A stretch of DNA of 64,000 nucleotides. Source: Liolophura sinensis. Its lineage: Eukaryota; Mollusca; Polyplacophora; Chitonida; Chitonidae. Below are positions 1-64,000 of this stretch, piece by piece. The translations under genes were made by a program, and so were the position numbers. How positions within the stretch are numbered: the first letter of the stretch is position 1; the number at the start of each line of letters is the position of its first letter. The notes below the pieces were generated by a model that saw nothing but the letters and a program-made list of their open reading frames with translations, was not told where the DNA came from and did no database searches. The stretch is from the NCBI RefSeq assembly GCF_032854445.1, contig NC_088302.1:1178001-1242000 (forward strand), read 5' to 3'.

Positions 1-1
1 T

Positions 2-196
2 ACTCCCATGCCAGTTATGCCACTCCCAGTGCAAATGCCCGACGCTGTCGACTGCAATGCTACACGTAACTGTAGCAATTCCATCCAAATGGCAAAATCC
101 CAGTTTTCAGTCACGCCTCAAAGTCTTGGAGGGCTGTTCAACAATGCAGCAATAAATAACAGCAGAGTTCACATCGACTTCACATCCTCTGGATAG
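2..196 (+). CDS. 3' end of an unidentified reading frame (partial)
   Basis: An open frame enters from the left edge and stops at 194-196. It reads as a methionine/proline-rich stretch, then a polar stretch with two cysteines, and ends in a segment containing GGLFNNAAINNSRVHIDF. Low-complexity repeats do not explain it, and composition drops to AT-rich non-coding sequence straight after the stop. Terminal segments of this kind (F-N-N-x-x-I-N-N-x-x-V-x-I) occur at the C-termini of some uncharacterised metazoan and transposon-derived proteins, but I cannot name the family. It could be a last exon or a chance open frame. Confidence 0.3.
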   Translation, partial: TPMPVMPLPVQMPDAVDCNATRNCSNSIQMAKSQFSVTPQSLGGLFNNAAINNSRVHIDFTSSG

Positions 197-1377
197 CGGA
201 CTGGCTGCAGATCGTCTTTTTCAACTCCCAATCCTTGTCTGATGTTTATCCTAGTTAAACTGTTGTTTTTTGGGGTTTTTTCACAATGTTCAGTCCATTT
301 ACTCATGTTTTACTCACTGACTGCCGCCAATATATATTGCCGTTGACCCAGATCTTCAAATTTGGTACATCATGTGACCTTTATGCATGAGTGTGACGTG
401 TATATTTTACGTAACTGGTACGGCGCACTGAGTGAAACATGTGCACGGCGCTGGTTTAATGTACCTATAACTTTGTACAGATTGCGTCATTACAAATTTA
501 AACTGTCATTTAAATCCCCATGATACCTTCAACATATAAATTATAATATATTCACTTGCTTACTTATAATAAGCATAAACACATATTTATGATATTGTTA
601 TTGTTTTGTTATTTATCAACATTTGTTGAGAAATTAATATTGGATTGAAATGTGAACTGAAGTGTTCCATTATTTCAACATTCGTTGCCCAGTGTTTATG
701 AATTTGATACAGAATACAACACGACCACAAAGCATTTACACAAGTAAACCAAATAAAATTCAGTATCAAACTATTGTTAACCTAATTTTGTGTGTTTCAA
801 TTATTTTTTTTTCGTACTTAACTCAAACTTTAATTACGTTTAAACAGTTGAGCTCCCCACTTTTGTTGTCGTTTTGCTGATGCCAGAGGTTTCCAGCTCC
901 TTTAGCTCGTTAGACAGAGTTTGGGAAAACTTTTGATCTGCCCGAAATCTCGCTGCCAGCAACGAGCGACCTCCCCTGCTCACCGTCAGTGTGGTCGCTG
1001 TCTGACACCGTGCCGGTCTCACCGAAGCCTACCCTGATAACATCGTCTTAGCTGAAATATAAAAGCAACCCTGCAAATGTTTTACTTTATAGTGCTATAT
1101 TTTATAGTCTTAATTGTTTTCGAGAAACAAACGTATTCTTTTTATTATTCTATCCTAGTCGTGAAGCACGCCCGTATTATTTAGCATCGCATTTTAACAC
1201 CCCCTGTAAAACACATCATGGTTTCGTCCAGAATTAGGTCACGCCCCTTTGGAACGTTCGGTTGGACGAAAACAACGTGTCAGGGAAAGTGGGGGCGTTT
1301 TTAGCTGTTAATCTATACCGCACTGTCGTTTTTGTTATAATTACGAAAACATTTTGCTGCTACCAAGGTAATAGAAT
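197..1377. other. Non-coding, AT-rich stretch
   Basis: No gene can be supported here. A 60-codon minus-strand frame at 840-1022 lies in a locally GC-richer patch (about 890-1030) that could be an isolated first exon or promoter-like island, but no partner exon is visible. Confidence 0.4.
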
Positions 1378-1518
1378 AGAAATAATGTTCTCGTCAGGGT
1401 AGTCTAACGGTAGTTTTAGATCAAATCGATGTGGAAAAGTTTACAAATTTTCTCAGTCCTCCACATCGATTTGATGTAAAACTACCGTTAGACTACCCTA
1501 ACGTGAACATTATTTCTT
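1378..1518. mobile_element. Hairpin (MITE-like) inverted repeat
   Basis: Two arms of about 55 bp are near-perfect reverse complements around a loop of about 25 bp. Both arms contain GGGTAGTCTAACGGTAGTTT followed by a CAAATCGATGTGGA segment. The outer ends match as AGAAATAATGTTC. It has no coding capacity. The structure fits a miniature inverted-repeat element or other hairpin-forming repeat. No clear target duplication was identified. Confidence 0.7.
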
Positions 1519-1892
1519 AAATATATGACATGGCAGTAACTCAATGTTCATAATTTTACTACATATAATGATGCTGTTATTATTATTTTCGCAATTGCAA
1601 TTTATTTATTATTATTATATTATCTTTTCAAAATAAATGAAAACGTAGAATCCAACATCTTGGGCCGCTAAGGTGTGGAGCTTGGCGGAAATTCACTGAC
1701 TCAAAAGATTGGTCTAAGGGAGGCTACTCCGACAGACCGTACAGAGTAAAACTGGGCAGCCTACATCCATGAGTAGAACGTCCACGAAGAGAACGGACAT
1801 CCATGAGCAGACCGGAACATGTAACTTGTTCGTTTACAAATAACTAGGCAAGGTACGAGACCGTAGGCCTGTATATTTATATACGCCTATAT

Positions 1893-4490
1893 CCAACAGC
1901 ACTCGTCAGCCTACATCCACAAGGGAACCGGAAGTACATCTACCAGCAGACAGGACATCCATCAGGAAGACGGTATAGAGCGCATGACCAAACATATGGC
2001 GCGAAATGCAAAGTAGTGGGATGTAGTTACACATTTGTGTTCACATAATAGACATACGGATTATATCACTGTATATCTCGTACCATTAACTTAAATTTTA
2101 TTTACAGCGCTTCTCCAAATTATCCAACTATCCACGATAGATGATGAATACGACAAAGTATTCTATATGCTTAGGATACAACAGCCCACGGCCTCTCGAT
2201 CCAGACCCGTTTTCTCGACACAAGCTACATAGGCCTATAGGACTATACATTATACATGTACTTGGGATTGGGTGCAGGACGGTGGTTTTCCCTCGGCATC
2301 TATACACGAGGAGGACGATGGCTAATTAACCAGCCTGCAGGTATAAGGTACAACATCCACGAGTAGGACGGTGGCTGATTTACCTCCTTGTACATATAAG
2401 GTACAACATCCTCGAGGAGGACGATGGCTAGTTTACCTTCCTGTAGGTATAAGGTACAACATCCACGAGGAGGACGGTGGCTAATTTACCCTCCTGCAGG
2501 TATCAGGTACAACATCCACGAGGAGGACGGTGGCTAGTTTACCTTCATGCAGGTATAAGGTACAACATCCACGAAGAGCACGGTGGCTAATTTACCTTCC
2601 TGCAGGTATAAGGTACAACATCCACGAAGAGGATGGTGGCTAATTTACCTTCCTGCAGGAGGACGGTGGCTAATTTACCTTCCTGCAGGTAAAAAGTACA
2701 GCATCCACGAGGAGAACGGTGGGTAGTTTACCTTCCTATAGGCCATAAAATACAACATCCACGAGGCGGACGGTGACTAGTTTACCTTCATGCAGGTATA
2801 AGGTACAACATCCACGAAGAGGATGGTGGCTAATTTACCTTCCTGCAGGTATAAAGTACAACATCTACGAGGAGGACGGTAGCTAATTTACCTTCCTGCA
2901 GGTAAAAAGTACAACATCCACGAGGAGAACGGTGGGTAGTTTACCTTCCTATAGGCATAAAATACAACATCCACGAGGCGGACGGTGGCTAGTTTACCTT
3001 CCTGCAGGTATAAGGTACAACATCCACGAGGAGGACAGTGGCTAATTTACCTTCCTAAAGGTATAAAGTACAACATCCACGAGGAGCACGGTGGCTAATT
3101 TACCTTCCTGCAGGTATAAGGTACAACACCCACGAGGAGGACGGTGGCTAATTTTACCTTTCTGCAGGTATTAAGTACAACATCCACGAGGAGGACGGTG
3201 GCTAATTTACCCTCCTGCAGGTATAAGGTACAACATCCACGAGGAAGGCGGTGGCTAATTTACCTTCCTGCAGGTATAAAGTACAACATCCACGAGGAGG
3301 ACGATGGCTAATTTACCTCCTTGTACATATAAGGTACGACATCCACGAGGAAGACAGTGGCTAATTTACCTTCCTGCAGGTATAAAGTACAACATCCACG
3401 AGGCCGACGGTGGCTAATATACCTTCCTGCGGGTATCAGGTACAACATCCATGAGGAGGACGGTGGTTAGTTTGCCTTCCTGCAGGTATAAGGTACAACA
3501 TTCACGAGGAGGACGGTGGCTAATTTACCTTCCTGCAGGTATAAAGTACAACATCCACGAGGCGGTCGGTGGCTAATTTACCTCCTTGTACGTATAAGAT
3601 ACAGCATCCACGAGGAGGACGGTGGCTAGTTTACCTTCCTGCAGGTATAAGGTACAACATCCACGAGGAGGACGGTGGCTAGTTTTACCTTCCTGCAGGT
3701 ATAAGGTACAACATCCACGAGCCGTAAGGTGGCTAATTTACCTCCTTGTACGTATAAGGTACAACATCCTTGAGGCGGACGGTGGCTAGTTTACCTTCCT
3801 GCAGGTATAAAGTACAACATCTACGAGGAGGACGGTGGCTAATTTTACCTTTCTGCAGGTATTAAGTACAACATCCACGAGGAGGACGGTGGCTAATTTA
3901 CCTCCTTGTACGTATAAGGTACAACATCCTTGAGGCGGACGGTGGCTAGTTTACCTTCCTGCAGGTATCAGGTACAACATCCACGAGGAGGACGGTGGCT
4001 AGTTTACCTTCCTACAGGTATAAGGTACAACATCCACGAGGAGGACGGTGGCTAGTTTTACCTTCCTGCAGGTATAAGGTACAACATCCACGAGCCGTAC
4101 GGTGGCTAATTTACCTCCTTGTACGTATAAGGTACAACATCCTTGAGGCGGACGGTGGCTAGTTTACCTTCCTGCAGGTATAAAGTACAACATCTACGAG
4201 GAGGACGGTGGCTAATTTTACCTTTCTGCAGGTATTAAGTACAACATCCACGAGGAGGACGGTGGCTAATTTACCTCCTTGTACGTATAAGGTACAACAT
4301 CCTTGAGGCGGACGGTGGCTAGTTTACCTTCCTGCAGGTATCAGGTACAACATCCACGAGGAAGACGGTGGCTAATTTACCTTCCTGCAAGAATGAGGTA
4401 CAACATCTACGAGGAAGACGGTAGCTAATTTACCTTCCTGCAGGTATAAAGTACAACATCCATGAGGAGGACGATGGCTAATTTACCATC
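1893..4490. repeat. Left arm of a foldback structure (unique flank plus 53-bp minisatellite)
   Basis: Bases 1893-2330 are single-copy-like and recur as reverse complement at about 7113-7832; shared landmarks include CCAACAG, the ATATGGCGCGAAATGC block and TTTACAGCGCTTCTCC. Bases 2335-4490 are about 40 copies of a 53-bp unit (core GTACAACATCCACGAGG, then ACGGTGGCTAATTTACC and TTCCTGCAGGTAT). The same unit fills the right arm in opposite orientation. Long inverted repeats built from internal tandem repeats are the hallmark of Foldback-type elements. Confidence 0.8.
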
Positions 4491-5194
4491 CTTTTCCCCC
4501 GCAGATGAGTAAAGCCCAACATTAACGAGGATAAACCCAGTTTGCCTTTCTCGACATGTACGTATATGAGAAAGGATTCACAGTACCTTAGAATATTATC
4601 CACGAATCATCCAATATGAGAAATCCAGTGACCGCCAATTGAATGAAGAAGTCAACTTCCACATTCTAGTTTTAATATATGTATTTTAAGGAGCCCTTGA
4701 GCAGTGCCATAACCCACCTCCCCTGGAGAGTTTGCAAACAGAAACAAGTTCCCTTCCCTAAAAATGGTTACAGAATTGTATTCATCCGTTTTGCAAAAAC
4801 CTTTACAGAAAGACTATTATTAACTGAAGAACGCTTTACTGGAATGTACGGACAAAAGTTGCGCTTCAATATATATGCTGCAGTACCCTTGGCAAGTTCA
4901 TTAGTGTATAAACTCTCTTGTACATTCTAAGATTCTGTACTTGTGTAAACAAGGTGGAGGTGGAATGGAAAATACATTATAGGTGTATGCTATATGTACA
5001 AGGCCTACAGTCATGATACAATGATAACAATGATATAAAATACACACAGTCAACCCATCAGTCATCTATCATTTACGTACACAGCATGCCAGTTACGACT
5101 CAGTACTGCTGATTAAACATTGTGCTCTTAATTCTTCACTTAGTGCCGTGTGCAACAATGAATGTTCCGTTTGACAGAATCTTCGCCTTATATC
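4491..5194. other. Unique spacer between the foldback arms
   Basis: About 0.7 kb separates the inverted arms and shows no tandem repeats. It contains an 83-codon plus-strand frame at 4679-4930 that I do not recognise and that lacks supporting features. This would be the loop of the foldback, or the core of a non-autonomous element. Confidence 0.5.
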
Positions 5195-7832
5195 TGCAGG
5201 AAGGTAAATTAGCCACCGTCTTCCTCGTAGATGTTGTACCTTATACCTATAGGAAGGTAAATTAGCTACCGTCCTCCTCAAGGATGTTGTACTATATACA
5301 AGAAGGAAGGCAAACTAGCCATCACCCGCCTCGTGGATGTTGTACCTTATACCTACAGGAAGGTAAATTAGCCACTGTTTTCCTCGTGGATGTTGTATCT
5401 TATACCTGTAGGAAGGTAAACTAGCCAATGTCCTCCTCGTGGATGTTGTACCTTATACCTGCAGGGAGGTTAATCAGCTACCGTCCTCCTCGTGGATGTT
5501 GTACCTTATACCTGCTTGAAGGTAAACTAGCCACCTTCCTCCTCGTGGATGTTGTACTTTATACCTGCAGGAACGTAAATCAGCCACCGTCCTCCTCGTG
5601 GATGTTGTACTTTATACCTGCAGGAACGTAAATCAGCCACCGTCCTCCTCGTGGATGTTGTACTTTATACCTGCAGGAAGATAAACCAGCCACCATCCGC
5701 CTCGTGGATGTTGTACCCTATACCTGCAGGAAGGTAAATTAGCCACCGTCCTCCTCATGGATGTTGTACCTTATACCTGCAGGAAGGTAAAATTAGCCAC
5801 CGTCCACCTCGTGGATGTTGTACTTTATACCTGCAGAAAGGTAAACTAGCTACCGTCCGCCTCAAGGATGTTGTACCTTATACCTACACGGAGGAAAATT
5901 AGCCACCGTCCTCCTCGTGGATGTTGTACTTCATACCTGCAGGAAGGTAAATTAGCCACCGCCCTCCCTGTGGATGTTGTACCTTACACCTGCAGAAAGG
6001 TAAAATTAGCTACCGTCAACCACATGGATGTTGTACTTTATACCTGCAGGAAGGTAAATTAGCCACCGTCCTCCTCGTGGATGTTGTACCTTATACCTGC
6101 AGGAAGGTAAACTAGCCACCGTCCTCCTCGTGGACGTTGTACTTTATACCTGCAGGGAGGTTAATTAGCCACCGTCCTGCTCGTGGCTGTTGTACCTTAT
6201 ACCTACACGGAGGTAAACTAGCCACCGTCCTCCTCGTGGATGTTGTATCTTATACCTATAGGATGGTAAATTAGCCACCGTCCTCCTCGTGGATGTTGTA
6301 CCTTATACCTACACGGAGGTAAATTAGCCACCGTTCTCCTCATGGATGTTGTACTTTATACCTGCAGGAAGGTAAATTAGCCACCATCCTCCTCGTGGAT
6401 GTTGTACCTTATACCTGTAGGAAGGTTAATTAGCCACCGTCCTCCTCATGGATGTTGTACTTTATACCTGCCGGAAGGTAAATTAGCCACCGTCCTGCTC
6501 GTGGATGTTGTACCTTATACCTACACGGAGGTAAACTAGCCACCGTCCGCCTCGTGGATGTTGTACCTTATACCTGCAGGAAGGTAAATTAGCAACCGTC
6601 CTCCTCGTGGATGTTGTACTTTATACCAGTAGTAAGGTAAACTAACCACCGTCCTCCTCATGGATGTTGTACTTTATACCTGCAGGAAGGTAAAGTAGCC
6701 ACCGTCCTCCTCGTGGATGTTCTACCTGATACCTATAGGAAGGTAAACTAGTCACCGTCCTCCTCGTGGATGTTGTACTTTATACCTGCAGGAAGGTAAA
6801 TTAGCCACCGTCCTCCTCGTAGATGTTGTACTTTATACCTGCAGGAAGGTAAATCAGCCATCGTCCTGCTCGTGGATGTTGTACTTTATACCTGCAGGAA
6901 GGTAAATTAGCCACCCTCCTCCTCATGAATGTTGTACCTTATACCTATAGGAAGGTAAACTAGCCACCGTGCTCCTCGTGGATGTTGTACCTTATACCTG
7001 CAGGAAGATAAATTAGCCACCGTGCTCCTCGTGGATGTTGTACTTTATACCTTTAGGAAGGTAAATTAGCCACTGTCCTCCTCGTGGATGTTGTATCTTA
7101 TACCTATTGGAAGGTAAATTAGGCACATTTTGTATAGATTGTGGGGTGAAACCACCGTTGTGCACCCGATACCAAGTACAAGTATAATGTATAGTGCTAT
7201 AGGCCTACGTAGCCCGTGTTGTTGAAAACGGGTCTGGAGAGGCTTTTTTTTTTCCATTGGTGTTTTACGCCGTACTCAAGAATATTTCACTTATACGACG
7301 GCGGTAAGCATTATGGTGGACGGAAACCGGGCACAGTCCGGGGGAAACCCACGACCATCAGCAGGTTGCTGGCAGACCTTCCCACATAGGGCCGGAGAAC
7401 AAGCCAGCATGAGCTGGAATTGAACTCACAGCAAAAGCATTGGTGAGAGACTCCTGGGTCATTAGGCTGCGCTAGCGAGCTAACCAACTGGGCCACAGAG
7501 CCTCCCCCCCCCCCCCCCCCCCACTTCTCGGAGAGGGCTGTTGTATACTTATTATATAGAATCCCTTGTCTTATTTATCATCTATGGCCGATAGTTCGAT
7601 AATTCGGAGAAGCGCTGTAGTAAATAAAATTTAAGTTAATGGAATGAGATATACAGTGATATATTCCGTATGTCTCTTATGTAAACACAAGTGTGTGACT
7701 TTATCCCACTACTTTGCATTTCGCGCCATATGTTTGGTCATGCGCTCTACACCGTCCTGCTTAAGGATGTCCCGTCTGCTGGTGGATGTACTTCCGGTCC
7801 CCTCGTGAATGTAGGCTGACGAGTACTGTTGG
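5195..7832. repeat. Right arm of the foldback structure
   Basis: Bases 5195-7112 are about 36 copies of the reverse complement of the left-arm 53-bp unit (ATACCTGCAGGAAGGTAAAT, then TAGCCACCGTCCTCCTCG). Bases 7113-7832 are the inverted counterpart of 1893-2330, interrupted by a SINE at about 7240-7525 that the left arm lacks. The outer limit of similarity is about 7832, matching about 1893. Potential stem length exceeds 2 kb. Confidence 0.8.
7240..7525 (-). mobile_element. tRNA-derived SINE inserted in the right foldback arm
   Basis: On the minus strand this is a near full-length copy of the SINE also found at 31264-31532. It has a T-run at the plus-strand left end (A-tail), then the GTGTTTTACGCCGTACTCAA block, and a tRNA-like head at the right end. 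The head is preceded by a run of about 20 C, replacing the expected 5' bases. GAGAGGCT and GAGAGGGCT flank it as a probable target duplication. The left foldback arm has the uninterrupted sequence, so this insertion is younger than the inverted duplication. Confidence 0.8.
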
Positions 7833-7961
7833 GTCTGACTTGTTGAATCATACATTGATGACACTTATAACTGGCGAGTTCAAATTTACTCGAAGTTTCA
7901 CACTATTGATGAAGTTTTTAAGAGAGTGTTGTCATTATAGGTCCAACGTTTGTTACAGAGA

Positions 7962-8068
7962 ATGAATTTCTGGAATATCTTTGGTGGTAAATCGAACACT
8001 CCGTCGCCAACATACCTCCAGGCACAGAAAACGAAACAAATCGAGAGCCTACGAAAGATATCTGCGTC
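7962..8068 (+). CDS. VPS37A: VPS37A coding exon 1
   Basis: Starts at the ATG at 7962 (MNFWNIFGGKSNTPSP), with purines upstream. It encodes the conserved basic helix QAQKTKQIESLRK, which aligns with the human N-terminus, and ends in phase 2 at donor GTGAGT. No upstream in-frame ATG with similar context is visible. Confidence 0.88.
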
Positions 8069-11000
8069 GTGAGTATTGATTATGTGGATGATGGTTTTAC
8101 CACAAATAGCGCCTCTGTCATTAGTACACGTTCATGATGAAGGGTAAAAAATGAAATTTTTGAAAATAGACCTCAACGTCCAGTTTAATTGAACCAGTTT
8201 ATAGTCAAATTAAATGAATTTAAACGTTGATGTCTATTTGCATCACATTGAACTGACATATTATGTAACCTACTCATGACGTACAGTGCTCTATTTTAGA
8301 TAAACACTCAGGCTGTATCCTGATGTAGTATAATCAAGTATGCCATCATCAGTATCTGACATAATGCTGCTGGCTTGGGGATACTTCTGTTGAAACACAC
8401 ACAGTAAATGTCCATGTTGCAACGCTTGTGATAATTTCAAAGTGAAGAAATCGGGGGTGACCATTGTGTGGAGAGTTTAGACCTGCAGAAGGATTACCAG
8501 TTCTGAATGGTGAAATGGACTGTTAGTTAGGTAGTGAAGAAAAGAAGGAAGCAGGTAAACATTTATAACTTTATATAACCCTCTAGATTTTTTGAGATCT
8601 AGGAGAGAGATTGTTAAAAAAAACAAGGCAAGTTTAAAGGAAGTGAGCTGCTCCATGAATGAGACAAGAATATTGTCAGAACGGCTCCGAAGGCTCAGTT
8701 GGTAGAGCGTCCGTGGGGGGATCCGGGTTCAATACTGGGTCGGGTCACACCTAAGACTTTAATAAATGAAGTTGTAGCTTTATCACTTTGCATTCAGCAG
8801 TACGGAGAAGTGCATAATGGCTCGGGTGAGGCAGAATACTGGCCTAAGCTAAGTCATCTGAGTGAAGGGGCACTAGATAAAAGAGTGATGGAAAGCCATC
8901 CTGCAACAAGGAGGCACGTTACATGCACTCTAAGGACTCCTTCACCGTTATGTGACTGAAAAATTGTTAAGTACGACGTTAAACCCCAAGCACTCACTCA
9001 CTCACTCTTTACCGTGACATGTATGCTAACTTATACAGGCCATCTAGAAAATCCTCTATACCTTGATACCGGTCCCGATAGCACAGTTGGTAGAGCATCC
9101 ACTTCAGGAGCGGTAGATGCAGGGTCAGTTCTGGGTTGAGTCACACCTAAGACCTTAAAAGAGGAAGTTGTTACTTCCCCAGTTGGCATTCAGCATGAAG
9201 GGGATAGTGTAACGACTGGTTGACCCATATCAGTATAATGGCTCGGGCAGGGCGGCTTACTTGCCTTCGGTAAGGCGTCTCAGTGAAGCAGCACTAGATA
9301 AAAGAGCGGTGAAAATCCCTCCTGGAACAAGGAGGCACATTACATGCACTCTAAGGACTCCTTCCTCGTCATGTGACTGAGAAATTGTTAAGGATGACGT
9401 TAAATCTCAAGCACTCACTCACTCACTCTTTACCTTGACATGTGTACTAGCTTATACCGAGGTCATCTTGTAATTATAAGCTATTCTTCTTTACTGTGAC
9501 ATGTGTACTAGCTTATACTGAGCTCATCTAGTAATTACAAGCTGTTCCCCTTTACCTTTGCATGTTTGCTAGCTTGTACAGGTCATCTAGTAATTACTAG
9601 CTGTTCCCCTTTACCTTTGCGTGTTTGCTAGCTTGTACAGGTCATCTAGTAATTACTAGTTGTTCCCCTTTACCTTTGCATGTTTGCTAGCTTGTACAGC
9701 TCATCTAGTAATTACTAGCTGTTCCCCTTTACCTTTGCATGTTTGCTAGCTTATACAGCTCATCTAGTAATTACTAGCTGTTCCCCTTTACCTTTGCATG
9801 TTTGCTAGCTTGTACAGGTCATCTAGTAATTACTAGCTGTTCCCCTTTACCTTGACATGTATTCTGCTTTACACTGAGGTCATCTCGTAATTACAAGCTA
9901 TTCCTCTATATGTTGCAGTGTGTCAGAGACAATCCGTGATGTGGAGTACAGGGCAACTTTCCCAGTCAACACAACAAACCTCACCCTAGTTATGTAAGTA
10001 CATGACCTGATTGGAGACGTGAGACTGCATGACTGTGTGGGGAAATTCTCCTGATCATACCTGCTTTATACGCTGTGGTGTAAGCCAGTGTAGGCCAAAC
10101 AGTTTGATTGTCTTTTGTGATTGGAATACATGTGTTATTCTGCAGTGCGCATATCTGGGGCTTCAGTGGCATGAATCAGCCGCAAGGAGATGGTGATGTG
10201 AAATATAACATGGCAAGGTATACAGAGATGAACAGTATTCTGAGAAGTACAGCTGATAATACTGGAAATTATATGTTTGAAAACAGAACAATGTTCACAG
10301 CACGTATAAGTTGTGAATGTCAGTAAAACCTGGTTTTGGACTTACGGAGCCTTAAGGCTTACAGAGTTTTGTATTCCCATGTTTTTTAGACAATGTTTTC
10401 GCCACCTATGTGATGGAGTAAAGCACGTTGGTGTAAGTTAAATGGCAATTGCCCAGATATTGCTGGTTTTGAATACAGAAGAGTATTCCACTGGCATGAT
10501 GATGATCAGGTTTATGGTGGAGGAAGTTAAGCAGATTGCAGAGTAATTCATGACCGTTCACTCTCGTACCTGATCAGGTTTATGGTGGAGGAAGCTAAGC
10601 AGATCCCAGAGTAATCCATGACCGGTCACTCACGTACCTGATCAGGTTTATGGTGGAGGAAGCTAAGCAGATCCCAGAGTAATCCATGACCGGTCACCCA
10701 CGTACCTGATCAGGTTTATGGTGGAGGAAGCTAAGCAGATCCCAGACTAATCCATGACCGGTCACTCACGTACCTGATCAGGTTTATGGTGGAGGAAGCT
10801 ATGCAGATCCCAGAGTAATCCATGACCGGTCACTCCCGTACCTGATCAGGTTTATGGTGGAGGAAGCTAAGCAGATCCCAGAGTAATCCATGACCGGTCA
10901 CTCCCGTACCTGATCAGGTTTATGGTGGAGGAAGCTATGCAGATCCCAGAGTAATCCATGACCGGTCACTCTCGTACCTGATCAGGTTTATGGTGGAGGA

Positions 11001-14000
11001 AGCTATGCAGATCCCAGACTAATCCATGACCAGTCACTCACGTACCTGATCAGGTTTATGGTGGAGGAAGCTAATCAGATCCCAGACTAATCCATGACCG
11101 GTCACTCACGTACCTGATCAGGTTTTTGGTGGAGGAAGCTATGCAGATCCCAGAGTAATCCATGACCGGTCACTCACGTACCTGATCAGGTTTATGGTGG
11201 AGGAAGCTATGCAGATCCCAGAGTAATCCATGACCGGTCACTCACGTACCTGATCAGGTTTATGGTGGAGGAAGCTAAGCAGATCCCAGAGTAATCCATG
11301 ACCAGTCACTCTCGTACCTGATCAGGTTTATGGTGGAGGAAGCTATGCAGATCCCAGACTAATCCATGACCGGTCACTCCCGTACCTGATCAGGTTTATG
11401 GTGGAGGAAGCTATGCAGATCCCAGACTAATCCATGACCGGTCACTCTCGTACCTGAACAGGTTTATGATGGAGGAAGCTATGCAGATCCCAGACTAATC
11501 CATGACCGGTCACTCACGTACCTGATCAGGTTTATGGTGGAGGAAGCTAAGCAGATCCCAGAGTAATCCATGACCGGTCACTCACGTACCTGATCAGGTT
11601 TATGGTGGAGGAAGCTAAGCAGATCCCAGAGTAATCCATAATGGGTCACTCACGTACCTGATCAGGTTTATGGTGGAGGAAGCTATGCAGATCCCAGAGT
11701 AATCCATGACCGGTCACTCCCGTACCTGATCAGGTTTATGGTGGAGGAAGCTATGCAGATCCCAGACTAATCCATGACCGGTCACTCACGTTCCTGATCA
11801 GATTTATGGTGGAGGAAGTGTTACCACTACTGAGATGTAGAACATTAATGTATCTGGGTGTACCGTAAAGGGGGAAACAGAATCAGTGCTTATTGGCTGA
11901 CTGGTGAGATAGGGTTTCCTGGGTTAAATCTTTGCAGCCTAGGTCACGCTTGAGTAAATGTTCTTAGACAAGGCATAGCCTGGACTTGTCTGTCTCTCAT
12001 GTCAGCCAATCAGAATCAATTCTGCGTCTCTGTAAGCATTACATTGAGTATGTATTGTTACCTACAGCTCTTTGCCGCCAAAATTCCCTCAGGATCAGCC
12101 GATGGTGGGAGTAGAACCAGGCGTCCACCACCCCTGGGTGGATAACCAGATGAGAGTGGCCCACTGCCCTGCCCTTCTCTCTGTGAGTCTGCACTTTATT
12201 TTGTCAATCTTTGTACACATGCCTCTTTAGATGAAGTCTAATGTTTTGATGTAAATGCTGCACACTTTTATTTCTCTAGAGAAGTATATTGGTAGAAGAT
12301 AAGTGAATTTGTTTGTGGCATCTCTAATTAATCTTTGTTCTCTTCTCGGGGATTCGATTTATCCCATGTGTCGTTCAGTTGTGCAAGTAATGCCTGATCC
12401 AGTCAAAACTTGACAACTTGGATTAGCTCAGAAGTACATATATACATGGATTAGCCCAGAAGTACATACATGTATATACATGGATTAGCCCAGAAGTACA
12501 TATATACATGGATTAGCCCAGAAGTACATATATGCAAGGATTAGCCCAGACGTACATATATACATGGATTTGCCCAGAAGTACATATATACATGGATTAG
12601 CCCAGAAGTACATATATGCAAGGATTAGCCCAGACGTACATATATACATGGATTTGCCCAGAAGTACATATATACATGGATTAGCCCAGACGTACATATA
12701 TACATGGATTAGCCCAGAAGTACATATATGCAAGGATTAGCCCAGAAGTACATATATACATGAATTAGCCCAGAAGTACATATATACATGGATTAGCCCA
12801 GAAGTACATATATACATGGATTAGCCCAGAAGTACATATATACATGGATTAGCCCAGAAGCACACAAATACATTTATATATATGTGTACATGTATATATA
12901 CAAACACACATTAAAAACGCAGAAGATAGGAAGTGGGTGAAAGTTTTATTTAAGCCTGGCCCAAATAACTTATTGAGACACCAATGAAATAAATAAAGAA
13001 ATAAAGAAATATTGCTTCATGTGTAATACTTGCACACTGTCACTGTGTGGGCTTGTGTTGTATGACACTGAGGCAAAAGACAATCATCATACAACTGTAG
13101 GCGGGAAGAATTCAAGAGTTTGGGGAGCTCTGAGTGTACTCTTTAAAATGATGGTTTGTGGCAATTGAGTGATTTTCTATTCCAGTTCTCCATGCACTCC
13201 AGTCTGGGATCAGCTGTACAGAGTATTGTGGATGAATTCAAGAGAAATCCTCCCCAAGTACTGCCACAACATCTGTAGTAAGTCACTGATGTTAGAGAAA
13301 TCCTCCCCAAGTACTGCCACAACATCTGTAGTAAGTCACTGATGTTAGAGAAATCCTCCCCAAGTACTGCCACAACATCTGTAGTAAGTCACTGATGTTA
13401 GAGAAACCTTAGATACATGTAATGATGAACCCTCTCTGGGTAACTGGCATGGTGTAAGCAATTGAGGCAGACCACGAGTGACAAAAATGAGGTCAGCCTT
13501 CTGTTAACTACAAGAATAACCCTTTATGGCTCTTATATCTTTATTCAATGTCACTGGCTGATAGGGTCAGTATCCTGTGATACCCACTGGCCCTCCTCTG
13601 TGTCAGGTGGTCCTTCAGTGTCCTGTGATATCCACTGGCCCTTCTCTGTGTCTGGTGGTCCTTCGGTATCCTGTGATATCCAGTGGCCCTCCTCCTCTGT
13701 GTCAGGTGGTCGTTCAGTATACTGTGATATCCACTGGCCCTCCTATGTGTCAGGTGGTCTTTCAATATCCTGTGATATCCAGTCGCCCTCCTCTGTGTCA
13801 GGTGGTCTTTCAGTATCCTGTGATATCCAGTTGCCCTCCTCTGTGTCAGGTGGTCTTTCAGTATTTTGTGATATCCACTGGCCCTCCTCCTCTGTGTCAG
13901 GTGGTCCTTCAGTGTCCTGTGATATCCACTGGCCCTTCTCTGTGTCAGGTGGTCCTTCAGTGTCCTGTGATATCCATTGGCCCTCCTCCTCTGTGTCAGG

Positions 14001-16913
14001 TGGTCCTTCAGTGTCCTGTGATATCCACTGGCCCTCCTCCTCTGTGTCAGGTGGTCCTTCAGTGTCCTGTGATATCCACTGGCCCTCCTCCTCTGTGTCA
14101 GGTATTCCTTCAGTGTCCTGTGATATCCACTGGCCCTTCTCTGTGTCAGGTGGTCCTTCAGTATCCTGTGATACCCACTGGCCCTCCTCTGTGTCAGGTG
14201 GTCCTTCAGTGCCCTGTGATATCCACTGGCCCTTCTCTGTGTCAGGTGGTCCTTCAGTGTCCTGTGATATCCACTGGCCCTCCTCTGTGTCAGGTGGTCT
14301 TTCAGTATTTTGTGATATCCAGTGGCCCTCCTCCTCTGTGTCAGGTGGTTTTTCAGTGTCCTGTGATATCCACTGGCCTTCCTCCTCTGTGCCAGGTATT
14401 CCTTCAGTGTCCTGTGATATCCACTGGCCCTCCTCTGTCTCAGGTGGTCAGTTAAAGAAAGGAAAACATAATCAAACTATCCATTGGGCTGGGCAAAATG
14501 ACAGTGCCCAGTCCTGTAGTAAGCTTTAAATCTGAAAGAAATGAACACTTTTTTGTATAAACAAACAGAAAAATTTCTGATGTGACTAAATTTTCTGTGT
14601 TATGCTCAGGAAAGCAACATTGTCTGTTATGACCTTTCCATGTTAACCCTTAACCCTTGTGTCTTCAGCAATGCGGGAGGCCAGTTACCTTACCCGTTGC
14701 CGTCAACTGCCTATCCTCAGCCTGGGTACTCTCAGCCTGACTCTGCACAGACCCAGTACTCGCAGGATGTGCCTCTAATGAGGACCCCCTCCCTATCCTC
14801 CTACACCTCACAGATGTCCACAGAAGACTCAGTCAGAGATGTGAGTCATGTCACTTTCACTTGTACATGCTATAAAGTTGAAACTAAGATTTCAGTTAAC
14901 CTACATATAGGTGACTCCTCTTATTGTTGATGAAATGTGCATTTTATGTTGTTTATACTTGTTCCAGAGTTGAGTGAACAAGTAAACTTCTATTTGGCAA
15001 TTGTTTGTAAAGAGCCATCATTTTGTAGGAATCAAAACACAAATGATGTGTAAATATGAAAAATAGTTCAATTTTAATGTTTATCGATGTATTTTTATAC
15101 CAGCCTGTTGATTGTCTGTCCACAATGTTAATGGAACATATTGATTTATACAGATTACATCTCTATAAATATCTTGTCATGCATTCTCTTAGCATATATT
15201 CTTTCTGAAGCCCTACCATTTTAACTCATTGAAGTACAAATGTTTTTGATGTAAATTTCACCAACTGCAACAATTTACTCTTTGATCAAATCATAATTTC
15301 TTTGTTCCAGACTTCAGGAAGTAGCTTGTATCAGATGCCAGAGATACCAGCTTCATTTCCAGCCCTAAAAAACAAAAGGTAGAGTGTGATGTATTTATCT
15401 TTACATCATACAAAGATGTGCTTGTAGTGGTTCACATATTGACCCCTCTGATTCCAATAACCAGCTTTGCTGGTTGGGGAGGCATCAGCTGCTCCTGGAC
15501 AGGTACATGTGTACTGGTGAAGGCTGGTGTTTTGCCCCAGCTTTCCTGGTTTCCTCCTGTTTTGTGTGGTTTCCCATAGCTTTGCCTGGTTTTCTCCTGG
15601 TTTCCTACAGTTTTCCTACAGCTTTGCATGGTTTGACCAATTTTCACCCGTTTCCACCCAACTTGCCTGAATCCCCACCAAGGAGGTCTTAATCCCCACC
15701 AGACATACCTAAATCCCCGTAAACAGATCTGAATCCCCACCAATATGTAATGGATTTGTGAAAAGCTGTGTAAATGACATTAAGTTTCACCCATTAACTT
15801 GAAAAGTGTATCCCATGATTCATTGCATTGCATATGGCTCTTACTAACAAGGCTCTGCGGGAGAGCATCGAGGCTGGTCAGGTATTATATGGACAGTTTC
15901 TGAATGTAATAGACAAGCTCATGCTTCATGGGGCAGTCTATGCTCCGACAACCAACAGTTCATGTTTTCTTCAGTTTTAATCATGATGAATTTAGTACAT
16001 ATATGCTTACTTCAAAACAGGTGCATCTTGATTGTTTTATGATCACCATTTTGTGATGAATGTGAATTCAAGAGAAAACCTCCTGGAGATTGAGGGTGAC
16101 CACCCAGTAGCTTTACACATGTGGAGTGGCGTGTCAAATATCTGTTCAAATGCCGAGCTCTTCATGTACGAAGCTATAACAGAACTTAGCGCCCCGTGAA
16201 TCCTTACTTGTGAACTACAAGCAGATGATGTCAAACTGTGTTTACAGAAACAACTGACAATTGGCAGGGCGCAAAATCTCCATGTGTCTATAATGCGCAT
16301 CGATGGCGGGATTTTTGCTGACAAAAGACAAAAAAAAATAATCTTACCTGTCGCAGGCAACGCATAAATCACACCTGGGCAAATTTGCATATCTGTGATC
16401 ATAAAACATTCACTTTATTTCAAGATATAGCCAGTCAGTGTTTTGCGAACTTCTGACATGTCAATAACACAGACAAATCCCATCTGACTCCCCCATATGC
16501 CGGACTCGCACAGTGCTACCGAGAAGGGGTCAGATGTTGTTGTTGTTTTCAGAAACCTTGCTTTGAGTATATTTCCTGTGTTTAATGGGAGGTACCTGAT
16601 TTCAAAATGTGGGAGCCGAAAGGTATCTCTTCTGCAGTAGGAAGACAGTCCCGATTGTAATGACACAAAATGTGCAGATTGAGTGACATAGTTCATTCAA
16701 ATTATACGGGAGGTTTCAGTGAAATCCATTTGTATCTGAAATACATGTCTACAAATATTTGTTAAATAACGAGGGCTCTGAATAGACAACTGTTTACAAG
16801 ATAATGCTGCTACGTGACTTTCATGTTACCCAAACAATCGTACGTGCACTGTTTTGAGATCTACAGTGTATATGGTAGCATTTGTACATAGCTTGTTTGG
16901 CATGGCCATTGAT

Positions 16914-16944
<31 letters not shown>

Positions 16945-19900
16945 GATTTGTGTTTTACGCCGTACTCAAGAATATTTCACTTATACGACGGCGGCCAGCA
17001 TTATGGTGGGTGGAAACCGGTCACAGCCCGGGGGAAACCCACGACCATCCGCAGGTTGCTAGCAGACCTTCCCACTTACGGCCGGAGAGGAAGCCAGCAT
17101 GAGCTGGACTTGAACTCACAGCGACCGCATTGGTGAGAGGCTCCTGGGTCATTACGCTGCGCTAGCGCGCTAACCGACTGAGCCAGTGTTTGCAATTTAT
17201 AGGTTTGTAACTGCCATCGCCTGACTGGATACTTTCTTCGGTTTGATTCATGCATATAATTATAAATGCACGTGGGCTGGTCAGGAGACCTGTACTCGCT
17301 GTGAGTGACTTGACCCCATGTGGCGGGGATTAGTTACCAGGGTAATGGGCGGGGGGTTAATCACCCACTACTGTCATTTTGCCACTAACTCAGCCCGTGG
17401 GAAAGTTTACAACAGAAACTGAGGGGCGAAATGTACATCATTTACCATAACTGTCCAAATTTCAGCCAGAGCATTTTGAGCATGGCGTACTCCATCAATT
17501 TGCTGACAGACAGACCTCAAACAACACATAACATCCTTGGTGGAGATAATGCATTAATGATGTTAAACATTTTCCCCTGTTTCAATAAAAGATCAAATAT
17601 AAATATAAAGTTTAAAACATCTTCGTGATTCTGGCTGTAAAGTTAATGGACACGAGTAAGTTAACTGGTATCAGTTGTGTAATGAACAAGTACAGAAGCA
17701 CTCATGGGGTTCTAGTAAATGATAATTACCATTGAGGAAGGCTGGATAGTTTGGCTCCTCCAATCACACCTTCTCTTCTTTCTTTTGTCATATTTATTAA
17801 ACTGGGACATGCGTTTGATTCAGATGCCCCAAACCAGCACCCCAGTTTTCAGTGACAGTGTATGGGTGAGCCATTGATAGACAGTGTACAGAATTAAGAT
17901 ATGACACGTGTATATTGTTAGGGGTTGTTGTTGTTGTTGTTCCTTGTAAGCCAAAATCAAAATCCACCAATATTTGTTTGTAAATTTTCTAAATTTTCTT
18001 TTCCTTGCTCTTAAAACTTGTACCCTTAGCATGACAGAGTTGAATGAACTGATGCATGATGAGGGGAAGATGCTGGAGCTGCTGCAACAACAACCCGAGC
18101 TGGAGAAGATCTCAGAGGACAGAAGAGAACTCTCAAGAACGTGTGAAGAGCTAGCCAGTAAGATGCTATATGGTTTTTTGGATGGTCTAACTAACCTTAA
18201 ACATAAAGTCAGCCAATAAAGCTGAATCAGTTAATAAAGTATTATTCCAGAAATGTTCTAAAACTATTTTTAAAATTGTACATCGCCTTTCACTGACAAG
18301 TTACTGTAGTATCCTGCCCAACAAGTACTCATTGTGATACAGGCAGCCATTCTCAGTTCCCTGCTCATAAATGTGGTGTTCAGAGTGCATCAGTTTAACA
18401 CTTAACGTGGTTGCAAAATCCAATTTATTGCATCGATATCTGTCTATGCACTATAAGAAACCACACTGACTAGTCAAGAGCTAGTAGATTTTTTTGACGT
18501 GACTGTAAAATTATCATGTGACGCTTTCAGCACTAGTGATTGGCGAAGTTTATAAAGGCTTCTACAATATGGCTTCTCGGAGTGAATTGTCTGTCAGTGC
18601 CATATCCCCAGTACAGAACTTGCATCTTCTCAGTTTTTAAAACTTAATAGAATTTTTTAAATATTTTTCTGTGATAACTGAAATTATTTTTCTATGTATA
18701 TATACTGGCAGACTTTATATTAACTTGAATGGACAACATTTTATTCTCTGTGATAGTTCTTCTGACTTATCCACTTGCTTTTTTCTGATATTATTTCCAT
18801 ATTATTTACTTCACTGATAATTATTTGCTCATTGTGATGTTTGCTCTGTCTTTTTCAGAATCAAACTTATCCAGAAAACCTGAGGTGGAAAATCTGAAAC
18901 GATCCTTGATAGAGCAGGTGAGAGTTGTGTAAATAATGTGCATCATGAATAGTTGTGCCAGCTTGATCCATTTACCTGGTTGGTACCTGAAATGATCCTT
19001 GATAGAGCAGGTGAGAGTTGTGTAAATAATATGTGTCATGAATAGTTGTGCCAGCTTGATCCATTTACCTGGTTGGTACCTGAAACGATCCTTGATAGAG
19101 CAGGTGAGAGTTGTGTAAATAATATGTATCATGAATAGTTGTGCCAGCTTGATGCATTTACCTGGTTGGTACCTGAAACAATCCTAGATAGAGCTGGTGA
19201 GAGTTGTGTAAATAGTATGTGTCATGAATAGTTGTGCCAGCTTGATCCATTTACCTGGTTGGTACCTGAAACAATCCTAGATAGAGCTGGTGAGAGTTGT
19301 GTAAATAATGTGTGTCATGAATAGTTGTGCCAGCTTGATCCATTTACCTGGTTGGTACCTGAAACGATCCTTGATAGAGCAGGTGAGAGCTGTGTAAATA
19401 ATATGTGTCATGAATAGTTGTGCCAGCTTGATCTATTTACCTGGTTAGTACCTGAAACGATCCTAGATAGAGCAGGTGAGAGCTGTGTAAATAATGTGTG
19501 TCATGAATAGTTGTGCCAGCTTGATCTATTTACCTGGTTGGTACCTGAAACGATCCTTGATAGAGCAGGTGAGAGTTGTGTAAATAATATGTGTCATGAA
19601 TAGTTGTGCCAGCTTGATGCAATCACCTGGTTGGTACTTGAAATGATCCTAGATAGAGCAGGTGAGAGTTGTGTAAATAATGTGTGTCATGAATAGTTGT
19701 GCCAGCTTGATCCATTTACCTGGTTGGTACTTGAAATGATCCTTGATAGAGCAGGTGAGAGTTGTGTAAATAATATGTGTCATGAATAGTTGTGCCAGCT
19801 TGATCCATTTACCTGGTTGGTACTTGAAATGATCCTTGATAGAGCAGGTGAGAGTTGTGTAAATAATATGTGTCATGAATAGTTGTGCCAGCTTGATCCA

Positions 19901-22900
19901 ATTACCTGGTCGGTACCTGAAACGATCCTTGATAGAGCAGGTGAGAGTTGTGTAAATAATGTGTGTCATGAATAGTTGTGCCAGCTTGATCCAATCACCT
20001 GGTTGGTACCTGAAACGATCCTAGATAGAGCAGGTGGGAGCTGTGTAAATAATATGTGTCATGAATAGTTGTGCCAGCTTGATGCAATTACCTGGTTGGT
20101 ACCTGAAACAAGCCTTGATAGAGTAGGTGAGAGTTGTGTAAATAATATGTGTCATGAATAGTTGTGCCAGCTTGATCCAATTACCTGGTTGGTACCTGAA
20201 ATGATCCTTGATAGAGCAGGTGAGAGTTGTGTAAATAATGTGTGTCATGAATAGTTGTGCCAGCTTGATCCATTTACCTGGTTGGTACTTGAAATGATCC
20301 TTGATAGAGCAGGTGAGAGTTGTGTAAATAATATGTGTCATGAATAGTTGTGCCAGCTTGATCCATTTACCTGGTTGGTACCTGAAACGATCCTAGATAG
20401 AGCAGGTGAGAGCTGTGTAAATAATGTGTGTCATGAATAGTTGTGCCAGCTTGATCCATTTACCTGGTTGGTACCTGAAACGATCCTTGATAGAGCAGGT
20501 GAGAGTTGTGTAAATAATGTGTGTCATGAATAGTTGTGCCAGCTTCATCCATTTACCTGGTTGGTACCTGAAATGATCCTTGATAGAGCAGGTGAGAGTT
20601 GTGTAAATAATGTGTGTCATGAATAGTTGTGCCAGCTTGATCCATTTACCTGGTTGGTACCTGAAACAAGCCTTGATAGAGTAGGTGAGAGCTGTGTAAA
20701 TAATATGTGTCATGAATAGTTGTGCCAGCTTGATCCATTTACCTGGTTGGTACCTGAAATGATCCTTGATAGAGCAGGTGAGAGTTGTGTAAATAATGTG
20801 TGTCATGAATAGTTGTGCCAGCTTGATCCATTTACCTGGTTGGTACCTGAAACAAGCCTTGATAGAGTAGGTGAGAGTTGTGTAAATAATATGTGTCATG
20901 AATAGTTGTGCCAGCTTGATCCATTTACCTGGTTGGTACCTGAAATGATCCTTGATAGAGCAGGTGAGAGTTGTGTAAATAATATGTGTCATGAATAGTT
21001 GTGCCAGCTTGATGCAATTACCTGGTTGGTACCTGAAACGATCCTTGATAGAGCAGGTGAGAGTTGTGTAAATAATGTGTGTCATGAATAGTTGTGCCAG
21101 CTTGATCCATTTACCTGGTTGGTACCTGAAATGATCCTTGATAGAGCAGGTGAGAGTTGTGTAAATAATATGTGTCATGAATAGTTGTGCCAGCTTGATC
21201 CATTTACCTGGTTGGTACCTGAAATGATCCTTGATAGAGCAGGTGAGAGTTGTGTAAATAATGTGTGTCATGAATAGTTGTGCCAGCTTGATCCATTTAC
21301 CTGGTTGGTACCTGAAACAAGCCTTGATAGAGTAGGTGAGAGTTGTGTAAATAATATGTGTCATGAATAGTTGTGCCAGCTTGATCCATTTACCTGGTTG
21401 GTACCTGAAATGATCCTTGATAGAGCAGGTGAGAGTTGTGTAAATAATATGTGTCATGAATAGTTGTGCCAGCTTGATCCATTTACCTGGTTGGTACCTG
21501 AAACAATCCTAGATAGAGCAGGTGAGAGTTGTGTAAATAATATGTGTCATGAATAGTTGTGCCAGCTTGATGCAATTACCTGGTTGGTACCTGAAACGAT
21601 CCTTGATAGAGCAGGTGAGAGTTGTGTAAATAATGTGTGTCATGAATAGTTGTGCCAGCTTGATCCATTTACCTGGTTGGTACCTGAAACGATCCTTGAT
21701 AGAGCAGGTGAGAGTTGTGTAAATAATATGTGTCATGAATAGTTGTGCCACCTTGATCCAATCACCTGGTTGGTACCTGAAACGATCCTTGATAGAGCAG
21801 GTGAGAGTTGTGTAAATAATGTGTGTCATGAATAGTTGTGCCAGCTTGATCCAATTACCTGGTTGGTACCTGAAACAATCCTTGATAGAGCAGGTGAGAG
21901 TTGTGTAAATAATATGTGTCATGAATAGTTGTGCCAGCTTGATCCATTTACCTGGTTGGTACCTGAAACGATCCTAGATAGAGCAGGTGAGAGTTGTGTA
22001 AATAATATGTGTCATGAATAGTTGTGCCAGCTTGATCCATTTACCTGGTTGGTACCTGAAACGATCCTAGATAGAGCAGGTGAGAGTTGTGTAAATAATG
22101 TGTGTCATGAATAGTTGTGCCACCTTGATCCAATTACCTGGTTGGTACCTAAAACAATCCTTGATAGAGCAGGTGGGAGCTGTGTAAATAATATGTGTCA
22201 TGAATAGTTGTGCCAGCTTCATCCATTTACCTGGTCGATAGCTTAACAATGTATGCAATCAGATCACCGTAAAGGGCAAATGGTGTGGAAGGATTTAGAA
22301 ATTCAAGGAGAGTTAGAACTTTGCACAGTCTGTTACATTCTCATTACATTGTCAGTTAATGATGCGGCATTAAACAAATGGAAGCCTAAAACAGTGTTTT
22401 AAACTGAAGAGTCCTAATTTATTCACCGTGTTCTTTTTATGTTATTTGATAAAAGCATTTACTTGTTAACGTGCATTATACACATGTGGACATACATGTG
22501 CTCTTAAAATGTTTGAACACGCAAACATTTTGGACATATGTACACTTCAAATATTTGGACTCGCAAACATTTGGACATATATGTATACTTAAAATATTTG
22601 GACATACAAACATTTGGACATATATGTACACTTAAAATATTTGGACATACAAACATTTTGGACATACCAGTGAAAACCTTTGAGCAGATATGTGTGTTTA
22701 GAATATAAACATGTAGACATATATACGTATAGACGTACATGTAGAAATGTGTGGAGAGCATGGACGGCCCTGACCTGACCATTGATTGATTGTTTCCTGT
22801 GTGTAATTTAACAGTGGGACCGTATGAGTGAGATGCGGAGTCAGCTAGAGGATCAGGTGGCTAGACAGGCTTTGTTAGCAGAGCAGTTCCACCCCAGCAT

Positions 22901-25900
22901 CCTGCAGACCAATCTAAAGGTTGCCGCACTGGAAGCTGAAGAGGAGTCCGAGAGAATAGCAGAGGCCTTCCTAGACAGTAAGTCATTTGTCTGACACCTC
23001 AGGCTTTCCTAGACAGTGAGTCATTTGTCTGACACACCAGGCCTTTCTAGACAATGAGTCATTTGTCTGACACACCAGGCCTTCCTAGACAGTAAGTCAT
23101 TTGTCTGACACACCAGGCTTTCCTAGACAGTGAGTCATTTGTCTGACACACCAGGCCTTTCTAGACAGTAAGTCATTTGTCTGACACACCAGGCCTTCCT
23201 ACACAGTAAGTCATTTGTCTGATACATCAGGCTTTCCTAGACATTAAGTCATTTGTCTGACACACCAGGCCTTCCTAGACAGTAAGTCATTTGTCTGACA
23301 CACAAGTCATTTGTCTGACACACCAGGCCTTCCTACACAGTAAGTCATTTGTCTGACACACCAGGCCTTCCTAGACAGTAAGTCATTTGTCTGATACATC
23401 AGGCTCTCGTAGACAGTAAGTCATTTGTCTGACACACCAGGCCTTCCTAGACAGTAAGTCATTTGTCTGACACACCAGTCTTCCCTAGACAGTAAGTCAT
23501 TTGTCTGACACATCAGGGATTCAGATCAAAGCTTTAGCTAATAAGTTTAGCTATTCTTGGTAAATAGAGAAAATTTTATTTCATTAGCGAATAATGATAT
23601 TTTGCCAGAACCGCATGTATAGCCTTTGTAACCTACAAAGTGAGTGTGATTTGTGAGGGTGACTTGTGAACCTTGATAATGTAAACCTTGAAAAGTGTCA
23701 ACCTTGATAAACTTCGATAGCGTCAACCTTGATAGTGTGTGAACCTTGATAGTGTCAACCTTGACAGTGTAATCCTTGACAGTGTGAACCTTGATAGTGT
23801 CAACCTTGACATTCTGAACCTTGACGGTGTAAACCTTGACAGTGTCAACCTTAACAGTGTCAGCCTTGACAGTGTCAACCTTGCAAGGGTTTAGCCAGCC
23901 ATACGTCTCCCCGTCCGTGCGACGGGCAAACCTCGCGTGCGACAGTGAGACGGGTTGAGCGGATTTGAGACGGGAGCCAAATTATTTTCCAGCTAAATAG
24001 GTATATGTTGAGACGGTCTACAAATCAATAAAACATGAAATGTCCATACCGTCTTATCCTGTCTTTATTTCTTGTCAGGCGGCATTTTAAAAATCATTTA
24101 GCTGAACACTACGATAGTTTAAGAAGCCTACCGAGCCGAAATGTTAAAATCGACCCTTCGATCAACGTGACCTAGTTATCCAACCAGAGCCGGTATTAGC
24201 CGGACAAGGAGTTGTCTCCCTTTGCTGAAGTACGAAGAGCGGGGAAATTGTCTTAAAACTCCTTCCCTGGATAAAACATTATTTCCATAAACTTTTGGGA
24301 TATTAAAATGTATTTTAAATCTATCGAAAGATTTAATACTTTTGGAATTCCCATCGTACACTCAAACTCGATACACGCACGCGGTACGAAACATCAAACC
24401 ACGTGGAGTCGGTCTGTGTAGCCCACTTGTATTTAAGCGCTGAAATTGGAAGATGTCAAAACGTGGCTCTGAGAAATCAGGCAAGATAACGTCTTTCTTC
24501 AACAAAGCTTCAACTAGTGCTAGTGTACACTCAGACACTGGAGAGGATTCTGATTTGGAGCTTGATGTTGAACTCCAGGCACACGCTAGCGTTGACATGA
24601 AGAGTGATGGCTCCAGCAGACATGTTGGAAGCGGGCCGTCGAGCCAGTGTTGGGAACGGGCCAAAGCACCGAAAAAAAGGCGGACCGAAACCAAAAAGTT
24701 TTCTCCAGGCTGGACGAAGATGTTCCCGTGGCTAACTTACTGTCAGGCTGACAACACAATGAAATGTAAAGTGTGCAGTCAGAGTGGGCGACCCGGAGTT
24801 TGGACTGAGGGCACGAGAAATTTCAGGTCTGGTTTACTTTCAGTTTTGTTGACACTCGATTGATTGCTTGATACTGGTATTGTTATACAAAATCATCATC
24901 CACATTGTGCTATTAACATTGCAACTACTGTGACATAAATTTTCAACATGAATGTATTGTTGTCTAAAACAATGGCATTTTAAGATCAAAAATTGTATTT
25001 AAAGTACATTTTACAATTTGCTTTTAAATCGCTTTTAAACACCAACTAATAATTCCAGTTTGTCCATTTTTCAGGCTGAAATCAATTAAACAACATGCAG
25101 TCTCAGAAGCACATATGCTTTCACTGGCAGGAGCTGACAGCCACCAAAGGACACTTAATCAAGCTAAAGCACACAGAGACAATGCATTCAAGGTTGCACT
25201 TAAAACAGTTCTATGGTTAACTAATGAGGAAGTGGCTAATGTTAAATACCGAAGTTTGATTCATTTCCTTCAAAACCTTGGTGTTGAAGATGCAAAGACT
25301 TTGAAGAAATCTGGCAATGCCCAGTACACCAGTCCCAAAATCTTCAACCAACTGCTCGATGCTCTAAATGCAGTTTCCATTCAAGTGCTGAAAGCTGCTA
25401 TTAGTAATTCCCCTTTCGTGGGTATTGGGATCGATGAAAGTACGGACCTGTCGCAGGAAAAGCATATCGGAGTGGTTGTACGAAATGTTTCCGTAGAGGG
25501 CCAAGTGGTAACAACCTTCTTGAAACTGGAAGCCATTAAGGATGGAAAAGCCCAATCCCTCTTTGATGCCACTGCCAGCGTGTTGTTACAATTTGGTGTT
25601 CCATTCAGTAAAGTTGTTGGATTGAGCGCCGACGGTGTGAATGTGATGTCAAGCGAGCAGAATGGACACAACGGCCTCATGAAAGTCCAGAACCCTTACT
25701 TTCTCTATGTTTACTGTGTATCCCACAGATTGGCATTGTCTGTCAGTAACTGCCAACAACAGATACCAGCTCTGGATACACTTACTAAGATCATAGGGAG
25801 TGTATATAACTATGTCCAATACTCCAAGCTTGAGAGGTTCAAAGACATCTCCGCAATACTTGATATGGCCACTGTCAAATTCAAACGTCTTTTTGAGACC

Positions 25901-28900
25901 AGATGGCTATGCTTGGGCGAGGCAGTTGTGGCAGTCATAAGGAATTATGAACCTCTGATGGTTCTTCTCAGCCAAGATGCTAACAATGGCGACCCAACAG
26001 CCATAGGTCTCAATCAACAACTATCCTCATTTAAATGGGTGGCCCTCTTACACCTGGTTGCAGATGTGCTGAACACAATTAATCACCTCAGCAGGCTGTT
26101 TCAGCACAATGATGTGTCCTTTTCAGCAATTCGGGGCGAGGTAAAAAACAAATTCCTTTTGAGATTAACAACACCTCATAAGAGTAAATTCAATGCTTGT
26201 TAAATATGCTAGGACAAAAACAAAGTCTTACAAAAACGCACTAAGCTGTCCAACCATGAGTTCCAATCTCACTCCATCTTTTTGTGAGAATATAAATTAA
26301 CTTACCAAAGAACACAGGTTTTCTCTGGGAAATGCCCAGTGTCAAAATTTTACACCCATGGTAATGATGACCAATTGCTAATCCTACACTGTATGATATA
26401 AATATAAGCTCCATTTAAGAAACAAATGGAATTTTATTAACTCTCAGCATAATAGATAACACAATAAAACAAAATTTTCCTTTGATTAATTTTTGTTTCT
26501 CTTTGCATCTTACAGTTACAGGATTGCTTGGAAACAATCAATGACATGAGACAACAGAATGGCCCTTATATGACTAGTTTAATGACCAGCCTGACACCTG
26601 AAAATGTGTTCAAAGGAGTTACTCTGTCTGACGCCAGAGGTCGTCGTGGAGGAAACCAGCAGGAGGTGTTCAGGACGATAAGAGAGGAGCTTCTTACAAC
26701 CTTACATGGAAACATAAGGGGGAGATTTCCAAGGGTTGATATCTTGGAAGCTATGCAGGTTTGTTGACTTTTCTGTTATCAACGACTCTCATATGACAGT
26801 CAATATCTTCAATAACAACATATGTAATACTCTTAGTGCTAAGATACAAAGTTAAACAGGAACTTTTAACAATACAGTGAATGCATCAGTATTTTTCTGA
26901 CAAAACATAGCCACATCTCTAACCATGATGGTATACATGTGTCAGTTTTTGAGTTCATGCCAATTAAACAATCAAAAATGTTAACTCAAGCAGCTAACTT
27001 TAGTGGGTTTATATACACAGATCTTTGAACCAGCCAGCTACCCAGGGCTTGACAGACTTCTGGCATGGGGCAATGTACACTTGGAGACGTTATTGGATCA
27101 CTATGGGCAGCAAAAGATGAACAGTGAAGGTGTTAGGTTTGATCCACCGATGCAGGGAAGAATTCCTACCCTTCAAGAGAGCTGTGGCTAGGAATCTCGG
27201 GGAGGACCAAGTCCACCGATACAGGCCTACAGAGCTGTTTCAACACATGTTCAGTCTAATAGATGGACAGGGGCAGCGACAAATTTTCCCAGGTGTCTGA
27301 AATGAGTCGTGAAATGCAAACATACATAAAATTCATAATAAGTATACATTCTAAAATAATATATGAAACAACATCTTTAATAAATTACATGTACTTGATT
27401 TTTAACTGTTAAAACATTATCTCTTGTGCTGTATTACAGTAGCATGTTTTCCCTAAATTTACGTACTTACCCAAAGTACTCACAAAGTATTCCTGCCTTG
27501 GCCAATAACAAAAGTATGTGTTTTTCTTTCTCCAGAAATGTTCAAACTGATGGTGCTTTGCCTCTGTGTGATGGTGGGGAACGCTGATGCAGAGCGCGTG
27601 TTTTCGTACCAGAATCGGATAAAGACGAGGTTGAGGACGCGACTAACTGTAGAGCATCTGGATCAGCTGATCAGGATGTCTTATGCATCACACGGAGACC
27701 TTGATATAAATGTGGCGCTGGAGCACTTTTTGCAGAGGCCAAGAAGGCTTTAATGGCATTCGCCCAATGTACAAAGGCAACTTTCATACAACAGGAACAT
27801 GTAAAATTTTCAGAGGAAATAACAAAAATGATGATAACATAAAGAACAGTTGTTTGACTAAATTTTGTCCTCTATAGACCTCTGAACGCCTCTAGATTGC
27901 ATCTCCGGCAATCTAGGGTCCTGGAGTTTTGGGGGCCTAGGCGGCCCTTCGACCCCGGCCTATTGCTCCTGGGTCACTCTAGTGAGACACCCTCACCTAA
28001 CATCCTGGGTAAACCCCTGCAACCTTGACAGTGTCAACTTTGATGGTGTAAACCTTGATGGTGTAAACCTTGACAGTATCAACCTGGATAGTGTGTAAAC
28101 CTTGATAGTGTGTGAACCTTGATAGTGTACACCTTGATAGTGTAAACCTTGGCTGTGTGAACTTTGACAGTGTAAACTCTATTGTGTGAACCTTGATAGT
28201 GTACACCTTGATAGTGTAAACCTTGGCAGTGTGAACTTTGACAGTGTAAACTTGATTGTGTGAACCTTGATAGTGTAAACCTTGGCAGTGTGAACTTTGA
28301 CAGTGTAAACTTGATTGTGTGAACCTTGATAGTGTAAACCTTGGCAGTGTGAACTTTGACAGTGTAAACTTGATTGTGTGAACCTTGATAGTGTAAACCT
28401 TGGCAGTGTGAACTTTGACAGTGTAAACTTGATTGTGTGAACCTTGATAGTGTAAACCTTGGCAGTGTGAACTTTGACAGTATAAACTTGATTATGTGAA
28501 CCTTGATAGTGTAAACCTTGGCAGTGTGAACTTTGACAGTATAAACTTGATTGTGTGAACCTTGATAGTGTAAACCTTGGCAGTGTGAACTTTGACAGTA
28601 TAAACTTGATTGTGTGAACCTTGATAGTGTAAACCTTGGCAGTGTGAATTTTGACAGTGTAAACTCGATTGTGTGAACCTTGATAGTGTACACCTTGATA
28701 GTGTAAACCTTGGCAGTGTGAACTTTGACAGTGTAAACTTGATTGTGTGAACCTTGATAGTGTAAACCTTGGCAGTGTGAACTTTGACAGTGTAAACTTG
28801 ATTGTGTGAACCTTGATAGTGTAAACCTTGGCAGTGTGAACTTTGACAGTGTAAACTTGATTGTGTGAACCTTGATAGTGTAAACCTTGGCAGTGTGAAC

Positions 28901-30008
28901 TTTGACAGTGTAAACTTGATTGTGTGAACCTTGATAGTGTAAACCTTGGCAGTGTGAACTTTGACAGTGTAAACTTGATTGTGTGAACCTTGATAGTGTA
29001 AACCTTGGCAGTGTGAACTTTGACAGTGTAAACTTGATTGTGTGAACCTTGATAGTGTAAACCTTGGCAGTGTGAACTTTGACAGTGTAAACTCGATTGT
29101 GTGAACCTTGATAGTGTACACCTTGATAGTGTAAACCTTGGCAGTGTGAACTTTGACAGTGTAAACTTGATTGTGTGAACCTTGATAGTGTAAACCTTGG
29201 CAGTGTGAACTTTGACAGTGTAAACTTGATTGTGTGAACCTTGATAGTGTAAACCTTGGCAGTGTGAACTTTGACAGTGTAAACTTGATTGTGTGAACCT
29301 TGATAGTGTAAACCTTGGCAGTGTGAACTTTGACAGTGTAAACTTGATTGTGTGAACCTTGATAGTGTAAACCTTGGCAGTGTGAACTTTGACAGTGTAA
29401 ACTTGATTGTGTGAACCTTGATAGTGTAAACCATACAGGTGAAATTTTGTAATAATAGGCTTCTCTTCATTTGCAGAAAAGATGGACATAGATGAATTCA
29501 AACAAAAGTATATGGAGATTAGAACAGTAAGTGATGGTTATCAGTACACACTGCACCTTTACACATACAGAAGTAATGGCTCTCGATGAGCATGGGAGCC
29601 TGAAAGGCCCCACCCAGCCCCTGGACTGACTGAGATAGTTCTTCCTCCATAACATCTGGCTACATCTGCCTCAGCTACATCTGCTTCAGCTACATCTGCC
29701 TCAGCTACATCTGCCTCAGCTACATCTGCTTCAGCTATGTCTGCTGCAGCACACTATATTTTGACTGGCCTCTCATCAGCTGCTTCATTTGAACAGGATC
29801 AAGGAAATACTGGGTTGTTTGCATGTTACTCTGGATTGATGATCATTACATGTATCATGGGATCTGCTAATTGGTATTTAAGTACATTGTGTCTCAGTGA
29901 TTCTATGTGCTAATCTGTTTGTTTTATGTGTTTCAGTTATGTCACAGTAGACGGGCAAAAGAGGAGAAACTTCATCAGATAATCATGTCACAGGGTCTTC
30001 AGTACTGA
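7962..30008 (+). CDS. VPS37A: VPS37A, ESCRT-I subunit (complete gene, 11 coding exons, 366 aa)
   Basis: VPS37 proteins are subunits of ESCRT-I, the cytosolic and endosomal complex with TSG101, VPS28 and MVB12/UBAP1 that sorts ubiquitinated cargo into multivesicular bodies. Joining 7962-8068, 9919-9993, 12068-12182, 13186-13277, 14669-14840, 15311-15378, 18030-18157, 18859-18917, 22815-22977, 29477-29526 and 29937-30008 gives one uninterrupted 366-aa frame with matching phases and GT-AG ends at every junction. Residues about 30-125 form the N-terminal UEV-like region special to the A paralogue (DVEYRATFPVN, LPPKFPQD, SMHSSLGSAVQSIVDEF). Residues about 126-208 are Pro/Ser/Tyr/Gln-rich. Residues about 210-360 are the helical Mod(r) domain (LEKISEDRREL, LKVAALEAEEESERIAE, SRRAKEEKLHQ). 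Human VPS37A is 397 aa, so the length fits. Introns carry many minisatellites and a hAT element. The UEV-like part argues against VPS37B, C or D. Confidence 0.93.
8069..8683. other. VPS37A intron 1, 5' part
   Basis: No gene or array is seen. An imperfect inverted repeat at about 8160-8250 (AAATAGACCTCAACGT against ACGTTGATGTCTATTT) could form a short hairpin. Confidence 0.4.
8684..9010 (+). mobile_element. tRNA-derived SINE, second family, copy 1
   Basis: The tRNA-like head has box A and B similarity (GGCTCAGTTGGTAGAGCG, then GGGTTCAATACTGGG). A body shared with 9072-9430 follows, ending in (CACT)n. The body includes GGCACTAGATAAAAGAG and AAGGAGGCAC and a 3' block ACGTTAAACCCCAAGCACTC. It lies within VPS37A intron 1. 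Confidence 0.75.
9072..9430 (+). mobile_element. tRNA-derived SINE, second family, copy 2
   Basis: Same family as 8684-9010, with head TAGCACAGTTGGTAGAGC and the same body and (CACT)n tail, but clearly diverged. Sequence between and after the two copies (TTTACCGTGACATG, TTTACCTTGACATG) matches the adjacent 59-bp array unit. The SINEs and the array therefore share a duplication history. Confidence 0.75.
9440..9905 (+). repeat. 59-bp minisatellite, VPS37A intron 1
   Basis: About 7-8 copies of a 59-bp unit (CTGTTCCCCTTTACCTTTGC, then ATGTTTGCTAGCTTGTACAG and GTCATCTAGTAATTAC). The array runs up to the pyrimidine tract of the exon 2 acceptor at 9918 but does not include exon bases. Confidence 0.85.
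9919..9993 (+). CDS. VPS37A: VPS37A coding exon 2
   Basis: Acceptor TTGCAG is at 9918; the exon enters in phase 2 and leaves in phase 2 at GTAAGT. It encodes ETIRDVEYRATFPVNTTNLT, matching the human IQKDVEYRLPFTINNLTI region of the UEV-like fold. Confidence 0.9.
9994..10496 (+). other. VPS37A intron 2, unique part
   Basis: No gene is supported. A 72-codon frame at 10108-10326 has no recognisable domain and no conserved splice context. Confidence 0.4.
10497..11820 (+). repeat. 68-bp minisatellite, VPS37A intron 2
   Basis: About 19-20 copies of a 68-bp unit. Each contains the perfect 10-bp palindrome CCTGATCAGG followed by TTTATGGTGGAGGAAGCTA, GCAGATCCCAGA and CCATGACCGGTCACTC. Copies differ by few substitutions, which suggests recent expansion or homogenisation. 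No exon sequence is included. Confidence 0.9.
12068..12182 (+). CDS. VPS37A: VPS37A coding exon 3
   Basis: Acceptor CTACAG is at 12067 and donor GTGAGT follows 12182. The exon completes Ile and runs LPPKFPQDQPMVGVEPGVHH, ending in phase 0. The human counterpart is LPPQFPQEKPVISVYPPIRHH. Confidence 0.92.
12405..12880 (+). repeat. 28-bp minisatellite, VPS37A intron 3
   Basis: About 16 copies of a 28-bp unit (GATTAGCCCAGAAGTACATA then TATACATG), followed by a TATATA/ACACA-rich simple tract. An apparent minus-strand protein here only reflects the lack of stops in the unit. Confidence 0.85.
13186..13277 (+). CDS. VPS37A: VPS37A coding exon 4
   Basis: The acceptor is CTATTCCAG at 13185. The exon encodes FSMHSSLGSAVQSIVDEFKR, aligned with human FTMHSDLGKIIQSLLDEFWK, then NPPQVLPQHL. 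It ends in phase 2 at GTAAGT, using the donor that restores a Tyr codon with exon 5. Its last 37 bases belong to a tandemly triplicated 53-bp unit. Confidence 0.9.
13241..13405 (+). repeat. 53-bp triplication spanning the exon 4 donor of VPS37A
   Basis: Unit starts are at 13241, 13294 and 13347, with a partial fourth at 13400. Each full unit carries the exon 4 end (CAACATCTGTA) and a GTAAGT donor. The first copy is the exon; copies 2 and 3 lie in the intron and keep the exonic bases and donor intact. Confidence 0.9.
13560..14450 (+). repeat. 42/45-bp minisatellite, VPS37A intron 4
   Basis: About 20 copies of a unit of 42 or 45 bp (CTGTGTCAGGTGGTCCTTCA then GTGTCCTGTGATATCCACTGG). The length is a multiple of three and the unit lacks stops, so two plus-strand frames stay open for 290-355 codons. 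It sits inside an intron and has no protein-like composition, so I treat it as non-coding. Confidence 0.88.
14669..14840 (+). CDS. VPS37A: VPS37A coding exon 5
   Basis: Acceptor GTCTTCAG is at 14668 and donor GTGAGT follows 14840; the exon ends in phase 0. It encodes the low-complexity linker (GQLPYPLPSTAYPQPGYSQP, then a Ser/Thr-rich stretch), the counterpart of the variable Pro/Ser-rich segment of human VPS37A. Confidence 0.88.
14841..15310 (+). other. VPS37A intron 5
   Basis: AT-rich, with no array or gene seen. Confidence 0.5.
15311..15378 (+). CDS. VPS37A: VPS37A coding exon 6
   Basis: Acceptor TTCCAG is at 15310. The exon encodes SLYQMPEIPASFPALKNK, matching human YKMPDVPDAFPELSEL, and ends in phase 2 at GTAGAG. 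Confidence 0.88.
15379..16914 (+). other. VPS37A intron 6, 5' part, with a possible small inverted-repeat element
   Basis: No array and no supported gene. TGTTTTATGATCAC at about 16033 recurs inverted at about 16395-16408, bracketing about 375 bp that contain a 119-codon minus-strand frame without recognisable domains. A CCTGGTTTCCTCC-type low-complexity stretch lies at about 15530-15720. Confidence 0.35.
16915..17188 (-). mobile_element. tRNA-derived SINE (first family), VPS37A intron 6
   Basis: The plus strand shows a T-run of about 24 bases, then GTGTTTTACGCCGTACTCAA, the GGTTGCTAGCAGACCTTCCC block and a tRNA-like head read on the minus strand (GGCTCAGTCGGTTAGCGCGC). It is near full length. 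Confidence 0.85.
17189..18029 (+). other. VPS37A intron 6, 3' part
   Basis: Unique sequence apart from a short (GTT)n run near 17920-17940. No gene seen. Confidence 0.4.
18030..18157 (+). CDS. VPS37A: VPS37A coding exon 7 (start of Mod(r) domain)
   Basis: Acceptor CCCTTAG is at 18029. The exon encodes MTELNELMHDEGKMLELLQQ, then LEKISEDRRELSRTCEELA, and ends in phase 1 at GTAAGA. Human has MNEQEEVLLEQFLTLPQL and IITDKDDLVKSIEELARK at this place. Confidence 0.92.
18859..18917 (+). CDS. VPS37A: VPS37A coding exon 8
   Basis: Acceptor TTTTTCAG is at 18858. The exon encodes KSNLSRKPEVENLKRSLIEQ and ends in phase 0 at GTGAGA. The last 24 exon bases and the donor are the founder copy of the adjoining 93-bp array. 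Confidence 0.88.
18894..22245 (+). repeat. 93-bp array, about 36 copies, each carrying the exon 8 donor of VPS37A
   Basis: Unit starts follow a strict 93-bp spacing (18901, 18994, 19087 ... about 22156). Each unit contains the exon 8 end (CTGAAACGATCCTTGATAGA then GCAG), the GTGAGAG donor, and intronic TGTCATGAATAGTTGTGCCA. The first copy is the true exon edge. Extending the exon past any donor meets a TAA within 15 bases. Because 93 is a multiple of three, the minus strand shows long open frames, which are artefacts. Most copies differ at a handful of positions (GATCCT/AATCCT/AAGCCT, TTGATA/TAGATA). Confidence 0.93.
22246..22814 (+). other. VPS37A intron 8, 3' end with a short array
   Basis: At about 22500-22680 there are about four copies of an approximately 40-bp unit (AAAATATTTGGACATACAAA then CATTTGGACATATATG). 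The remainder is unique. Confidence 0.6.
22815..22977 (+). CDS. VPS37A: VPS37A coding exon 9
   Basis: Acceptor TTTAACAG is at 22814. The exon encodes WDRMSEMRSQLEDQVARQAL and LQTNLKVAALEAEEESERIA, the most conserved Mod(r) segment (human LQARLKVAAHEAEEESDNIA). It ends in phase 1 at GTAAGT. Its last approximately 13 bases and the donor seed the following 38-bp array. Confidence 0.93.
22963..23516 (+). repeat. 38-bp array, about 14 copies, each carrying the exon 9 donor of VPS37A
   Basis: The unit is AGGCCTTCCTAGACA|GTAAGTCATTTGTCTGACACACC, with the bar marking the exon edge of the first copy. Most copies keep GTAAGT; a few early copies have GTGAGT or ATGAGT. One unit near 23300 is truncated. 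Confidence 0.92.
23640..23883 (+). repeat. Left part of the intron 9 AACCTTGA minisatellite
   Basis: Short degenerate units of about 12-18 bp (AACCTTGACAGTGTC and variants). The array is interrupted at 23884 by the hAT element and resumes at 28020. The last eight bases here (CAACCTTG, 23876-23883) are the left target duplication. Confidence 0.85.
23884..28019 (+). mobile_element. hAT-superfamily DNA transposon, complete ends, 4.1 kb
   Basis: The ends are imperfect inverted repeats: left CAAGGGTTTAGCCAG, right end on the minus strand CAGGGGTTTACCCAG. Both are flanked by the 8-bp duplication CAACCTTG (23876-23883 and 28020-28027). An 8-bp duplication and CARGGG-type termini are diagnostic of hAT elements. 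The interior encodes an intron-containing transposase on the plus strand (24453-27753). The element sits within the VPS37A intron 9 minisatellite, in the same orientation as the gene. Confidence 0.92.
24453..27753 (+). pseudogene. hAT transposase with zinc finger, five exons, one frameshift
   Basis: Inferred exons are 24453-24826, 25075-26140, 26516-26758, 27021-27292 and 27536-27753, with compatible phases. Together they give about 720 codons. The N-terminus MSKRGSEKSGKITSFF is typical of this group. A TTF-type finger follows, with CKVC in exon 1 and its H..H half after the first intron. The RNase-H-like core shows VGIGIDESTDL (first catalytic Asp), LSADGVNVMS (second Asp), the CVSH motif and TRWLCLGEA. 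The C-terminal dimerisation region carries NADAERVFSYQNRIK. The first donor is weak (GTCTGG). In exon 4, near 27150-27170, the frame ends at a TAG at 27188-27190 unless one extra base is allowed; the coding-like frame continues at +1 to the exon end. This copy is therefore probably inactive, or the frameshift is an assembly error. Confidence 0.85.
28020..29440 (+). repeat. 59-bp higher-order minisatellite, right part of intron 9 array
   Basis: About 21 copies of a 59-bp unit made of four related subunits (GAACCTTGATAGTGT, AAACCTTGGCAGTGT, GAACTTTGACAGTGT, AAACTTGATTGTGT). Occasional longer units have an added GTACACCTTGATA subunit. Because 59 is not a multiple of three, all three minus frames stay open for hundreds of codons, which is an artefact. 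The simpler left remnant (23640-23883) shows no 59-bp order, so expansion was one-sided relative to the hAT insertion. Confidence 0.9.
29477..29526 (+). CDS. VPS37A: VPS37A coding exon 10
   Basis: Acceptor ATTTGCAG is at 29476 and donor GTAAGT follows 29526. The exon encodes KKMDIDEFKQKYMEIRT (human GKMEIDDFLSSFMEKRT) and ends in phase 0. Confidence 0.92.
29645..29750 (+). repeat. 15-bp repeat in VPS37A intron 10
   Basis: About seven copies of CAGCTACATCTGCYT. The rest of intron 10 (29527-29936) is unique. Confidence 0.8.
29937..30008 (+). CDS. VPS37A: VPS37A coding exon 11 and stop
   Basis: Acceptor TGTTTCAG is at 29936. The exon encodes LCHSRRAKEEKLHQIIMSQG then LQY and the TGA at 30006-30008. 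Human ends ICHCRRAKEEKLQQAI plus a short tail. The stop region itself is the first copy of a 43-bp array. Confidence 0.93.
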   Translation, partial: LCHSRRAKEEKLHQIIMSQGLQY

Positions 30009-30335
30009 ACATTTGACAGTTGTGTGATGGTGTTATCAGACATCAGTACTGAAGAGTTGACAGTTGTGTGATGTGTTATCAGACATCAGTACCGAACGGT
30101 TGACAGTTGTGTGATGTGTTATCAGACATCAGTACCGAACAGTTGACAGTTGTGTGATGTGTTATCAGACATCAGTACCGAACAGTGGACAGTTGTGTGA
30201 TGTGTTATCAAACATCAGTACTGAAGAGTTGACAGTTGTGTGATGTGTTATCAGACATAAGTACTGAACAGTTCACAGTTGTGTGATGTGTTACCAGACA
30301 TCAGTACTGAACAGTTCACAGTTGTGTCATGATAT
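29990..30335 (+). repeat. 43-bp array starting at the VPS37A stop codon
   Basis: About eight copies of a 43-bp unit. The first copy is CTTCAGTACTGA of the coding end (TGA is the stop); later copies read CATCAGTACTGAACAGTTGA then CAGTTGTGTGATGTGTTATC. The array lies in the presumed 3' UTR. Confidence 0.88.
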
Positions 30336-30410
30336 CAGCGAATGGTTGTGGGTTTCCTCCAGGCTTTACAGGGTTTCCTCCCATCATAATATTTCCCACC
30401 ACAATGCATA
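30335..30410 (+). mobile_element. SINE fragment (first family)
   Basis: The GGTTGTGGGTTTCCTCCAGG block and the following CCCATCATAATA match the middle of the 31264-31532 SINE. Head and tail are missing. Confidence 0.5.
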
Positions 30411-31263
30411 TGCATTTGGCATTTGCATTTTCTTGCAATTTGGATAATTGTTTGGAATTGCAAAGTACTTATTGTCAACAATACTTCTCCACACATCTAC
30501 ACTAGCCTTTCCTGGTCATTCCATTGTCTATATAAACATGTATACAATCAACAGACATAAGTATTCCTCCCTTCCAATATGGCGTCACACTGTGACATTT
30601 TCATCAGTAACTTCAATCGTCGTTTAAGGTAAAAGAAGATGTGTCTTACCTCGGTATTTGGTGAGATTGCCTTTCATGTGTATCACTTCCTTAATGCGAC
30701 CTGCGATACTTGCACATAAATTTCTGACATACTTCAAGAGGTATGTTCAGCCACAGGCGGTGGATTCATAGATTGACGATGTTGGTAACCACTGCTCTAA
30801 GGCCTCAATTCAGTCCAAGCCAAATTTTATCTATGATATATAGATCAGGGGTTTCTTCTGTCAGTTTAGGAGTTTTTATTTTCTTTCTTCCATAAATTCA
30901 CAGTTTATGAAACTCTCCTATACTCAGCTGTTTGCCTTTCCAACCCATATTGTCAAACGGTGTTTACAAACAAACCCTAAGAGAAGACGAGGAAATGACG
31001 TCATCAGTATACTTATAACATCTTATAGCTTGTTTCACTTAAAAGGCTTGATATATTTTTATGTCTGTAAATAGCGAAGTGCAATGCCACAACATGATGG
31101 AAGTGGTGAATACTGACTGTATACAATGAATACTGACTGTATACAATGAACACTGACTGTATACAATGATGAAAATCTCATGTATATATATCTATATATA
31201 TATATGTATACCCATCTAGCATTGAACAGATATTGTGATATGATAATAGCTAATAACCTATCT

Positions 31264-31532
31264 GGGGCCTCCGTGGCTCACTTGGTTAGCGCGCTAGCGC
31301 AGCGTAATGACCCAGGAGTCTCTCACCAATGCGGTGGCTGTGAGTTCAAGTCCAGCTCATGCTGGCTTCCTCTCCGGCAGTATGTGGGAAGGTCTACCAG
31401 CAACCTGCGGATGGTCGTGGGTTTCCTCCGGGCTGTGCCCGGTTTCCACCCACCATAATGCTGGCCGCGGTCATATAAGTGAAATATTCTTGAGTACAGC
31501 GTAAAACACCAATCAAAAAAAAAAAAAAAAAA
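31264..31532 (+). mobile_element. Full-length tRNA-derived SINE with intact target duplication
   Basis: The head GGCCTCCGTGGCTCACTTGG has box A/B-like elements (GGTTAGCGCGC, GAGTTCAAGTCC). The body carries CTCATGCTGGCTTCC and GGATGGTCGTGGGTTTCCTC, and the 3' end has AATATTCTTGAGTACAGCG, a CACCAATC block and an A-tail. The 12-bp duplication AATAACCTATCT flanks it at 31252-31263 and 31533-31544. An intact duplication and long A-run indicate a recent insertion. This copy serves as the family reference in the window. Confidence 0.93.
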
Positions 31533-32316
31533 AATAACCTATCTTAAGAGTTTAGGAACCAAACCTTATTTTGCAGTACACAGTACACAGCCCATGAAAA
31601 CCTGATGTTGTCTTGCACCAAGGATGTCATTATTAAAGTGCATGACCCATGTTAGAGATAAAAACGTCAAGAATTTGACCGACTGACCAATTGCGTAAGA
31701 TAGATAGCTTCTTGTCATACCCAAAAACGCTGCATACTTTTTGTTTTATATTCATGATTTATAACCAAAGAAAACAACTCGCAATATTATTGCCATCATA
31801 GTGGCACTGCGCTATAAGTATTCATGAAAACCACTTGGGGCAGTCATAGAACCGTTGTGTTAATCATCAGGTAGGAATTGAGATCATTCATCTTCCAGAA
31901 CAGTAATAGTGTCGTCAGACATGAACTTGATGTGTTTGTGTGTGTAAATGTTCACCTTTCATCAGGGACGACCAATCAGACACAACTGTTTGAGGCAGGA
32001 CTGTTACTGGGGTGTTGGAAGTGACTTGCCTCTCTTACATTAGCTGATGTCAAACTCTGGGTTAGTTGTTTGTATGAAGACTAGGCATACTATTATTTGG
32101 TGACTGTTTATGACATTCTTCTATAAAGTTGTATGTTATTTCATCATCAGCATGTTTTTTTTACATCGATGATAAGTTCATGTAGCCATATAAAGTGAGC
32201 TAGCCACTGATATAATCAAACTCTTTTCTCTGTACTCTTATGTATCAAAATACTGTTATAATACACACATTGAGCCTTTTGCTTAATATGATATGGTATT
32301 ATTTATTTACTTATTT

Positions 32317-32455
32317 ATATGATTGGTGTTTTACACCGTACTCAGGAATATTTCACTTATACGACGACGGCCAGCAATATTATGGAAGGAAACCCAGGAC
32401 AATCCGCAGGTTGCTGGCAGACCTTCCCACATACGACCGTAGAGGAAGCCGATAT
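32317..32455 (-). mobile_element. Truncated SINE (first family)
   Basis: The minus-strand copy covers the 3' end through the GGTTGCTGGCAGACCTTCCC block and lacks the tRNA head. It starts with GATTGGTGTTTTACACCGTA. Confidence 0.8.
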
Positions 32456-32667
32456 GGTATTCAGGTGTGAACACATTATTGTATATTGCTGTAGATGTAA
32501 CAGATGTGTAAGGCTTGTACAGGATGTTATTATTGGGTTGTGTGTATAAATTATTGCATGAACATGAGATTGACATACATGGTCCTACAGCAAACATTGT
32601 ACATACCATGCCCATATTGTGTTCATACCTGTGTATAATGTGGAATTGTTTTTGACAGGAACATGTA

Positions 32668-32673
32668 AATAAA
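32668..32673 (+). promoter_or_regulatory. Candidate polyadenylation signal for VPS37A
   Basis: AATAAA 2.66 kb after the stop, followed by T-rich sequence. It is the first canonical hexamer seen on this strand after the stop. Inference only. Confidence 0.35.
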
Positions 32674-33049
32674 ATTAATTTTTCAAGAATTTATAAATGA
32701 GTTTATCTGAATATCCTGCTGCACTGATCATTCATGATCTGTAAACATTACGGGCAAATTTGTAAGGTGGTTAAACGGGCATGTAGTTAAATACTTGTTC
32801 ATCTTTTTCGCGAAAGAACACAACTGTCCGTTGTTAGATAAATGATCATCTAAATCTTTAATCATCAACAGGGATGATCATTCGCTTAGCCGTCTTCAGA
32901 TTATATAGGTTTGAAATGATGCCACAACACTGTTGAAATAACACATGCTTACTGCTTGTTGTGGTCAGTTCGTCTTCAGTTAACTTTTGTACCCAAAATG
33001 ATTCATTGAAGATCATGTGATATCAGACGAATTTCTTATCATACTTATC

Positions 33050-33132
33050 CTCCAATCACAATGTTGGCCGCCGTTGTATAAGCAAAAAGTTCTTAATTAT
33101 GGTGGAAATCACCAATAAAATAAATCAATAAA
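33050..33132 (+). mobile_element. SINE 3' tail fragment
   Basis: Diverged match to the last approximately 70 bp of the first SINE family (AATGTTGGCCGCCGTTGTAT, then CACCAATAAAATAAAT), between the convergent gene ends. Confidence 0.6.
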
Positions 33133-33235
33133 CACATATCTTCAAAGAGTATTTGTGTCAGACAGAAGGCTGATATGGCTGGAACTTTAATATGAAAAAT
33201 CAACTTCACTACCATTATACTTTTTATATCAATAT

Positions 33236-33241
33236 TTTATT
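33236..33241 (-). promoter_or_regulatory. Candidate polyadenylation signal for ILK
   Basis: TTTATT on the plus strand (AATAAA on the minus strand), about 2.65 kb beyond the ILK stop. Another candidate is 33811-33816. Either would leave the ILK and VPS37A transcripts convergent without overlap. Confidence 0.3.
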
Positions 33242-35895
33242 TAAAAAAGAATAACATTTTACCTAATGTACCAGTACTTAGTACAAGTAATGAGATAAAT
33301 TAAAACCATACATTGGTATTATAAACTAAATATCTATATCAGCATTAAGGGGAGATAATTATGCTTGTGACATAATACATTAAATGGACTTGACATGCTT
33401 GAGGATAAGTGAACTGAAAGCAAACAAAATGCAAAATCAAAACATTCATGCAGAAATAGAAAAAACTTGACTTGGAGAAACAAAATTTTAAGTAATGTTC
33501 TTTGTTCAGATTTAGACAGCACCATTGAAAACATACAGCTGCTGCAGAAAATCAAATGGTAGTACTGAGTTGCTACGTTACACCCATAGATAAGCCTTTG
33601 GCTGGCAATTAGGAGTGGTTGTTGTACATGTACTTACATGTAGAGCACCAGGAATCCATGGCCTCCCCAACCCTTCCTGTTGTCTCCTGTAAACACAGTT
33701 CTCCCGAAGTCAAGGTGGTGGAAGGACTAAAATCCCCCTGCCCCCCAACAGTCAGTACTGCGTAATACTTGATAAAGCTCATGTACCACATATGATCAGC
33801 TATGTAGTACTTTATTTATGGAGAGAGAGTTAGTGTATGTCGATAAGTAGCACTGATAGCCGAAATACACCAGATAATTGTCACATGTAGATGTAGACAT
33901 TATCGGCTCTACCCCTGGCAAGCCTGCCCAGACACATAGGTACCGTTACATCACACAAATGCTAAACCAAGAAAATGTGCTGATGTATTTCTAAAGCTAT
34001 GGTTTTATGAGACAAATGCAGTGCGCCAGATACAGATTACCTGTACATGTGGACGGCCAAGTTGTTCCAGACAAACACACACCACAGCTATTCCAGCATG
34101 GGAACCAAACTTTATACAGAGTACACTTTGGAAAGAACACCCCTAAATACACTTGACATTTTTGACAGATGAGTGCAGGGATACTAAACCAAATACCAGA
34201 AATTTGGTGCAAAAACTTCATTCAAATCTATAACATGATCACTTTAATCAATACACTAAAGCTAAACTCATACCATGGCAGTGATAAATAATGAGTGATC
34301 AATACATATAAGCTAGACAAATGCATGGTTTATATATCAACAATCAAAGATTGGTATCTACTGCTTCCTAGACAACACAAGGCAGTCTTGACTGCTGTCA
34401 ATTACACCGCACTGTCGCATCAACAACCCAATCAAAATACTGCTGTATTTTTCAGGCAGATCAAAAGCCATTTTGAGTGTACTGCTTTACTGGTGACAAA
34501 TCACCAACCAGCATTCTGAGACAATAGAAAATAAAATGTTTTGCAACAACCCAACATCTGGGCTGTTAAGCGTATAACCTGCAGACTTCAGTAAGAGACA
34601 GTAAAACACTTTCAAAATTATTTGACATTTTGCATCAATTGTCTGTCACAACTTTAGGACATAAAACTGGGAACCTGATTAAAATTGAAAAAAATAATTG
34701 GATGTAAAAAGGCACTATGATTCCCGTGGATTTCACAACAACTGTGCCGTCACGTAACCATGGTAACTAACAGCATGATAGAGTGATTCTGGGGAAGACG
34801 CCAAATTCACCAGAACACAACAGTAGCCTTCCAAAGAACCAATTGTATCTACATCCTCCGGAACTGTTGACATGACAAATATACACAACGTTTTCACCAA
34901 AGTCCATGCTAGAATGAGATGCAGGTCCTCTCATCCACCTTTTGTCATGTCCCTGGACGTAAGTTTCAGTTTGGACAACTTTAAATTTTTCTTCAAAATT
35001 ACTTTCTTTTCACCTTTAACATTTAAATCAATCAATATGCACTGGCATAAATGCAATGTTGTTACCCAGTGCCTGCCTGACTGACATTACTATGAAGTAG
35101 AGGCATGTACAAGTAACTTTTAGTAACAAATGAAATGCCCGTTGCTAACATCAGCATCCTTAAGCATCTGACAAGTACAACTTGGTGTTTAACAGCCACT
35201 TGCAAATCTTGTATTCAAACTGGTATGTTACAAAAATGAGTTCAAACCAACAATATACAGCATCAACATGTAACATTCTGAAAACAGTTCTCCGAATTCC
35301 AAAAACGAGTAAATTTTTTTTTCCTTATTAAAATATGTCTGCCATGAATATTTTTTGTGGTATAGTGTGTACATCTCCTGTACCATGTCCCAACAGCTCA
35401 ATTCACGTACAAGTACCTGGAAATTCTCCATGACAATATTCTGCTTTTCTTCTTCAAACGCTAAAATGTGTACTTTACGCTTCTTTTAAAGGCATTTAGA
35501 AGTTGAGTTGGATAACATAACAGATACATGGATCACAACTGTTGTTCAGTGAATGACGTTGCAGAACAGGTAATACTGCTTGATAACGGCATTACTACCT
35601 ATACTGAAACGTTGCTCAATGAATAAATAGAAGCTGTGATCCATATATTTGCTATGTTGTGTACTTTACACTTTTGACACTAACTCACAAGTTTTCAACT
35701 ATCATCCACAATTTTGAATTTGTATGTGAAAACGTTCAAAATAGTCTCAAATGAAGATCACATCTTTCTGCCATGACGTCTTGTCATCTGCTGAGATAAT
35801 TGTAGAGAGTTGCTTAGCCTGATGTCTTCCTGTATTTACTGAGATAATCACAGCTTAGCCTGATGTCTTTCTGTATCTGCTGAGATCATCATAGC
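33242..35895 (-). other. ILK: Presumed ILK 3' UTR
   Basis: AT-rich, repeat-poor and without coding-like frames over 60-75 codons. It is consistent with a long 3' UTR, but the boundary is not proven. It contains an imperfect 100-bp-scale inverted repeat at about 35510-35660 and the stop-codon repeat at 35815-35905. Confidence 0.4.
35510..35660. repeat. Imperfect inverted repeat (hairpin) in the presumed ILK 3' UTR
   Basis: AACATAACAGATACATGGAT near 35513 pairs with ATCCATATATTTGCTATGTT near 35640. Inner segments around GAATGACGTT and AACGTTGCTCAATGAAT also pair. It may be a MITE remnant. Confidence 0.55.
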
Positions 35896-35910
35896 TTAGC
35901 CTGATGTCTT
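35770..35910 (-). repeat. 40-41-bp repeat spanning the ILK stop codon
   Basis: Plus-strand TAGCCTGATGTCTT occurs at 35815, 35855 and 35896, with a more degenerate fourth unit before them. On the minus strand the first copy is the coding end AAGACATCAGGCTAAGC; the others follow in the 3' UTR, separated by ATGATYTCAGCAGATACAG-like sequence. Confidence 0.8.
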
Positions 35911-36048
35911 CATCTTCTCCAGTATTGGGATGATCATGTCAAAGCGTGGCCGTTTCCCCGGTTCCACATTCATGCAGATCTTCAGGAGGCGCGACATGTG
36001 AGAGGAGATCCCTGGAGGTACAGTCAAGCGCAAGCCTTCCAGAGCCAC
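35896..36048 (-). CDS. ILK: ILK coding exon 12 and stop
   Basis: The acceptor on the minus strand is GGTTACAG. The exon encodes [20 protein letters not shown], then [20 protein letters not shown] and [10 protein letters not shown], then TAA (35898-35896). It aligns to the human C-terminus almost throughout. Both edges of this exon are duplicated in flanking repeats. Confidence 0.94.
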
Positions 36049-39000
36049 CTGTAACCAAATTAAAATCATCAGACTAGCTCAGGGATATGCCCCCCTCCCC
36101 CTTCCTCAAGTGCAGGCCTTCCAGAGCCACCTGTAACCAAAACACAATCATCAGACTAGCTCAAGGATACACCTCCCCTCCGCCACAAGCGCAGCCCTTC
36201 CAGAGCCACCTGTAACCAGAACACAAACTCATCAAACTCAGGGATATCCCCCCTCAAGCGCAGACCTTCCAGAGCCACCTGTAACCAGAACACAAATTTA
36301 TCAGACAAAAACAGGGATATCCCCCCCCCCTCTCAAGCACAGGCCTTCCAGAGCCATCTGTAACCAGAACACAAACTCATCAGACAAGCACAGGGATATC
36401 CCTGCTCAAGTGCAGGCCTTCCAGAGCCACCTGTAACCAAAACACAAACTCATCAGACAAGCGCAGGAATAGGACACAGACCCCCATTACAACTTGCGTT
36501 TTTCAGTAGGGACGATTGTAGTTCTGTGTATTTTAGGGTGTAAAGTCTTTTTTTGCTGCCAGCCTGCCGTTTTTAGTGTACAAGTGCATGCTTGGTATGA
36601 AAATGATGGAAATTGTCTAAGCTTTGGGCAGGTATGAGTTTTAATGGTGAAAGTTTGAAATTCTGGGCGAGAGGACACAAGGAGACAGGTGGTGATGAGG
36701 CTGCGAGTGACGTCCCCTTGGCGTTGCTAAGCACCCCTCCCAGCTGCCGGCATGTAAAGGTCCAGATTTTGACGGTCAACCTATGTCAAGATTTTTACAG
36801 CTTCTTTCTCTCAGGCTGGGCCAGGTATGCACCAAAGCTTATTGGCCTCGGAATGTTTGGGACTGAGCTACAACGCTAAACGTTAACATTGTCGCTTATG
36901 GAAAACTAATGGGGGTCTGTGGCCTGATCTGTCCACTTGTGCCAAAACATGTAATATGTCACTGTGTGCTCAGATTTGGCAGCAGCCTGATAATATTTGG
37001 TGGGTACATCTGCGATGTGGTTTGCATTGACATGGAACTTGATTGAGCAGTTTTAAAGCTTTTTAATTCTATATTTTCCCCACATATCCATTTTGTCTAA
37101 AAATCGGCTAAAACGCTCTGTGGTCAAGGGTAGTACAGGAGTATAAACAGACTGGAACAAACACAGACAATGTTTCATTGTTCCTGGTTTTTAAAATGTC
37201 TCTTTTGGGGCTGACATTTGATAAATAATGCAAAATTTGAGTGCTGCGAGTGAAATTGGAGTATGTGGCTGATAGATAGGGTGGTGTGATTAAGGATGGT
37301 CAATAAGGCCTTGCATCACATATAAGGGCCCAGCCTCACACAGGTGGATAAAAACACATCAGCAGATTAATTTACTTGGCTAGAGTAGTAGAGAGGGCCA
37401 GTGTGCATTTAATTTACAAACCAAGTCAGGTTCCTCCCATGTGTGCCACCACACACTAGGTAAATGTGCTTCAAATCATCCTGCAGGTCACAAAACATTA
37501 AAAACAGGCATCTCTGCTGAAACACTGTCTGCTGTTTTGGGCATAGACTTGAAGTGGACAAGGTAAATTTTCCTCTTTAAACTTAAAAATAAACCACTGT
37601 AGGCATGTAGTTTTCATTGCATGTGTATATTCATTCCTCTGACAAGTTACATGTGCACTCACACAGTATGTGTGGCGTTGGAACAAAAATGATCAATTTC
37701 AAGTTTCTAGCATACATGTGAGTGTGATCTGTTGGAATATTGCCCTTGTGAAAATGAGTCTCTGCCCCACCAGGTGTCTGTTTTTCCACCAGAACATAGT
37801 ACGCTGTTCCTGCGACATCTCAAAGGAGTTTTTGTTTTAGTATCTGGCCCAGTGTGGCATCCACCTCCCTGGGCAACTGGGATTTTTTTTATGTTTCCAA
37901 TGTCCTCACACACAAGTTAGAAATTAGACAGCTACATATGTCTTTCACATCCTAGTTTAATACCTATTGAGCTTTTGTCTTGGTTTACCTCTTTAGATCT
38001 TGTCTCCCAAACATGGCGTCAGTGAACTTTGCCTGGTTTATGCATATATTGAACTGGGATCTACCTAGGTGAGTGGGGTCTGCTAGCCGTTCAGCTTCCT
38101 CAAAGGCCTGACCATTCGGATGCAGTCTTCCACTCCCTTGGCCGACCTAGAATCCCCGTCATTGGTCCGGTACTACACCATGACACATACCCCTCCGGCC
38201 CCCCCACCCCCCCAACCGGGGAAACGTCACAGGTTTCTCATATATGTACGGACAGTTTGAATGTCCATTCCTCATGCCCACCCAGCAACACCCAGTGTGG
38301 AACCTGATTACGGATGTAATTTCTCACTGATTATTTGAGGATTTCTGTGTTGTTACAGGTTAAAAAGTATAGCTTTTCCCCTCTTCTTGGGTCCCTTCAA
38401 CATGTCTTGGGAGGGTTGCCTTGCTGACTGTCTGAATGACCAATGTGCATGTACTGTGTGGCTTTATTTTTGTAAGTGGCAAATTCATATTTCTCCCCTC
38501 TACTTATCTCTTGTAGATGCCAGTGTCACACTTTGGTGTTTGTTATGTGCAAAGTACTAATTTAGTCTGAGGCAACAACACAGGTGGTGGGATTCTTTTG
38601 CACTGTGAGTTGAGGTAAGCCAGCCAACCAATGGCAGCCATGGGGGAGACGGGAAAGGGGGGTAGTGTGGGGGAGGAGGGGGAGTGGGTGATCTTTTAAA
38701 GGGTTTTATCATGTGAATCACTATGTAAAAGGGATACTAGTCTTTTCTTTAGCCCTATCCATGGAAACTCTGCCTATGAGCATTTCTATATCAATTTGGA
38801 TGCATACGTTTTCTTTGATGGTGATCAAAATGTACTTTTCTGGAATTTTGAGACTCCGCTTTGCTACCCACCTGTATCACTTTAAGTCAAATTTTGCACA
38901 AAGTTGCTAAAAGGTATGTCCTATATTTTGTAAGTGAATTGTCAGATAAATTACCTGTCTTTTGATATATATTTTGACACTTTTGGCTTTTAAGTATTTT

Positions 39001-42000
39001 CTTAACACTGCTGTAAACAAGAAAATCTACTTGAAAATCCATAATTTTCTAAATGTTTGTCAATGGAAAATGTAAAATACTTTGTCATTGGAATTTTTTC
39101 ATTTTTCTTGCAGATATACATACCAGCTTTCCAAAACATTTGACCTGGTTAAGATATTTTGAAGGGTATGTGCACTACAGAGCTTTGAACTTGGTGCTTG
39201 AGGACGGACAAACAGACACATTTCCAAGATAGGGGTACCCCAAGTTAAATTCCTCCTACTGAAAAGTCTTTGCATGTATCAAGCTGTAACTTTATGTGTG
39301 AGGTTTAGAGGTAGTAAGCATTATGTGGTGCAAAAATGATTGATTTTAAAAAAAGTTGGCTGGTGTGATAGGACACAGACCCCCATTACAACTTGCGTTT
39401 TTCAGTAGGGACGATTGTAGTTCTGTGTATTTTAGGGTGTAAAGTCTTTTTTTGCTGCCAGCCTGCCGTTTTTAGTGTACAAGTGCATGCTTGGTATGAA
39501 AATGATGGAAATTGTCTAAGCTTTGGGCAGGTATGAGTTTTAATGGTGAAAGTTTGAAATTCTGGGCGAGAGGACACAAGGAGACAGGTGGTGATGAGGC
39601 TGCGAGTGACGTCCCCTTGGCGTTGCTAAGCACCCCTCCCAGCTGCCGGCATGTAAAGGTCCAGATTTTGACGGTCAACCTATGTCAAGATTTTTACAGC
39701 TTCTTTCTCTCAGGCTGGGCCAGGTATGCACCAAAGCTTATTGGCCTCGGAATGTTTGGGACTGAGCTACAACGCTAAACGTTAACATTGTCGCTTATGG
39801 AAAACTAATGGGGGTCTGTGGCCAATATCCGTGGAGGTACTGGTCCAGAGCCACCAGAACACAAGCTCATCATACAAGGTCAGCGTTCAACGCTAGTGTA
39901 AACAATGGCCAGCATGTGTATGGAGGAATCGACTGCTAGAGATGGAGTCAAAAAGCTCATGTTGCACTACTGATATACCGAAATGGCAAGCTATAAACTA
40001 AGACCAAAACCGATATTTTACATGTTTAACGATTTCAGGTATGTAAAGTAAGTGGCATTGATTTCCAATTTAGCAGATAAATATACGCCACCAATTTTTT
40101 TCTGCCGCAGATTGAATGTTATTTCTATTTAACAACGCAAGCATTCTGAACTGTGACAGTCGGTCCAAATATCAAAATCGTCACAGCCAAGATTTCTCGA
40201 AATAAAATTGTACACGAAAATTTAAACACAGAAATGAAAGCCTTGTATCAATGAGTTGAGTTATTTCAGTAAATTACATAATTTGCTAACTGAGCAAACT
40301 ACTGGCATAAACCCAGGGGGTGGTGTAAGAAAAACCCAGAGGGTGGTGTATGAAAAATCCAGTGGGTGGTGTAAGAAAAACCCAGGGGGCGGGGTGAGAA
40401 AAACCCAGGGGGTGGTGTATGAAAAACCAAGGGGACGGCGTGAGAAAAACCCAGCGGACGGGTAAGAAAAACCCAGGGGACGGTGTGAGAAAATCCCAGG
40501 GGGTGGTGTATGAAAAACCCAGGGGATGGTGTGAGAAAAACCCAGGGGGTGGTGTGAGAAAAACCCAGGGGATGGTGTGAGAAAAACCCAGGGGATGGTG
40601 TATGAAAAACCCAGGGGACGGTGTGAGAAAAACCCAGGGGGTGGTGTATGAAAAACCCTGGGGATGGTGTATGAAAAACCCAGGGGATGGTGTGAGAAAA
40701 ACCCAGGGGATGGTGCATGAAAAACCCAGGGGATGGCGTGAGAAAAACCCAGGGGGTGGTGTGAGAAAAACCCTGGGGATGGTGTATGAAAAACCCAGGG
40801 GATGGTGTGAGAAAAACCCAGGGGATGGTGTATGAAAAACCCACGGGACGGTGCATGAAAAACCCAGGGGGTGGTGTATGAAAAACTCAGGGGACGGCGT
40901 GAGAAAAACCCAGAGGATGGTGTGAGAAAAACCCTGGGGATGGTGTATGAAAAACCCTGGGGATGGCGTGAGAAAAGCCCAGAGGGTGGTGTATGAAAAA
41001 CCAAGGGGACGGCATAAGAAAAACCCAGGGGGTGGTGTATGAAAAACCAAGGGGACGACGTAAGAAAAACCTAGGGGATGGCATGAGAAAATCCCAGGGG
41101 ATGGTGTGAGAAAAACCCAGGGGATGGTGTATGAAAAACCCAGGGGGCCGTGTAAGAAAAACCCAAGGGACGGCGTAAGAAAAATGCAGGGGACAATGTA
41201 AGAAAAACCCAGGGGACGGCGTAAAAAAAAAAAAGGAACCCAGAGGGGGGCGTAAGAAAAACCCAGGGGACGGTGTAAGAAAAACCTAGGGGGCAGTGTA
41301 AGAAAAACCCAAGGGACCATGTAAGAAATCAGATAACATTTACCTTCATGCCAATCTCCATGGGCGAGAGCTCAGCAAATGGAACCTCCCTAGTCTCTAG
41401 CTCCCACAGCAGGATGGCATAGCTCCACATGTCCGCAGCACGCTGGTTGATGTCTGCAGGATTCCTTGACAGTGCTTCAACATAGACAGAAGACTTACAT
41501 GTACAGCGGGACTTCACACAAGCTTCATATTTAGTTATAAAGGCATGATTTATAAACAAGAGATGGTTAATCCAGCCAATGAAGTGTGAACATACCCTAT
41601 ACATACTCTAATTCTCAGGACAGATATAAGTAGTAATGAAAACAAAGAATTACATTTGTCTCTCAGTGTTTTCAGAGAGTAAAGACATAAATATGTTGGT
41701 CATTAGATGTACTAACTATGTGGAAAAAGGAAACTAAATATTCCTGCTACAATTACATGTATATTGGTTAAAAAGAGCAGATGTTCCAAAAATGAGAAGA
41801 AGTAGGGTATCCCAGCAACAGGAGATCCTCAACAACAAGAAATATCACCAGACAGGAAAACTGTTAAACTTTGCCCCCTACATAGTTTTGTTATTGTTCC
41901 AGGATCCTCTATTATCCTGTTTTTGCTGTCTGAAACCAATTCTTGAAACACACAATATTTCTGCTATGCTGCAAACATACAAACTCTTGTAGTTTCAACT

Positions 42001-45000
42001 TAAACCCATGAAACAACATTTTACTCCATTATGGCTGTTGATCAAATGAACAAGTAAATTTCAACTCAAACAAGCATCTCTCTGATGATTTTTCACGGGA
42101 CAAATACAAATGGCCTACCTTCTGGAGCCAGCCAAGCAGGGGAGTAGAGTTTACCCTTCTCATGGAAAGTGAACTGGTAGTCAGCCATGTTGATACGAGC
42201 AGTCAGATCTTCATCAATCTGTGAAGAGGAAAACAATAGCTGATGATGAAAACGATGTTCCTGGTGATGTCAGGTATTAAGGGGAAGTGAGAATTACACC
42301 CTATGAGGATAAAATCCAGACCTAATTGGATTGTACCACTTACCAGGCATACACAAGGTTATCTCCCTTTCTAACTTCCTGTAAATCAGCTAGTGTACTG
42401 TGTCTATAGCCATACCAACAAATATTGACTCACATCTATCAGATACTGTGTAAAATATGAAATTACATGTAACATCTACGTTGAAGTTCTCTTTTTTCAT
42501 ATGATTTGCACATCAACTATCTGTATGTTTTCTGCTATGCTGATGAATCTTGATAATCCACACAGACATTAACACAATATATCTCACATTGAATCAGAAT
42601 CAAACACAGACATTCCTTAACTATAGAACAAAAATAGAATTTCCTCTTTATACATTAATATAAACAGCCCTTGAGAGACAAGCCCCATTATTTACTACCA
42701 AACCGCCTCAAACTGCAGAATATCTACATGTACTAACAGAAAATTGTAAATCTACATTCACTATGAGGTTTGAACAATTTCTCAGAAGAAGGACTTTGGC
42801 TATAAAACTGAAGACTATGATCTTTCACGCTTTCAGGTCATTCTGAAAGTGGAGTTTTACAGGCCAAATTTGGAGTCAAACACAGTAACCATGCATTCCA
42901 CGCATGACAACACGCAGCCAAGAGATGTGGCCAATCAAGGAAACACTTACTGCTTCACCGCTGAGTAGTTAACTCTCTGTGAACTACCACACACATTCTT
43001 ACAAATCACCAAAACTAATGCAGTGTGATGACAAACAAATGATAATAATTTCAATTATTTCCAAAAATCCACAGATGCAAAATATGATCCTCTGTCTGAA
43101 AAAAAAAATGCAACACACTTTCCCACCAGCAAACATTCATAATACAATAATACCCCCTGTAATACAAACATGTGCATATGTATGCAATACAACACTTCAT
43201 AACAACCAAATAAACACATCAAAACAACGTGACCTGAAAAATACAGCATTCTCCACAAATAAAACTTTTCTACATCCATGCAAAAAGAAATTAAACATTA
43301 AAACACCAAACATAAAGTTGAAAATTTTAGAAACTTGAAATTAAACTACGAATATCTGAATACAAATCATTAGCTGATACTGAAATCTATTACATTCCTG
43401 AAGAACTTTGTCAAACTTTATACTCAATTCAAGATGGGGCCATTTTGATAGGCAACTGGTTTTTGCCCACAAGATGATTCTCTATAATTTCGCAGACAAT
43501 CCATGAAACTACTTTTTCTGTTGACAAGAAACTACCAGAATTCTAACATACAACAGTTTATCGAGGAATATATTTCCTATCTTTAAGGGAGATTATATAT
43601 ATATATATATATATATATCCCCCACCTCAAAGAGAGATGCCACTTTTACAATTCCAAAACCATAAAACTACCACATCTACAGGCTCACTTGTGGCTGAGT
43701 AGCTACATGTAACTATAGCTAGTTTAACCTGAAGAACTGAAACCAATCAGTTGTGGTGTTTGTACAAACAGAAGAAGATGGTAAAATGAACCAACTACAT
43801 TACCCATTAACTGGGTACATTACGTAGTTAGATTCTAGGTTAAACATATGTCAGTACACAACAGCTTGTATCTAAGTTATTCTGTTATTTTCTGATCTGA
43901 TCACAGAACATTTATCCTCTGAAGACAAAATCAGAGACAAGATTGAACACCTAGGTCTGCTTTTGAATAACCATCCTTCTCTGCACTGCTGTGTTGAAGT
44001 TGCAAAAGTGTGTGTCTCAGAATTTTTCGGCATACGTAACAGGAAAAGAGGCAAAACAGTGTTCGCCTAATTTTGTTCCTGGTTGTTCCTACAGTATTTT
44101 TGAGCTAGATCTGTGGTATATTTACAGAACATCTGAACACAAAGGGTTTAAATCATCACACACTTCTATGATTCAGTCAGAAGCCAATAATCATTTATCA
44201 GCCTTGAGGTGAGCTCTCAGACTATGTTCTTTATGATGCCATGTGACATTGGGCAGAATTATAACCACATGTTTGGCATCTGTTGGTTAGTTTCCTAGCA
44301 GCATCAAACTGAACTGCTTAAAACAAAAACATTTAAATTTCTTGTGATCATATACTTGTTAATGAATCAAGAGGCCTTGGTAATTTTAGCTGTTTGTGAC
44401 TAGTTGCCGTTACAATATACAAAAAATTGATGATTCAAGGCCAGCTCTTAGACAACTGAGATGTTTACACTAACTAAGCCACCTCCACTCAAAACACCTT
44501 CCTCTGGTCTGCCTAAATTAGGATGTCTCCATTTGGCCCATCGTTTTCATCCATAGAAACGCAAAATGGTAACTGCTGATACACACGCATACATGTACAA
44601 ATACCAGATGTGACAGGTGTGCATCCTCTGTAGGCGAATCAAAGGTTAGATCTACCAATCTGACCATTAGCTATGTAAAGGAGAACAGAAATAAATTGGT
44701 AAACTAAATGGAGCCAGTGCTACGCCAGCCTTTTTCAGCCTGGCCTTTTGACGCCAGTGTAACCATGGGTTTTGGGTGCCTTACACAACACTCACAAGAA
44801 TTATTAGGTCTCTCAGGAGCGACAGTGCAGCTTCCACCAGTCTGCATAGCAACTCTAGGTCTCCTGTCTGATTATGTTGTTGTTACATTTTATATGTTGT
44901 GCATTACAGTGTCTGCTGGTGTATAGCCATGGGGAATGTAGATATAGCCAAGCACTGTATACAGTGTATAATATCACCTTATCCATAGTAGGCCAAAAAG

Positions 45001-48000
45001 TGAGAGAATATAGCCACCACCCAGTGTGCTGCTATGATGTAGTCAGAGGACTGTGCAGTCCATACAGTATGGATCTCAGCTTAGGAAGAGATATTGAGAC
45101 TCTAAAGAGACCAACAGGAACCTGGATAATAAACATGTGTTTATACTTCCCAAACACCACACCAGCTTCCTACATTCCTAGAGAGAAAGTTAATATCAGG
45201 AAAGGGTGAACCCTGCTCTGAAATTAGAACTGCGGTATAAAAAAAGTTATTAGTATGACAGGGCATTTACCATGTCAACCAGCTAATGCACAATTTAATG
45301 TATCAACCAGCTAATGCACAACATGATATATCAACCAGCCACTGCATAGCTTGATGTATCAACCAGCTAATGCATAACTTGATGTATCAACCAGTTAATG
45401 CATAACTTGATGTATCAACCAGTTAATGCATAACTTGATGTATCAACCAGTTAATGCATAACTTGTTGTATCAACCAGCTAATGCATAAACTTGATGTAT
45501 CAACCAGTTAATGCATAACTTGTTGTATCAACCAGCTAATGCATAAACTTGATGTATCAACCAGTTAATGCACAACTTGATGTATCAACCAGCTAATGCA
45601 TAGCTTGATGCATCAACCAGATAATGCATAACTTGATGTATCAACCAGTTAATGCATAACTTGTTGTATCAACCAGCTAATGCATAACTTGATGTATCAA
45701 CCGGGTAATGCATAACTTGATGTATCAACCAGTTAATGCACAACTTGATGTATCCACCAGTTAATGCATAACTTGATGTATCAACCAGTTAATGCACAAC
45801 TTGATGTATCCACCAGATAATGCATAACTTGATGTATCAACCAGGTAATGCACAGCTTGATGTATCAACCAGTTAATGCATAACTTGATGTATCAACCAG
45901 TTAATGTACAACTTGATGTATCAACTAGCTAATGCATAACTTGATGTATCAACCAGTTAATGCATAACTTGATGTATCCACCAGATAATGCATAACTTGA
46001 TGTATCAACCAACTAGATGCAGCAACTGTGTTAGTAACAAAAGTACCCAAAGCACACGCATTATTGCCGGGTTTTCTTCACAAGCAAGTTACCGCATTGA
46101 TTGGAGCATCTTTGGCCGTGTACTTAGGGTCATCAATGTTAATTTTAGCCAGGTCTTCGTCAATCTAGGAGGAGAGAAATGGTTACCCACAAAGGGTGTT
46201 ACTGGGGCTCTGAAACTCAAACTCTTGGCAACAGGGACTGGACTTGTTTACTTACCGCAGAGAATTTACAATTCAGTTTTCCTAAGTATTTCTCAAAATC
46301 CAGCTCTATATTACTAACTGCTATAGTTACATTAATAAGACGTCAAATGACAGCAGTGTACATTTATATCCATACATTTACTGAAGTTACAGAGTACCTG
46401 ACATCCTTTAAATAAATAAGAAATATATACAATTAGTTCTTCAATAACTGAAAATTAAAGTTTCTACAACCATCTATACCGGAAAACTGTTTTGAACACA
46501 AAATAATAACTTGACTTTAACATGAGAAAACGTTCCCTATATTCTACCACTGACCACTCGTGAACATCGAAAGTCATTATCAGTCACCAGTAATTTGTCA
46601 GGTAACTAATCAGAAGGTAATCTGAATGACGGACTTCAATACTACTGATTTATACAGACAAAAGCACACTTAAAGCAAAATAAGGAAAAAAATTACCGAT
46701 GACTTCCCAACAAAGGCCAAAGACACAAAAGCTTGGACACACCGGAGTTTCACCTATTCCTTATTACAACCACACCAAAATAAAGATTGACAGAAATATC
46801 ATTATCTTCTAAGCACCAAAAAATAAGTTTTCAACCAAAATTACCCAAAATTATTTGGAACAGAAAGCTGGAGTAAATGGTAGGTTTCTCATTAACACAC
46901 ATGAAAGTCAAATGTCCATTTCATTTGTCAGGTACACATATTTAATTAAGCACTCGGAATAATCCCACATGGATCAGAACAAGGTAACTTACCATGACAT
47001 GTTTACTTGTGAGGTGGAAATTCGGAATCATAGGTTCCAGGGAGTGTAGGAACTCCATCCCCCGGGCGATGTCCAATGCAAACCTTAAGGCCTGGTTCTG
47101 GTCCACCACAATACCTGGGCAACAAGCAGGTCACAATAAGTACAGTCTGTATATGTACATCTTAATACACGTTCCCCAGTGGTGGTAAACCCAACCACAA
47201 CACCTGGGCAATGAGTAGGTCACAATAAGTAGTCTGTATATGTACATCTTAATACACGTTCCCCAGTGGTGGTAAACCCAACCACAACACCTGGGCAATG
47301 AGCAGGTCACAATAAGTAGTCTGTATATGTACATCTTAATACACGTTCCCCAGTGGTGGTAAACCCAACCACAACACCTGGGCAATGAGCAGGTCACAAT
47401 AAGTACAGTCTGTATATGTACATCTTAATACACGTTCCCCAGTGGTGGTAAACCCAACCACAACACCTGGGCAATGAGTAGGTCACAATAAGTAGTCTGT
47501 ATATGTACATCTTAATACACGTTCCCCAGTGGTGGTAAACCCAACCACAACACCTGGGCAATGAGCAGGTCACAATAAGTAGTCTGTATATGTACATCTT
47601 AATACACGTTCCCCAGTGGTGGTAAACCCAACCACAACACCTGGGCAATAAGCAGGTCACAATAAGTAGTCTGTATATGTACATCTTAATACACGTTCCC
47701 CAGTGGTGGTAAACCCAACCACAACACCTGGGCAATAAGCAGGTCACAATAAGTAGTCTGTATATGTACATCTTAATACACGTTCCCCAGTGGTGGTAAA
47801 CCCAACCACAATACCTGGGCAATGAGCAGGTCACAATAAGTAGTCTGTATATGTACATCTTAACACACGTTCCCCAGTGGTGGTAAACCCAACCACAACA
47901 CCTGGGCAATGAGCAGGTCACAATAAGTACAGTCTGTATATGTACATCTTAATACACATTCCCCAGTGGTGGTAAACCCAACCACAACACCTGGGCAATG

Positions 48001-51000
48001 AGCAGGTCACAATAAGTAGTCTGTATATGTACATCTTAACACACGTTCCCCAGTGGTGGTAAACCCAACCACAACACCTGGGCAATGAGCAGGTCACAAT
48101 AAGTAGTCTGTATATGTACATCTTAACACACGTTCCCCAGTGGTGGTAAACCCAACCACAACACCTGGGCAATGAGCAGGTCACAATAAGTAGTCTGTAT
48201 ATGTACATCTTAATACACGTTCCCCAGTGGTGGTAAACCCAACCACAACACCTGGGCAATGAGCAGGTCACAATAAGTAGTCTGTATATGTACATCTTAA
48301 TACACGTTCCCCAGTGGTGGTAAACCCAACCACAACACCTGGCCAACAAGCAGGTCACAGTAAGTACAGTCTGTACATGTACTTCGTAATACACATTCCC
48401 CAGGGGTGTTAGATTTGCAATGTAGGCAGGGAACTGAAATTGGGAAAGTCTACATGGCACACAGACCCAATGTCAATATACTATCACAGGTCCATGTCCA
48501 TTGTATAGAGATATTCCCATCCAAGACTTACCTGTCTCTCCATGAAGGACATTGAAGAGTGATCCAAACGGCATGAACTGAGAGAGGATCACCAGGTTAG
48601 GGGGCTGGTTAGCACATGCCAGTACCGGCAGGATGTTAGGATGGTTGAAGATTCTGTAACAGAAATCATGGAATATGTGATCTGAATGGCATGAACTGAG
48701 AGAGGATCACCAGGTGAGGGGGCTGGTTAGCACATGCCAGTACAGGCAGGATGTTAGGATGGTTGAAGATTCTGTAACAGAAATCATGGAATATGTGATC
48801 TGAATGGCATGAACTGAGAGAGGATCACCAGGTGAGGAGGCTGGTTAGCACATGCCAGTACCGGCAGGATGTTAGGATGGGTGAAGATTCTATAACCTAA
48901 AACATGGAATATGTGATCTGAATGGCATGAACCGAGTGAGTATCACCAGGTTATGGGGCTGGTTGAAGATTCTGTAACACAAAATATATGGAATATATAC
49001 AGCCTTGCTGGACTGACATGATAAGGTACAAAGAAGCATGTAAGTATGTGTCTACAATCAGGATCTATAAGTAAGGGTTCTTCCATGAATGAAACTTTAC
49101 ATCTTCAATGAAAAAATAAGGAGAGACAGGTACAGATGGGCTCACCTGAGACGCGGGAACTCTTCCTGGAAGTCCCTGGAGGTACGGATTGTGCATTCAC
49201 GCAGACTGAGTATTTTAGCCACAATGTCATTGCCCTGCCAGGTAGCTCGCCACACCTGCATCATCAGACAGGAGAGTGCTTACATCACAGGTATGGTTTA
49301 CTAGTAAAATTAATCCGTTCAACCATGTTTTCTCATGCTTTTTTCTCATGTTTTTCTCATTGTTATCTCTGATATTTCTGTTCTAAACATGAATCCAAAA
49401 AAAGTAATTTTATGTTAGGAAAAGATTTTTTCACTGTCATTAGGACTAATAAATGTAACCCTAAAAAAAAGATGCTTAAAAAACTTTGAAAGACAGGAAA
49501 TATGCAGAAGAATTTAAATGTACAAAATGCTGTGGTAGAATAGTCCCCTAAACTGTGAGAGACTTACATCACCAGAGTGTGTGCTGGCAATGCGAGATAT
49601 AAGGTTCAACTGTTGAATGTCAATGCCTGCATGGCGAGACAGAGTAGCGTCCCCTGAAATACAAGACATAAATCTTAATCCAACCGCAACAGATAAACGA
49701 TCAGTACATATTTTACTAACACATCAAATCACTTAACAACCTTAAAGTTAAAAACTTATTACTCCTGATCTTTCATATCCTATGATATTTTGCTAAGACT
49801 AAATTCTTTAAACAAAACTTGATTCTTCAAAAAACCCTTGAGAACAGTCTTTTAACAGTTAGATACCAGTGTGCAAAAATGCTTCAAACAATCCCAACTC
49901 TAAAAGCAATCATGTTATTAACATTCACTTACAAGGTATGTACTTTCCAAAAGGGTGAAATGTTACTTTTTACTTGACTAAGCAGAAATGTTAATCATAT
50001 TTTATAGAAGTGTAGCATGATGGGATCACTTACGACTCCTGGTCTTGTAGCCCAGCCAGCTTCTGTCTTTGTAAGGGATTTTGTTCAAATCTTGACCTAA
50101 TGCTGCAGCTCTCTCTGAACAAAAGAGCAAATGATAAAAAGGGCAGTAGCCAATAGATCCCCACCCTTGCATTATTAGGAAATAAATTCCCATTTTCAGT
50201 ACATGTATGTACATGTACTAACCTCTGAATCGCAGCCAGGGCATCCAAGATGGTTGACAGAGGAACAGATAGAAGGTCACACAAATGGAAAGCTATTGCA
50301 TGTCCCTCATCAGTTTCGTGGAGGGGAATAATGTTTTCATAATTCATAATTGTATCATAATTTACAGTATACTCTATGGTGGAATTTGTTCAGGTTATAT
50401 GTCATTTGTGGGAGTCCACCAGGATACCTCACGAACAGAAATGCACAACAACAACTAATGTTTACAGTACTCATCAACCTTAACACATCACACAAACACA
50501 ACCATAATTACTTAACGTTTAAATACACACAACAACAAGAAACTTACCTTTTAACATTTTCGACAGATACGGCTTGGCTTTATCCATGGGAGATTCATTA
50601 TATTTGTTGGCAATGGCAACGATGGCTCCACTGTTAACAAGATCCTACAAGAGAAGAAAGATGCAAATACAAACATGTTCTGTAATGACATGCCGCTTCA
50701 TACACAACTGATTTGTCTAACTCAACTAAATATACTTATTTGTGATGCTTTACATAGTTCTCCTGACAACTCCACTTGTCTGTGAGCTATCTGGTGGTGA
50801 TGCTTTACATGCTTCTGAGAACTCCGCTTGCCAGTGAGCTATCTGGTACATAGTTCTGAGAACTCCACTTGTCACTGAGCTGTCTGGTAAACAGTTCTCC
50901 TGAGAACTCCACTTGTCACTGAGCTATCTGGTACACAGTTCTCCTGAGAACTCCACTTGTCACTGAGCTATCTGGTACATAGTTCTCCTGAGAACTCCAC

Positions 51001-54000
51001 TTGCCAGTGAGCTATCTGGTAAACAGTTCTCCTGAGAACTCCACTTGTCACTGAGCTATCTGGTACACAGTTCTCCTGAGAACTCCATTTGTCACTGAGC
51101 TATCTGGTACATAGTTCTCCTGAGAACTCCACTTGTCACTGAGCTATCTGGTACACAGTTCTCCTGAGAACTCCACTTGTCAGTGACCTATCTGGTAAAC
51201 AGTTCTCCTGAGAACTCCACTTGTCACTGAGCTATCTGGTACATAGTTCTCCTGAGCACTCCACTTGCCAGCGAGCTATCTGGTACACAGTTCTCCTGAG
51301 AACTCCACTTGTCACTGAGCTATCTGGTACATAGTTCTCCTGAGAGCTCCACTTGTCACTGAGCTATCTGGTACACAGTTCTCCTGAGAACTCCACTTGT
51401 CACTGAGCTATCTGGTACACAGTTTTCCTGAGAACTCGACTTGTCAGTGAGCTATCTGGTAAACAGTTCTCCTGAGAACTCCACTTGTCACTGAGCTATC
51501 TGGTAAACAGTTCTCCTGAGAACTCCACTTGTCACTAAGCTATCTGGTACATAGTTCTCCTGAGAACTCCACTTGTCACTGAGCTATCTGGTACATAGTT
51601 CTCCTGACAACTCCACTTGTCACTGAGCTATCTGGTACACAGTTCTCCTGAGAACTCCACTTGTCACTGAGCTATCTGGTACACAGTTCTCCTGAGAACT
51701 CCACTTGTCACTGAGCTATCTGGTACATAGTTCTCCTGAGAACTCCACTTGTCACTGAGCTATCTGGTACACAGTTCTCCTGAGAACTCCACTTGTCACT
51801 GAGCTATTTGGTACACAGTTCTCCTGAGAACTCCACTTGTCACTGAGCTATCTGGTACATAGTTCTCCTGAGAACTCCACTTGTCACTGAGCTATCTGGT
51901 ACACAGTTCTCCTGAGAACTCCACTTGTCAGTGATGCTTTACATAGTTCTCCTGAGAACTCCACTTGTCACTGAGCTACCCGGTACACAGTTCTCCTGAG
52001 AACTCCACTTGTCACTGAGCTATCTGGTACATAGTTCTCCTGAGAACTCGACTTCTCACTGAGCTATCTGGTACATAGTTCTCCTGAGAACTCCACTTGT
52101 CAGTGACAGACATGATTGTGGTGAACCAAGAAAATAGCTGAAATTTACTATCATAGCCCAAAAAGGCCGGGGTCCAGGGGCCGCCTTCGACAGAGCATGA
52201 ACCACTTGTCTGGCTGTGACATACACAGATTTATTATAAAATCCCAGTATTTCCTTGACTGATAAAAACGATATTTTCACTAATTAGATATCACTTTTGT
52301 TATTACATTTTGCTATTACACTGCTGGAGACCATGAAATCTTCATGGACTGCACTTCTGCACAATATATAGTTCGCCAACAAAAGAGGTAGAAATTCTTC
52401 ATGTACTTAATTTACCTAAATACCTATATTGCATTGGCATTAAGCACCTTTGTATAATTACTTACAGACAGCGTTTAAAACTGTAAAAAAGTTGTGTGAG
52501 CGTGGATGTGAACGAAATTGCATCGCATATGAATAGAATCAGAAATACAACAAAGATAGCACATTGCTTATTTTTTTCACAGATGCAACAGATAAACTGA
52601 TATGCATTTATATACACGTAGAGAAAATGTCAGCATATAAATAATTAATAGAATATTGCACAGTGAAGGTTGAATACCATAAATATTGTTCTCGTGAAAG
52701 GCAGAAATGATAACCCACTCGACGCTTCGAACAATATTTATGGTACTGAACCTTCACTGTGCAATATCCTCTATTAACCATCACTGGGTCAAAGGATGCC
52801 TATATTGTTGATCAAATAACAAATTTGACCACACAATGCAAAAGCACAGATTCCATGGTCAAAACTTGTGCCAAATGAATATTAGAACATATTGCAATGT
52901 CAAAAGAGCAACATTTATTTGGAGGCTTGGAGCAGTGATGCTTCAGCATTATCAGTCAAGCAGAGAAGAAGGGGTGTATACCTCAGCAATGTGGTCCTGC
53001 TGCCAGAAACAGGCGTAGTGGAGAGGAGTGTTCCCATGCTCATTGATTGCATTGATGTTGGCCTTATTGTGAAGTAGCTGCGAACAGAGGTGTCAGATTT
53101 AACATTATACACAGACATGGAAATCGGTTAAAAACCAATCAGTTAAAACCGCAGAATATACAACAGAATGAGAAAATAATACATGTACTTCCACAATGAT
53201 TTAGAATACCCAAAACGACCACAATTTTCATCCATGACTAACTTGCCCAATTTTCCTGGTTCTGAGAGTTCTGCTGATTGGATGTTTTGACATTGGTTTG
53301 CATGGAACATGAGCTGATATTCTACCGGAAAATTGCATGTTTCAGCACCTACAATAATATTTTGTGACATTTATTTGTCTCTAAAAGTAAACTTTTGTGG
53401 GCAGAATTTTAGGAAATTTAGAATACATCTATAAATGTGTATGATATCAGATTTCTTGTGTGATTTCAAACCCAAGTGAACCCAAGGCAGTGCCTGCAGC
53501 CTAACTCTGTGACAGAACTGAGCCGGCACCAGCTCCCCCAGGAGCCCAAGCTGAAGCTGCTCATCTCCTGCAGACTGGTTTGGCTGGTTATATGATAACT
53601 GAGCAGTCCTTCTGACATGTCTGACCTATTAATCCACCTCTGAGGCACACATGTAGTATCACACTGGTTTGTTTACCCTCGGGCTATATACATGTACATA
53701 AATGTTACACACTGAACCACCACCGAACATTGTGTCATGAAGTTGGCTAAATGTCAGTGTTCCAGTCCACTACAGGTGTAACCTTACAGTCAGCTTCATT
53801 TCCACTATTATACCTGGTCTAGGTGATGCCTGACGGGCCAGCTGTTGGTGCTACTGTTGTCAGATCAGATATTTATTGGACATACAAGCACATGTACACG
53901 CATAAAGGTGAAGATAAATGTGCCAAGACATCATCTTGTTTGGTAGGCATGCCTGGTGAAATCGTCCAAATGATTCTGTCTAGTTTCCTCAACCCAATTC

Positions 54001-57000
54001 ATCACATGAATGGTGCTTATGAAGGTTACAGAACGCAGTACACCAATGGCCACTGACCTGACAGTCTGTAGTGTAGCCTTTAATACACAGCATCTGGCAC
54101 CAGCAATTCAGCCCATGCTCATGGTACATGTATACAGAAATGTCAGTACTTATCTTTTACCAGTATAACACAAAATGTGATTACTCCGAGTGAAATCTCT
54201 ACTGCCATAAGAACCCACAAACAGTTTGGCATGAAAAATCAAACAACTAAAGGTCAGACAACAAAGTACTTCAGCTAAGCAATCTGCAAATCTGCAATCT
54301 ATCTAGACAAGTTGATCATCTCTGAAGCCAAGAAGCTTCTACTCTCAAACCAAGCACACTACATGTACATGTAGTGCATGGATTAAATCCATAGATTTAG
54401 CCACAGTTTGAAATCAGGCCATCTCATTTCCAATTTTCTCCTATTTGCCCTATTTCTCCCAGGTTAATTTTGTCAGAATAGGATGTCTCACACACACTGA
54501 GTTACCCCCCTGGCTAAATTCATGGTTAAAAGTAATCTACAGGTGGCACTCAGAAGCATAGCCTACTGTATGTACGTCTTGCTGTACGCAAGAGGGTGGT
54601 GAATACTTCTGAATGGTGCCACGTGTTTGTAATATGTAATCATGACAACAAAGTCCCAGGATGGTAAGACAAAATGTTTCAATCTGTTAAAACATGTTAA
54701 TTAATACATATCCAGCTTATCCATATAAAACAGACGTATAAAAGAGAAATTGCCAAGAGATGAGTAAGTTTGAAATCCCAAATCTTCGAGCCCACATGAG
54801 TAGGTTTCAGGAGATCCAGTAAAACATTTTCATGTCATTCAATACTATATTACAAGTACATGAAAGTACCATTTGCTCTAAGTGATCTGATGAGACCGAG
54901 ACTGATCTCAAAACTCCACATACAATCAGGAACAACAGAGTATGATCTAATGTAATACCCGTCTCTGGACCATAGCTGACATTCCTCCTGTCAGTGCCTG
55001 TGTGTGTGTGCGGACTTGAGGCATCTGGTAATATACGTTTGTAACTGTTTTTCTGATTTTGTCTGTTTGATTGTTTGCCTTGCCATGCTACAATAGAAGA
55101 CTTCAGATTACATGGGCGTGTGCCTGGGAGCATTTTCAATGAGTATGATGACCAAAGAAAATCACACAGAGACAGGCGGTTATTATCTTCTTTCCAAATG
55201 CATAGACACAATTTAATAGGTGGTACACACAGGCTGTTTCTGAACAGTTAACACCATTACTGGCACTCAAGGCAGGCACATGTAGGAAGTGAATATGAAG
55301 TACAAGTACACTGGTTCACTTCGTAAAGGTAAGAGACTGGGAGTGCTAAATCATGGATTGTGTATTGTTTATATCATTGGTATTTTACTCCCGGTTCTAG
55401 TATATTTCACTAATACCACTACGGTGGGAGGAAACTAGACTGTGCCTGGGGGTGTTAAATGACAGAGCCTTGCATGCCAATGGCTACTACTCAGGTGAGA
55501 ATTCCATTACACCCTACACACCATGGTGATGGCAATGATAATGGCCAACAATAGACTGTCATTATTTATGTACAATATGGGGTTGTGTAACAACTACATG
55601 TGGCCAGGTTTATTTGCGTACAATGTAATCCACCTCAGTTACTGGACAAACCTCCTGACTTCATGCCACAGGCGAATTAAGTATAGCAAGACCTGGATAT
55701 AGGAAAATGTTTCCCAAGACACTGTTACATTTACTTACCATGAGAACAATATCCCTATGTCCATGGCTAGCAGCCAGATGAAGGGCGGTGTCATCCCCCA
55801 TGTTTGTGGCGTTGATCCTCGCCCCCCTCTGGATCAGCATGTCTACAATGTTTGTACGCCCCTCCAAAGCTGCCCAGTGTAACAGACTGAACCTATGGTC
55901 ATCTCTAAAGCAGAAGAGATACAAACATTTGGATCAGCTCTGACACCATTACTAGTACCACATGTAAACTATCCAAGCACAGAAGAAAAATTCATTTTAC
56001 TCCTTCTCATAATAATGAGCCATATGAAGTGTTTTCAGCTACTAAATATGCAAACTGATTTGACTGATTTATTTATTTTATTAGGCTTTACACCAAACTC
56101 AAGATCTTTCAACTTTACCATGGCAGCCAACATTTTGGTGGGAGGAAACAGACCCTCTGCAGGATGCTGGATGAGACTCCCACATACAGCCAGAGAGTAG
56201 GCTAGCATGATGTGGACTTGAACTCACAGTGACTGCACTGTTGAGATGCTCCCGGGTTATTGTGCCATGCTGGCAAGCTAATCACCTCGGCCAGAGATCC
56301 CCAATCCCACCCCCCACCCCCAGCCAAACTGATTTGAAAAGACAAAATAACAAGCCTTAAATCAATTCTTACTCTTAAAATTCTTAACATTGAACATTAA
56401 GTATGCAGGAACTGATACTGAAAAATGACTCATATGATCAAGTATATTAAAGTACCAGTACTGTTAAAGAGAGTATGAGAAGGGAGGCACATTACATGTA
56501 GACATTTACATGCTTTTAGTTCAGAATGATTTTTGTACCAGCAGTACCACTCTTTGAAAACTTGCTTAAAATATTGCCTAAAACTGAACATGACTTTAAC
56601 ATAATTCAGGAGTGTCGGATAGCATTTTGGACACTAACACACTTATTAGTATGTTTACAAACAAAGCTGAATCCTCAGTAAATGTTTATTCACTCTGGAG
56701 TTGTTACTGTTTTACATATACATGCTGCCAACAAAAACAGTTTACAGCCTATAAGTCTGTGGACCGCTTCTCCCATTCAGACTTCCGTAAGCAATTATAC
56801 ACTCAAAAAAGCTTACTCAGCAAGTATTCAAATCCCCCTTTTAAAAACACTTTAAATAGACACAAATTGTGTATCAGTGTGAATTCAACAAGCACTGTTT
56901 ATGACGCATGGTAATTCAATGTAAAGCTCAGTATGAGCTGTATATATGTAGTTAGTTCTAACTTAGTGTGATAGGAAGGTTTAAGCCAGCAGTCCGCAGT

Positions 57001-57416
57001 GCAGCGGTGCCAGGCAAACTTCTGACAACTGAGCATTTCACAGATGTTGGGAAGCTGGGTCAACTAGTCACTGACTGTTCTAGCTCACTCCTTGTGAATA
57101 GCAGCTATTTATATACACCTCCTAATATGGAGGCTGGGTGGCATGTGCTCTGTTTATTTCAGTCCAAACAGCCAATCAAAACACACCATCAATGATCTAC
57201 TAAATACTTTACACACACTTTCTAAGCTGCATCCACTACCGAAGTCTGACCCACACCGGCGAGGCAATAATAAGCTGTTCTCCCCCCCCCCCCCCCCCCC
57301 CAGCAAACACTGTATATGCTCACTTACCCTTGGTTTAAATCATTCTCTGTATTATCCAGCCAAACTCTAACATGGAAAGCATTTCCTTCCCGAACTTGTG
57401 AGAAAATATCATCCAT
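35896..57416 (-). CDS. ILK: ILK, integrin-linked pseudokinase (complete gene, 12 coding exons, 450 aa)
   Basis: ILK is the focal-adhesion scaffold that joins PINCH (through its ankyrin repeats) and parvin (through its pseudokinase lobe) under integrin beta tails. Exons in order are 57416-57328, 55904-55739, 53077-52982, 50644-50548, 50114-50034, 49653-49568, 49255-49146, 48653-48532, 47114-46993, 42218-42119, 41474-41344 and 36048-35896. All phases join without a stop, giving 450 aa against 452 in human. Residues 1 to about 165 are ankyrin repeats ([41 protein letters not shown]). About 166-190 is the linker ([19 protein letters not shown]). From about 193 to the end is the kinase-like domain. 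The ATP-pocket Lys (DIVAKIL) is kept. The HRD loop is replaced ([14 protein letters not shown]) and DFG reads ADYQ, as expected for this pseudokinase. The WLAPE motif is intact. It lies head to head with RRP8 and tail to tail with VPS37A. Confidence 0.95.
36030..36470 (-). repeat. 75-83-bp array, six copies carrying the exon 12 acceptor of ILK
   Basis: The minus-strand unit includes GGTTACAG|GTGGCTCTGGAAGG with the bar at the exon edge. Copies have their acceptor near 36048, 36130, 36208, 36278, 36357 and 36430. One copy has GATGGCTCTGG after the AG. C-rich tracts (CCCCCCTCCCCC) lie in each unit. The array is interrupted at 36472 by the large element and its last unit resumes at 39824. Confidence 0.85.
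36472..36924. repeat. Left terminal direct repeat of the 3.35-kb element
   Basis: 453 bp with its own 18-bp terminal inverted repeats (17 of 18 matching) and no convincing gene. An 88-codon plus-strand frame recurs identically in the right copy only because the DNA is identical. Confidence 0.85.
39371..39823. repeat. Right terminal direct repeat of the 3.35-kb element
   Basis: Same sequence as 36472-36924, displaced by 2899 bp. Lack of visible differences suggests recent insertion or gene conversion. Confidence 0.85.
39828..40310 (-). other. ILK intron 11, between element and array
   Basis: Begins with the resumed exon-12-acceptor-like unit (CCAGAGCCACCAGAACACAA), then unique AT-rich sequence. 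No gene seen. Confidence 0.5.
40312..41325 (-). repeat. 23-bp minisatellite, ILK intron 11
   Basis: About 44 copies of a 23-bp unit (plus strand GTGTGAGAAAAACCCAGGGG then ATG, alternating with GTGTATGAAAAACCC forms). It begins about 20 bp inside the exon 11 donor. All three minus frames stay open for up to 344 codons because the 69-bp super-period lacks stops; I regard these as non-coding. Confidence 0.9.
41344..41474 (-). CDS. ILK: ILK coding exon 11
   Basis: Acceptor GTTGAAG, donor GTAAAT. The exon encodes [20 protein letters not shown], then [20 protein letters not shown] and IGMK, matching human [20 protein letters not shown]. Enters in phase 1 and ends in phase 0. Confidence 0.95.
42119..42218 (-). 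CDS. ILK: ILK coding exon 10
   Basis: Acceptor CTTCACAG, donor GTAGGC. The exon encodes [20 protein letters not shown], then [13 protein letters not shown], and ends in phase 1. It holds the degenerate DFG site (ADYQ) and the APE motif. Confidence 0.95.
42219..45254 (-). other. ILK intron 9, 3' part
   Basis: AT-rich and unique, apart from a (TA)n microsatellite at about 43589-43617. Open frames of 60-119 codons (for example 42979-43338 and 44874-45209) show no domain or splice support. Confidence 0.45.
45255..46012 (-). repeat. 28-bp minisatellite, ILK intron 9
   Basis: About 27 copies of CTTGATGTATCAACCAGTTA then ATGCATAA (plus strand), with the C/T of AGCTAATG/AGTTAATG as the main variant site. 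It ends about 80 bp from the candidate extra exon at 46093-46164. Confidence 0.9.
46093..46164 (-). CDS. ILK: Candidate 72-nt cassette exon of ILK, related to exon 10
   Basis: On the minus strand a pyrimidine-rich acceptor (TTTCTCTCCTCCTAG) precedes 24 open codons starting [15 protein letters not shown] and ending KDAPINA, followed by donor GTAACT. Exon 10 starts [16 protein letters not shown], so the first ten codons are clearly related. Several differences are synonymous (GAT/GAC in both Asp codons). The length is 72 nt and both phases are 0, so inclusion between exons 9 and 10 would keep the ILK frame and add 24 residues; replacing exon 10 would break the frame into exon 11. It may be a used cassette, a lineage-specific spliced insert, or a decaying exon duplicate. 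Confidence 0.55.
46165..46992 (-). other. ILK intron 9, 5' part
   Basis: Unique AT-rich sequence with no array and no supported gene. Confidence 0.45.
46993..47114 (-). CDS. ILK: ILK coding exon 9
   Basis: Acceptor TGTTGCCCAG, donor GTAAGT. The exon encodes [20 protein letters not shown], then [20 protein letters not shown] and M, aligned with human [20 protein letters not shown]. The catalytic HRD loop is absent, as in other ILKs. The acceptor and first exon bases head the neighbouring 87-bp array. Confidence 0.95.
47103..48375 (-). repeat. 87/90-bp array, about 15 copies carrying the exon 9 acceptor of ILK
   Basis: The minus-strand unit contains CTGCTCATTGCCCAG|GTGTTGTGGTTGGG; the true site reads CTTGTTGCCCAG|GTATTGTGGTGG. 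The intronic part is CCACTGGGGAACGTGTATTA, then AGATGTACATATACAGACTA. Spacing is 87 bp, or 90 bp where an extra ACT-type triplet is present. Using an upstream acceptor and reading through meets a stop within the unit. The minus-strand open frames of 88-180 codons here are by-products of the period. Confidence 0.92.
48532..48653 (-). CDS. ILK: ILK coding exon 8
   Basis: Acceptor CTGTTACAG, donor GTAAGT. The exon encodes [20 protein letters not shown], then [20 protein letters not shown], matching human FSHPNVLPVLGACQSPP and MPYGSLYNVLHEG. Enters in phase 2 and leaves in phase 1. Its first approximately 83 bases and acceptor are duplicated upstream. Confidence 0.95.
48654..48995 (-). repeat. 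ILK: Three partial copies of ILK exon 8 with acceptors
   Basis: At 118-bp spacing, exon-like starts lie at 48771 and 48889, plus a shortened one at 48971. The first two copies keep the acceptor and about 83 exon bases ([17 protein letters not shown] is readable in the first). They then run into intronic sequence with an in-frame TGA instead of the second half of the exon. The 48889 copy has a mutated tract (GGTTATAG). The third has lost the middle of the exon. None carries a usable donor. Confidence 0.9.
49146..49255 (-). CDS. ILK: ILK coding exon 7
   Basis: Acceptor GATGCAG, donor GTGAGC. The exon encodes [20 protein letters not shown], then [17 protein letters not shown]. It contains the conserved lysine of the nucleotide pocket (AKIL; human VKVL). 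Confidence 0.95.
49568..49653 (-). CDS. ILK: ILK coding exon 6
   Basis: Acceptor GTATTTCAG, donor GTAAGT. The exon encodes [20 protein letters not shown], then RIASTHSGD; human has RNGTLNKHSGIDFKQLNFL. Enters in phase 1 and leaves in phase 0. Confidence 0.93.
50034..50114 (-). CDS. ILK: ILK coding exon 5
   Basis: Acceptor TTGTTCAG, donor GTAAGT. The exon encodes [20 protein letters not shown], then LGYKTRS; human has [20 protein letters not shown]. This is the linker between the ankyrin and kinase-like parts. Confidence 0.94.
50548..50644 (-). CDS. ILK: ILK coding exon 4
   Basis: Acceptor CTTGTAG, donor GTAAGT. The exon encodes [20 protein letters not shown], then [12 protein letters not shown], the last ankyrin repeat (human [20 protein letters not shown]). 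Leaves in phase 1. Confidence 0.94.
50744..52112 (-). repeat. 44-bp minisatellite, ILK intron 3
   Basis: About 31 copies of AGTTCTCCTGAGAACTCCAC then TTGTCACTGAGCTATCTGGTACAC (plus strand). Each unit contains a short inverted repeat (AGTTCTCCTGAGAACT), so single strands can fold locally. It does not include exon sequence. Confidence 0.92.
52645..52780. mobile_element. Hairpin MITE in ILK intron 3
   Basis: The arms (TAATAGAATATTGCACAGTG and on to CCATAAATATTGTTC) are near-perfect inverted copies around a loop of about 40 bp containing CCCACTCGACGCTTCGAACA. The outer bases are TTAATAG on one side and CTATTAA on the other. It has no coding capacity. Confidence 0.75.
52982..53077 (-). CDS. ILK: ILK coding exon 3
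   Basis: Acceptor TGTTCGCAG, donor GTATAC. The exon encodes [20 protein letters not shown], then [12 protein letters not shown]; human has [20 protein letters not shown]. Phase 0 at both ends. Confidence 0.95.
53078..55738 (-). other. ILK intron 2
   Basis: Mostly unique. It contains an eroded SINE fragment at about 55370-55450. A 134-codon minus-strand frame at 54807-55211 has no recognisable domain. No array overlaps either flanking exon. Confidence 0.45.
55370..55450 (-). mobile_element. Eroded SINE fragment (first family)
   Basis: ATCATTGGTATTTTACTCCC, AATATTTCAC-like and GGTGGGAGGAAAC blocks in the order expected for a minus-strand 3' end, strongly diverged. Confidence 0.5.
55739..55904 (-). 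CDS. ILK: ILK coding exon 2
   Basis: Acceptor TGCTTTAG, donor GTAAGT. The exon encodes [40 protein letters not shown] and [15 protein letters not shown], which are ankyrin repeats 1-2 with the human [20 protein letters not shown] signature. Enters in phase 2 and leaves in phase 0. Confidence 0.96.
56055..56310 (-). mobile_element. Old SINE copy (first family), ILK intron 1
   Basis: Near full length but diverged: GGCTTTACACCAAACTCAAG, GGTGGGAGGAAACAGACCC, CTAGCATGATGTGGACTTGA and a minus-strand head at the right end. No target duplication is discernible. Confidence 0.7.
57280..57302. repeat. Poly-C run in ILK intron 1
   Basis: About 22 consecutive C residues, 25 bp inside the exon 1 donor. 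Length is probably polymorphic and error-prone in sequencing. G-run structures on the minus-strand transcript are possible. Confidence 0.9.
57328..57416 (-). CDS. ILK: ILK coding exon 1
   Basis: The start at 57416 has strong context (GTGAAAATGG) and is the first ATG in this frame. It encodes [20 protein letters not shown], then DNTENDLNQ, matching human [20 protein letters not shown]. It ends in phase 2 at GTAAGT. Confidence 0.96.
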
Positions 57417-58262
57417 TTTCACTCCGTCCTCGATAGTAGTACAACTAGGCCCTGCCGCAAACTTTCCACGAAATTTCTCTTCCCTGCGTAACACATCAAC
57501 GTCAATCCCTGACAACCATTCCAGACGTTTCCTTAGCCCGGTAAAATGTTCTCCACTCCCGAAAACTTGTTCAAGTGGAAAGAGCCACCCACTGGGCAGA
57601 ATATGTTAACTTTCCCAGTCGGTTTTGGAGAGGGCCGAAAACTGTACAAACTCGGTGGCAACAATAAAAAACGTGTGCTAAACACAACCGATTTGCACTC
57701 CGATCCTTCCCAGGATCCACACAGTACCCTTCGGACAGCAAGCACAACAACTGGGTATCCTCACAAACGTCCAACACAAAATATTTCACATCTGTACCCT
57801 CATCATCAACACCATCCTGAACTTGTCGACAAATGACACGCCTGTCCCACATTGCATTGCGCCGATTCCGTCCCACAATTCACCAGTCAAGATGTCAGCG
57901 CCCAGTGTGCGGCGGGCGTGAAAACTACGGTTTGCCACATAATCGCTTTGCTAAGGTCATTTAGACAGTTCATGTATAGTAGGTTACAGGGTCAGACAAG
58001 AACACAGTTTTTTACGATTTTTTTAATACGCTTGAAGCTACAGGTTGGTCTTCATGCCGTATTCGGGTGGGAAGCACTTGGTAAACAACAACAACTTCAT
58101 GAATGTATATTCATACACCTTGTTCCTGCTTGAACACTTTGTGCTGTATGATTTTTTCCTCTTGACAATTACCCCTCGCTCTCCTTATCTCCCCCACCTC
58201 CCACTCTCCACTCCCTGCCAGAACTCAAAGAGCTTTTATTGTGAATGTTGTCAGTTAGGTGA
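57417..58262. promoter_or_regulatory. Probable shared (bidirectional) ILK/RRP8 promoter region
   Basis: It separates the divergent start regions and is locally richer in CpG than the introns (for example CGGCGGGCGTG near 57910). No TATA box is evident on either strand. An AGGTGAGT at 58257-58264 could be the donor of a non-coding first RRP8 exon. Three overlapping open frames at 57533-57876 on both strands match neither gene's N-terminus. The exact start sites are not visible from sequence. Confidence 0.4.
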
Positions 58263-59355
58263 GTTTGTCAGGTATTAAAATTGATACGATCCCTAGCATC
58301 TGGACTTCATAATGATAAGGCAATGTGCTAAGAATTGATACTGTCCTGTTAGATACCTATGTACTTGGTTTAAATGTCAACTTATTTCCAATGTTACATT
58401 GTATAATTCTAAATAAGTAGATTGATTGGTTCATTCATGGGTATTAAACACAGTGCTTCATATAATATATATAAATATATATTTTTCATTCTTATAACAG
58501 CAGTCCAGTTTGTGGATAGAGGAAATTGGAGTCCCGGAAATCTAAAGTTCTGAACAAGTAAAGATGCATGTATACTTGAATGTGAGGGGAGATAGTAGGG
58601 GAGGAATTGTTCAGGGGGAAATTTCCAGGTAGAGCAGGATTGATAGTCCCTTGGAGACAATACCCCTACCCCTCTTTCTATAGTTGAATACCTTGTTTTT
58701 GGAGAAGCGGCACTACTAAACACCATAGTCTTAAATGGTGATTAGGACTATGGATTACTTGACAAGAATTGTGGCATCCAGGATACTCACAGATGCAGCA
58801 GCTGAATATATGAGCATAGAGAATGATAAAATTGTATTAAGTTTTGTGTAATAAAATCCAGACCTCACATTCAAACAACATTTGCACATCAATATGGCTT
58901 TGATATTGCCATTCTGATAGAAAGTAATAATCACTCATTCAAAGAATATGTAACATCAATTGGTAGAATAATTAAAATATAAGATTGATGCGTCTAATTT
59001 AATGTAAGATGATTTGTGAATGTGACATAGGGTGACCTCCATGGATGAGTGGTTAGTGTGCTAGTGCAGAGATTCAAGAGCCTCCCACAAATGTGAACAC
59101 TGAGTTCAAATCCATCTCATGCTGGCTTCCTTTTCAGTCATGCCTGTGAAGGATAGCAAGCAACCGACAGATGGTTGGGAGTTTCCCGTGGGCTGTGCTT
59201 GGTTTACTCTAACCATAAAGCCCTCTGTTGTCGTTTAAGTGAAATATTCTTGAGTAGGGCATAAACCACCAGTCAAATAACTCAATAAATTGTCCGCTTA
59301 GGTAATATTGGCAAATATATTTGTATGTATTGCAGTCCATCCTGTGACAGAGATC
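58263..59355 (+). other. Presumed RRP8 first intron
   Basis: Unique AT-rich sequence with a diverged SINE at 59032-59290. The coding exon acceptor (GTATTGCAG) follows at 59334. Confidence 0.4.
59032..59290 (+). mobile_element. Diverged SINE (first family) before RRP8 coding exon 1
   Basis: Head GACCTCCATGGATGAGTGGT, body CTCATGCTGGCTTCC and GTTTCCCGTGGGCTGTGCTT, tail AAATATTCTTGAGTAGGGC then CAATAAAT. An old copy ending about 45 bp before the exon acceptor. Confidence 0.75.
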
Positions 59356-59424
59356 ATGATGTTTGAACAGGAGGACTGGGCGTCTAACAAAACAGCTGAT
59401 GATTTATCCAGAAAGTTATTCTCT
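59356..59424 (+). CDS. RRP8: RRP8 coding exon 1
   Basis: Acceptor GTATTGCAG is at 59334, so the exon starts with 21 bases of 5' UTR. ATGATG gives [20 protein letters not shown] then LFS, ending in phase 0 at GTAAGT. Either ATG may be used; the second gives a closer match to the human start. Confidence 0.82.
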
Positions 59425-62400
59425 GTAAGTAGCAGTCTTTGTGAAACAGAACAGACAATTATTTTTGGTATTCTTTCATGTTTCCAATGGATGAATGCTT
59501 TTAAGTTCAGTTTCATAGGGCGAGAAGCAAAGTAGACCTCTCCCAGATCAGCTCACATTACAGAATTGCCCTGTAAAATTACACCTCTAGTTTCCAAATC
59601 AGGGATGGTTTCGTAAGCGATGTCAAAGCATCTGACTTAAATTTAATTGTGCTGTGAGAAGTGGTCTGTCTACATGATAAAAATTTGTTCTTTAATAGTT
59701 TTGGGGATTTTTTGTTTTGATTTGTTTTTTGTCCAGCAGAATAAAATTGTAATCATAGCAGACTGTCATTATCAAGAAAACACATGCTGTGTATTACCTA
59801 GACTGAGAATAGAGCTTGTATCTCTGCTGACTGAAATTAGGTGCGAATGTTACAGTTTTACACATTAAACCTTTGCAAAAAAAGAATGTGATTCTTATTG
59901 GGTGAAATGAAAATGGTTCTTTTAACCAAAATACACATGCCTTCAAGATGGCTAAACTGTCTTACCTGACATGTTCATAAACCCAATTTCAACCATGGGG
60001 TAAAGGCTTCAGAAGAATTGTCAGTGTTTTATTGATGGTAAATATTGTTCCCATGCTCAAGCTCAAGGTATTGCTACCATTGTTACTGATATTGTTATAA
60101 ATGTACATGTGTATAAGCTCTCAACAAACAGCTGTTGCCTTGTTAATAATCCTTATGATGACAAAGGTTGAAATATTGATGTTTGCCAACTATGCATCGT
60201 AAGCCCTTTGTCGGACTGAACACTAAAATGTCTTAGAGACCACTTCGGTGGCCTAATGATTAGAACGTCTACATCAAAATCAGGAGACATTAGACTCAAA
60301 CCCAGGTCGGGTCATATCAAAAACTTTAAATATGGTACATGCTGCTGCCTCACTTGGCAAGGAAATGTGACTTGTTGGCCCGATATCAATATAATGTGAT
60401 TGCAGCGTAATGTTTCAGTGGCTGCAGTACTTTGGCTGCATAAAACACCATCAGATACATATGTAAGTAAGTTGTAAATCACCCTGTGATAAACATTTTC
60501 TCCTCTCTTTCTTTCTTTCATAAATTCAAACAGAAGGAGAAGCGTAAGCGTGAAGAACCAGGTGAAACCAAGAGTGCTAAACTTTGTAAGTTGGATTCAG
60601 TTGAGCAGGTGCAGAGGCCTAAAAAGCGAAAAAATAAAGGTCATGATGAGATGGATGCTGATAACTACAAGACAAAAACAAAACATCAGAAAACAAGCTA
60701 CAGAGGATCTGTGATTAGTGAAAAACATGAAGACATGAAACAAGATTCACAACCAAAGTTGAAATCTGCAAAGAAGAAAAAGATTCAAGCACTTGAAAAA
60801 TCAAAAAGTCCTGTCTTCAAAACAAAATCACCCAGAAATAAGTATAAACATCTAGCAATAAAGAAACAGGACAAAAAGGAAGTTAATGCTGTTGAGAAGA
60901 CAAAAGAGTCCAAGAAAAGCTTAGGAGAAGCTGAAAATCCCCCTGTGATAACAAAGGATGTAATGTTAAAGAGGAAGCTGAAAAGGAAAAAACTTAAATC
61001 CACTGATGTGAAGGTGTCGCCTCAGAAAAATGGAAAGCCAGAAAATGCTGTAAAGCAAACCAAGCGCAAGAGGAAACGGAAAAAGAAAAACAACCCCAAA
61101 AAGAACAAGTACAGACATTTGGTTTTGTTAAAATATGGTGAACAAGGAGTGGGTGAAAAAGGTGTTGCTGCAGAAGTCAGTGAAGAAATCCAGTCAAAAC
61201 CTGCTAGAAAGAGTCCGACATCACGTGGTCAAGCTCACTCTTTTGATGTCACAAGGCTGAAACAGGCTCTGGTCACAAGTATTCATAAATCAGAGGATCA
61301 GCAGGAAAAGACCACTGAATCCAAACCAGTTACAACAAAGAGGTTGAAAACAGAAAGGAAAACAGAAAAACCAGAGGACGCAGAGAAAGGGGTGAAGAGG
61401 GGTGGATCAACATTGAAGGAGAAAGTGACTGCGAAGCTTACATCTGCTCGTTTTCGTTTCCTGAATGAGCAGTTGTATACCCAAACAGGACAGGAATCGT
61501 ACAACCTGTTTGCTGAAGATGAGGAAGCTTTTCTTGTATACCATGATGGATTTCAGAACCAGGTGGAAAAGTGGCCTTCAAACCCACTGGACTCCATTAT
61601 TAAATATATCAGCAACAAGTGAGTAGATGAATACTCTGTCATTTATCACTGGCATGTATTTAGTTCAAGCATGCCTCATCATTTGTTTCACAAAAAATGC
61701 ATGTTTTTAGAATTTGATTGATGCAGTTTCTCATTTCTAACATGGTTGGCCTTCTCCTGAACAGCATGTGCACATCTTTGCTTTCACAAAAATGAGAGGA
61801 ATGTAGTTTTTGGCTTTCTGCACTAAAAATATCTGTATTAAAATTTAAAAGAATTACTCTTCTTCCTGCAGACCTCCATCGTTGATTGTAGCAGATTTCG
61901 GCTGTGGTGACGCCAGGCTGGCTCAGAGCATCCCCAATAAAGTGCACTCATTTGACCTCGTGGCATTGAATGAGCATGTGACAGCCTGTGACATGGCCAA
62001 GGTATTTACACATCGCACATTTACACATCGCACATTTACACATTACAAAAATGAAATTATAAACTATACTTTATTGAAACTTCTTCCTGTAATGTTACGC
62101 TGTAAGAGGGAGAACAAGAGCTGATATATTTAAAGTGTAAAGTATCAATCAAACATAAATTTATCTGATTGTTGTTTTCCACTTATATCATGGGGATCAG
62201 GTTTAACAGGAAACCAGAATGCCTGGAGAGAAACCACCGACCTTGGGCAAGTTACTTTACCACATGATGACCTAGCTAATGGTGGTGGTGTGGTGTTATA
62301 TGAGTTTTGTTTAAGGTTGTTTGTTTCCGTCAAAGCAATTACTTTGACGCTTTCAACAGATTAATTGTTTTAATGATTAACAAAAGCATTATTTGTTTTA

Positions 62401-63433
62401 CAATTAAATTAGCTGAGGTCCTGTGCTGGAATACTCTCCAACTCTCACTGGTTTATCTGCAAGTCGTTGACACACCACTTGAGATATCATGGTTTCCTCA
62501 GAGCTCTGCTGGGTTTGTCAGCTACCTGGTGAGATATCATGGTTTTCTCAGGTCTCTGCTGGGTTTGTCAGTTACCTGGTGAGAAATCATGGTTTCCTCA
62601 GGGCTCTACTGGGTTTGTGAGCTACCTGATGAGATGTCATGGTTTCCTCTGGGCTCTGTTGGGTTTGTCCGCTACCGGATGAGATGTCATGGTTTCCTCT
62701 GGGCTCTGCTAGGTTTGTCCGCTACCTGATGAGATGCCATGGTTTCCTCTGGGCTCTGTTGGGTTTGTCAGCTACCTGGTGAGATGTCATGGTTTCCTCA
62801 GGTCTCTATTATGTTTGTCAGTTACCTGGTGAGATGTCATGGTTTCCTTTGGGCTCTGTTGGGTTTGTCCGCTACCTGGTGGGATATCATGGTTTCCCCA
62901 AGGCTCTGCTAAGTTTGTCAGAGCAAACTATTCATTAGTTTTTATCACCTGTAGATATTTACTTCTGGACATTCCCAGCTTCCCTTGGAGAAGCAGAGTG
63001 TGGATTTCTGGTTTTATCACACTTATGTAGGTTTTCTTCAAACTCTTGCTCTTCCATGTTCCCGTGTTCCCCTGGAGAAGCAGAGTATGGATTTCTGGTT
63101 TTGTCACACACCTGTAGGTATTTATCACAAACTTACACTTCCATGTTCCCAGCTTCCCCTGGAGAAGCAGAGTGTGGATTTCTGGTTTTATCACACACAT
63201 GTAGGTATTTATCACAAACTTACACTTCCATGTTACCAGGTTCCCCTGGAGAAGCAGAGTGTGGATTTCTGGTTTTATCACACACATGTAGGTATTTATC
63301 ACAGACTTACACTTCCATGTTCCCAGGTTCCCCTCAAGAAGCGGAGTGTAGATATCTGTGTGTTTTGCCTTTCTCTGATGGGAACCAACCTGGTGGATTA
63401 CCTGACAGAGGCCAATCGCATCCTGAAGACAGG
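59356..63433 (+). CDS. RRP8: RRP8, nucleolar rRNA-processing methyltransferase (partial, 3' end outside window)
   Basis: RRP8 (nucleomethylin) is a nucleolar SAM-dependent methyltransferase; yeast Rrp8 makes a 25S rRNA m1A, and in animals it also acts in rDNA silencing. Visible exons 59356-59424, 60534-61618, 61872-62001 and 63327-63433 join in one frame of 463 codons. The start [10 protein letters not shown] fits human MFEEPEW. Residues about 24-310 are a Lys/Arg-rich, low-complexity nucleolar-type tail. From about 312 comes the conserved block ([34 protein letters not shown]). SAM-binding motif I is [12 protein letters not shown], followed by [16 protein letters not shown] and [20 protein letters not shown]. 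Roughly the last 80-90 residues are missing. The N-terminal tail is longer than in human, whose whole protein is 456 aa. The last visible exon is flanked on both sides by arrays that copy its splice sites. Confidence 0.93.
59425..60533 (+). other. RRP8 intron, with one SINE-like copy
   Basis: Unique sequence apart from a tRNA-derived SINE at 60240-60450. No array is seen here. Confidence 0.45.
60240..60450 (+). mobile_element. tRNA-derived SINE related to the second family
   Basis: Head with GTGGCCTAATGATTAGAACG and CAAACCCAGGTCGGGTCATA, then CTGCTGCCTCACTTGGCA and GCATAAAACACCATCAGATA. It resembles 9072-9430 in the GGGTC-type B-box region and body layout but is more diverged. Confidence 0.6.
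60534..61618 (+). CDS. RRP8: RRP8 coding exon 2 (basic tail and start of conserved domain)
   Basis: Acceptor TTCAAACAG is at 60533; the exon leaves in phase 2 at GTGAGT. It is 361 codons long, dominated by K/R/E ([27 protein letters not shown]), then the conserved [20 protein letters not shown] and [18 protein letters not shown] short motif is repeated inside the tail: [10 protein letters not shown] and [10 protein letters not shown]. The ATG at 60486 lies upstream of the acceptor and is not the start. Confidence 0.92.
61872..62001 (+). CDS. RRP8: RRP8 coding exon 3 (SAM-binding motif)
   Basis: Acceptor TTCCTGCAG, donor GTATTT. The exon encodes [20 protein letters not shown], then [20 protein letters not shown] and MAK. 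Human has [20 protein letters not shown]. Ends in phase 0. Confidence 0.95.
62002..62454 (+). other. RRP8 intron 3, 5' part
   Basis: Begins with a threefold CACATCGCACATTTA short repeat (62009-62045), otherwise unique. A block at about 62190-62270 (GAAACCAGAATGCCTGGAGA) looks like an interspersed-repeat fragment but could not be assigned. Confidence 0.4.
62455..62935 (+). repeat. 50-60-bp minisatellite, RRP8 intron 3
   Basis: About nine copies of a unit containing CTACCTGGTGAGATATCATG, then GTTTCCTCAGGGCTCTGCTG and GGTTTGTCAG. Each unit has a donor-like CTGGTGAGAT, but it does not match a visible exon end. Confidence 0.85.
62970..63330 (+). repeat. RRP8: 87-bp array: five tandem acceptor plus exon-start copies of RRP8 exon 4
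   Basis: Exon-like starts lie exactly 87 bp apart at 62979, 63066, 63153, 63240 and 63327; the last is the true exon. Each has a pyrimidine-rich CCATGTTCCCAG-type acceptor followed by bases for [10 protein letters not shown] (true exon [10 protein letters not shown]). Copies at 62979, 63153 and 63240 keep the AG; the 63066 copy has CCCGTG and has lost it. The region from 62979 into the real exon is open in the RRP8 frame without a stop, 29 codons per unit. Confidence 0.93.
63327..63433 (+). CDS. RRP8: RRP8 coding exon 4
   Basis: Acceptor CATGTTCCCAG; the exon enters in phase 0. It encodes [20 protein letters not shown], then [15 protein letters not shown], ending in phase 2 at GTGAGT. Human has [20 protein letters not shown] and DFLEEANRVLKPGG. 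Confidence 0.94.
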
Positions 63434-64000
63434 GTGAGTTGTCCAACACATTGTAACCCATCCTTACACACCTGACAGAGGCTAACCACATCCTGAAGAT
63501 AGGGTGAGTTGTCTGACACATCCTTACATACCTGACAGAGGCAAACTGCATCCTGAAGACTGGGTGAGTTGTCTGACACATCCTTACATACCTGACAGGA
63601 GCTATCCACATCCTGAAGACAGGGTGAGTTGTCCAACACATTGTAACCCATCCTTACACTCCTGACAGAGGCAAACCACAGCCTGAAGACTGGGTGAGTT
63701 GTCTGACACATCCTTACACACCTGACAGAGGCTAACCACATCCTGTAGACTGGGTGAGTTGTCTGACACATCCTTACACTCCTGACAGAAGCAAACCACA
63801 GCCTGAAGACTGGGTGAGTTGTCTGACACATCCTTACATACCTGACAGAGACTAACCACATCCTGAAGACTGGGTGAGTTGTCTGACACATTGTAACCCA
63901 TCCTCACATATCTGATAGAGGCAAACTGCATCCTGTAGACTGGGTGAGTTGTCTGACACATCCTTACATACCTGACAGAGACTAACCACATCCTGAAGAC
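63395..64000 (+). repeat. 57-69-bp array, about nine copies carrying the exon 4 donor of RRP8
   Basis: The unit reads CCTGACAGAGGCYAACCACA, then TCCTGAAGACWGG|GTGAGTTGTCTGACACATCC, with the bar at the exon edge in the first copy (which ends CAATCGCATCCTGAAGACAGG). Longer units add ACATTGTAACCC. The array continues past the window edge, so copy number is a minimum and the next exon is not visible. Confidence 0.92.

Follow-up and report, generated by a model that had tools for sequence, protein, structure and literature searches.

Why do minisatellites in a chiton genome lie across the edges of coding sequence, so that copies of a splice site or stop codon stand in a row beside the one in use, and is there more of this than chance would bring? 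The question is raised by 64,000 nucleotides of Liolophura sinensis DNA (the window), placed on scaffold C8, positions 1,178,001-1,242,000, with three genes, VPS37A, ILK and RRP8. A preliminary description, made from the letters alone, had noted about ten such arrays and had supposed a genome-wide habit due to some process such as transcription- or splicing-linked breakage and slippage at exon edges. The published L. sinensis assembly is PacBio HiFi-based and, in the available part of its report, comprises 609.5 Mb in 632 scaffolds (PMC11068029); the species name for the published chiton genome has been corrected to L. sinensis (PMC12441733).

The gene models on which the edges depend agree with NCBI predictions. 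Those for ILK and VPS37A show 100% identity to the NCBI predicted L. sinensis proteins, and the partial RRP8 model, whose gene exceeds the window, shows 100% identity over 99% of the model. VPS37A has 11 coding exons, ILK has 12 and a probable cassette exon, and four RRP8 exons are inside the window, with GT at 26/26 donors and AG at 25/25 acceptors. Pfam matching identifies VPS37A by Mod(r) and also confirms ILK, whose identity is further backed by solved structures. An Rfam scan of the window gave zero matches at gathering thresholds.

Tandem Repeats Finder calls, with units of at least 10 bp and after merging, amount to 27 arrays in the window and cover 20,535 of its 64,000 bp (32%). Twenty-four are inside the three gene spans; 14 of these are clear of coding edges and 10 overlap one, at four donors, four acceptors and two stop codons. 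The ten are identical to those in the preliminary description, and their program-called units agree with the range of 38-118 bp it had given.

On the forward strand, VPS37A coding exon 4 (13186..13277) ends at a donor, 13277/13278, that belongs to the first copy of an array at 13241..13406, where a 53-bp unit stands three times in a row and runs on for another 7 bp, the copies being 100% identical and 37 coding bases lying inside the array. The exon 8 donor array (18894..22235) is far longer, with about 36 copies of a 93-bp unit; the exon ends at 18917 and GT is kept in 35/35 decoys. At exon 9, which ends at 22977, the donor array (22963..23517) has a 38-bp unit and GT in 11/14 decoys. In the last exon a 43-bp unit is repeated over 29999..30331, the functional TGA, ending at 30008, being in the first copy and TGA being present in 4/7 of the others. 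ILK is on the reverse strand. Its last exon has a stop-codon array at 35812..35913, with 2.4 copies of a 41-bp unit and the functional TAA ending at 35896. Three of its acceptors are arrayed: that of exon 12 (array 36024..36471, unit of about 75 bp, AG in 5/5 decoys), with the exon start at 36048 in the last copy in the gene direction; that of exon 9 (47105..48408, about 15 copies of a unit of about 87 bp, exon start 47114, AG in 14/14 decoys); and that of exon 8 (48559..48964, 118-bp unit with 95 coding bases inside, exon start 48653, AG in 2/2 decoys). RRP8 exon 4, on the forward strand, is arrayed at both ends. Its acceptor array (62972..63358) has an 87-bp unit, with the exon start at 63327 and AG in 3/4 decoys, and its donor array (63399..64000), which exceeds the window, has a 60-bp unit and a longer variant, with the exon end at 63433 and GT in 8/8 decoys.

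The functional copy had been described as always the terminal copy of the array, and in 10/10 window edge arrays it is indeed the exon-side copy that gives the NCBI protein. This is close to a necessity, because use of an inner copy would add repeat units to the protein. Exon-proximal choice matches the NCBI proteins, themselves predictions, at 100% in the three window genes, and the predicted proteins of arrayed genes have no repeat-derived residues.

An outside sample from the same genome bears on whether the habit reaches beyond the window. It consists of gene families picked regardless of repeats: CCT chaperonins, kinesin motors and proteasome subunits. Of 79 planned regions 48 were used, the first 40 by contig order and the last 8 by exon-match number, independent of repeats, and these became 44 segments of 265,990 bp (266 kb). 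The sample exons are partial, being domain exons alone, and the functional copy was judged by family alignment and splice signals. There are 152 of them: 129 from family matches, minus one decoy copy in the L027 array, and 24 through a second profile pass. Six CCT decoy matches within the L017 array were also excluded from the exons. Edge cases were called by script and then each by eye. One L015 array, whose exon match extended into the intron, was not counted, and two L015 exon ends were placed by eye; also left out were near-edge arrays in L014 (twice) and L010, 3-38 bp short of the exon match, and one in L021 touching it.

In this sample Tandem Repeats Finder gives 84 arrays with 34,993 of the 265,990 bp (13%). 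Ten of the 84 are edge arrays, which corresponds to 10/304 known exon edges (3.3%), and they are spread over 9/44 segments. Seven are at donors (L015, L017, L021, L024, L026, L027 and L031) and three at acceptors (L013, L021 and L054), the L021 kinesin exon being arrayed at both ends, as is RRP8 exon 4. Window and sample together thus provide 20 edge arrays, of which 11 involve a donor, 7 an acceptor and 2 a stop codon; the sample could not reveal arrays of the latter kind, because it is only for domain exons that edges are known there. The available repeat table of the published genome has 0.08% as 'other (simple repeat, microsatellite, RNA)' and 14.04% as 'unclassified' (PMC11068029), to be set beside the 13% of tandem arrays in the sample, and minisatellites may be counted within that 'unclassified' share.

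The arrays are not one family. Independent origin had been proposed from their differing sequences and unit lengths, and 0/190 pairs among the 20 edge arrays (10 in the window and 10 outside it) match at E<1e-4. When the edge arrays, at most 400 bases of each, were compared with other sampled loci, the sole matches were those of L021_4594 in L056, read as a paralogous kinesin exon. As the units hold coding bases of their own gene, and no pair matches, each array likely arose in place. Introners and other intron-generating transposons put repeated splice signals in many genes, as the chiton arrays do. Introners, however, are one family copied across loci, whereas every chiton array consists of sequence from the gene in which it sits and, within the sampled DNA, no one unit recurs at many loci (0/190 pairs).

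How many edge arrays should chance provide? When one seed unit per array is dropped at random in the collapsed genes of the window, 1.3-2.0 edge arrays are expected against the 10 observed, and under all six settings 0/200,000 simulations reach 10. As the window was chosen after the fact, this figure overstates the case, and the outside sample gives the fairer comparison. There the same kind of null expects 3.5-4.6 edge arrays with a 6 bp minimum on each side, and 2.7-3.4 with a 10 bp minimum, against 10. Eight settings, in which seeds were pooled or kept within their segment and GC was weighted or not, give P 0.0002-0.013. Placement of intervals that spares exons expects 4.5 in the sample, with at least 10 in 4/400 runs, and 1.6 in the window, with 10 reached in 0/400 runs. 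With the exons of the second profile pass still left out, the excess had been weaker, at 7/84 against 2.95 expected (2.2-3.3), P 0.026 (0.006-0.047 over minimum overlaps). For sample arrays with units of at least 20 bp and a length of at least 150 bp, a filter chosen post hoc, it is 10/47 against 3.1-3.6 expected.

The permutation check that the preliminary description had itself put forward, with whole arrays repositioned freely, turns out the other way. Covered edges are then fewer than expected, 10 against 35.6 in the sample and 10 against 14.0 in the window; for arrays covering an edge the expectations are 21.8 in the sample and 7.6 in the window, again with 10 observed in each. Free placement overshoots the covered edges because real arrays spare exon bodies. 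As it permits arrays to swallow exons it was set aside as a working null, and reliance is placed on the seed and exon-sparing nulls. The two sorts of null reconcile if arrays may lean on exons yet cannot swallow them. The supposed habit is supported as reaching beyond the window, in that edge arrays make up 10/84 of those in a sample chosen by family, 2.2-3.8 fold more than the exon-sparing nulls provide; the free-placement check proposed for it lends no support, as more covered edges are then expected than are seen.

These figures leave some room for an account of pure tolerance, in which minisatellites are so abundant that some cross exon edges harmlessly and edges are not favoured. The array load is heavy (13% of the sample, 32% of the window), free placement expects more covered edges than are observed, and the fair-sample excess of merely 2.2-3.8 fold shrinks under GC weighting and within-segment placement, with P rising to 0.013. 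Composition is pertinent here: units of non-edge arrays have a GC content of 0.419, against 0.378 for the surrounding non-coding DNA (P 0.000, 1000 draws) and 0.468 for exons, and the array preference for GC-richer DNA explains part of the edge excess. The excess nevertheless persists in all eight seed-null settings and in the exon-sparing interval null, and we consider pure tolerance unlikely, though it is the strongest of the alternatives.

The seeding of arrays at splice sites by breakage or slippage linked to splicing or transcription, as first proposed for this locus, is a good deal more doubtful. In its favour splice sites account for 18/20 edge arrays (11 donors and 7 acceptors), and in non-edge units AGGT is weakly commoner, 32% against 24% (P 0.037, the sole one below 0.05 of six words tried), as would suit a motif-linked origin. 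In the same units donor-like sites are not significantly in excess (P 0.23), and acceptor-like sites are fewer than in random stretches. This comparison took in 94 'other' units, scored if at least 15 bp long (the fractions fit 87), and 3/94, two in L021 and one in L026, proved to be edge arrays. Splice motifs as seeds are thus unsupported by the non-edge units, barring the weak AGGT excess. Against the proposal also are the modest size of the excess over exon-sparing nulls and the stop codons, which are coding edges without a splice site: both of those in the window, in VPS37A and ILK, bear arrays (2/10 of the window edge arrays). With stop codons also arrayed and no significant donor-like excess, it is the coding boundary that seems to matter more than the splice site.

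Could the decoys be a selected device, for instance one that holds or delays the spliceosome or makes alternative protein segments? The canonical dinucleotide is kept in 80/84 window splice decoys (GT in 56/59 at donors, AG in 24/25 at acceptors), and in 3/18 splice arrays, all at acceptors, splicing to the nearest decoy would extend the protein in frame, with no stop, by 9, 13 or 29 residues. In the remaining 15/18 it would give a frameshift or a stop, from which faithful choice of the exon-side site is to be expected; arrays at stop codons could not serve in this way; and the decoy splice cores of the window edge arrays are conserved no better than the rest of the unit, so that the decoys drift. 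A selected role is accordingly very improbable. The proteasome segment L031 merits separate mention. Its exon 1504-1633, with an array at 1607-2066, has GTTCGT as the exon-side donor, assigned from the family match, whereas some decoys are GTACGT or GTATGT and so nearer the usual donor consensus, making it a good test case for splice-site choice by position.

Assemblies are known to go wrong at tandem repeats. An artefact is nevertheless scarcely credible, as the same structure is present in 9/44 other segments, copies diverge by a mean of 1.5-9.8% from consensus in 9/10 window edge arrays, and the HiFi reads, in the available account of the assembly, average 8.3 kb at 14X (PMC11068029), well above the 3.3 kb of the longest edge array.

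Beyond the observed anatomy of the arrays, their mutual independence, their frequency inside and outside the window and their excess over exon-sparing nulls, a mechanism can be suggested. These are minisatellites that probably arose when neighbouring sequence was duplicated in tandem by chance, splicing playing no special part in it, and that have probably been kept by a combination of free growth on the non-coding side and a pinned coding end. The duplications would arise anywhere, and where one falls on an exon edge each unit would hold the gene's own edge. They may start at short direct repeats, for which there is one clean case, of 7 bp, at VPS37A exon 4; the leftover lengths of young arrays, taken as a sign of short seeding repeats, are mixed. 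An array over a coding edge would be harmless while its exon-side copy remains the one used, and the spliceosome presumably picks that exon-proximal site by exon definition. Coding selection on the exon-side copy would in turn block loss of the array from that end, and an excess at edges could result. What keeps arrays at edges is thus likely twofold: expansion into non-coding DNA does no harm, and selection on the coding bases fixes the opposite end.

If ends are pinned, edge arrays might be expected to be the longer ones. In the sample they are, with a median of 640 bp where the other arrays have 156 bp (P 0.004). The difference fades, however, once arrays shorter than 150 bp are set aside (P 0.40), and the window does not show it, the medians there being 427 bp for edge arrays and 466 bp for the others. 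The sample lengths fit pinning, though not robustly, and greater copy number at edges fails the length filter as a proof of it. A more tentative extension, to which we give somewhat less than even weight, is that chiton coding edges act genome-wide as one-sided anchors for minisatellites, several percent of all exon edges bearing near-perfect copies, dozens of them at most, of whichever splice site or stop codon is in use, in arrays pinned by coding selection at one end and free to grow at the other. Were this so, the genome would offer a ready-made experiment in how splice sites are chosen, and a supply of sequence from which introns might be gained or their boundaries moved.

The preliminary description knew of no earlier account of such a habit, but the structure has been met before. 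In lancelets, tandem units over exon-intron boundaries, termed 'mirages', are described for Adh3, the globins BflGb6 and BflGb9, troponin C and PGBD5 in the available parts of two reports (PMC3087553, PMC3902484). They are at donors or acceptors, many of their decoys keep AG or GT, splicing is reported to be undisturbed, RT-PCR and two haplotypes are reported, and the globin authors tie them to intron gain. The chiton arrays share the boundary-spanning units, with exon and intron bases both included, in 8/10 window edge arrays and in 10/84 sample arrays, the 2 other window arrays spanning a stop codon; they share the involvement of both sorts of edge (11 donors and 7 acceptors) and the retention of AG or GT in many, not all, decoys (80/84 in the window). 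They differ in being from another phylum, in numbering 20 cases, with their frequency expressed per exon edge and compared with chance expectation, in including stop-codon arrays and in reaching about 36 copies; for the chiton there are one haplotype and predicted proteins where the lancelet reports have RT-PCR and two haplotypes.

The AGGT model of intron gain by tandem duplication (PMC3443670, PMC4974935) likewise has local duplication carrying splice signals. In that model, as set out in the available text (PMC3443670), an exonic duplication yields a new intron, whereas the chiton arrays sit in an intron or a 3' region. A narrow search of open-licence literature found no account of such arrays in molluscs or chitons, nor, at the level of titles and abstract openings, a frequency given for them. 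The kind is already known from lancelets, and what is new is a mollusc case and a measured frequency. With about 3% of sampled exon edges (10/304) arrayed, a lancelet curiosity becomes countable, and countable edge arrays allow a numerical test of whether repeats feed intron gain. At VPS37A exon 8, about 36 near-identical donors in a row, of which the first alone fits the predicted protein, provide a natural test of spliceosome choice among equals.

The window has other repeats and mobile-element remains that merit record. A 15-bp repeat of 2.7 copies at 62004-62043 starts at the third intron base past RRP8 exon 3, which ends at 62001, and is perhaps a young array next to an edge. Upstream of VPS37A two inverted 53-bp arrays, 2305-4492 and 5186-7126, have arms that are 85-90% complementary, and matching peptides can be read (by eye) at about 1867-2013 and 7712-7864, one on each strand; the whole resembles a fold-back element whose arms are minisatellites. 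VPS37A intron 9 has pieces of a hAT-like transposase at 24444-27753, the Dimer_Tnp_hAT match being just below cut-off and that to DUF4371 above its own. They are between two arrays of one repeat, 23665-23883 and 28021-29443, that are 81% alike, as if the element had landed inside one array.

In ILK, the 72 bp at 46093-46164 on the reverse strand look like an exon and repeat the first part of the exon at 42119-42218. Its 24 amino acids added to the 450 of ILK make 474, the length of several isoform X1 proteins in other molluscs, and so it is probably a conserved cassette exon. Near the ILK 3' end an element of about 500 bp is present in two copies, at about 36463-36961 and 39390-39880, and its ends, by eye, look like inverted repeats.
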